Of a stretch of DNA of 33,516 bases, positions 1 through 33,516 are shown piece by piece. The DNA comes from Nitrospiraceae bacterium (lineage in GTDB: Bacteria > Nitrospirota > Nitrospiria > Nitrospirales > Nitrospiraceae). The stretch covers positions 1-33,516 of the forward strand of contig JACMLT010000150.1 in NCBI GenBank assembly GCA_014379455.1. Direction: 5' to 3'. How positions within the stretch are numbered: position 1 is the first letter of the stretch; each line of letters opens with the position of its first letter. Below the pieces are notes generated by a model. That model made no database searches. It worked only from the letters and a program-made list of their open reading frames with translations, and had not been told where the DNA came from. Made by a program: the position numbers and the translations under genes.

Positions 1-484
1 CGGGCTGATCCGGAGTCTGGGCTTGGATGAACGCAAGCAGGCGTTTGTTTTCTTGGGCGGCTCGAAGGAACTTGAAGGCGATGCCGCGAGCGTTCACAGA
101 ACGGACCATCGCAGCCACTTCAAAAGGACGTTCACCTTCACCAAGCGACAATTGCAAATAGAAAATGTCGTCCTTATGGACCTGGGTTTCGCTCTTGATG
201 ATACACCCGCCCATTGAGAGATCGAGCACCATACCCTCACCGCGAACCTTGCCCCCGGAGAATGAAAGATAGAATCGTACGGGAATCCTGAGGTGTTCAC
301 GGCGATCGATCGGATGCGTGGAATGGTCCAGCCAAAGATGAGACGCCAGAAATCGGTAACTGCACGACGGACAATGGAAGGGCGCCACAAAGAGGAAGGA
401 GGCAAGATGCTCGCGTGGCGATTGCGGGTAAGACCTCAAGAGGCCGGTCTTCCGGCACCGAGGGCAGCTCAGGATACGGCTCAT
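1..484 (-). CDS. Zinc-ribbon PilZ-domain protein (3' end beyond window)
   Basis: Probable c-di-GMP effector. The reading frame starts at an ATG at 484, preceded by AAGGA at a suitable distance, and stays open to base 1, so the C-terminus is missing (about 161 residues seen). The first 45 residues hold two Cys pairs (CPRC near residue 8 and CPSC near 38), a likely zinc ribbon. A PilZ domain follows: RREHLR gives the RxxxR element and DLSMGG gives the [DN]xSxxG element, so both c-di-GMP-binding motifs of the family are present. It lies 67 bp downstream of a diguanylate cyclase on the same strand, which fits a signal-maker/receiver pair. The output partner is unknown. A longer frame on another phase (94-405) is a shadow. 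Confidence 0.8.
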   Translation of the reverse strand, partial: MSRILSCPRCRKTGLLRSYPQSPREHLASFLFVAPFHCPSCSYRFLASHLWLDHSTHPIDRREHLRIPVRFYLSFSGGKVRGEGMVLDLSMGGCIIKSETQVHKDDIFYLQLSLGEGERPFEVAAMVRSVNARGIAFKFLRAAQENKRLLAFIQAQTPDQP

Positions 485-551
485 ATCATCTGTTCCTTCT
501 CATGTCCATGACGGACGCGCTGCCTCACAGGGACAACAAGGCAAGACTCAT

Positions 552-1820
552 TTATCGAAACATCGGTGGGCTCGACACCCGTGGAGTGATCCTCCTGACT
601 TGCGGCTCGCACTGATCGGACGCGTTCGTCCCGGCAATAATCGGATCAAGCACCATGACACAATTCCGCCCACCTTCCTTGGCCGCATAGAGCGCTTTGT
701 CTGCTTGATCGATCAGCTCCAAAGGCGTTCGCGCGCCTAATGCCGTGGATGAAATGCCGCAACTCACTGTGATCACAAGGCGAGGTGCCGCTCGTACCCT
801 TTCCCCAGCCTCCGTTTCAATCTGAATCCGAATACGCTCTGCCAGATCCGGGGCTTCTGCCAGCGTGGTGCACGGAAACATCAAACAAAACTCTTCTCCG
901 CCATAGCGGCCGACCGTGTCCGTCAATCGCAGTCCGGCGCCCAGACAGCCAGCGACTGCTTGGATGGCTTGATCCCCCACCGCATGTCCAAATTGATCGT
1001 TGATGCGTTTAAAATGGTCGATGTCTACCATCAGACAACACAGCTCGATGTTATGTTCACGACTTTCAGCAAACGCCGTCTCAAATTGTATGTAAAAAGC
1101 GCGGCGGTTGAAGCATCCCGTGAGCGGATCTCGAGACGCGAGCCGCTCCAGCGCATCATTTTGTCGCAAGATTTCCGCTTGCGCCACTTCAAGATCCACC
1201 ACAGTTCGTACCAAGTCCGCGTTTGTTTGTGTCAGCTTCTCGTTCGCGCCCTGGAGTTCTGCCGTTCGTTTGTCGACCTGTCTGTTCAATTCATCCAGTT
1301 GTCCTGCTACCTCATGCGCAAGATCCCATTTTCGACAGAGTGCGGTGGCAAGCTGCGACACTTCAATGCTGTTGAACGGCTTCTGAAGAATCAACAACTT
1401 GTCGCTTTGGCCAATTCGTTTTGCGATCTCCTCCCACGGGCGGTCTGAGAATGCCGTGCAGATAACCACCTGAAGCTCTGCATCCACTTCCCAGAGGCGT
1501 TCGATCGTTTCCAGACCGTCCCACCCAGGCGGCATACGCATATCAACGAACGCCACCGCATACGGGAAACCCTCTTCACGAGCACGACGGGCCAACACCA
1601 ATCCCGCTCCTCCTTGATCGACACAATCCACTTGGAATGGGTCAAGCCGCGAAGGGTTAGACGACTCACCAAACAAGTTAGACCGCGTTAGCGACATAGC
1701 ATCAGGCTCTACCTGTGGCTGAAGGATTTTGAGAAAGTCATCATGAATGACCTTGTTGTCATCGACGATCAAAATACGTCGATTGGGCTGTTCAGATCGC
1801 ATTATGGAACTGCTCTTCAT
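552..1820 (-). CDS. Response regulator diguanylate cyclase (REC-coiled coil-GGDEF)
   Basis: Makes c-di-GMP from two GTP, presumably when phosphorylated by an unseen histidine kinase. Length 422 aa from the ATG at 1820, chosen because GGAGAAAAG precedes it; an upstream in-frame start at 1919 has no such site. REC domain at about residues 14-150: acidic pair after ILIVDD, phosphoacceptor Asp near 93 (FVDMRMPPG) and the conserved Lys in ILQKPF. A helical linker follows (about 165-235), likely a dimerising coiled coil. The GGDEF domain carries GGEEF at 307-311, the active form of the motif, and RLTD five residues before it, which matches the RxxD inhibitory I-site, so product inhibition is expected. 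It lies upstream of and co-directional with the PilZ gene. Confidence 0.93.
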   Translation of the reverse strand: MKSSSIMRSEQPNRRILIVDDNKVIHDDFLKILQPQVEPDAMSLTRSNLFGESSNPSRLDPFQVDCVDQGGAGLVLARRAREEGFPYAVAFVDMRMPPGWDGLETIERLWEVDAELQVVICTAFSDRPWEEIAKRIGQSDKLLILQKPFNSIEVSQLATALCRKWDLAHEVAGQLDELNRQVDKRTAELQGANEKLTQTNADLVRTVVDLEVAQAEILRQNDALERLASRDPLTGCFNRRAFYIQFETAFAESREHNIELCCLMVDIDHFKRINDQFGHAVGDQAIQAVAGCLGAGLRLTDTVGRYGGEEFCLMFPCTTLAEAPDLAERIRIQIETEAGERVRAAPRLVITVSCGISSTALGARTPLELIDQADKALYAAKEGGRNCVMVLDPIIAGTNASDQCEPQVRRITPRVSSPPMFR

Positions 1821-1843
1821 CTTTTCTCCTCTGCCGATGCCAT

Positions 1844-2026
1844 CTATGCCGCCTTCGTTGAGATGGTTCTGGCAATCTCTTCCTGTACTATAGACAGCCT
1901 CATCGCTTTCATCACGCAAATCTGTGATTTCCAGCGTGCCCCTGACGCAGGCGATCGTTTCATCAGTTCCAATATGAATCGATAGCCATCATCCACCTTC
2001 GCTTGCCAAGTGTCATTCCGCTTCAT
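1844..2026 (-). CDS. Possible small hypothetical protein
   Basis: A 60-residue frame ending 23 bp before the diguanylate cyclase start, on the same strand. The sequence begins MKRNDTWQAKVDDGYRF and is hydrophilic, with alternating charged and hydrophobic residues and no recognised domain. The start at 2026 has no convincing ribosome-binding site; the frame also runs on upstream to a GTG at 2143. The only support is position just ahead of a real gene and plausible composition. It could equally be the untranslated leader of the cyclase gene. Confidence 0.25.
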   Translation of the reverse strand: MKRNDTWQAKVDDGYRFILELMKRSPASGARWKSQICVMKAMRLSIVQEEIARTISTKAA

Positions 2027-2180
2027 CGCATTTTTGTCTCGAAGCGATGGATGCCCAAGATTGGCAATCGGATAGTCCAAACTGCTTGTCAAGCATTCCA
2101 TAGGACAACACGACACAGCGAGAAACAAATTTACTAAGTTCACTGTGGGTCCGCTAGGCAGAGGCTGTTAACGAAAGATA

Positions 2181-2330
2181 CAGGGATGGGGTCTTTTCTC
2201 GATTTCACACTTCTCCCTCCCCGATACTCCACGTTCATGACTCGCCACCTTCGCCTGGAATACCATGTCGGTTCAAGCAGCATATACTGGATGGCGGCCT
2301 AACTGAGCGAATTAAAGGGATCAGACTCTT
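2181..2330 (+). mobile_element. Probable deleted remnant of a REP-associated (Y1-type) transposase element
   Basis: A 22-codon plus-strand frame at 2236-2301 starts MTRHLRLEYHVGS and then stops. This resembles the N-terminus of REP-associated tyrosine transposases (M-x-R-x-L-R-[LI]-E-[YF]-P-G-x-x-Y-H-V-T-S-R) with residues lost after LEY and everything beyond the first motif missing. It is flanked by CAGGGATGGGGTC at 2181 and by AAAGGGATCAGACTC at 2315, which resemble the flanks I remember for such elements. If so, it is an internally deleted, non-coding copy. Family assignment is from memory of the N-terminal motif and needs a search. Confidence 0.35.
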
Positions 2331-2643
2331 TCGTTTTCTCCCTTAAACTGTTCTTGTAAGCCTTGATGATATTCTTTGGAATATATACATATTCGCAGAC
2401 CTCATCCAAGATCTCTGGGTGTAGAAATAATGGAGCATTTGCTGAGTAGAATCTTCGACCATGTTTGACCTTTACCCTTCTACTATTGCCGAAAAAAAGG
2501 TTCTTCCATATCAGAGCTTTCCTCTCAGGATGCTTCTCATCTTTTATAATCTTTTCAAGGTATCCTGCGCTCAGGGCAAACTTTTGTGGAAAATCATTTT
2601 CACGCTGTTCGATGCGCAGCCGACGGCGCTTTTCAACGTCCTG
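2299..2643 (-). pseudogene. Orphan open frame immediately after the MFS stop codon, no start codon
   Basis: After the TAG that ends the MFS gene (2644-2646), the same reading frame stays open for a further 114 codons to a TAG at 2299-2301. The product would be basic and hydrophilic, for example YLEKIIKDEKHPERKALIW, HGRRFYSANAPLFLHPEIL and YVYIPKNIIKAYKNS. It has no transmembrane segment and no resemblance to a transporter. No in-frame ATG or GTG is visible, so it cannot be an ordinary gene. Much of it is more AT-rich than the MFS gene. The last few codons overlap the probable transposon end at 2311-2330. Best reading: the 3' part of a foreign gene that lost its 5' end. Amber read-through is a remote alternative. 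Confidence 0.4.
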
Positions 2644-4278
2644 CTACGCGCTTTTGAAGCGAGTGGCCTTGGCAAACATAATTGCGACGAAAGGGAGAGC
2701 GAGGCCCAGGAGCAATTGCGCGATGAGGAGCGAGCCGAGTTGGCTATAGTCGGCGGGGGTTTGGATGACGCCCGATGCTTGATCTCGGACTTCCCGGCTG
2801 ACCACGTAGATGTCGTTCATGTATTTGGTGCCGAGCTGACTCAAGGACAGGGCGAGATTCGTAAATGACGCCATCACGGCGAAGAAGGTGGCTTTCAAAT
2901 TCGCGGGCGCGCTATTCGCAATCCAAGCCAGCATCGGAATCATGGAAATCTGTCCGAGTGGCGATTCCAGCGCCGTGTCGATCAAAGCAATGAACCGCGC
3001 ATCGACGATCCCACCGGTGATTCTGGCTGTCCATTCGTGCAATCCGTAGAACATGCTCACGATCGGGAGGGTCAGAATGGTTCCGATCACTGTGAGAAAC
3101 CCGATGACATAGGCAATCGACCGTTCGGCCATGAAACGGCGAAAGGTGAACATGCCCACCAAGGTCAAGGTGCTGCCGATCAGCGAGAGGATAGAGAGAA
3201 ACTGCTGATCGAACTTCAGATGGTCGATCATCCACCAGGTCGTCCCTGGTCCGGTCCCTGGAATGGCTCGAAAGAGAAAGACCACGACCGCCGTCCCAAC
3301 CAGGGTGAATTGTTTGTCCGGCTCCAGCTCTCGCATCAGCCGAGCCATCAAGAACAAGACGATGGCCATCGAGCCGACAAAGACAATCTCCTCGCTATAG
3401 GAGAACCCGCCGAATCCGACCGTGAGCGTGAACAGGACAAAGGCGAGGCTTCCACCCAGAATCCACCAATTCGGCTTCGTCGGGGCATGTGTGTCGTCAC
3501 GCACATTCACGACGTGCTCAACGTGATCGGGAGAGAAGCCTTGCCGGAGCAGAGCGCTTCTCTGTTGTCGCCTAAGAATCCACGCCAACCCGACGCCGAG
3601 GACTGAGATAAAAGGGATGACGAGCGCCATGAGATACACCTGCTGATAGAGCCGAACGATCTCAGCCTGTGGAAGCCCCTCGACCCCTGTAAAGACATAC
3701 ACGTTGATCATCGCCACCAGAATCCCGCCGCCGATGATCGCGACCCGCCCGAGCGTCTGCATGGTGGTGTGCATGAGCTTCAGAGTCGGCTGGTCGAACG
3801 GCTGTCCCCGTTCATCCACTCGTGGCACGGCATCGACCGTCATCGCATCCGCCACTGCGTCTTGCACCACGTAGCCGATCGGCCCAAGCAACGTGCTGAG
3901 CACAAACCAGACTTCCGCCGGCAGAATGGCGGCCATCGCCTCCCGATTCCCGATCAATGCCGCCATGATCCCAAGGCTCGCAACCAACAGCCCCGCTCCA
4001 AGTCCCACGAGCCAGCCCTTCCATCGCCACAAGAGATCCACGAGATGCCCGATCGGCATCTTCAGCGCCCAGGGAATGCCGGCCCAAAATCCCAGTGCGG
4101 CGAGGAACGAGGCGGAGAGGCCCAAGTAGTCTTTGACAAAGAAGGTACCGACGATGCCGGTGAGGCCGGAAATCCCGTAGGCCATGTAAACCATGAGGGG
4201 AGGCAGATAGGAAAGCCGCATCTCACGACCGAGAGATAGAAAATTTCGGTCGATCCACTGAGCGAAGCCTGTGAACAT
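2644..4278 (-). CDS. Major facilitator superfamily transporter (BT1/AmpG-like)
   Basis: Inner-membrane carrier of 544 aa, substrate unknown. The start is the ATG at 4278, which overlaps the stop of the upstream gene as TAATG, implying translational coupling. The much longer frame upstream (to 4491) is a shadow of that gene. About twelve hydrophobic stretches are visible, for example LGIMAALIG, IIGGGILVAMINVYVF and LIAQLLLGLALPFVAIM. The N-terminal part (VKDYLGLSASFLAALGFW then GIPWALKMPIGHLVDLL) resembles the motif-A region of the BT1/AmpG branch, in which a loop with G-x-L-x-D lies between helices 2 and 3. Long loops near 195-220 and 320-345 are charged. No substrate can be inferred; genetic linkage to the ferredoxin-MBL protein is the only clue. 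Confidence 0.8.
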   Translation of the reverse strand: MFTGFAQWIDRNFLSLGREMRLSYLPPLMVYMAYGISGLTGIVGTFFVKDYLGLSASFLAALGFWAGIPWALKMPIGHLVDLLWRWKGWLVGLGAGLLVASLGIMAALIGNREAMAAILPAEVWFVLSTLLGPIGYVVQDAVADAMTVDAVPRVDERGQPFDQPTLKLMHTTMQTLGRVAIIGGGILVAMINVYVFTGVEGLPQAEIVRLYQQVYLMALVIPFISVLGVGLAWILRRQQRSALLRQGFSPDHVEHVVNVRDDTHAPTKPNWWILGGSLAFVLFTLTVGFGGFSYSEEIVFVGSMAIVLFLMARLMRELEPDKQFTLVGTAVVVFLFRAIPGTGPGTTWWMIDHLKFDQQFLSILSLIGSTLTLVGMFTFRRFMAERSIAYVIGFLTVIGTILTLPIVSMFYGLHEWTARITGGIVDARFIALIDTALESPLGQISMIPMLAWIANSAPANLKATFFAVMASFTNLALSLSQLGTKYMNDIYVVSREVRDQASGVIQTPADYSQLGSLLIAQLLLGLALPFVAIMFAKATRFKSA

Positions 4279-5162
4279 TACGATGGCAGGACTCTGGCAG
4301 GCTGGCGACGCTCGACCAGCAATTGCAGTTGCGCGCGCATCTCGTGAACCGGCAAATGCGTCCGGTCTCCATGTCCGGCCAGCACCCATTCGAAGGGATA
4401 GTCGAGAAGTTTTTTGATGGAGCTCACCAGCACATGTTTTCTCCACACCAGCTGACCTGGGGCACTCAGCCGCTTCTGCGTGGAGTCCCACCAGAGATGA
4501 TCCCCCGTGAAGAGGAACCGGCTCTTGTAGAGCAAGGCCATGCTGCCCGCCGTGTGGCCCGGCACCGGAATGATCTGAAACTGCGGCATGACGTGGACAT
4601 TGTCTCCTTCTTCAATGATCCATTCTGCGTCGGGAGCTGCTTCGATGTCCGCCCGATGAATGATCCGTTTCGCGCCAAAGTGTGCAGCATACTTCTCCGC
4701 ATCGGCCACATCGTCTTTGTGCGTGAGGAAGATGTACGCGAGGCCGCCCTTGCGCTCGAAGGCCTCGACGAGATGTTTGAGATACCGCGGGGAGTCGACA
4801 AGCCAGTTGCCGTCAGGATGTTCGATGAAGAAGCTATTCGCGCCAAACGATTTCTCAGAATTAAAACCACAGTACGACACCTCATCTTCCAGTTGGACCG
4901 GGAAGCTCGCCATGGCATCTTTCATCTGCAACGGGTCGCTGTGCTCAGTGCCGATCGAACCGACCGGGCAGGCGAGAAGCGCTTGATAGGCCTGATGAGT
5001 AGGACCATCATCCATCGGCTGTCTGGTGACCGCAGAGAATTTGCCGATTTCCTCGAAACTTGTCGGCGCCAACTGACGGCACGTATCGCAGTTGATGCAC
5101 GTCGCATCGACAAAAAAATTTCCCGCGGCGTTGGAGTCGAGTCGTTTTTTCTCATCGGCCAT
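4278..5162 (-). CDS. Ferredoxin domain fused to MBL-fold hydrolase
   Basis: Length 294 aa from the ATG at 5162 (AAAGGG upstream). Residues 15-75 form a small ferredoxin: C22-x2-C25-x2-C28 and C65-P, enough for one [4Fe-4S] cluster. Residues from about 90 form a metallo-beta-lactamase fold. Visible metal ligands are LTHKDDVAD (an H-x-x-D-D variant of HxHxDH), VPGHTAGSM, FTGDHLWW and AGHGD. An electron-transfer domain joined to an MBL hydrolase is a known but uncharacterised arrangement. The DD variant at the first motif and the lack of a flavodoxin domain make it unlike classical flavodiiron NO/O2 reductases. The gene overlaps the MFS gene by one base. The substrate is unknown; redox-gated hydrolysis of a thioester or lactone-like compound is a guess. 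Confidence 0.85.
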   Translation of the reverse strand: MADEKKRLDSNAAGNFFVDATCINCDTCRQLAPTSFEEIGKFSAVTRQPMDDGPTHQAYQALLACPVGSIGTEHSDPLQMKDAMASFPVQLEDEVSYCGFNSEKSFGANSFFIEHPDGNWLVDSPRYLKHLVEAFERKGGLAYIFLTHKDDVADAEKYAAHFGAKRIIHRADIEAAPDAEWIIEEGDNVHVMPQFQIIPVPGHTAGSMALLYKSRFLFTGDHLWWDSTQKRLSAPGQLVWRKHVLVSSIKKLLDYPFEWVLAGHGDRTHLPVHEMRAQLQLLVERRQPARVLPS

Positions 5163-5322
5163 GGCAGAACCCTTTATGCGTTGAGGTCTAAAAATGATAT
5201 CGAAAAAGTCAGTGTGGTGATGGCACAAGCACGATTCGCAGGATGCTCAAAATGGCCGTCCAGCGCGGCCGCAGCGAGCAACCAAAGATGATCCTTCCAA
5301 GCTTGCTCGTTACCTTCTTTCA

Positions 5323-5419
5323 AGGGGTGGCCTGGCTTGGTACCCAACTGCGCACGTCGAACGACCACTGCTTCATCGTGGGGGTTCCGTGAGCACGGGG
5401 GACCAACCAGGCCACCCCT
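5323..5419. repeat. 97-bp inverted-repeat element between glycosylase and ferredoxin-MBL genes
   Basis: The left arm (5323-5345) begins AGGGGTGGCCTGG and the right arm (5399-5419) ends CCAGGCCACCCCT. The 13 outer bases pair perfectly. Pairing continues through TTGGT/ACCAA and CCC/GGG with two single-base bulges (5336 and 5342), giving about 21 paired bases around a 53-base loop. Transcribed from the minus strand it would form a long hairpin. The loop holds an ATG that opens an 18-codon frame (MKQWSFDVRSW...) ending in the far arm. It could be a small non-autonomous repeat, a structured RNA or a processing/termination hairpin. Uridines do not follow the stem, so it is not a classic terminator. 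Confidence 0.55.
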
Positions 5420-5438
5420 CCTCTACTGGCGGACTTTT

Positions 5439-6110
5439 TCAGCATCCTGATTCCTTCGCACGATCGGCCGCGCGCCACAGATACCAAGCTGCAGCGGTTC
5501 GATAGGGCTTCCAGCGCTCCCCGTATTGCCGTACGACGTTTGGTGTGGGCATCGAGCGTCGTCCATAGGCGATGCGGAACCCGTTGCGCACACCGAAGTC
5601 GTCGACCGGCAGGACGTCCGGTCGCCCCAGTTGGAAGATCAATAGCATTTCTACCGTCCAGCGGCCAACCCCACGAACCGCAATGAGCCGCTCGATGATC
5701 GCGTCATCGTCGAGTTTCCGAACAATGGCCCCTGTCGGCACGGTGCCATCGAGTGTCTTGGCGGCCAGATCGCGGAGCGCGGCAACCTTGGCCCGCGAAA
5801 AACCGGCCCCACGAATCGCCTGTTCATCCATCGTGAGCAGATCGCTCGGTTGAGGAAACCGTCCTCTTGGAAACAACGCCACAAAACGGCGCACAATACT
5901 CTCGGCCGCCTTGTCATGGAGTTGTTGATAGGCAATCGCTCGTGCCAACGATTCAAACGGCGACCGCTTCGATCGGGGGGTCAAGGTGAAGGGACCCACC
6001 TCACGGATCAACCGGCGCATGACCGGATCCGCCTTGGACAAATGCGTCATTTCCGGTGTCTGCCGATTCCTCTGAGAACTCGGGCTCTTACCCTTGACTG
6101 ATGATGGCAT
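5439..6110 (-). CDS. DNA-3-methyladenine glycosylase II (AlkA-type, HhH-GPD)
   Basis: Removes alkylated purines from DNA as the first step of base-excision repair. The HhH-GPD core is clear: LARAIAYQQLHDKAAESIV at the first helices, the helix-hairpin-helix AVRGVGRWTVEMLLIF, then LPVDDFGVRNG, in which the second Asp of the DD pair is the expected catalytic residue. Length is about 223 aa from the ATG at 6110. A shorter start at 6050 (MTHLSKADPV) is equally possible, since neither has a strong Shine-Dalgarno site. The 5' end overlaps the RidA-like gene by 23 bp, so it is probably the last gene of the efflux/nitroreductase operon. A repair enzyme here suggests that operon meets electrophilic or alkylating stress. 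Confidence 0.88.
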   Translation of the reverse strand: MPSSVKGKSPSSQRNRQTPEMTHLSKADPVMRRLIREVGPFTLTPRSKRSPFESLARAIAYQQLHDKAAESIVRRFVALFPRGRFPQPSDLLTMDEQAIRGAGFSRAKVAALRDLAAKTLDGTVPTGAIVRKLDDDAIIERLIAVRGVGRWTVEMLLIFQLGRPDVLPVDDFGVRNGFRIAYGRRSMPTPNVVRQYGERWKPYRTAAAWYLWRAADRAKESGC

Positions 6111-6477
6111 CGGCTTCGATCTCAACCAACATCTCCGGATCGATTAACCGTTTCACTTCCACGATCGTCGTCGCCGGCCTGATAGTCCCGAATATTTCGC
6201 CATGAGCTCGGCCAACTTCTTGCCATTGATCGATATTGGTCAAATACATACGCGTTCGCACGACATCGGCGAGCGACGCGCCGGCCTGCTGGAGCGCCGC
6301 TTCAATCGTCTTCAACGTCTGGATCGTCTGGGCATAGGGATCTCCTTTGCCGACGAGACCTGCCGCCGTCATCGCTGTCGAACCGGAAACGGATATCGAC
6401 GCCCCGACTCGTACCGCTCGCGAGTAGCCGAGTTTGGCTTCCCACGGACCACCAGTAGAAATATTCTGCCGCCCCAT
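6088..6477 (-). CDS. RidA/YjgF-like protein, non-canonical active site
   Basis: 129 aa, full length for the Rid superfamily (trimeric cytosolic proteins). Classical RidA hydrolyses reactive enamine/imine intermediates from PLP enzymes using a conserved Arg in a P-A-R-x-x-V-x-V segment. Here the segment reads RPATTIVEVKRLI, so Thr takes the place of that Arg, while the following LVEIEADAI is conserved. It therefore probably belongs to one of the Rid2-7 groups rather than the imine deaminases, and its reaction is unknown. It starts 10 bp after the SDR gene and overlaps the glycosylase gene, so all three are likely cotranscribed. Confidence 0.88.
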   Translation of the reverse strand: MGRQNISTGGPWEAKLGYSRAVRVGASISVSGSTAMTAAGLVGKGDPYAQTIQTLKTIEAALQQAGASLADVVRTRMYLTNIDQWQEVGRAHGEIFGTIRPATTIVEVKRLIDPEMLVEIEADAIISQG

Positions 6478-6487
6478 CCGGTTCCTC

Positions 6488-7219
6488 CTACATCACGATG
6501 CCGCCGCCGGCATGAATATTCTGGCCCGTCAACCATCGCGCTTCCTCACTGACGATGAAGGCCACCACGTCGGCGATATCCTTGGGGAGGCCAAGCCGCT
6601 TCAACGGCGACAGCTGGATGCCGATTTGGCGAAACTGATCCGTCATCATGCCCGTCTCGGTAAAACCTGGCGAGATCGTATTGACCGTAATGCCTCGAGG
6701 CGCGAGTTCCTGCGCCAGCCCTTTGGTGTACTGCTCCAATGCGCCCTTGCTACCAAGATACGCTGTCGCTCCCGGAAAACTCAAATGGGTTCCATCGGTC
6801 GAAATGTTTACGATACGGCCACCCTCTTTGAGCGCGTTGGCCGCTTCTTGCATGGCGAAGTAGGGACCTTTGGCGTTCAAGGCGATGATCTGATCGAAAT
6901 CGGCTTCGGTCGTATCGAGAAGCGCTTTGGGCATAAACCGCCCGGCATTGTTGACCAGAATATCGAGCCGGCTAAATTGCTTGACCGTTTCGATCACAAG
7001 GCGGCGCGCCTCTGCAACCTGGCTCATGTCGGCTTGGACAGCGACGGCTTTCCCGCCCTTGGCTTGAATACCCGTCACCACTTGCTGCGCTTTCTCCACA
7101 CTCATGCCGTAATTCACCACCACAATCGCCCCGTCTTCTGCCAATCGCTCCGCGATCGCCCGCCCAATCCCACTGGATGCCCCGGTGACGATCGCAATTT
7201 TTCCACTGAGTGATGCCAT
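6488..7219 (-). CDS. Short-chain dehydrogenase/reductase (FabG-like)
   Basis: NAD(P)-dependent oxidoreductase, 243 aa from the ATG at 7219 (AAGGG lies upstream, somewhat distant). Rossmann signature TGASSGIG near residues 12-19, NNAG in the middle (LDILVNNAGRF), the catalytic Ser strand (IVNIST) and the active-site Y-x3-K (AYLGSKGAL), followed by GITVNTISPGFTET. Family members reduce 3-oxoacyl or carbonyl compounds; the true substrate cannot be read from sequence. Position between a nitroreductase and a RidA-like protein suggests removal of a reactive carbonyl. The gap to the nitroreductase gene is 65 bp, the largest inside this operon. Confidence 0.92.
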   Translation of the reverse strand: MASLSGKIAIVTGASSGIGRAIAERLAEDGAIVVVNYGMSVEKAQQVVTGIQAKGGKAVAVQADMSQVAEARRLVIETVKQFSRLDILVNNAGRFMPKALLDTTEADFDQIIALNAKGPYFAMQEAANALKEGGRIVNISTDGTHLSFPGATAYLGSKGALEQYTKGLAQELAPRGITVNTISPGFTETGMMTDQFRQIGIQLSPLKRLGLPKDIADVVAFIVSEEARWLTGQNIHAGGGIVM

Positions 7220-7284
7220 GATGTCAGCTGTCCCTTTCCTTGATATGACCGACTCTACCTGTAGAACACGCCGCTCTCCACCCC

Positions 7285-7884
7285 TCATTGGAGAAGAGAC
7301 AACGGTTGCTCCCAGGTTGTTGAGTATACAAATTCCGTCACGGGCTTGCGAACTCTTGGTTGAACCTCCCGTGCACGCAGACGATCCGACAACAGCGTAG
7401 GGTCGCCTGGATAGCCGACCGCTATCATCGCCACGGGTTCATAGCCATTTGGGATCTGACAGTCCGTTCTCGCCTGATCGATTCTGAACCCCGCCATCTG
7501 ATGGGCCACAAGCCCGAGCGCCGTGGCCTGGATCACAAGATTCTCTACCGCCATACCCGTATCGTGGAGCGCGTGGCGATTCGGCGAGCCATCCTCGAAC
7601 TGCAGTTCCGCCACCGAGAGCAGCAACACCGGAGCACGGCGGGCCCATGTTTGATTGCCTTCGACCAGACAGTTGAACAACCGATCGTGCTCAGCCTGGT
7701 TCTCTTTCGTAGCCACCAGGAATCGCCAGGGCTGACCGTTATTCGATGAAGGTGCCCACCGCGCCGCTTCGAAAAGACTACGGAGCTTCTCCGGCTCGAT
7801 AGGCCGATCGTCGAACGCACGTGGACTCCACCGCTGCCTCAGCAAATCATGGATTGGGTACTGCGTGTCGGCCGGTTTCTTCAT
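7285..7884 (-). CDS. Nitroreductase-family FMN protein
   Basis: 199 aa from the ATG at 7884 (AAAGGATCG upstream). RWSPRAFDDRPI near the N-terminus is the R-x-S-x-R-x-F FMN-phosphate motif of the nitroreductase fold, and WAPSSNNGQPWRF is the second conserved block. The C-terminus includes EPVAMIAVGYPGD. Such enzymes are cytosolic homodimers that reduce nitro groups, quinones or related electrophiles with NAD(P)H. The gene begins 4 bp after the outer-membrane factor stop, so it is part of the RND operon. Coupling export with reductive detoxification of the same type of compound is a reasonable inference. Confidence 0.9.
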   Translation of the reverse strand: MKKPADTQYPIHDLLRQRWSPRAFDDRPIEPEKLRSLFEAARWAPSSNNGQPWRFLVATKENQAEHDRLFNCLVEGNQTWARRAPVLLLSVAELQFEDGSPNRHALHDTGMAVENLVIQATALGLVAHQMAGFRIDQARTDCQIPNGYEPVAMIAVGYPGDPTLLSDRLRAREVQPRVRKPVTEFVYSTTWEQPLSLLQ

Positions 7885-7888
7885 GACT

Positions 7889-9304
7889 TCACGATCCTTT
7901 GCTGTCGCCCTTTGGCCTATCCATCTCGGGAGACCAACCACCACCAAGGGCCTTGTAGAGTTGCACGACCGAGACTAGATGGAGTCGATGGGTAGCGGCA
8001 AGTGCCAATTCCGCCTCAAAAAGGCTCCGCTGCGCAATGAGGACATCCAAATAGTTTGCCAGGCCGCCTTTGTATCTCAGGCTAGCAAGATGCAAGGCCG
8101 ACCGCAAAGCATTGACCTGCCTTTCCTGGGCAGCCGCCTGCTCACGGGCCGTGCTGACTCCCACCAACGCGTCTTCAACCTCCCTGAACGCGACGAGAAT
8201 CGTTTGTTCGTACTGGGCCATAGCCTGTTTGGCTTGGGCTTCTACCGCCTGCTGTTGAAACCCCAACGTTTGGGCATTCAACAAGGGGCCGGTCAGTACC
8301 GGGGCGAGGACTCCGAAATTGGTTGCCGGCGACACAAAATCGGTCAGGGTCGGACTCGCCACACCGAGGAAGCCCGTGAGCGACAGTTTTGGAAACCGTT
8401 CGGCTTTCGCTACCCCGATCCTGGCGGTGGATGCTACCAATTGTTGCTCAGCCTGCACAACATCGGGACGGCGTTGGAGCAGTTCTGAGGGAAGACCGGC
8501 GGGCACCACAGGCGGCATCTTTTGTTCGGTCAGCGATCGCCCCCTGGCGATTTGACTGGGATTTCTCCCCAGCAACACGCTGAGCTCGTTTTCTTTCTGA
8601 ATCATATGACGCTTCAGTTCCGCAATGCGAGCAGCGGCATTTTCCCGCTCCGCCTCAAATTGGTCGACATCCAGCTTGTTGATCATTCCCTGCCGAAGCC
8701 GTGCTTGACCGATTCTCACCGACTCCTCCCATGCGGATAATGTGCGCGTGGCGATCTCCAACTGCATGTCGAATTGCCGAAGATCGAAATAGGCCTGCGC
8801 TACGCCGCCCACGATCTGCAGAGTGACGGCTCGTCGGTTCTCCTCCTGAGCCAAGAGATCCGCCAAGCCCGCCTCATTCGCCCTGCGGATTCGTCCCCAG
8901 ATATCCAGTTCCCAGGATAGGGTTCCTTGGCCATAGTAGTTAAAGGGACTAGCAAATCCCGGGAACCTCACACCACCCAGGCGAGCGAGGGGAACATTGC
9001 CCGTCGCGCTGAGTTGAGGGGCAAAGTCCATTCGAGCCGTAAACAAGCGCGCCTGGAATTCGTCGATACTGGCGACCGCTCGTTTGAGATCTTTGTTCTC
9101 TTCGAGTGCAATACGGATCAAACGCTGGAGTTCTTCGTCCCGGTAGAGTTCCCACCACGGCATATTCGCCAGGGAAGGCAAATCCTTCGAGTCTTCGGCC
9201 ATGCGAAAGGAGTCGGATGTGGGAATGTCTGGACGAGAATAGTCGGGCCCCATCGCGCACGCGAGGAGGAAAAACGAAAAGACTGCGAGGACGAGGCTGC
9301 GCAT
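7889..9304 (-). CDS. RND efflux outer-membrane lipoprotein (NodT/OprM family)
   Basis: Outer-membrane channel of a tripartite efflux pump, 471 aa. The N-terminus MRSLVLAVFSFFLLAC is a lipoprotein signal peptide with lipobox LLAC; Cys16 would be lipidated. MGPDYSRP follows, typical of the family. Two repeated OEP halves are visible, with long helices (for example around AEFERENAAARIAEL and AVEAQAKQAMAQYEQ) and the strand motif ELDIWGRIRRANEA. SELLQRRPDVVQAEQQL is a family hallmark. It starts one base after the stop of the RND pump gene (TGA-T-ATG), which implies coupled translation. Confidence 0.95.
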   Translation of the reverse strand: MRSLVLAVFSFFLLACAMGPDYSRPDIPTSDSFRMAEDSKDLPSLANMPWWELYRDEELQRLIRIALEENKDLKRAVASIDEFQARLFTARMDFAPQLSATGNVPLARLGGVRFPGFASPFNYYGQGTLSWELDIWGRIRRANEAGLADLLAQEENRRAVTLQIVGGVAQAYFDLRQFDMQLEIATRTLSAWEESVRIGQARLRQGMINKLDVDQFEAERENAAARIAELKRHMIQKENELSVLLGRNPSQIARGRSLTEQKMPPVVPAGLPSELLQRRPDVVQAEQQLVASTARIGVAKAERFPKLSLTGFLGVASPTLTDFVSPATNFGVLAPVLTGPLLNAQTLGFQQQAVEAQAKQAMAQYEQTILVAFREVEDALVGVSTAREQAAAQERQVNALRSALHLASLRYKGGLANYLDVLIAQRSLFEAELALAATHRLHLVSVVQLYKALGGGWSPEMDRPKGDSKGS

Positions 9305-9305
9305 A

Positions 9306-12300
9306 TCACTCTCCTCCTTCTATCTCTAACGGAATTGAGCTTGTCCCAGAACGGGGAGCCGCTTGATCAGCACCACGCCGACTCAGTTTCCGAACCAGCA
9401 CAAAAAAGAGCGGCACAAAGAAGATGGCCAGGAACGTGGCAGCCAACATGCCACCGAACACACCGGTGCCGATGGAGTTACGGCTGGCTGCACCCGCGCC
9501 GCTGGCGAGGACCAACGGCACGACGCCCAGAATAAAGGCCATCGAGGTCATCACGATCGGCCGGAACCGAATCTTGGCGGCTTCCATCGCGGCATCGACC
9601 AGGGAATGTCCAGCTTCATAGCGTTTGTTCGCAAACTCGACGATCAGAATGGCATTTTTGGCAGAGAGTCCGATTAGCGTAACCAATCCGATTTGGAAGT
9701 AGATGTCGTTGGACATCCCCATCACCCACACAGCGGACAAGGCTCCGAACACACCAAAGGGCACAGCGAGGAGCACGGCAAAGGGCACGGCCCAACTCTC
9801 GTACTGCGCGGCCAACACGAGAAACACCATCAGCAAGCCGAAGCCAAAGACAAACAATGATTGCTGCCCGACCATGCGTTCCTGGTAGGAGATCCCACTC
9901 CAGTCGATTCCGTATCCTTGGGGAACCAACACCTCCTTGGCTACCTGATCAAGCGCATCGAGCACCTCCCCGGAACTGTACCCCGGAGCCGCTGCTCCCA
10001 AGACCAGGGCCGTGTTATAGCCGTTAAAGTGGGTGACCGGATCCGGTCCACTGGTGAATTCCGTCGTCACCACGGTATCGAGTGGAATCATGGTGGATCG
10101 CTGTCCATTTACGGCACGCACGTAGATCTTGGCGACGTCTTCAGGCGAAGATCGAAATTGCGCCTCGGCTTCCGTCTGCACCCGATAGACACGGCCGAAT
10201 TTGAGGAAGTCATTGATGTAGAGATTGCCAAAATAGGCCTGCAGCGTGTCGAACACTTCGGAGATCGGCACGCCCAACGATTTGGCTCGTTCTCGGTCCA
10301 CATGGGCAAAGATTCGCGGCGCACTCACGCGAAAGCTGGAGCCGACCGCTCCGATCGCCGGGTGCTGTCTGGCTTTTGTGAGAAACTCTTGGGTCACGCC
10401 GGCGAACTTGTTGAAATCTCCACTGCTAGGATCTTGAAGCTGGAGGGAAAATCCGCCCGTGGCGCCGAGTCCTCGGATCGCCGGGGCGTTAAAGGCTAAA
10501 ATCAGCGCCTCAGGAATTTTCGCGAACTCTCCATAGGCGGCGCCGATCAGGGCCTTCACGTGGTTCTGCGGTCCCTGCCGTTCGTCCCAGTGATGCAAGG
10601 GCAGAAACATCGTCGCCGAGTTCGGCCCTCTGGTACCGAAGACGAAGTTCTGGCCGGCCAACGCATCGGTCGAATGGATCGCAGGAACCGAGAGAAAGTA
10701 TTTTTCAATTTTGCTCAGCACCACATCGGTTCGTTGCTTAGACGCACCATCCGGCAACTGGACGATTGTGATGAAGTAGCCCTGATCTTCTTCCGGCAAG
10801 AAGCTAGAGGGAATCGTCTTGAATAACCCGGCAGCGAAGAGACCGATGATGCCGAAGAGCACCATGAATAAGACCGATCGGTTGAGGATCGTCCCCACGA
10901 CGGCCGTATAGCGAGCCTGCGTCCAACCGAAGAATCGATTGAAGACACCGAAAAAACCTCTATGCTGGCTGTGGCCTGGCTTCAGTACCAGGGAACAGAG
11001 GGCTGGACTCAGCGTGAGGGCGGTGATCCCGGAGATGATGACGGAGATGGCGATAGTGATGGCAAATTGTTTGTACAACTCGCCCGTGATGCCGCCCAAG
11101 AAACCCACCGGCACGAACACGGCGCAGAGCACAAGCACGATCGCGATCACAGGTCCGGTCACCTCATCCATCGCCTTCTTGGCGGCATCCTTCGGCGAGA
11201 GCCCCTCTCCTATGTGGCGCTCGACGTTCTCCACCACCACAATAGCGTCGTCGACCACCATCCCGATGGCCAGAACCATCCCAAAGAGCGTGAGGGTGTT
11301 GATCGAAAAGCCGAGCGCCTGCATACCGGCAAAGGTCCCGATGAGGGAGACCGGTACGGCCACGCCTGGAATCAGCGTCGCGCGCCAACTTTGGAGGAAC
11401 AGATACACGACGAGGATGACCAGCACCATCGCTTCCGCCAGGGTCTTGACCACTTCTGTGATGGACACTTCGATAAATTTGGTCGTATCGTATGGAATAT
11501 CGTAGGAGACCCCCTGTGGGAAGCTCTTCGATACCGTGTCCATTTCCTTCCTGACTCGCTTCACCGTATCGAGGGCATTGGCGCCTGGCGACAGGAAGGT
11601 CAAGAGAAACACATTGGGTTTGCCGTTCCACCGGCCCTCGAGACTATAGGATTGAGCGCCCAGCTCAATCTTGGCGACATCTTTTAAGCGGATCATCGAC
11701 CCGTCTGGGAGCGCCCGGACGATCATCTCCTCGAAATCCTTCACGTCCGTAAGACGGCCTTGTGTGATCACCGGGATCGTCAGTTCGGTGCCTCTTGGCG
11801 CCGGTTCTCGCCCGATCGTTCCAGCTGGAAAGTCCCGATTTTGTTCGCGGACAACACTGGCAATGTCGGTGGGCGTGAGACTGAGCTGCGCCATCCTGGT
11901 CGGGTTCAGGATCAAGCGCATTGAGTAATTCTGTCCGCCGAAGACCACTGCGTCTCCGACGCCAGGCAATCGTTTGAGATTATCGATCACGTTGAGGAGC
12001 GCGTAGTTGGAGATAAAGACGGTATCTTTCGTGGGATCGCTGGAACTGAGCGCGACGACCGCCAGCAAGTCCGGCGACACTTTCTTGACCGAAATGCCTT
12101 GGCGGACGACTTCGGGAGGCAACTGGGGCTCCGCCAGCTTCTGGCGGTTCTGAGTCTGTACCTGAGCGATGTCCACATTCGTCCCAATCTCGAACGTAAG
12201 CTTGATGGTCATGTGTCCGTCATTGGTGCTGGTGGAGTCGTAGTAGAGAAGGTGGTCGATGCCGGGAAGCTGCACTTCAATCGGGCGCGCGACTGAATTT

Positions 12301-12476
12301 GCGATCACTTCTGCGCTCGCGCCTGGATAATCGGCCTCGATCTGGATGACGGGCGGCGTGATTTCCGGAAATTGGGCGATGGGCAGGCCTTGTAAGGCGA
12401 CCAACCCCACGACGACAATCACGATGGACAGGACCGACGCGAAGATCGGACGATCGATAAAAAAGTGCGGGATCAT
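9306..12476 (-). CDS. RND multidrug efflux pump, HAE1 family (MexF/OqxB-like)
   Basis: Proton-driven inner-membrane exporter, 1056 aa, the normal length. The start is the ATG at 12476 overlapping the adaptor stop as ATGA; upstream codons are adaptor gene in another frame. The N-terminus MIPHFFIDRPIFASVLS is characteristic of HAE1 pumps. TM4 carries GMVVDDAIVVVENVERH with the paired Asp residues of the proton relay. Conserved TM11 region: LIGLSAKNAILIVEFA. The porter-domain sequence PGIDHLLYYDSTSTNDG places it near the MexF/OqxB branch, whose substrates include quinolones, chloramphenicol and nitro-aromatics; the actual substrate is unknown. It is the third gene in the putatively sigma-54-driven operon. 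Confidence 0.96.
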   Translation of the reverse strand: MIPHFFIDRPIFASVLSIVIVVVGLVALQGLPIAQFPEITPPVIQIEADYPGASAEVIANSVARPIEVQLPGIDHLLYYDSTSTNDGHMTIKLTFEIGTNVDIAQVQTQNRQKLAEPQLPPEVVRQGISVKKVSPDLLAVVALSSSDPTKDTVFISNYALLNVIDNLKRLPGVGDAVVFGGQNYSMRLILNPTRMAQLSLTPTDIASVVREQNRDFPAGTIGREPAPRGTELTIPVITQGRLTDVKDFEEMIVRALPDGSMIRLKDVAKIELGAQSYSLEGRWNGKPNVFLLTFLSPGANALDTVKRVRKEMDTVSKSFPQGVSYDIPYDTTKFIEVSITEVVKTLAEAMVLVILVVYLFLQSWRATLIPGVAVPVSLIGTFAGMQALGFSINTLTLFGMVLAIGMVVDDAIVVVENVERHIGEGLSPKDAAKKAMDEVTGPVIAIVLVLCAVFVPVGFLGGITGELYKQFAITIAISVIISGITALTLSPALCSLVLKPGHSQHRGFFGVFNRFFGWTQARYTAVVGTILNRSVLFMVLFGIIGLFAAGLFKTIPSSFLPEEDQGYFITIVQLPDGASKQRTDVVLSKIEKYFLSVPAIHSTDALAGQNFVFGTRGPNSATMFLPLHHWDERQGPQNHVKALIGAAYGEFAKIPEALILAFNAPAIRGLGATGGFSLQLQDPSSGDFNKFAGVTQEFLTKARQHPAIGAVGSSFRVSAPRIFAHVDRERAKSLGVPISEVFDTLQAYFGNLYINDFLKFGRVYRVQTEAEAQFRSSPEDVAKIYVRAVNGQRSTMIPLDTVVTTEFTSGPDPVTHFNGYNTALVLGAAAPGYSSGEVLDALDQVAKEVLVPQGYGIDWSGISYQERMVGQQSLFVFGFGLLMVFLVLAAQYESWAVPFAVLLAVPFGVFGALSAVWVMGMSNDIYFQIGLVTLIGLSAKNAILIVEFANKRYEAGHSLVDAAMEAAKIRFRPIVMTSMAFILGVVPLVLASGAGAASRNSIGTGVFGGMLAATFLAIFFVPLFFVLVRKLSRRGADQAAPRSGTSSIPLEIEGGE

Positions 12477-13687
12477 TTTGCCTGCTCCGGCTTCGCATCT
12501 GCCGGCTGGCCGGAAGCGGCTGGGTCGGATTGAATATACGGAACGGTTTTCACCGGCGCGCCCGGTGCGATCATGTGGAATCCCGCAATGATCACCCGCT
12601 CTCCCTCGCGTAACCCGTCTTCGATGGACCACTGACTGCCGCGCCATGACGTGGCCCGAACAGGGCGGATCTCCACCTTATTGTCGGGGCCGACGACAAA
12701 GACGATGGGCCCCTTGGGTCCCTGCTGAACGGCACTCTGGGGGACCAGGATGACGCCGGTTCTCACGGCGCCCAAAATTCGAACTTTCACAAACTGTCCC
12801 GGGAACAGGACGCTATCCGGATTAGGGAAGATCACGCGAAAATCCCTCGTGCCGGTGGCCGAGCGCACGCCGACTTCGAGCAAATCAAACTTGCCTTCAT
12901 GGGCATAGGCGCTGCCGTCCGTAAATGTGATGACACCGCGCAGTTCGTAGAGTGTCGCGCCTTGGATTCGATGAGTCGCGCGGTCTCGGAAACGTTTGAG
13001 GACAAACGCTTCCGGGGCGCTCGCATTCACATACATGGGGTCTAACTGATGGATCGTGGTCAGTAGATCGGTCTGCGCGGAGATGAGGCGCCCTTCGTAG
13101 AGCCGGCTCCGCTCGATCCGACCGCTGATAGGCGCCGTGATACGCGTGTTGTCGAGATCGAACTTGGCCTTCACCCGATCGCCTTTGGCTCCCTCCAGCG
13201 CCGCCCTGGCAGCCAATTCCTCCGCCACCGCATCGTCCACATCTTTTTGGCTGACCGCCTGTTCTGCCAGCAGCGGTTTCACGCGAGCAAAATTTTGCTT
13301 GGCTTGCACCAGCCGCGCCTCCGCCTGCGCCACCCTGGCGTGGGCGCTGCTCATGGCCGCTTTAAACGGAATCGGATCGATTTGATAGAGCCGGTCGCCT
13401 TGCTTGACGTCACGCCCCTCCGCAAAAAAACGCTCTTTGAGGATGCCCGTCACCTGTGAGCGGATTTCGACCGGTCGCGACGCTTCGGTCTGACCGATGA
13501 ACTCCGGTTCGTCCGGCATCGTGCCAGACGACACCGTGACCACCGGTACCTCCGGGATGGGAGGAGCCGGCGTAGAACCCGCCTCTTGTTTGCAGCCAGC
13601 TAGCGCGATAAGGCCGAGAACGAGCAGAAAACTGATCACGCTGAACGTGAGTCTGTGTATTCGATTCTGTGTCATCATGTTTGCCAT
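12473..13687 (-). CDS. RND efflux periplasmic adaptor lipoprotein
   Basis: Membrane-fusion protein linking the pump to the outer-membrane channel, 404 aa from the ATG at 13687 (AGAAGA upstream). In-frame starts at 13708 (ATG) and 13729 (GTG) are possible, but the latter would overlap the STAS gene. A hydrophobic stretch ends in LAGC; Cys32 is the lipidation site. Then come a lipoyl/hairpin region (SHARVAQAEARLVQAKQNF) and the conserved DNTRITAPISGRI beta-barrel entry. The last four bases overlap the pump gene. The C-terminus is short and polar. Confidence 0.94.
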   Translation of the reverse strand: MANMMTQNRIHRLTFSVISFLLVLGLIALAGCKQEAGSTPAPPIPEVPVVTVSSGTMPDEPEFIGQTEASRPVEIRSQVTGILKERFFAEGRDVKQGDRLYQIDPIPFKAAMSSAHARVAQAEARLVQAKQNFARVKPLLAEQAVSQKDVDDAVAEELAARAALEGAKGDRVKAKFDLDNTRITAPISGRIERSRLYEGRLISAQTDLLTTIHQLDPMYVNASAPEAFVLKRFRDRATHRIQGATLYELRGVITFTDGSAYAHEGKFDLLEVGVRSATGTRDFRVIFPNPDSVLFPGQFVKVRILGAVRTGVILVPQSAVQQGPKGPIVFVVGPDNKVEIRPVRATSWRGSQWSIEDGLREGERVIIAGFHMIAPGAPVKTVPYIQSDPAASGQPADAKPEQAK

Positions 13688-13712
13688 CAATCGTTCTTCT
13701 GAAATCATCCGG

Positions 13713-14009
13713 TCACTTCGCTCGTTCACCCCTTCGAGTCACTTGCACAATCTCATTCACGATACAGCTTGTCAGACAGCCGGACGCGACAAGCCTGGCC
13801 CCTTGTCGATGGATTTTCTTCAGCAGATCTTTTCCATCTGAATCAACATAGGTCACGGCTGAGAGGTCTACAGTCAGAGGGTGGGTCGTCATCGTGCCGA
13901 TGATAGAGTCCCAACACCGTTTAAGCTCCTGTACCCAAGGTCCCGCGAGACGTCCCTCAAGCCTTAAGGTTGTCGACTCTGCATGAATCAGTGTTGTTAT
14001 TTTCAGCAT
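13713..14009 (-). CDS. STAS-domain protein, lead gene of the efflux operon
   Basis: 98 aa; the whole protein is one STAS domain (anti-sigma-factor-antagonist fold). Start ATG at 14009. Strands LRLEGRLAG and LTVDLSAVTYVD are followed by the signature loop VDSDGKDLLKKI. In SpoIIAA-type proteins this loop reads DSSG and the second Ser is phosphorylated. Here Asp occupies that position, so it cannot be switched that way and might mimic the phosphorylated form. It is followed after 25 bp by the adaptor gene and preceded by a sigma-54-type promoter. Its role in an efflux operon is unknown; a protein-interaction sensor is one possibility. Confidence 0.82.
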   Translation of the reverse strand: MLKITTLIHAESTTLRLEGRLAGPWVQELKRCWDSIIGTMTTHPLTVDLSAVTYVDSDGKDLLKKIHRQGARLVASGCLTSCIVNEIVQVTRRGERAK

Positions 14010-14037
14010 GGATTCTCTACTTTGCATGTAAGGAAGC

Positions 14038-14052
14038 GCAAGGGGCATTCCA
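14038..14052 (-). promoter_or_regulatory. Sigma-54-type promoter of the STAS/efflux operon
   Basis: On the minus strand TGGAATGCCCCTTGC fits the -24/-12 pattern (consensus TGGCAC-N5-TTGC): GG at 14051-14050, exactly ten bases, then GC at 14039-14038. Transcription would begin near 14026, leaving a leader of about 17 nt before the STAS ATG. An overlapping weaker GG-N10-GC pair lies a few bases upstream. Activation by an enhancer-binding protein is expected, and a palindrome lies about 105 bp upstream. Confidence 0.6.
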
Positions 14053-14132
14053 GCAGCCAAGATCGAGTCTATTTTTATAACCTATTGTTATTTTGATAAA
14101 GGATTTAAGGCCCATCTGGTAGACATATCTAA

Positions 14133-14182
14133 CTGCCGAGGACGTTCTGCCGATATCCCGGCACACGACGAACCATCGGCAG
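14133..14182. promoter_or_regulatory. Enhancer palindrome A (putative activator site)
   Basis: The core TGCCGATATCCCGGCA at 14148-14163 is an inverted repeat TGCCG-N6-CGGCA. Two further half-sites flank it as a wider inverted pair: CTGCCGA at 14133-14139 and TCGGCAG at 14176-14182. The core matches palindromes B (27602-27617) and C (31638-31672) in sequence and in distance from a sigma-54 promoter. It is likely the binding site of the Fis-type regulator at the right end of the window. Confidence 0.6.
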
Positions 14183-14300
14183 GAGCTGAAAGAATGGCCC
14201 ACGATCCAAGTCGTCCGTACAGATGGCGAGAACCTCTCATCGTCTTTCTCGCGAAAACACCGGTAGCGTTTTTGGATGATTTCTACATGTGTCATGTGTT

Positions 14301-14900
14301 TCACGGCTTCCGGGTATAGACGATCTCCATCATCTTCATTTCTTTGCCCTTCTTACCGGCGCCGTACATCTCGAATATCTCGGTGTTGTTGTCCACGATC
14401 TTGGTCACACCGCGCAGCTTCATGTGTCCTTCGGTAGGGTCATCGTACTGACCTTTCTGCGTGATGGTCTTGCCATCCGCGCTGGCTGTACCTTCCATAA
14501 CATAGATGCCGGTACCCATCGAATCCATCCAGGTCGAGACGTACTTCTTGGTGTAGTTGTCGTACCCGATCACGCCGATCCCGGTAAACGGCTGCCCCAT
14601 CATGTCTCCGGTACACTCCTGCTGGAGAAAACGGCCGTCCAGCAGCATCTTCTGTTCACAGGAACCGGTCGATTCCGTCGGAGGCTTGTTGGGTTCCATC
14701 CAGGACTTGGTCTTGGTGGTCCAACTTCCCGCCAGGCTCGCGAACTGCTTGTGCGGTTCGCCTGGCGTAGCCAGTTTCTGATAGGTCTCCATCATTGCCT
14801 GCGGATCCATCTGTTTCTCTTGTTTCTTTTCTTTTGCCATCACGAGAGACGCAGACATGACGAGACAGAGACAGGTGAGTGTCATGTATGTGAGACGCAT
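14301..14900 (-). CDS. Secreted DUF1579-family protein
   Basis: 199 aa from the ATG at 14900, with AGGAGG eight bases upstream. The N-terminus MRLTYMTLTCLCLVMSASLVMA is a Sec signal peptide with likely cleavage after VMA, so the protein is periplasmic or exported. The mature part begins with a Lys/Glu/Gln-rich stretch, then LAGSWTTKTKSWMEP and the segments GIGVIGYDNYTKKYVSTW and MGTGIYVMEGTASADG, which follow the DUF1579 (lipocalin-like barrel) pattern. The function of the family is unknown. No clear partner; the broken VOC gene lies 71 bp upstream. Confidence 0.8.
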   Translation of the reverse strand: MRLTYMTLTCLCLVMSASLVMAKEKKQEKQMDPQAMMETYQKLATPGEPHKQFASLAGSWTTKTKSWMEPNKPPTESTGSCEQKMLLDGRFLQQECTGDMMGQPFTGIGVIGYDNYTKKYVSTWMDSMGTGIYVMEGTASADGKTITQKGQYDDPTEGHMKLRGVTKIVDNNTEIFEMYGAGKKGKEMKMMEIVYTRKP

Positions 14901-14971
14901 GGTTGCCTCCTCAGGGTTGATTGTTTTCCGAAAAGGTCTGCCTCGAACTTGATAGCCGATTACAGGCGGAC

Positions 14972-15420
14972 TCACCCGCGCTGCTGTTGCTTCAGCAAAG
15001 TTGCCGCACGCTTCTTTATCTCTTCCGACGGGACATCTTCGATGTGCGTGTGAATCCACACTGATTGCCGGCGACGTCTTTGACACCGGCGCTGCGATCG
15101 CCATAGAACTGGTCGGCCGGTTCCCTGACGGACGTGGCTCCGGCTCGCAGCGCTCGCTTGTACCAGGCGTCCGCGTCCTCGACATACAGCGCCACCGTCG
15201 CCGGCATCGGCTTCCACTCATCCGTGGCCTCGCCCAGCATCACCATGGAGTCGCCGATTTTCACCTCGGCATGCATCACGATGTCCTTCGGGCCTAGAAA
15301 CCGGTAGACTTCTTTTGCATCAAAGGCCTGCTTCAGGAATTCGATCAGCTTCGCCGCCCCATGAACGGTCAGCACTGGCGTCACGGTATGATAACCGTCA
15401 GGAATGGGGTTCACTGGCAT
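14972..15420 (-). pseudogene. VOC-family (PhnB-like) protein gene with a C-terminal frameshift
   Basis: The start is the ATG at 15420, after a strong GAGGAGG. The frame reads as a PhnB-like glyoxalase/bleomycin-resistance fold (PIPDGYHTVTPVLTVHGAA ... ADQFYGDRSAGVKDVAGNQC) and then switches phase. In-frame it ends with an unrelated tail (GFTRTSKMSRRKR, stop near 15016). In the next phase the expected family ending follows: VWIHTHIEDVPSEEIKKRA to KQQQRG, stop at 14972. Comparison with the intact paralog at 16909-17388 (HWHFATHVEDVPPDEMAKRA) places a one-base loss at about 15056-15062, where CAGTGTGG stands for an expected CAGTGGTGG. Either a real mutation or a sequencing error. Confidence 0.8.
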
Positions 15421-15549
15421 GGGTGTGTCCTCCTCTACACGTTGATTGCTCGTGTCACTTGTTGATTCCGTCATCCGTGGATATGATGATTCGCTACCCT
15501 TATGAACTTTTAAACATCATCTTCCAGAGCGTCTATTATTCTCGCCTGA

Positions 15550-15900
15550 TCAGCTGAGGCGCACCGAGCCCTCCCGATCGTTCCACGCGGTGATCTCGGC
15601 CTGCGGCCGTTTCTTAGCATGTTCCCCGATCCAGCCAGCAACTTGATCGTCTGTCGCGCCAGAGGCAACGAAAGCCCTGAACGCGTCGTAGTCGATCTCA
15701 GCGAATTTCAACCACCGCTGATCGAGCGGGCAGTTGGAGAAATATTCGCCCTGCCGGTCCACGAGCGCTGCGCGGCATTTGTCCAACGCGCGGGCAGCCA
15801 ACGCATAACCACCGAGCTTTTCCCGCGGGCTGCGAGGGGATTCCTTGTCGTCCCGCAAATCGCGGGCAAACAACTTCACTTTTGCGAGGTCTTCTTTCAT
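15550..15900 (-). CDS. DUF5069-family protein
   Basis: 116 aa from the ATG at 15900. Recognised by the conserved blocks SPREKLGGYALAARALDKC near residue 25, the middle block NCPLDQRWLKFAEIDYDAF and the C-terminal TDDQVAGWIGEH, which match the DUF5069 pattern (a small cytosolic domain of unknown function common in environmental bacteria). It lies 17 bp after the RidA-like gene at 15918, so the two are probably cotranscribed. No catalytic residues are known for the family. Confidence 0.8.
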   Translation of the reverse strand: MKEDLAKVKLFARDLRDDKESPRSPREKLGGYALAARALDKCRAALVDRQGEYFSNCPLDQRWLKFAEIDYDAFRAFVASGATDDQVAGWIGEHAKKRPQAEITAWNDREGSVRLS

Positions 15901-15917
15901 AGGATTTTCTTCCCGTA

Positions 15918-16328
15918 TTACCTTCGCTCCCACTCTGCGGCAGAGTCGGCAACGGCGATCGCTTCGATCTCGATCATCGCGTCCGGAGAGTACAGCGAGC
16001 GTACTTCGACGATGGTGTCTGCCGGATAGGGTGCCGTGAAGTAGCGACCCCGCAACTCGACGATCTTTGAAAAGTTCGACATGTCTCGGAGAAAGATCGT
16101 GACCTTAACAACGTTCGCCAGGCTTGAGCCGCCCGCGCGAAGAATCCGATCGAGATTCGTGAAGACTTGCTCGGCCTGAGCCTCAAAGTCGTCGACCCCG
16201 ACAATCCGACCGTTCTGATCAATCGCAGTCTGACCGGAGATAAACAGCAGATCTCCGACTCGATAGCCCTGCGCAAGGCGAAATGGCTCGTAGGGATCGG
16301 GATCGATCCGAATACGCTTGATTTTCAT
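15918..16328 (-). CDS. RidA/YjgF-like protein, second paralog
   Basis: 136 aa, full length. Rid fold blocks GDLLFISGQTAIDQNGRIV, VVKVTIFLRDMSNF and DTIVEVRSLYSPDAMIEIEAIA are clear. As in the paralog at 6088, the position of the catalytic Arg of true RidA (P-A-R-x-x-V) is not Arg: here the segment is YPADTIVEV. So imine-deaminase activity is doubtful. Similarity to the first paralog is only at family level, so they are not a recent tandem copy. Followed closely by the DUF5069 gene. Confidence 0.87.
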   Translation of the reverse strand: MKIKRIRIDPDPYEPFRLAQGYRVGDLLFISGQTAIDQNGRIVGVDDFEAQAEQVFTNLDRILRAGGSSLANVVKVTIFLRDMSNFSKIVELRGRYFTAPYPADTIVEVRSLYSPDAMIEIEAIAVADSAAEWERR

Positions 16329-16375
16329 GCTGCCTGCTCCTTACTGATGCCTGGACCATCTACAAATATTCACAA

Positions 16376-16859
16376 TTAGCCACACGGTTCACTTGGTATC
16401 GAAAACGCCTTGAGTGTGGCGATCCACCCAGCCAGCGTAAGGGCAGCACGGACGTAGTTCAAGTGCAGCCATTGCGAGGCCATCGTATCGACCGTCGATT
16501 CAGGGAGGCTTTCAGCACGCATCGGCTTGAGTGCAGTAGGAGAAGGTCCCGATCCGTTCCACGAGAATAATCGCCGGTGCAGCAAGCCACCAGTCATATC
16601 TGAGACCTTCTGCTTGCCAAGCCACGACCAAACTTGCCAACGTAAGCAACGTCAGCGGTACGGTCGTGACCTAAGCCCAGGATTTTCGCCCCGCGTCGGT
16701 CCGTCGCATCGCCTCACTGTCCACTCGAAGTCCAGAATCCGGCGACCTTCTGAACCATCGCGGAAGAATAATTCGCTGTTCATACAACCCAGCGCCAAAC
16801 GCGATAACGACGTTCATTACAAGCAGCCAAAGCAACGCTTCCGTAATGTATTCTGTCAC
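16376..16859 (-). pseudogene. Broken gene for a small multi-pass membrane protein
   Basis: A GTG at 16859 with AAGGGGATAAAG upstream starts a frame reading MTEYITEALLWLLVMNVV, which stops at a TAG (16671-16673) after RKSWA. The same frame then continues VTTVPLTLLTLASLVVAWQ and ILVERIGTFSY, after which the reading phase changes and PTALKPMRAESLPEST to the final IPSEPCG is read, stopping at 16376. So there are two lesions: a nonsense codon, probably from Tyr, and a frameshift near 16545. The shift lies at TTCTCCTACTGC, where deletion between two CCTAC repeats would explain it. Reconstructed, it is about 160 residues with four hydrophobic segments, resembling DUF1772-like membrane proteins (tentative). 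Confidence 0.75.
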
Positions 16860-16908
16860 CTTTATCCCCTTACGCTGTCAGTCACTCCAGAGCCGCGTGA
16901 GCAATGGC

Positions 16909-17388
16909 TTATGCCCCACCCTGCTGTTTCATGAAGGCCTCGGCACGTTTCGCCATCTCATCGGGTGGCACGTCCTCCACATGCGTCGCGAAATGCCAGT
17001 GATGTCCGAAAGGGTCTTCTAGGCTGCCCGACCGATCGCCGTAAAACTGATTTGCCACCGGCCTGATCACCTTCGCGCCTGCGGAGACCGCTCGCTTGAC
17101 GAATGTGTCTACATCCTTCACATACACCATGATGCTCACCGGCGAGCCACCGAATGACTGCGGGCTTTTACAATTCATGTCAGGAAACTCGTCGGCCAGC
17201 ATGATGATGGCCTTGCCGATCTTGATCTCGGCATGCCCGACTGTTCCGCCGGGACCTGGCATACGCATCACCTCCGAAGCCCCGAAGGCGTTCTTATAAA
17301 ACTCAAGCGCGCCGGCTGCACCCTTGATGATGAGATAAGGCGTCGCGCCTTCATAGCCCTCTGGGATGGCGTTCACTGTGTCTGGCAT
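16909..17388 (-). CDS. VOC-family protein (PhnB-like)
   Basis: 159 aa with AAAGGAGG before the ATG at 17388. Two beta-alpha-beta-beta-beta halves of the vicinal-oxygen-chelate fold are visible: TPYLIIKGAAGALEFYKNAF, GHAEIKIGKAIIMLAD, VYVKDVDTFVKRAVSAGA and NQFYGDRSGSLEDPFGHHW. The ending HVEDVPPDEMAKRA is typical of the PhnB-like subgroup. Members include metal-dependent and metal-free proteins; no reaction can be assigned. It is the intact counterpart of the frameshifted gene at 14972-15420. Confidence 0.88.
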   Translation of the reverse strand: MPDTVNAIPEGYEGATPYLIIKGAAGALEFYKNAFGASEVMRMPGPGGTVGHAEIKIGKAIIMLADEFPDMNCKSPQSFGGSPVSIMVYVKDVDTFVKRAVSAGAKVIRPVANQFYGDRSGSLEDPFGHHWHFATHVEDVPPDEMAKRAEAFMKQQGGA

Positions 17389-17497
17389 GGGCGACCTCCT
17401 TTGTGAAAAAGCGGAACGATTCTGACATCCGATACATTATTACCCCGCGTCCAAGCTCAACGGCGTATATCGCTTGCGGCGCGTCTCACTCAGCTCC

Positions 17498-18259
17498 TCA
17501 TGAATGAAAACTCCCAGGGCTCTCGGTGCCCGGCCCCAGAACCTCCCGCATGGTGACTGCCAAGTCACGCAACGCCCGTTCGCCGTTTCCCACGAATGCA
17601 GAACCATGCATGAGCGCCAACTGTGTCGGCCGAAGATCGGCCAGCCCGTGCAGGATCGATTCCGTCAACGGCGTGTAGGGATAGGCGTTGGAGAAGGGTC
17701 CTTTTTGACCTTCGATCAACGAGCGTCTTGCGCGTTCGACCAGATCCGATTCGATGATTGGCTCGACGTCTCCTTCATGAGAGAACAGATCCGAGCACAG
17801 CAATGTACGTGTGACCTCTTCGAACAGGAGGCTGGCTTCCCAGTTATGCGGCACGTGCGGCGTTTGACGGAGACGCAAACGATACTTGCCGGTCTTGAGA
17901 ATCTCGTCGTGTGCAAGTACGCGCGCCGGACGAATAGAAAAGTCATTCACGCTGACGAGCGCCCCGACCAGACCGCAGACCGGCTCAGCCTGTGGCGCCA
18001 CGCCAAGCCATTCGTTCAACGCGCCACATTCGTCGGCCTCGAAATGGCTGAACGAAATCCATCGAAGCGTCGACGGATCGATGACGCGCGCAACCGCATC
18101 CCGCAGCAGCGGGAACATCTGTCTCATGCCGGTGTGAAACAACAGCGGCTCCTCGTCCTTGATCAGGAAGTGGTTGAACCGGAGATTGAATTCCTGAACA
18201 TAGATCGAAATCGTATACAGGTCGGGGACAATCTCCGTCACTCTCGCTTTGTCCGTCAT
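17498..18259 (-). CDS. Di-iron MBL-fold protein (ODP/flavodiiron core without flavodoxin)
   Basis: 253 aa from the ATG at 18259, preceded by AGGAGG. It resembles the oxygen-binding diiron (ODP) domain of flavodiiron proteins. The metal motif [14 protein letters not shown] gives H72, E74, D76 and E77 (H-x-E-x-D-E); further ligands are H138 (VPHNW), D157 (CSDLF) and the His of LALMHGSAF. It lacks the C-terminal flavodoxin domain, so electrons for O2 or NO reduction would have to come from another protein, or it acts as a sensor. Standalone ODP proteins are known in many bacteria. The upstream NAT gene ends 40 bp before it. Confidence 0.82.
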
Positions 18260-18299
18260 TGTGCCTCCTGTTCTTTGCACGATCGCCTGAGAATTGATG

Positions 18300-19124
18300 T
18301 TACTCCGTTTGCGACGTCAGCCGCGCCAAACCCGCGTCGAGTTCCGGAACATCCGGCAAGGTGATGCAAAATGCGTTTTCGAGGATTCCACGCATTTCAA
18401 CGACGTTCGTGAGGATGCGCCGTTCGGTGCTCCCATCGAGGTGATGCACCGCAAGCTCGTTGTTGCGAAGAGCATAGCGGCAATCCTTCGCCGGACGAGC
18501 CGCCATGAGCCCGGTCACGAAGAGAGAATCTGGATGAGTCGAGACGTACCAGTTGCTGACCTCGTAGTCGGACAAGAGCTGTTCCTGCAGATCGAAGCGA
18601 TAGAGTGTCTTCCAGTCCTCGCGGATCTTCGCTTGCATCACGAACTCCTGTCCTGCCCGAATCAGGCGGAACGGTTCGTGAGGCGTGGCTTGCTCGATAT
18701 CAGGCTCAAGACGCACTGGCCCCGTAGGCGTCAGAATACCGAATCCGACATCGGCGATGTAAGATTTCTCGTTCAGCCCAACACAAAGCAGCATGTGTGA
18801 GCGGGGCGTGATCGCAGCGTCGGGTTCGTTCCATAGAACGCGGGCTGCGAGACCCGTCACCTGAAAGCCGAGGGCCTTCAACACGTGGCTGAACAGCAGG
18901 TTCTGTTCGTAACAGTAACCGCCGCGACCGTCTCGCACCAACTTCTCTTGAAGCGATTCTATGTCGAGCCGAACCGGCCATCTGATCAAGGGATTCAGGT
19001 TTTCAAACGCGATGGTTTCGGTATGCCGAAGTTGGATGGCCCGCAGGGTATCGAGCGTCGGCGTGCGTGCGCCCGCGTAGCCGATCCTCTGGAAGTAGGC
19101 GTCAAGATCGATGGATGTTGTCAT
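18300..19124 (-). CDS. nat: Arylamine N-acetyltransferase
   Basis: Transfers acetyl from acetyl-CoA to arylamines and hydrazines (cytosolic). Length 274 aa from the ATG at 19124; a GTG four codons earlier is an alternative. The catalytic triad is complete: C71 in [10 protein letters not shown]110 in PRSHMLL and D125 in IADVGFG, at almost the same positions as in well-studied bacterial NATs. The N-terminal FENLNPLI and the C-terminal domain are also conserved. It is the first gene of a two-gene unit with the di-iron MBL protein. A plausible role is the inactivation of arylamines, which nitroreductases can produce. Confidence 0.94.
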
Positions 19125-19167
19125 GGTCGGCTGCACGCCTTGATAGGCGGCGTGGCCTCTGACTCTC

Positions 19168-19536
19168 TCACCCAGCCTTCCTCTGATGAATCATCACAGA
19201 ATTACCATCGGGGTCGGAGACGATGGCCATGTGGCAAACGGGTGTCTCCATCGGCTCAAGAGTGAACTTGCAGCCGCTTCCTCGGAGACGACTCATCGCA
19301 CCCTCGAAATCGTCCACTTCGAGGGCGGCGCAACCACCCCCTCTCGACGGCTTCCATTCCGGAGCTCCAATACCGATGGCAAGCGTACCTGCTCCGACAT
19401 CATATTCAACAAATCCCTGATTCTCGTTCCCGAAGAATCGTGCTTCCCTGAGGCCCAAAGTGGCCTCATAGAATTGACGCGCCCGCTTCATGTCGGTGAC
19501 GGGATAGACGGTAAATGCGATTTCAATGACTTTCAT
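19168..19536 (-). CDS. VOC-family protein (glyoxalase/bleomycin-resistance fold)
   Basis: 122 aa; GGAGATGG precedes the ATG at 19536. A single VOC module: IAFTVYPVTDMKRARQFYE, LGLREARFF, ALEVDDFEGAMSRLRGSG and CHMAIVSDPDGNSVMIHQ. The final D-P-D-G-N is the common second-half signature. It is unlike the two PhnB-type paralogs and is a separate subgroup. The substrate is unknown. It lies 13 bp after the cupin gene, so they are likely cotranscribed. Confidence 0.87.
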   Translation of the reverse strand: MKVIEIAFTVYPVTDMKRARQFYEATLGLREARFFGNENQGFVEYDVGAGTLAIGIGAPEWKPSRGGGCAALEVDDFEGAMSRLRGSGCKFTLEPMETPVCHMAIVSDPDGNSVMIHQRKAG

Positions 19537-19549
19537 TTTTGGCCATCTC

Positions 19550-20089
19550 CTATTGCGCTGCTCTGCCTAACATGACTCGCTCCGTAAAAAGCAGAGGTGT
19601 GTTGCCGGATATAGATGGGTCATTGTCCCCAGTGCTTGAGATTGTCGAAGAATTCTTGACCGTACTTTTGGCAATGTCCTGTTCCATTTCCCACGTGATC
19701 GCCCCAACTTTCAGCATGTCGGCCACTCCAGAAAAATAATTCTCCAACCCTGCCGGTGAGACAACCAGGACTTTCCCACCATTCGCACCGGAGTGATAAT
19801 TGTGCGGCATCCCTTTTGGAATGAGTACGACATCGCCCACGTTGGCTGTATAGACGTCCTCACCGCAACGGATCGTGTACTCGCCATCCAACACATAGAA
19901 CGCCTCCGCGCCTGTGGGGTGTCTGTGTAGAGCAGGGCCTACATTCGGCGGATGAAGCATTTCAATGAAAGAATACGTTCCTTCCGAGGCTTCTCCAGAA
20001 ACTTTCACTGTCATCTTTGTCCCGCGAAAATGAATGATCCTGCCTTCTCCGGATTGCAAGGCGTAACCTATTTTCGATTCATTGTTCAT
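19550..20089 (-). CDS. Cupin-domain protein
   Basis: 179 aa. Central double-stranded beta-helix: motif 1 ALHRHPTGAEAFYVLDGE carries the H-x-H and Glu metal ligands, and motif 2 reads GDVVLIPKGMPHNYHSG with the second-shell His. The last 50 residues are polar and probably form helical packing. Cupins of this length include dioxygenases, quercetinase-like proteins and sugar-binding regulators, so no reaction is assigned. Start ATG at 20089 with GAGAG upstream. Upstream of and coupled to the VOC gene at 19168. Confidence 0.85.
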   Translation of the reverse strand: MNNESKIGYALQSGEGRIIHFRGTKMTVKVSGEASEGTYSFIEMLHPPNVGPALHRHPTGAEAFYVLDGEYTIRCGEDVYTANVGDVVLIPKGMPHNYHSGANGGKVLVVSPAGLENYFSGVADMLKVGAITWEMEQDIAKSTVKNSSTISSTGDNDPSISGNTPLLFTERVMLGRAAQ

Positions 20090-20189
20090 GCAGAACTCTC
20101 ACTAAAGGCGGTCCGCTGTATCGCTTGATTGGGCGGCTCTAGGCGCATCAATCGATGAATCCCAACGACTCATCGACTGGAGGGACCGG

Positions 20190-20459
20190 TCACTCCTCAT
20201 ACGGCTCGTTTGTTCGCGGAGCGTCTGGCGCTTGTTCGTCAAGCGACTGTCGATACCTCACGCAGCCTTGCATGAACTGCGGCCAGTCCGGCACGAGAGG
20301 GATCGGATCGGTCTTCTCCGGCAACAATCCCCACAGCGTTGGATGATGCCAACACAATTCATGTCCGCTACTGTCGCGGTGCTGTCGGATACCTTGTCGA
20401 AGGCTCTTGACCTCTTCGACCAGTTGCTCACGCGACATCTGTTCTAGATCAGTGTCCAT
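20190..20459 (-). CDS. Small conserved-looking hypothetical protein
   Basis: 89 aa from the ATG at 20459, preceded by GGAG. An N-terminal amphipathic, probably coiled-coil helix (MSREQLVEEVKSLRQGIRQ) is followed by a His/Trp/Pro-rich segment HELCWHHPTLWGLLPEK and a short tail with CVRYRQSLDEQAP. I recall similar small proteins in environmental genomes but no function. The CWHHP cluster could bind a metal. It stands alone between the cupin and flavoprotein genes. Confidence 0.65.
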   Translation of the reverse strand: MDTDLEQMSREQLVEEVKSLRQGIRQHRDSSGHELCWHHPTLWGLLPEKTDPIPLVPDWPQFMQGCVRYRQSLDEQAPDAPRTNEPYEE

Positions 20460-20662
20460 AATGCTTCTCCACAAACTTTCACAGACCACCCGACGGACCA
20501 CCCTCGATATGAACGCTCCGTGTCAACACCGCGAGGCTGCACGGTTCGTTGAAAGGTCACGACGCCAAACGTTGCGCCCTCTGCCAAGCCCGGTTTGGCC
20601 AACTCATCAATCCGCTGCAGGGTTCGGATCGAGTGTGATCGCCGATACTGGTTACCCTAATC

Positions 20663-22081
20663 TTATGCGCTGAAGAATCCGTGAAAAAGAGCATCCGGGT
20701 CGTATGTCCGGCGAAGCGACTGGAGGCGTTGCCAGTTCGTTCGCGCGAAGGACCGTTCGGCGCGCGCCGGCTCTGCCACGATGTCGGACTCGCCCACGTA
20801 ATGGCCCACCGCAAACGAGTCCAGTGCCGCTATCGTCTCGCGATGCCATGCGGCGTTCACGGCGTCATCCTCCGGCCGCTCCCAGATCGCATAGCAAAGG
20901 AGTAATGTCCCGGCGGTCATCGAGAATGCGGCATCGGGTAGCACAGCAGCACGACCCTCGACCCCAGTGGAAAATGCGCATGCCGCCAGTGACTTCGGTG
21001 ACGGCGCGTGCAGGAAATAATCGCGCGCAGTCGCGAGCAGCTGCGCGGGCGGGGAGTCCGACCAGAGCGTATCGGCCAGGTAGCGGTGGCGCTCCGGCAA
21101 TAACATACCACCCATGTCCTGCAAGGCAGCCAACGGAGTGGGCTGGTTCACCTCCTTTTGCAGACACTCGTGGGCAACAGGGCAATTCTCCAGGAGGCCC
21201 AGTGTAGCGGTGGCTTCTTGCGCGGTATCGAGGAATGCGGTCGCACTCAGGATACCTACAAAGCCATTGCTGGGCCCGCATTGCTTGGCGAGAGCGGCGG
21301 GCACAGGCGCGAAGAAAATTTTCAGCTCCACCTCTCTCGGCAATTGTCTGGCAACGCTTCCCGCCCACGCGGCGACCTCCTCAATGCGGTGCAACGGGTA
21401 ATAGTAGGTGCTGGTCGTGATGGCACGCGGTGCCTGGTACAGCTTGAGAAAGTATTGTGTCACCACCGCAAAGAAGCCAGGCCCGGCTCCGCGGATCGCC
21501 CAGAGTAGGTCAGCGTGTTGCTCCTGGTTGGCGACTACGATACTGCCATCGGCAGTGACGACGTTGGCGGCTTCGATGCTGAAGCAGGCCGGCCCCCAAC
21601 TGTTGCAATTCAAGCCCAGACCGCCGTTCAGCAAATAGCCGCTCAGGGGAACCGACGGACAATGTCCGACGGGAAAGGCCAGCCCGTGGGGAGCCAACTG
21701 ACTGTTGAGTTCCCGACCGGTAACCGCCGGTTGAATCGCCGCCACGCGGGCCTCGTAGTCAATCGAAACCCGATTGAGGCGCCCAAGATCGATCAACAGG
21801 CTCTCGTCGCGAAGCGAGAACCCAACCCAACTATGCCCCCCGCCTCGCACCGCGATTTTCATTCCATGCGTGCGTGCAAACCGAACCACCTCGACGACAT
21901 CCTGCTCAGTCGCGACTTGCACGACCAGCTGCGGGTAGCGCATCGGCGTCAGCTGATTCCAACTCATCTCACATCTGATTTGTTCGTACCCGGCGTCGGT
22001 CGCGGTCGTCACTTTCCCCTCGATGCGACTCTGCAGTTCTTTCACTCCCGTAATAGGAACTCTTCCATCCACTCTTCTCAC
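20663..22081 (-). CDS. FAD-linked oxidoreductase, berberine-bridge-enzyme family
   Basis: 472 aa. Start taken at the GTG at 22081, whose GTGA overlaps the RND stop; GTG codons at 22072 and 22045 are alternatives. FAD-binding type-4 (PCMH) domain at about residues 45-225, with VRGGGHSWVG holding H83, the expected 8-alpha FAD attachment site, and GHCPSVPLSGYLLNGG holding C141, the expected 6-S-cysteinyl site, so bicovalent FAD is likely. The BBE C-terminus (TNWQRLQSLRRTYDPDALF) is present. Family members oxidise sugars, alkaloids or phenolics with O2. No signal peptide. It is the last gene of the TetR-controlled efflux operon, so it may act on the pump substrate. The region is visibly GC-rich. 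Confidence 0.9.
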   Translation of the reverse strand: MRRVDGRVPITGVKELQSRIEGKVTTATDAGYEQIRCEMSWNQLTPMRYPQLVVQVATEQDVVEVVRFARTHGMKIAVRGGGHSWVGFSLRDESLLIDLGRLNRVSIDYEARVAAIQPAVTGRELNSQLAPHGLAFPVGHCPSVPLSGYLLNGGLGLNCNSWGPACFSIEAANVVTADGSIVVANQEQHADLLWAIRGAGPGFFAVVTQYFLKLYQAPRAITTSTYYYPLHRIEEVAAWAGSVARQLPREVELKIFFAPVPAALAKQCGPSNGFVGILSATAFLDTAQEATATLGLLENCPVAHECLQKEVNQPTPLAALQDMGGMLLPERHRYLADTLWSDSPPAQLLATARDYFLHAPSPKSLAACAFSTGVEGRAAVLPDAAFSMTAGTLLLCYAIWERPEDDAVNAAWHRETIAALDSFAVGHYVGESDIVAEPARAERSFARTNWQRLQSLRRTYDPDALFHGFFSA

Positions 22082-25000
22082 CCCTTTGCCGGGACGATCA
22101 ACAGCTCTTCCTGCTCGACCTCCTCGTGCGCCGGGCTCGGCTGGTGTTGCGCCGCGATCAGCGAGTAGAACACCGGCACGACGAAGAGCGTGAATACCGT
22201 GCCCACGGTCATGCCGGTGACCAGCACCATGCCGATGCTGTTGCGGGCAGCCGCTCCCGGTCCCGAAGCCAGCACCAGAGGGAGGTGCCCGAAAACGGTA
22301 GCCGCCGACGTCATCAGCACCGGTCGCAGTCGCGTCAGCGACGCCTCGCGCAACGCGGCGGCCTTCGAGAGACCGCGGGCCTGCAACGTGTTTGCGAACT
22401 CCACGATCAGGATGCCGTTCTTCGCGATCAGTCCGACCAGCGTAATCAGCCCGACCTGTGAGTAAATGTTGATCGTGGTCAGGTCCAGGAAGGTGAATAT
22501 CAGCGCGCCGGAAATCGCAAGCGGTACCGAGCCGACAAGGACGATCAGCGGGTCCCGAAAGCTCTGGAACTGCGCCGCGAGCACCAGATAGATGAGCACG
22601 ACCGCGAACCCGAGCGTGACGATGAGCGCAGACCCCTCGTGACGGATCTGTCGTGACTCGCCCGCGTAGTCGATGGCGACGCCGGATCCGCTCGCTGCAG
22701 CGGCTGCGGCTTCGAGGACGCGCAGCCCTTCTTCCTTGGTGACGCCCGGCTTGACGCCGCCGAAGATTCGTACCGCGTTGCGCTGCTGGAAGCGGTTCAG
22801 AGTGCGCGGCGCGGTGCTCGTTTCGATGTGCGTGAACGTCGAGACCGGCACAAGCTGGCCGCCCGGGGTCTTGATCTTGAGATCGAGGAGCGGATCGACC
22901 GTCGCGCGGTCTTTGTCGCCGATCTGTGGAATGACTTTGTAGCTGCGGTCGAAATAGTTGAACCGGTTGACATACGCGCCGCCAAGGAGTGTTCCGAGTT
23001 CGCGGCCGACCCCCGCCAGGTCGAGCCCTAAGTCGGCGAGACGCTCACGGTCAAGCACCACACGCGCCTCAGGGAGGTCGATCTTGAGATCGGTGTCCAC
23101 ATACAAGAACTTGCCGCTTTGCCACCCAGCGCCGAGCACGGCGCCGACCGTGTCGAGCATCTGCTCGGGCGGCACATCGTTCTGCAGCACAAGTTCGACG
23201 TCGTACTGACCGGGGGTGGGCAGCGGCGGGTCCAAGCGCGGGAATACGCGCAGACCCGGCACCTGCGACACCGCGCCAAATACCTCGCCGTACATCTCCT
23301 CGGTCGATCGTGCCCGTCCGTGCCAGTCCTTCGCGACCAGGCCTCCGAATCCGCCCCATGCCGCCGTCAGCGACCACGTGAATTCCGTCTCGGGAAAGGA
23401 CGTGATGGTTTTGACAACCTGCAAATGCTCGCGGTTGGTGGCGGCCACGGTGGAGTCCGGCGACGCTTGGAAAAACAGGCTGATGTGGCTCTGATCCTCA
23501 ACGGGAGCGAGTTCTTGCCGCGAAAACATGTACAACGGCCACACTGCGATCATGATGAGCAGTGAAGCCACCACGACCGCCCAGCGCATCCCCAGCGCAC
23601 TGTCGAGCAGCCAGGCGTAAATACGGCGCACCTCTTCGAACTTTCTGTTGACGAAGGCGGTCAGCCGGCCTTCCTCGCCCTGAGCATGCACAAATCGCGA
23701 ACTCATGACCGGCGACAGCGTCACCGCCACGATCCCCGATAAGACCACCGCCACGGCCAACGTCATCGCGAACTCCAGGAACAACGAGCCGGTCAAGCCG
23801 CCCTGGAAACCGATTGGCGTGTAGACCGCGGCCAGCGTGATCGTCATGGCGATGATCGGACCGATCAGTTCGCGCGCACCAGCCAGCGCCGCCTCGATCC
23901 GAGACTTGCCCAGGCGCACATGCCGCTCGACGTTCTCAACGACAACGATCGCGTCGTCCACGACCAGCCCGACCGACAATACGATCGCGAGCAGCGTCAA
24001 GAGATTGAGGCTGAAGCCGAACGCAAACATGAACGTCGCCGCTCCGATCAGCGACACCGGCATCGCGACGAGCGGCACGAGCGCGGTGCGCACCGAGCCC
24101 ATGAAAAGAAACACGACCAGCGCGACAATCAGGATTGTCTCTGCTAACGTCTTGCTGATCTCTGTCAGCGCATTCCGCATGAACATCGTGCCGTCCCAGA
24201 CGAGCTGCATGTCGATGTCTTTCGGCAGGGTCGGCCGAATACGCTCCATCTCATCGCGCAGCCGGTGCGCGACATCGATCTCGTTCGAACCGATCAGTGC
24301 CCAGATCCCAAGGTAGACACCCTCTTTCCCGTTGTACTTCGCGACCATGTCGGCCTCTTCGGCTCCATGCTCGACCTGGGCCACGTCTCTCAGCCGTACG
24401 ATCGCGCCTCCCCGGTCGGCAACAATCAGGTTCTCGAACTCCTCGGCAGAGCGCAGGTCGGTATTCGCGAGCAGGTTGATCTGCACCAAGTTACCCTTCG
24501 TCCGACCGACGGCCGCCAGGAAGTTGTTGCGCTTGAGGGCGGCCTGCACGTCTCCGGGCGAGAGATTGAGCGCGGCAAGGCGATCCGGGTCGATCCAGAC
24601 GCGCATGGCGATCTGGCGGCCGCCCTCGAAGGTGACCCGCTGGACACCGGGCAACGTCGAGAGTTGGGGCTGCAGCGTGCGCAACAGCCAATCCGTGACG
24701 GCCGGCACGCTGCGCTCCGTGGAGGTGAAGCTGAGATAGAATGACGCGTATGGGCGGTCGGCCCGTTGCATTTCAATCGCAGGCGGCTCGGCTTCCGTCG
24801 GCAGTTCCGAGCGTACCTGTTGCAGCCGCGCTGTGACCTCTGCCAAGGCCGCCGTGCTGCTGTGGTTCAGCTTCAAGTGCACCGTGACGGTGCTGACACC
24901 GGCGCGGCTGGTCGATTCCACATAGTCGACACCGCCGATCGCGGAGACGACCCGCTCAATCGGCGTACTGAGAAAGCCACGGACGGTTTCGGCGCTGGCG

Positions 25001-25161
25001 CCGTAGTAGACCGTCGTAATGATCACGGATGAACTCTCGATCTTTGGGTACTGCTGCAACGGCAGAGTCGTCAGCGCCCGCCACCCCGCGAGCACGATCA
25101 CGAGGTTCACGACGACCGCCAGCACCGGATGCTTGATGAAGATATCGGTGAACGAGCGCAT
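22078..25161 (-). CDS. RND efflux pump, HAE1-type (MexI/MexW-like)
   Basis: 1027 aa inner-membrane proton-driven exporter; AGGAGAAGGAT precedes the ATG at 25161. The N-terminus MRSFTDIFIKHPVLAVVVN and the first loop LQQYPKIESSSVIITTVY resemble the MexI/MexW branch rather than MexF. TM4 contains GLVVDDAIVVVENVERH with the proton-relay Asp pair, and TM11 reads LVGLIAKNGILIVEFA. No outer-membrane factor accompanies it, so it must borrow one, possibly the NodT-type channel at 7889-9304. It lies between the adaptor (32 bp gap) and the flavoprotein (4 bp overlap). Confidence 0.95.
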   Translation of the reverse strand: MRSFTDIFIKHPVLAVVVNLVIVLAGWRALTTLPLQQYPKIESSSVIITTVYYGASAETVRGFLSTPIERVVSAIGGVDYVESTSRAGVSTVTVHLKLNHSSTAALAEVTARLQQVRSELPTEAEPPAIEMQRADRPYASFYLSFTSTERSVPAVTDWLLRTLQPQLSTLPGVQRVTFEGGRQIAMRVWIDPDRLAALNLSPGDVQAALKRNNFLAAVGRTKGNLVQINLLANTDLRSAEEFENLIVADRGGAIVRLRDVAQVEHGAEEADMVAKYNGKEGVYLGIWALIGSNEIDVAHRLRDEMERIRPTLPKDIDMQLVWDGTMFMRNALTEISKTLAETILIVALVVFLFMGSVRTALVPLVAMPVSLIGAATFMFAFGFSLNLLTLLAIVLSVGLVVDDAIVVVENVERHVRLGKSRIEAALAGARELIGPIIAMTITLAAVYTPIGFQGGLTGSLFLEFAMTLAVAVVLSGIVAVTLSPVMSSRFVHAQGEEGRLTAFVNRKFEEVRRIYAWLLDSALGMRWAVVVASLLIMIAVWPLYMFSRQELAPVEDQSHISLFFQASPDSTVAATNREHLQVVKTITSFPETEFTWSLTAAWGGFGGLVAKDWHGRARSTEEMYGEVFGAVSQVPGLRVFPRLDPPLPTPGQYDVELVLQNDVPPEQMLDTVGAVLGAGWQSGKFLYVDTDLKIDLPEARVVLDRERLADLGLDLAGVGRELGTLLGGAYVNRFNYFDRSYKVIPQIGDKDRATVDPLLDLKIKTPGGQLVPVSTFTHIETSTAPRTLNRFQQRNAVRIFGGVKPGVTKEEGLRVLEAAAAAASGSGVAIDYAGESRQIRHEGSALIVTLGFAVVLIYLVLAAQFQSFRDPLIVLVGSVPLAISGALIFTFLDLTTINIYSQVGLITLVGLIAKNGILIVEFANTLQARGLSKAAALREASLTRLRPVLMTSAATVFGHLPLVLASGPGAAARNSIGMVLVTGMTVGTVFTLFVVPVFYSLIAAQHQPSPAHEEVEQEELLIVPAKG

Positions 25162-25193
25162 GCGGATATCCTTCTCCTGTTATTCCTGCTTCC

Positions 25194-26324
25194 TCAGCGT
25201 TCGCCGAGGATTACCTGACCAGACCCGCCCCCATCCTCGGGGCTGCCGGCAATCGCGACAAGCACGGCTTCTCGCAGTTTGAAAGACCCCGAGACAGCCA
25301 CTCGTTCACCGGCGGACAGCCCGGCGTGAATCACAACCTCGTCGCCGAGCATCGCGCCGCTCTCGACCTGCCGCACGTGCGCACGGGTCTTCCCGTTCTT
25401 GTCCGGCTCGATCACGAACACCTGATCGCCGCCCGGCCCCTTGCGCATTGCGCTCACGGGTACAGCGACGGCCTTGCGTGGCAGGCCTATCGAAACCCGG
25501 ATGCGGACCGAGGCGCCAGGGGACGGCGCGTTGGCGGCGCCCTCGATTCTCGCGCGTACCATGGCATTGCGTGTCGTGGGGTCAACACGCGCATCTACCG
25601 CGACGATTTTGGCTACGATCGAGGACGATTGGCCGGAGGCGGAGACTTCGACGCTGTCGCCCTCCCGCAGGCCCGCGGCGACCTGTTGCGTGACCGTGAA
25701 GTCCACATGCACTGCGTCATCGATACCCTGCAGCGTCGTGAGTTCGGTGCCCTCGTTCAGATACTGGCCAGGGTGCAAGTCCGCCATGCCTACTCGCGCG
25801 CGGAATGAAGCCCGAATGGTCTTGCGGGCGATGATCGCCTTGGTACGCGCGATCTGAGCCAGTGCGATATCGCGGTCTGCACGCGCGCGATCCACTTCCT
25901 CCTGGGTCGTGGCACGGTCATGACTCAAGTTGTTCCTGCGTTTGAGCACCGTCCTCGATAGGCCGGCCTGCGCTTCCTGCGCCTTCAGCTCAGCCTCCTC
26001 GACGGACACATCAAGCGCGACGAGCACCATGCCGGTGTCGACGACTTGCCCGGGTGTGAGATTGACATAACGGACAGTGCCTGGGAGCTCGTTACGCAAG
26101 GTAATCGAGCGCAGTGCCAGAACCGTCCCGATGGACGTGGCAGTGTGGCGGTGCTCAATTTCCTTCGCGAAAGCGACGGTCACCGACTCCATCGGCTCCG
26201 GTTGGTTCGCGGAGGCGGCCTCGCTTGCCTGTATGGCCGTATACTTCCACGCTGCCAGGCCAACGCCGACCGAGACAACCATGACGAGCAATAGAAAAGA
26301 TCCGATCCAACTCCGACGATTCAT
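25194..26324 (-). CDS. RND efflux periplasmic adaptor
   Basis: 376 aa. An N-terminal hydrophobic segment (SFLLLVMVVSVGVGLAAW) serves as uncleaved anchor or signal peptide; unlike the first adaptor there is no lipobox Cys. Lipoyl halves and a helical hairpin follow (ELKAQEAQAGLSRTVLKRR, DRDIALAQIARTKAIIARK), then TIRASFRARVGMADLHPGQ and the membrane-proximal domain. The start at 26324 overlaps the tetR stop as ATGA, with GGGAGGG inside the tetR end as ribosome-binding site. It is translated as part of the tetR operon and so presumably repressed by it. Confidence 0.93.
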   Translation of the reverse strand: MNRRSWIGSFLLLVMVVSVGVGLAAWKYTAIQASEAASANQPEPMESVTVAFAKEIEHRHTATSIGTVLALRSITLRNELPGTVRYVNLTPGQVVDTGMVLVALDVSVEEAELKAQEAQAGLSRTVLKRRNNLSHDRATTQEEVDRARADRDIALAQIARTKAIIARKTIRASFRARVGMADLHPGQYLNEGTELTTLQGIDDAVHVDFTVTQQVAAGLREGDSVEVSASGQSSSIVAKIVAVDARVDPTTRNAMVRARIEGAANAPSPGASVRIRVSIGLPRKAVAVPVSAMRKGPGGDQVFVIEPDKNGKTRAHVRQVESGAMLGDEVVIHAGLSAGERVAVSGSFKLREAVLVAIAGSPEDGGGSGQVILGER

Positions 26325-26944
26325 ACGCGACGCCCTCCCGAACGCCTCCCCGATGAACCCTTGACCTTGGGTGAACGGCGAACTGGTGTCGCGCGGGCCA
26401 GCATGTCCTCCAGCGCGCGGCGCACCCGAACGACGCGGACTTGTTCGAGTGGAACGATTCCCAGCACCCAGTCGAGCCAGAGTCCATCGATCGCGGCAGC
26501 GACCGCTTCACCAACCCCCGGCGGCAGGCCATCCTGCGCGATGCGCCGGTGGAGGTCGGCGTAGACCGCGCGCATGGGCTGGATCAACGCGGGGTTCTGA
26601 GCGAGCGCCGCAAATACCGCGGAGGAACTGCGCCGCAGTTCCTCTGTCCAGCACTTGGCGTCCGAAAGGCAGTGGTCCAAGAGCGCGCGCACCATACGCC
26701 CGGGTCCTTCCGGCGTGCGCTCGTACGCTTCGGTGTAGCAGGATCGCCAACCTTCGGCTGTGCGGATGACCAGCGCTTCGATAAGCCGGTCCTTCGACGG
26801 GAAGTGATGCAGCAGGCCGCCCTTGCTCATGCGCGCCTCGGCAGCGACGGCATCGAGCGTCAGGTTCGCGATGCCCTGGCGGGCGACCACGGCTTCGGTG
26901 GCGTCGAGGAGCATGTCTTGTAGCTTCGGGGTTGTCCGTTTCAT
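26321..26944 (-). CDS. TetR-family repressor of the second efflux operon
   Basis: 207 aa from the ATG at 26944. N-terminal helix-turn-helix: LTLDAVAAEARMSKGGLLHHF, that is LTLDAVAAEA then MSKGGLLHHFPSKDRL, the standard TetR_N pattern. The ligand-binding helices follow; the C-terminus is Arg-rich (VRRSPKVKGSSGRRSGG). The start fits a promoter only six bases upstream and there is no Shine-Dalgarno site, so the message may be leaderless. Two palindromes at the promoter are its likely operators, which implies autorepression together with the adaptor, pump and flavoprotein genes. The inducer is unknown. Confidence 0.93.
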   Translation of the reverse strand: MKRTTPKLQDMLLDATEAVVARQGIANLTLDAVAAEARMSKGGLLHHFPSKDRLIEALVIRTAEGWRSCYTEAYERTPEGPGRMVRALLDHCLSDAKCWTEELRRSSSAVFAALAQNPALIQPMRAVYADLHRRIAQDGLPPGVGEAVAAAIDGLWLDWVLGIVPLEQVRVVRVRRALEDMLARATPVRRSPKVKGSSGRRSGGRRV

Positions 26945-26950
26945 GGGTAA

Positions 26951-26979
26951 AGAATACCGACCGGTCGGTCTGGTGTCAA
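26951..26979 (-). promoter_or_regulatory. Sigma-70-type promoter of the tetR-efflux operon
   Basis: On the minus strand: TTGACA (26979-26974), a 17-base spacer, then TATTCT (26956-26951). The -35 box is perfect and the -10 box matches 4 of 6. After TATTCT only TTACCC precedes the ATG, so the expected start of transcription coincides with the first base of the coding region. Confidence 0.7.
26956..26969. promoter_or_regulatory. TetR operator O1
   Basis: ACCGACCGGTCGGT is a perfect 14-bp palindrome lying within the promoter spacer and touching the -10 box. Repressor bound here would block RNA polymerase. Confidence 0.65.
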
Positions 26980-26992
26980 CCGTCCGGTCGGT
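26979..26992. promoter_or_regulatory. TetR operator O2
   Basis: ACCGTCCGGTCGGT repeats the O1 sequence with one mismatch (A to T at 26983). It lies just upstream of the -35 box, 23 bp centre-to-centre from O1, about two helical turns, which suits cooperative binding of two dimers on one DNA face. Confidence 0.55.
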
Positions 26993-27088
26993 CGGTTCAC
27001 GTCCTCCCACATGTGTAGTCGATTCATCCGATAGGCTGAACGTCATTCTCACACCTCACCCCGGGCCGGCCATCGCCACCGTTCCACT

Positions 27089-27391
27089 TCAGATTCTGAG
27101 CGCACGGTGCGCGACCGGCCTTGGTCGCCCGGCCGAGTGCGGTGGCGCCACGGCGTACCGAATCGGACGCGGCTGCGCCTTTCCGTCTTGCACCATGATG
27201 CGGATCTCTTCGATAACTCTGCCGCACCTCGCGCAAGTCCAAGCCGTAATAGCCAACGCCTCGCTGTCATCCAGCACTATCCGGCCTGTTCCACCGATGA
27301 CCGTGTCATAACAGTGCCGACACGCGGTCTGATTCTTCCGTTGCAAAAAGTCGAGTGCGACTGAGTTGGATGGTTTCGTCTCTGATCTCAT
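27089..27391 (-). CDS. Small CxxC/CxxC (zinc-ribbon-like) protein, copy 1
   Basis: 100 aa; AAAGGAGTG precedes the ATG at 27391. Two Cys pairs, C24-R-H-C27 and C53-A-R-C56-G, probably bind one Zn or a redox-active centre. The second knuckle ARCGRVIEEIRI resembles VQCGEMIDPVIL of the protein at 31178-31453, so the two are likely paralogs sharing only the metal-site core. The C-terminus is Arg/Pro-rich. The gene follows a sigma-54-type promoter and palindrome B. The function is unknown; a small stress-response or DNA/RNA-binding protein is possible. Confidence 0.75.
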   Translation of the reverse strand: MRSETKPSNSVALDFLQRKNQTACRHCYDTVIGGTGRIVLDDSEALAITAWTCARCGRVIEEIRIMVQDGKAQPRPIRYAVAPPHSAGRPRPVAHRALRI

Positions 27392-27476
27392 ATTTCACTC
27401 CTTTACATTCTTGACGAGTTACATTCTCGACGAGGTGACGGATTCGTGTTCACATCACCTACCCACCCGGCATATG

Positions 27477-27492
27477 GCATAGACTGTTCCCA
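27477..27492 (-). promoter_or_regulatory. Sigma-54-type promoter of CxxC gene copy 1
   Basis: The minus strand reads TGGGAACAGTCTATGC: GG at 27490-27489, ten bases, GC at 27478-27477. The -12 half (TATGC) is weaker than at the other two sites. Transcription would start near 27465, giving a leader of about 75 nt. Palindrome B is about 120 bp upstream of the -24 element. Confidence 0.5.
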
Positions 27493-27600
27493 ACAGATGA
27501 CGATTCGACGTAGCCGACATAAGCATTTGATAGAAAATGGATTTGTGATCGAAGAGTGTGGTTTCAAGAGCATCAAAATAGAGTAGTGACGACATCCCGG

Positions 27601-27618
27601 CTGCCGACATCGCGGCAG
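27601..27618. promoter_or_regulatory. Enhancer palindrome B
   Basis: CTGCCGACATCGCGGCAG is an inverted repeat (core TGCCGACATCGCGGCA, 27602-27617) matching palindromes A and C. The -24 element of the CxxC promoter lies about 120 bp downstream on the minus strand. The rest of the 27392-28012 gap holds the activator relic and hairpin listed separately and otherwise no gene I can support. Confidence 0.6.
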
Positions 27619-27817
27619 ATGACGAAAGATCGGCGTTAGCCCAAGTAACTAGCCGTATTTCTGAAACACATCTCGCTATCCGCCGGGGACTCACAGTAAA
27701 AGCGAAACTGGCCGAACGTTTCCCCTCTGGACGTCGTGCTAGTCGAGCCCATCTCGCCTATCACTCGTAGATTCCGAGAGCACCGAGAGACGAACGATGA
27801 TGGGTGAATGATCCGAG

Positions 27818-27889
27818 TTAAGAAGGGCTGGCGATGGCAAGCTTCTGCATCGATTGTAGGGTTGTTCGTCTCATCCCAAGCTTGGCTGC
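27818..27889 (-). pseudogene. C-terminal relic of a second sigma-54 activator
   Basis: The minus strand encodes AAKLGMRRTTLQSMQKLAI followed by ASPS and a stop. The intact regulator at 31709 ends [19 protein letters not shown] followed by GISRPS and a stop. Twenty-three codons align with one missing codon (Lys) and a few substitutions. Homology ends abruptly at the hairpin 27889-27915, where a TAA lies two codons upstream. So this is the last piece of a paralogous Fis-type activator gene whose body was deleted. It sits upstream of palindrome B and CxxC copy 1 just as the intact gene sits upstream of palindrome C and CxxC copy 2. Confidence 0.75.
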
Positions 27890-27915
27890 CCTCCTTTAGG
27901 GCAGTTAAAGGAGGG
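27889..27915. repeat. 10-bp stem hairpin at the edge of the activator relic
   Basis: CCCTCCTTTA (27889-27898) and TAAAGGAGGG (27906-27915) are perfect inverted repeats around a 7-base loop. There is no T-run on either side, so it is not a standard terminator. It marks the point where similarity to the intact activator gene begins and may be a deletion or insertion scar. Confidence 0.5.
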
Positions 27916-28012
27916 CGGGTCACGACGCACTCAGGCCACCGTGGCTGCACTCTGCGAGCGTCGGAGTCCAGCCGGCTGTTAGACCCCATAGGCGTCGTTT
28001 GATGGGTAACGC

Positions 28013-28735
28013 TCAGCGTTGCCGTCGCCGAAGGATGGCGTAGAATGCCGGTACTTTTGCAACCTCACCCGTCGGGAGGGTATGCACGGTGTGAATACGG
28101 CTCTTGCCGGTACGAAGTACCGTGAAGCGATCCGGTGGAAACAGCACTTCCAAGTCATTTTCATTCAGCATGCCTGGCGTAATCTCATGCTGGAAGACCC
28201 GTGCAAGCCCCGGCGGCAGTCCATACTGTGTAATCAGTTGGGCAAAGTAAGGTTCAGCAGCTGATGACAGTTCGATCAGATACAAGACTCCTTTCACCCC
28301 TAGGAGCCGCTCGATACTCTGGATCGCCGTCGCATGATCCGCAGGCGACAATTGATGCAACACCGTCCGCATGTAGAGATTTGCATCGCCAATTTCATCG
28401 TGGAGGGCTTGGGCATCAGCAGGACACAGCACATCGAGAATACGGTACGAGATGTTGGGAGCCGCATTCTTCGTTCGGGAAATCTCAACCGCTGCGGGAG
28501 AAATTTCAGTCCCAATCACCTTTGCAAAATGATCCCCGAGAAAGCGCGTTTGCGTTCCGTTGCCGCATCCCAGGTCAATGATCGGGAGCTGTGGATCGGC
28601 ATAGCTTTGGAACAGCACCAAATCTTGTTGAGCCGCATGAGCCGGATCGGCATCCCAAAATATCTCTCCCGGTGTTTCGGTCGAGGAACTCCAAAAGCTC
28701 TCCCAGGATGTCAGATAACGATTTACTGTTTCCAT
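28013..28735 (-). CDS. SAM-dependent methyltransferase (class I)
   Basis: 240 aa; AAAGGATG precedes the ATG at 28735. The SAM-binding motif I is PIIDLGCGNGTQ (residues 51-62), motif II acidic residue in VIGTEISPAAVEI, and YRILDVLCPADAQ supplies motif III. The remaining two thirds contain LHQLSPADHATAIQSIERLLG and a C-terminal basic patch. No substrate-defining domain is recognised; the general layout fits a methyltransferase-25/11 type small-molecule enzyme. It is downstream of the TerB-Coq4 gene with a 67-bp gap. Confidence 0.85.
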   Translation of the reverse strand: METVNRYLTSWESFWSSSTETPGEIFWDADPAHAAQQDLVLFQSYADPQLPIIDLGCGNGTQTRFLGDHFAKVIGTEISPAAVEISRTKNAAPNISYRILDVLCPADAQALHDEIGDANLYMRTVLHQLSPADHATAIQSIERLLGVKGVLYLIELSSAAEPYFAQLITQYGLPPGLARVFQHEITPGMLNENDLEVLFPPDRFTVLRTGKSRIHTVHTLPTGEVAKVPAFYAILRRRQR

Positions 28736-28802
28736 GAGTTCATCCTTTGCTGGTTAGTTTGATATCAGAATTACACGCCTGCGCTTAGAAAAGCCTTTTC
28801 CC

Positions 28803-29789
28803 TTAGGCCACAGTCGCGATTGTTTTACGACCCGCAGGCAGGAATGCTTCTGCTGGGAGGATGTTGTACCGCCTTCGGAGCTCCTCGACCTGTTCCCCCA
28901 TGACTGGCCAGTAGTCCCAGCCGTCGTTCAGATCCACGTTCATCGCTGCCCCCCGCCGAATCGCGATCAGCGCTTTCGCCGGGTCGAAGAATCCCGTTCT
29001 GGCCTTGGTGATCGGCGTCATACGGATGCCCACGTGGAATTGCAGCAGGACGAAGAAGACGAAGAGCCACGGGTCGCGCCGCTGGAAGCCTGCGCTGAAG
29101 CAGGCGACTTGGACTTCTCCTTCCGGCTCCGTTCCATAGCCGGATAAGAGGTGCGCGCAATCGTGAAACAGAATTTGTTCTGGGGCTCCACCCTTTTCCC
29201 CTGGGAGGGCAAATCCGTTGTTTCGGCAGTAGTCCCAATAGGCACGCCCCAGTGAACCGACGGGATATTGTTCCAAGGCCTGGTAGCGGGCTGCGAGTGC
29301 CGTATCTTCATACTTTCCGATCATCCCGCGCATAAACTTGTAGAGGCCCCGGATGCCCTCTCCGTTCCAGATGTCTTTAACTTTGTCTCTCAGCCAGAAT
29401 CGACGCGCCAGATCGAGGCGCAGCTGAAGGATCTCTCCCTTGAGGACATGCCGCAGGTCCTTCACCTCGGGAGCACTGACCTCCAGCGCCTTCGCGAAGT
29501 GCTCGACCAGGTTCGTCTCCTGGGCATTGGCTTTCCCGTCGATGAGGGACATCACGATGAGTCCCTGCACCAGTTGCTGTCTGAGCTGCGGATCGGGAAA
29601 CGCCCGGGCCAGCTCGTCTGATGTGATTGGAGCAAGCTCTTCCAGCGAATAGGTGGTCCCGAATATCCGCTGGACCGCCTCCATCATGTGCCGCTCCGAA
29701 TCGTCGAGCTTCCCATCCGCCAGTGCGACGGTCTTCATCGCCCGCAACCCCCAATAGGCTTGTTCAAGACTCGGTATTTTCAGTTCCAT
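28803..29789 (-). CDS. TerB-like domain fused to Coq4-like domain
   Basis: 328 aa from the ATG at 29789, five bases after AGGAGGT; a GTG two codons earlier is less well placed. Residues 8-115 form an all-helical TerB-like module (ALADGKLDDSERHMMEAVQR and SLIDGKANAQETNLVEHF, two Asp/Gly-rich repeats). Residues 130-290 resemble COQ4: the zinc motif H209-D210-x2-H213-x11-E225 is exact (FHDCAHLLSGYG then EGEV). COQ4 takes part in ubiquinone biosynthesis in eukaryotes. In bacteria, Coq4-like proteins are uncharacterised. The fusion suggests a membrane- or quinone-related enzyme with a metal-sensing helical partner. The tail is hydrophobic and basic. Confidence 0.8.
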   Translation of the reverse strand: MELKIPSLEQAYWGLRAMKTVALADGKLDDSERHMMEAVQRIFGTTYSLEELAPITSDELARAFPDPQLRQQLVQGLIVMSLIDGKANAQETNLVEHFAKALEVSAPEVKDLRHVLKGEILQLRLDLARRFWLRDKVKDIWNGEGIRGLYKFMRGMIGKYEDTALAARYQALEQYPVGSLGRAYWDYCRNNGFALPGEKGGAPEQILFHDCAHLLSGYGTEPEGEVQVACFSAGFQRRDPWLFVFFVLLQFHVGIRMTPITKARTGFFDPAKALIAIRRGAAMNVDLNDGWDYWPVMGEQVEELRRRYNILPAEAFLPAGRKTIATVA

Positions 29790-30256
29790 CGTCACCTCCT
29801 CAAGTAAGGACTATTTCCGTATGACAATCTGGCTGGAATCGTTCGGCTCTAGCCCACATTCTGCATAACCGTTCGTCGCGAAATCGTGCCGTTGCCATGC
29901 GAGACAGGCGCGCGGAGCCGTGAGGCAGGGTCTTCCCCGTCTGGGAGTTCCGAAGGGGGTGTGCCCCCTTCGTGGGGATTCTCCAAGGGGGCTGGCCCCC
30001 TTGGAGGAGTGGGCGAGGCAGGCTTCAGCGCCGAGCCTGCGACGGGAGGGGACATACTTGAAACAGGATGTTGACCGACCGAACGACGAGCCCTCCTGCC
30101 TGGACGCCGTCCGTCCAAACCGCGTCCAGGTGCGTCGTCACCGCGTTTGCGAGGTCGAGCGCCCTTTACATGATCGTGGCGCGAAGAAGGATTTCCATAT
30201 TGGATCTCGACTTCCATCTTCGCGATTGGAGCAGAAACATTCATGAGTAATGCGGG
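29790..30256. other. Intergenic stretch without a supported gene
   Basis: 467 bp between the TerB-Coq4 gene and the membrane-anchored periplasmic protein. Open frames exist on both strands (for example minus 29849-30244) but are Pro/Arg/Gly-rich, lack ribosome-binding sites and run through the paired hairpins at 29951-30005. I see no convincing coding signal; the hairpins are its main content. Confidence 0.6.
29951..30005. repeat. Twin G/C hairpins
   Basis: Hairpin 1: CGAAGGGGG (29951-29959), loop TGTG, CCCCCTTCG (29964-29972). Hairpin 2: TCCAAGGGGG (29982-29991), loop CTGG, CCCCCTTGGA (29996-30005). Both stems are perfect, share the AAGGGGG core and lie 9 bp apart. Identical architecture with compensating outer bases suggests a REP/BIME-like repeat or a structured RNA rather than chance. 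No T-run follows either stem. Confidence 0.65.
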
Positions 30257-30844
30257 CTACGAACGGAGGACAGTCCACCAATTCCGCAGCCACGTCGAGC
30301 GAAGCAGCTTGTATCCCAGCCACGCCGCAAGCAGCACCCCGAGGAGCGGGATGGTCATCGTACGGACCAGCTGCTCGTAATTAGTCATGTGGACCCGCAA
30401 CAGATACTGCGGGCGCTTCATCAGGTTCTGTTTCTCCGCCGAGATGGTGACGGTATACAAGCCCTCATCCAGCCGGACTTCGCCTCTCAATATGCCATCC
30501 GGGTGGAGGCTCGGCCGAATATCGGCCACAATCTGATCGTCCGCCTCTTTGCTCCCGTTCCCCTTCACGACCCGCATCCCAACCAGTTCATTGCGCAGCA
30601 CCGGGTCCACGAGGTCGACGACCAGAAAAGTGTCGCCGGACTGGGGAATATCCGTGCAGTATTGATCTTTCACCTGATATTGGGGCTGATAGGCGTTGAA
30701 ATGGACCACCTGCCCCCCGATTCGGCGCAGACAGGGGTCGTCTTCCCCATTCACGGCGCCATGGGCCGCGGCCACGTCAGGGTGGGACAGCACGGCAACC
30801 AGAAGGAGCCCCAGCGCGCCGATCCCTCTCATGTGTGTCATCAT
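30257..30844 (-). CDS. Periplasmic protein with C-terminal membrane anchor, unknown function
   Basis: 195 aa from the ATG at 30844 (GAGGAGG upstream; the next ATG codons at 30841 and 30832 are alternatives). Signal peptide: GALGLLLVAVLSHPDVAAA, likely cleaved before HGAVNGEDD. The periplasmic part has one Cys pair, DDPCLRR and DQYCTDIP, separated by about 25 residues and possibly disulfide-bonded, then a beta-rich stretch (TFLVVDLVDPVLRNELVG, LRGEVRLDEGLYTVTIS). A single transmembrane helix (IPLLGVLLAAWLGYKLL) and a basic cytosolic tail end the protein. The shape recalls periplasmic domains of copper- or cytochrome-associated proteins, but no family is recognised. Confidence 0.78.
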   Translation of the reverse strand: MMTHMRGIGALGLLLVAVLSHPDVAAAHGAVNGEDDPCLRRIGGQVVHFNAYQPQYQVKDQYCTDIPQSGDTFLVVDLVDPVLRNELVGMRVVKGNGSKEADDQIVADIRPSLHPDGILRGEVRLDEGLYTVTISAEKQNLMKRPQYLLRVHMTNYEQLVRTMTIPLLGVLLAAWLGYKLLRSTWLRNWWTVLRS

Positions 30845-30886
30845 GGTCAAACCCTCCTCATCGGCCTATTCCGTTCAACGACTCAG

Positions 30887-31024
30887 TCAGAAACGGTTCC
30901 GTCTGCGATGCAGCGAGACGCGCTGGGCAACAGGCACACGTGCCGGCACCGGTTTCCCTGGCCGACCACGGACGGCCCACCAAAGCGCCACGAGTGCCAG
31001 TACTCCCACGATTATCTGGTCCAT
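30887..31024 (-). CDS. Small single-pass membrane protein (FeoB-associated-like N-terminus)
   Basis: 45 aa with an excellent site, AAAGGAGG, before the ATG at 31024. It begins MDQIIVGVLALVALWWAVRG, one transmembrane helix, then a basic Pro/Arg tail ending HRRRNRF. The start resembles FeoB-associated Cys-rich membrane proteins, but this frame has no Cys. A different phase over the tail reads GAGTCACCPARLA and stays open to 30858, so the original Cys-rich tail may have been lost by frameshift. It lies 42 bp before the membrane-anchored periplasmic protein gene and is probably cotranscribed with it. Confidence 0.6.
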   Translation of the reverse strand: MDQIIVGVLALVALWWAVRGRPGKPVPARVPVAQRVSLHRRRNRF

Positions 31025-31177
31025 GCTGTCCTCCTTTGTCGTTGCCGACGGTCCCCTTCATCCATTCTTGTCACCCATCTCTGTGGCTCACCGAGTAGAC
31101 AAGCCCCTCCGGGGTGTAGAGAGGGGCCTATCCACCTCAGCGAGAAACGCCGTGAGTATTCCGGCGCCATCTCTCTA

Positions 31178-31453
31178 TTAATTTTTCGTCACGCAATTGC
31201 TCAGTAACATTTTTTCTGCAAGATGCGTGGCCATCGGTCCATGCAGTGCCCCTCGGTTGTGCAGAATGACCGGATCGATCATCTCTCCACATTGCACGCA
31301 GCGCTGAGCGCGATAGTCCGACAGATCTTGGCCCCACTCGTCGACCATAAGTCCGCTGCAGCGTGGACAGCGACCCGTGTTGTGGATGCTTGCCCAGTTT
31401 CGAGTCGCCACCTCAATCGATTGCTGGAGTGTCATCGCTCGTGCCGTCTCCAT
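31178..31453 (-). CDS. Small CxxC/CxxC (zinc-ribbon-like) protein, copy 2
   Basis: 91 aa from the ATG at 31453, after GGGAGG. The longer frame to 31546 would run into the promoter and is rejected. N-terminal helix (TLQQSIEVATRNWASI), then C29-P-R-C32 and C52-V-Q-C55-G, a probable zinc ribbon, followed by EMIDPVILHNRG and a helical tail. It shares the second knuckle pattern and promoter architecture with the protein at 27089-27391. It lies directly downstream of the sigma-54 activator gene with palindrome C and a strong sigma-54-type promoter between them. Function unknown. Confidence 0.78.
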   Translation of the reverse strand: METARAMTLQQSIEVATRNWASIHNTGRCPRCSGLMVDEWGQDLSDYRAQRCVQCGEMIDPVILHNRGALHGPMATHLAEKMLLSNCVTKN

Positions 31454-31514
31454 TTGATGCCTCCCTTCAGCGATCCATCGGTTTTCCATCACACCATTCA
31501 TAACAAGATAGAAT

Positions 31515-31530
31515 AGCAACTCGCGTTCCA
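31515..31530 (-). promoter_or_regulatory. Sigma-54-type promoter of CxxC gene copy 2
   Basis: The minus strand reads TGGAACGCGAGTTGCT, close to the consensus TGGCACG-N4-TTGCW, with GG at 31529-31528, ten bases and GC at 31517-31516. This is the best of the three sigma-54-type sites. Transcription would begin near 31504, about 50 nt before the ATG. Confidence 0.7.
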
Positions 31531-31636
31531 GAGATTTCCCACCCAATCTGAATGATCAATGTTGCTGAAACTAAAAGAGATTGCGTGATCTCATTCAGGA
31601 CCGTCTCTCGCGAAACAATGAAGTGCCGAAGATAAT

Positions 31637-31673
31637 CTGCCGACTCGACGGCACGGTGCCGACATGTCGGCGC
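31637..31673. promoter_or_regulatory. Enhancer palindromes C1 and C2 (tandem)
   Basis: C1 TGCCGACTCGACGGCA at 31638-31653 and C2 TGCCGACATGTCGGCG at 31657-31672, 19 bp centre to centre. Both match palindromes A and B. A further half-site GTGCCGA begins at 31623. They lie about 117 and 136 bp upstream of the -24 element of the CxxC copy 2 promoter and just after the stop of the activator gene. Confidence 0.65.
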
Positions 31674-31708
31674 GAGCCTTGAGCATTCATGGAGGTTTGA
31701 AAAGCAGA

Positions 31709-33516
31709 CTAAGATGGTCGAGAAATTCCCAGCTTCTGCATTTTGGATTGGAGAGTGGTCCGCTTCATGCCAAGTTTGGCCGCGGCCCCGGAAGGACCAC
31801 CGATGGTCCATTCCGACTCGCGAAGGGCTTTGAGAATGTGTTCGCGTTCGGCTTGTTCAAGCGTGGTCGTCCTGGAGTTTGTGACGTGACCCGGCGCCCG
31901 CTTTAATTCTGCGAGCGACACAAACAGATCCTGTCCTTGGGTCAGAATCACCGCTCGCTCGATGAAATTCTCCAGTTCCCGCACGTTACCAGGCCAGTGA
32001 TAGGCTTGGAGCGCTTTCATGGCCTCCGACGGGATCGTCTCGATGCGTTTCTTCATCCGTAGGGCGAGTTTCTGAGCAAAGTGTCGGACCAGCAAGGGAA
32101 TATCTTCCGCTCGGTCGCGCAAGGGAGGGACGGTAATCGGAAAGACCTTGAGCCGGTAATACAGGTCACCACGAAACGCCTGCTCCTCCACCATCCGTGC
32201 CAGGTCTCGATTAGTGGCGGCGATGATGCGAACATTGACGCGTATGGTCCTGGTGCTTCCCAATCGCTCAAACTCCTGCTCTTGAAGCACGCGCAGGAGC
32301 TTCACTTGAAGCTCCAGGGGAATTTCTCCCACCTCGTCGAGGAACAAGGTTCCACGGTCAGCTAATTCAAACCGGCCGATCTTGGTGGCGATCGCACCGG
32401 TGAATGCGCCTTTTTCATGTCCGAAGAGTTCGCTTTCCAACAGCCCCGTAGGAATGGCGGCGCAATTGAGCTTCACAAATATTCGATCCCGCCTCGTGCT
32501 GTGATTGTGGAGCGCCCGGGCGACCAGTTCCTTTCCGCTCCCTGTTTCGCCCAAGATCAGGACCGTCGAATCGGTTGCCGCAACAGTCTGGACCTCCTTG
32601 AGCACCAGTTTGAGAGCCCGGCTGTCCCCGACGATTTCCTCGAAGTTGTACGCAGTCTGGATTTCCTCTTCCAGGTACAGCTTTTCCTTTGCCAGCTTGT
32701 CCCTCAGCGATGAAATCTCCTGATAGGCCATCGCATTCTCAGCAGCGAGCGCAACCTGCGCGCCGATCCGGCTGAGCAGTTTCGCATCGTCATCGGTGAA
32801 CGAGTCCTCCTGCATACTGACAACGCTCAACGTGCCCAGTGCTCGCCCGTGTAAGATCAGTGGAACCGCACAACCCGACTTCAGGCCTTCGGCCTCGGCC
32901 CGTTTCATGATCTCCGCAGGAAACTCCGTGAGGCTGAGACGTCTGACATGAACGGTCTGCTGAGTCGTGAACGCTAACCCTTCCGGGGTTCCTTCTAACG
33001 GAATGGGATCTCCCGACTCGACAAAGTCTTGATGGCCGGGGAAGTCGAGCGCATGAGCCCGCAACTGGTTTATCTCAGGATCATAGAGACAAAACGACGC
33101 GAAATCGTGCGGGATGACACGAGCGAGGCAGGCAGAGATCGCTTTCAAGAGTCCTCTCAGTTCGAGGTGCGACACGACGGCGTTGTTGATCTCCAGCACT
33201 AAGCTGAGCCGATCTCGTTCTCGAGCCAAAGACTGCTGCGCCGCTTCCGTGCCGGCGAAATTGAGCACGTTGTCCACGGCCACGGCCACCTGTTTCGCCA
33301 CCTGACCGAGCACGCCCAGGTTTTGGTCTCCAAATGCACGAGGTTCGAGACTCCCGAACCCGATCGCGCCGAGACGTCGCATAGCAGTCGTCAAGGGAAA
33401 CAGACAGACGGACTGGACGCCGATGTCCTTGTGTGCCGCCATCCCCGTGGTATATCGAGTTTCCTCGTCGTGAGTCGGAATGATGTAGGGTTGCTGATGG
33501 ATCCAGACCCAGCCGC
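31709..33516 (-). CDS. Sigma-54-dependent activator, GAF-GAF-AAA+-Fis (5' end beyond window)
   Basis: Enhancer-binding protein that uses ATP to open sigma-54 promoters. The frame is open through base 33516, so the N-terminus is missing; an internal ATG at 33442 is not the start because GAF-like sequence ([15 protein letters not shown]) precedes it. Visible: the end of a first GAF domain, a second GAF ([17 protein letters not shown] to LAAENAMAY), a coiled linker, then AAA+ with Walker A GETGSGKE, the sigma-54 loop GAFTGA and Walker [12 protein letters not shown]-terminal Fis-type HTH ends [19 protein letters not shown]. Layout and linker are FhlA-like; there is no receiver domain, so a small molecule bound by the GAF domains is the likely signal. 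Candidate master of palindromes A-C. Confidence 0.93.

Follow-up and report, generated by a model that had tools for sequence, protein, structure and literature searches.

The locus and its sigma-54-type promoters

The stretch of DNA under study, hereafter the window, comprises 33,516 nt from a Nitrospiraceae bacterium (GCA_014379455.1, contig JACMLT010000150.1, positions 1 to 33,516, forward strand). It carries the gene of a predicted sigma-54 activator, here called REG, together with genes for double-CxxC proteins and RND-type efflux systems, and three promoters preceded by palindromes (Table 1). The first-pass annotation had described three sets of palindrome and sigma-54 promoter on the minus strand, and this observation is confirmed: the proximal palindromes are exact matches to TGCCGN6CGGCA, being the only three in the window, and the distances to the -24 element, given there as 105, 120 and 117/136 bp, measure 104, 119, 116 and 135 bp from the palindrome centre.

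Table 1. Genes, promoters and operator elements of the window
Feature	Position	Strand	Remarks
REG, GAF + AAA+ sigma-54 interaction domain + Fis-type HTH, 577 aa	31709..33442	-	PF00158, PF25601, PF13185, PF02954
Promoter 3 distal palindrome, CGCCGACATGTCGGCA	31657..31672	-	orthologues in relatives
Promoter 3 proximal palindrome, TGCCGTCGAGTCGGCA	31638..31653	-	centre 116 bp from -24
Promoter 3 half-site, TCGGCA	31624..31629	-	within conserved column block of aligned operators
Promoter 3, sigma-54 type, TGGAACGCGAGTTGC	31516..31530	-	1 mismatch
CxxC1, 91-aa double-CxxC (zinc-ribbon-like) protein	31178..31453	-	first gene downstream of promoter 3; no Pfam match above cut-off
g197, 197-aa protein	30257..30850	-	homologues after regulator in L147-L150
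TerB-like protein	28803..29795	-	PF05099; recurrent neighbour
Promoter 2 distal degenerate palindrome, CGCCGATCTTTCGTCA	27620..27635	-	kept in L147
Promoter 2 proximal palindrome, TGCCGCGATGTCGGCA	27602..27617	-	centre 119 bp from -24; kept in L147
Promoter 2 half-site, TCGTCA	27587..27592	-	
Promoter 2, sigma-54 type, weak, GGGAACAGTCTATGC	27477..27491	-	4 mismatches
CxxC2, 100-aa double-CxxC protein	27089..27391	-	
TetR-family regulator	26321..27052	-	PF00440, PF17937
HlyD2, membrane fusion protein	25194..26324	-	PF13437
RND2, efflux permease	22078..25161	-	PF00873
FAD-linked oxidase	20663..22081	-	PF01565; gap -4; end of tight promoter 2 run
Promoter 1 distal degenerate palindrome, TGCCGATGGTTCGTCG	14166..14181	-	
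Promoter 1 proximal palindrome, TGCCGGGATATCGGCA	14148..14163	-	centre 104 bp from -24
Promoter 1 half-site, TCGGCA	14134..14139	-	
Promoter 1, sigma-54 type, TGGAATGCCCCTTGC	14038..14052	-	2 mismatches to consensus
STAS-domain protein	13713..14009	-	PF01740; leads efflux operon; homologues near REG in many relatives
HlyD1, membrane fusion protein	12473..13729	-	PF16576
RND1, multidrug-type efflux permease	9306..12647	-	PF00873; NF000282 1396 bits, cut-off 1250
Outer-membrane efflux protein	7889..9304	-	PF02321
Nitroreductase-family protein	7285..7947	-	PF00881
Short-chain dehydrogenase (SDR)	6488..7288	-	PF13561
L-PSP/RidA-family protein	6088..6477	-	PF01042

Promoter mismatches were scored against the sigma-54 consensus TGGCACGN4TTGC. 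Promoters 3 and 1 have the expected -24/-12 arrangement, that is, GG-N10-GC close to this consensus, and promoter 2 is borderline, its four mismatches placing it outside the limit of three used in the count over 41 loci described below; its version in the relative L147, GGGAATAGTCTATGC, differs by one base. At each of the three promoters the operator consists of two palindromes 18–19 bp apart and a TCGGCA-like half-site, the latter found 24–25 bp from where the proximal palindrome begins; at promoters 1 and 2 the second palindrome is degenerate and lies 18 bp farther upstream. The half-sites and these two degenerate palindromes had escaped the first-pass annotation. In an alignment of 47 operators, the two palindromes are accompanied by a half-site conserved at only 62–72% per base. 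For this alignment we discarded promoter matches with a terminal CATGC unless they started with TGGAAC, since such matches fall on the opposite strand of the regulator gene; of the 54 operators that remained, seven with a palindrome only beyond 126 bp were excluded.

None of 100 shuffles of the window reached three exact palindromes (mean 0.12). Shuffled windows contain more matches to the loose sigma-54 motif (mean 117) than the window itself (88), and a search with this loose consensus was dropped as evidence for that reason. Once one palindrome mismatch is allowed, chance composites appear in the window too, at 12500-12515 within the RND1 gene and, as an opposite-strand match with three mismatches, within the regulator gene at 31756.

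The host genome contains 24 exact palindromes in 3.73 Mb, against 11 for a reversed-pattern control, and three of the 24 fall within the 33.5 kb of the window. The remaining 21 are mostly inside open reading frames of at least 150 residues (17, with four outside), and a single one, L143, also inside a reading frame, has a weak sigma-54-like match (up to four mismatches) at 98–146 bp; two more, again in reading frames, have theirs just beyond this range, at 147 (L008) and 148 bp (L140). Frequent occurrence of the palindrome at random genomic positions, which had been named in advance as evidence against a regulon, was thus not found for palindromes with a promoter. Allowing two mismatches gives 29 palindromes vs 14 for the reversed control, and regulon members outside the window may therefore exist; all these genome-wide counts come from pattern searches, which degenerate members elsewhere could escape.

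REG itself has both sequence hallmarks of a bacterial enhancer-binding protein, an AAA+ domain (PF00158, 243 bits) with GAFTGA at residue 345 and a C-terminal Fis-type helix-turn-helix (PF02954, 30.7 bits for a cut-off of 22). Its best NCBIfam model is FhlA (NF011958), at 559.5 bits, the highest FhlA-model score among the six activators of the host genome that were scored, and the curated cut-off of 830 is not reached. By these sequence comparisons, REG is an FhlA-like GAF/AAA+/Fis activator, yet not FhlA. Its recognition helix hardly varies across the clade but is changed in homologues farther away. Within residues 1–250 of 53 sequences no invariant set of cysteines or histidines stood out, the best being C191 (94%), and for this reason we do not claim metal or NO sensing for REG. 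The host genome has a sigma-54 gene and 18 matches to sigma-54 activators.

Conservation of the operator among relatives

We have compared 41 loci with the regulator, namely the window and 40 relatives, one per genome, hand-chosen from a homologue search positive in 146 of 395 genomes. Defining the composite as a palindrome 98–146 bp upstream of a sigma-54 match with up to three mismatches on the strand of the regulator, it is present in 38 of these loci, with 55 such promoters, and lies up to 700 bp after the regulator gene in 34, no composite being found within that distance in the other seven; by the same limits it is absent from L173, L178 and L186, where the regulator is present. Loci of the same family are related rather than independent, L017 and L176 appearing to be the same contig. 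Palindrome pairs are spaced 18–19 bp in 31 of 32 cases and 17 bp in one, and the distance class of promoter 1 (101–105) recurs before the STAS gene in L147, L149, L151, L153, L158 and L161. Of the 55 promoters, 28, including two from the window itself, have a homologue of one of the window's genes starting between -60 and +100 bp from the -24 element (HlyD2 10, STAS 8, CxxC1 6, CxxC2 3, TerB 1). CxxC proteins and two RND operons, one of them the STAS-RND pump operon, recur as predicted targets.

A control scan of the 40 relatives, on both strands and with up to two promoter mismatches, gave 73 palindromes at 98–146 bp in 32 loci, compared with none for the reversed motif, 0–6 for 30 permuted motifs (29 distinct) and 0–1 in the seven other distance bins. 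At least one of the 73, that of L181, matches the opposite strand within the regulator gene. The best 30 places of the homologue search, taken unselected and under looser limits, show a palindrome-promoter pair in 24 of 29 relatives and none in five. The first-pass annotation had held that lack of conservation at orthologous promoters would speak against a regulon; in fact, orthologous promoters share the operator in loci that also have the activator, as expected for a regulon under one activator, and we consider this evidence, drawn from sequence comparison, decisive for the regulon.

Farther away the pattern thins out. We searched 1.24 Mb around REG homologues in named genomes (80 loci) with up to two palindrome and three promoter mismatches at 90–165 bp, and five of the loci have the composite (L016, L017, L018, L020 and L023); all are among the ten listed first, and both Acidobacteriota and a deltaproteobacterial MAG are represented. 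The composite is absent from the other five of these ten closest homologues (L019, L021, L022, L024 and L025), L019 nevertheless keeping the STAS-RND operon next door. A composite search over the 395 phylum genomes matched 115, many of the matches looking like chance occurrences in coding sequence; it served only for finding places, and ten of its loci were inspected.

A predicted efflux and detoxification regulon

Taking together the domains of the regulator, the operators, the promoters, their spacing and their conservation, all evident in the DNA, we regard it as very probable that the FhlA-like activator encoded at 31709-33442 drives a local sigma-54 regulon for efflux and detoxification. 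We infer that REG binds these sites, assembles as a hexamer and activates transcription. REG dimers would most likely bind the two palindromes TGCCGAnATnTCGGCA, 18–19 bp apart, and a third dimer may occupy the adjacent TCGGCA half-site, providing a scaffold for the hexamer as described for NorR. DNA looping would then bring REG to the RNA polymerase with sigma-54 at the -24/-12 promoter some 100–120 bp downstream, and upon a signal to the GAF domain, at a guess a small toxic compound exported by the pumps, REG would open the promoter by ATP hydrolysis.

The predicted targets, efflux plus detoxification, would be CxxC1, adjoining the regulator gene, the CxxC2-TetR-HlyD-RND-FAD run, and the STAS-HlyD-RND-outer membrane protein-nitroreductase-SDR-RidA operon. 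The earlier proposal that the 31709 protein controls an efflux/detoxification operon and two CxxC genes is thus supported, with binding by this protein still an indirect conclusion, and has to be widened at promoter 2, where the target appears to be the whole run: its genes are tightly packed (gaps of 36, -4, 32 and -4), and the regulon therefore probably covers two RND pumps.

Alternatively, the palindromes might be operators of the TetR-family protein, acting as a local pump repressor, with the sigma-54-like motifs incidental. TetR proteins bind palindromes and often adjoin RND pumps, and the TetR gene does sit in the promoter 2 run; nevertheless, TetR homologues occur in four of the 40 relatives (L147, L149, L153 and L183, by BLAST labels over stretches of up to 20 kb) vs the composite in 37, palindromes are kept in stretches without a TetR gene, and the sites lie 100–120 bp upstream of the promoter at a fixed distance and not on it, for which reasons we rejected this explanation as very unlikely. 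A role of the palindromes in terminating transcription, or an origin as a dispersed repeat, is still less probable: although palindrome 3 comes after the regulator stop codon and is called in a loose terminator scan, no such call is made at the other two, the stem has five pairs and no T-run, the genome holds only 24 exact copies, and paired copies 18–19 bp apart recur at a fixed promoter distance in many genomes, so that this reading was also rejected. Chance clustering of a GC-rich motif with a loose promoter motif deserves hardly any credence. GG-N10-GC alone is indeed common, and relaxed criteria yield chance composites inside window genes, but the shuffles, the genome counts, the scan of the 80 named-genome loci, the permuted-motif controls and the 38 of 41 loci, these last two showing a conservation that exceeds what shared ancestry gives, led us to reject it.

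A different enhancer-binding protein of the host, acting alone or with the 31709 protein, could also bind what would then be real enhancers. This is unlikely, if less so than the preceding explanations. The 18 activator matches of the host genome provide candidates, and related genomes (for example L261 and L262) encode paralogues whose recognition helix is almost the same, in the same stretches as such operators; against this, the operator follows this particular regulator gene within 700 bp in 34 of 41 loci and is missing beside more distant homologues, and the two host paralogues whose C-termini were examined, C26 and C242, both lack the recognition-helix sequence of REG. Control by REG remains our preferred reading, and it provides a concrete predicted regulon, with operator, promoter and targets, for a widespread class of Nitrospira regulators, as well as an operator model usable for predicting targets genome by genome.

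FhlA-like activators in Nitrospira and known systems

Camejo et al. (2017; PMC5596200) report fhlA as the only analysed regulator common to all nine Nitrospira genomes compared, tie it to formate hydrogenlyase, perhaps as an ancestral trait in comammox strains, and describe these strains as apparently unable to oxidise formate. Since REG is not FhlA, it may explain why comammox Nitrospira keep an "FhlA" without formate oxidation: if the fhlA of that study corresponds to REG, its role would be the control of efflux and detoxification, and the formate puzzle would be gone.

The operator model also led us to a singleton amoC that has a sister operator and, in divergent orientation, an activator gene; a 2018 review (PMC6311188) reports singleton amoC in all comammox genomes. 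Four genomes from a different genus (L260-L263) have palindromes in the interval that separates amoC from a divergently oriented CxxC-STAS-HlyD-type run; on the side facing amoC we detected no sigma-54 match, and we therefore do not claim amoC as a target in these four loci. It is possible, though we put it forward tentatively and rate it below even chances, that the comammox "FhlA" proteins are founders of a sigma-54 stress network and not formate regulators. In that case one member would act through TGCCGA/TCGGCA operators to drive efflux and detoxification, and a sister activator, its recognition helix altered, would drive a singleton amoC, encoding an ammonia monooxygenase subunit, through TGCTGA/TCAGCA-like operators arranged in the same way. 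Related switches would then govern both the expression of the pumps and the renewal of the enzyme that oxidises ammonia. A literature search, thin on subscription journals, found no description of this operator, of this regulon or of a sigma-54-controlled amoC.

With respect to known systems, REG shares with FhlA (NF011958) the GAF domain, the AAA+ domain with GAFTGA and the Fis-type helix-turn-helix, the best stretch covering REG residues 67–575, but its N-terminus is shorter, the match starting at model position 175, and it is predicted to act on genes for efflux and detoxification instead of those for formate hydrogenlyase. NorR of E. coli is likewise a GAF-controlled activator with a role in stress defence; it has its own, different recognition sequence and senses NO through bound iron, whereas the operators described here are composed of two palindromes and a half-site, and REG scores 382.7 bits against the NorR equivalog (NF003451), below the cut-off of 476. 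Finally, AcrB-type RND operons under local TetR repressors have the same set of RND permease, membrane fusion and outer membrane proteins, and one of the two pumps of the window does have a TetR gene; unlike them, the systems of the window are predicted to be under positive control, via sigma-54 and an enhancer-binding protein, and one of the operons is led by a STAS gene.

Operators and promoters in the window

The first-pass annotation had claimed three minus-strand sigma-54 promoters, each with a TGCCG-N6-CGGCA palindrome upstream, and had assigned them to the GAF-AAA+-Fis protein at 31709 as its regulon. The promoter-palindrome arrangement was confirmed, all three palindromes being exact. 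The three exact copies in the window compare with a mean of 0.12 in shuffled sequences, and 0 of 100 shuffles contained three. Promoters 1, 2 and 3 have a palindrome centred 104, 119 and 116 bp upstream, respectively, promoter 3 having a second one at 135 bp. Mismatches were counted against TGGCACGN4TTGC, which we take to be the sigma-54 promoter consensus; a loose promoter motif by itself proves nothing in the window, and allowing one palindrome mismatch yields chance composites (palindrome at a set distance upstream of a promoter match) even within window genes.

Predicted regulatory features and their candidate targets (mismatches to TGGCACGN4TTGC)
Feature	Coordinates	Strand	Detail	Predicted targets (gaps between genes)
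Promoter 1	14038-14052	minus	TGGAATGCCCCTTGC, 2 mismatches	STAS, HlyD1, RND1, outer-membrane efflux protein, nitroreductase-family protein, SDR, RidA-family protein (<=10)
Promoter 1, proximal palindrome	14148-14163		exact	
Promoter 1, distal palindrome	14166-14181		degenerate	
Promoter 2	27477-27491	minus	GGGAACAGTCTATGC, 4 mismatches	CxxC2, TetR, HlyD2, RND2, FAD oxidase (36, -4, 32, -4)
Promoter 2, proximal palindrome	27602-27617		exact	
Promoter 2, distal palindrome	27620-27635		degenerate	
Promoter 3	31516-31530	minus	TGGAACGCGAGTTGC, 1 mismatch	CxxC1
Promoter 3, proximal palindrome	31638-31653		exact	
Promoter 3, distal palindrome	31657-31672			
STAS gene	13713-14009			
g197 (197-aa protein)	30257-30850			
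Singleton amoC locus (L217)	G000:C26:7695-11253		operator in L100/L280	
STAS-like protein, amoC locus	L217 11445-11804			
g197 homologue, amoC locus	L217 14389-14976			

All three operators share one layout: the two palindromes are 18-19 bp apart, the distal one being upstream, and a TCGGCA or TCGTCA half-site is found 24-25 bp past the proximal palindrome start. Alignment of 47 operators from the window and its relatives, which leaves out 7 of 54 having only a palindrome beyond 126 bp and includes the near-certain duplicates L017/L176 and two overlapping L153 rows, gives the consensus TGCCGAnATnTCGGCA, with the distal palindrome and the half-site (62-72% per base) as conserved blocks.

Further co-directional genes, located between the target runs, encode glyoxalase, cupin, arylamine N-acetyltransferase and ODP-type domains. 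The minus-strand genes extend over about 26 kb (5439-31453), many with detoxification-type domains: two RND pumps, a nitroreductase, three glyoxalase-fold and two RidA-type proteins, an N-acetyltransferase, an ODP-type protein and a cupin.

Distribution in the host genome and conservation in relatives

The host genome (3.73 Mb, 384 contigs), in which a sigma-54 gene was found, holds 24 exact palindromes versus 11 for the reversed pattern. None of the window's three falls within a long ORF. Of the remaining 21, ORFs of at least 150 aa contain 17 and 4 are elsewhere, and a sigma-54-like match (<=4 mismatches) at 98-146 bp accompanies a single one of the 21 (L143, inside an ORF). Two more, L008 (147 bp) and L140 (148 bp), have promoter matches just beyond that range, both palindromes being inside ORFs. 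Among exact copies, then, intergenic palindromes suitably spaced from a promoter were found only at the window locus. The relaxed palindrome (2 mismatches) occurs 29 times versus 14 for its control, so that degenerate regulon members elsewhere are possible.

Homologues of the regulator, the GAF/AAA+/Fis protein encoded at 31709, are present (E<=1e-100) in 146 of 395 phylum genomes. In short stretches around the best 30 places, taken unselected and with loose limits, 24 of 29 relatives have a palindrome-promoter pair, and none was found in L116, L117, L130, L134 and L135. We have also analysed longer stretches at 40 places chosen from the same homologue list, each in a different genome, which with the window make 41 loci; here the palindrome was allowed <=1 core and <=3 total mismatches and the promoter <=3, at 98-146 bp. 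A composite is present on the regulator's strand in 38 of the 41 loci (all except L173, L178 and L186 under these limits), and in 34 lies <=700 bp after the regulator gene. There are 55 composite promoters, window promoter 2 not being counted owing to its 4 mismatches; this weak promoter and its entire operator are conserved in L147. Paired palindromes (32 cases) are spaced by 18 bp in 20, 19 bp in 11 and 17 bp in one.

In a control search of 40 loci on both strands (promoter <=2 mismatches), the true motif gave 73 palindromes at 98-146 bp in 32 loci, at least one of which (L181) is an opposite-strand match within the regulator gene, versus 0 for the reversed motif and 0-6 for 30 permuted half-sites (29 distinct); seven other distance bins held 0-1.

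Of the 55 composite promoters, 28 (two of them in the window) have the start of a window-gene homologue between -60 and +100 bp relative to the -24 element, namely HlyD2 in 10, STAS in 8, CxxC1 in 6, CxxC2 in 3 and TerB in 1. As judged by homology, the same gene families as in the window are downstream of the predicted composites in relatives. In another genus (L199, L212), a TGCCGAACTCTCGGCA-type palindrome and a TGG-N9-TGC promoter precede a conserved ~139-aa ORF that is not near the regulator and may be a remote member of the regulon; G123:C16 and G129:C11 are further candidates listed by the phylum composite-pattern search. In L197 (genome G195), a palindrome pair and promoter TGGAACGATCATTGC precede a membrane protein, presumably DedA-like.

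Among the best 80 regulator-homologue loci from named genomes, the composite is found in five, all within the first ten listed: L016 (Nitrospira UBA2083), L017 (Nitrospirae NS_1), L018 (Acidobacteria MAG), L020 (deltaproteobacterial MAG, where the qualifying pair is upstream of the regulator, facing away) and L023 (Acidobacteriaceae MAG). None was found in L019, L021, L022, L024 and L025 nor in the other 70. The recognition helix is near-invariant within the clade. In L019, where the STAS-RND operon is retained as a neighbour and no TGCCG palindrome was found, the helix is RLGLNRTTLNNRLRKLGI. This coincidence hints at covariation of protein and DNA without proving it.

A related arrangement at a singleton amoC

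On host contig C26, an AmoC gene (PF04896) has an operator of tandem, TGCTGA/TCAGCA-like palindromes, TGCTGATTTTTCGGCA and TGCTGACAATTCAGCA, 19 bp apart and 134 and 115 bp before the sigma-54-type promoter TGGAATGTGAATTGC. It is divergent from a GAF-PAS-AAA+-Fis activator with recognition helix KLGLPRQTLESKITALGI, and this arrangement recurs in several same-genus genomes. Pfam detects no AmoA or AmoB among the three downstream neighbours. Activator homologues (E<=1e-160) occur in 13 of 175 family genomes, host included, and six of these loci have a composite, followed in four by amoC (one is truncated at the end of its contig and another contains a run of N) and in two by an ORF that, by eye, resembles a tautomerase. 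The other seven have none in the fetched stretch, several being partial matches or containing runs of N; one of them (L288) does have the composite when more of its contig is included (L257). The composite was seen at 4 of 51 amoC places examined and not at the other 47 (52 rows, a single place filling two of them).

From its four AmoC matches and nearest named relatives, we infer that the host is a comammox Nitrospira. According to PMC6311188, comammox genomes carry at least one non-operonal amoC, and that of ammonia-oxidising bacteria is under sigma-32 control.

No Pfam family matches the window protein g197, a homologue of which (59% identity) is encoded about 6 kb from the singleton amoC. 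Tandem TGCCG palindromes also lie between amoC and a divergent run in L260-L263, which belong to a different genus of the family; by reading of the sequences, this run begins with a CxxC1-like gene and includes STAS and HlyD-type genes, with a DoxX-like gene in L260 and L261. Beside the enhancer-binding protein of the amoC locus is a STAS-like protein (weak match, STAS_2 below cut-off). A STAS protein is found at the efflux operon too, and such proteins may act on these activators.

The regulator and known systems

The regulator combines GAF, AAA+ (GAFTGA at residue 345) and Fis HTH domains. Among NCBIfam models it scores highest against FhlA, with 559.5 bits (cut-off 830), and NorR gives 382.7 (cut-off 476); it therefore resembles these GAF-controlled activators yet falls below both cut-offs. 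Five other host activators score lower on the FhlA model (419, 385, 312, 309 and 301 bits; 6 of 18 activator matches scored). In Camejo et al. (PMC5596200), FhlA is the sole analysed regulator common to all their Nitrospira genomes, while comammox strains apparently cannot oxidise formate, and the authors consider FhlA perhaps an ancestral trait; if that fhlA is the window regulator, the predicted efflux regulon would offer a direct alternative explanation.

The proposal that this protein governs a local regulon is supported and extended by the comparative evidence. Regulator dimers would sit on the palindromes, a hexamer would assemble on the operator, DNA looping would bring it to the sigma-54 polymerase 100-120 bp away, and a GAF-bound signal would release the activator. 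The sequence supports the anatomy of this mechanism, binding and oligomer assembly being predicted at these operators. Comparative support is strong for what appears to be a new regulon of a familiar kind. NorR, as described in PMC2941729, requires three enhancer sites for activation, which scaffold the oligomer, and the two palindromes plus half-site resemble these sites.
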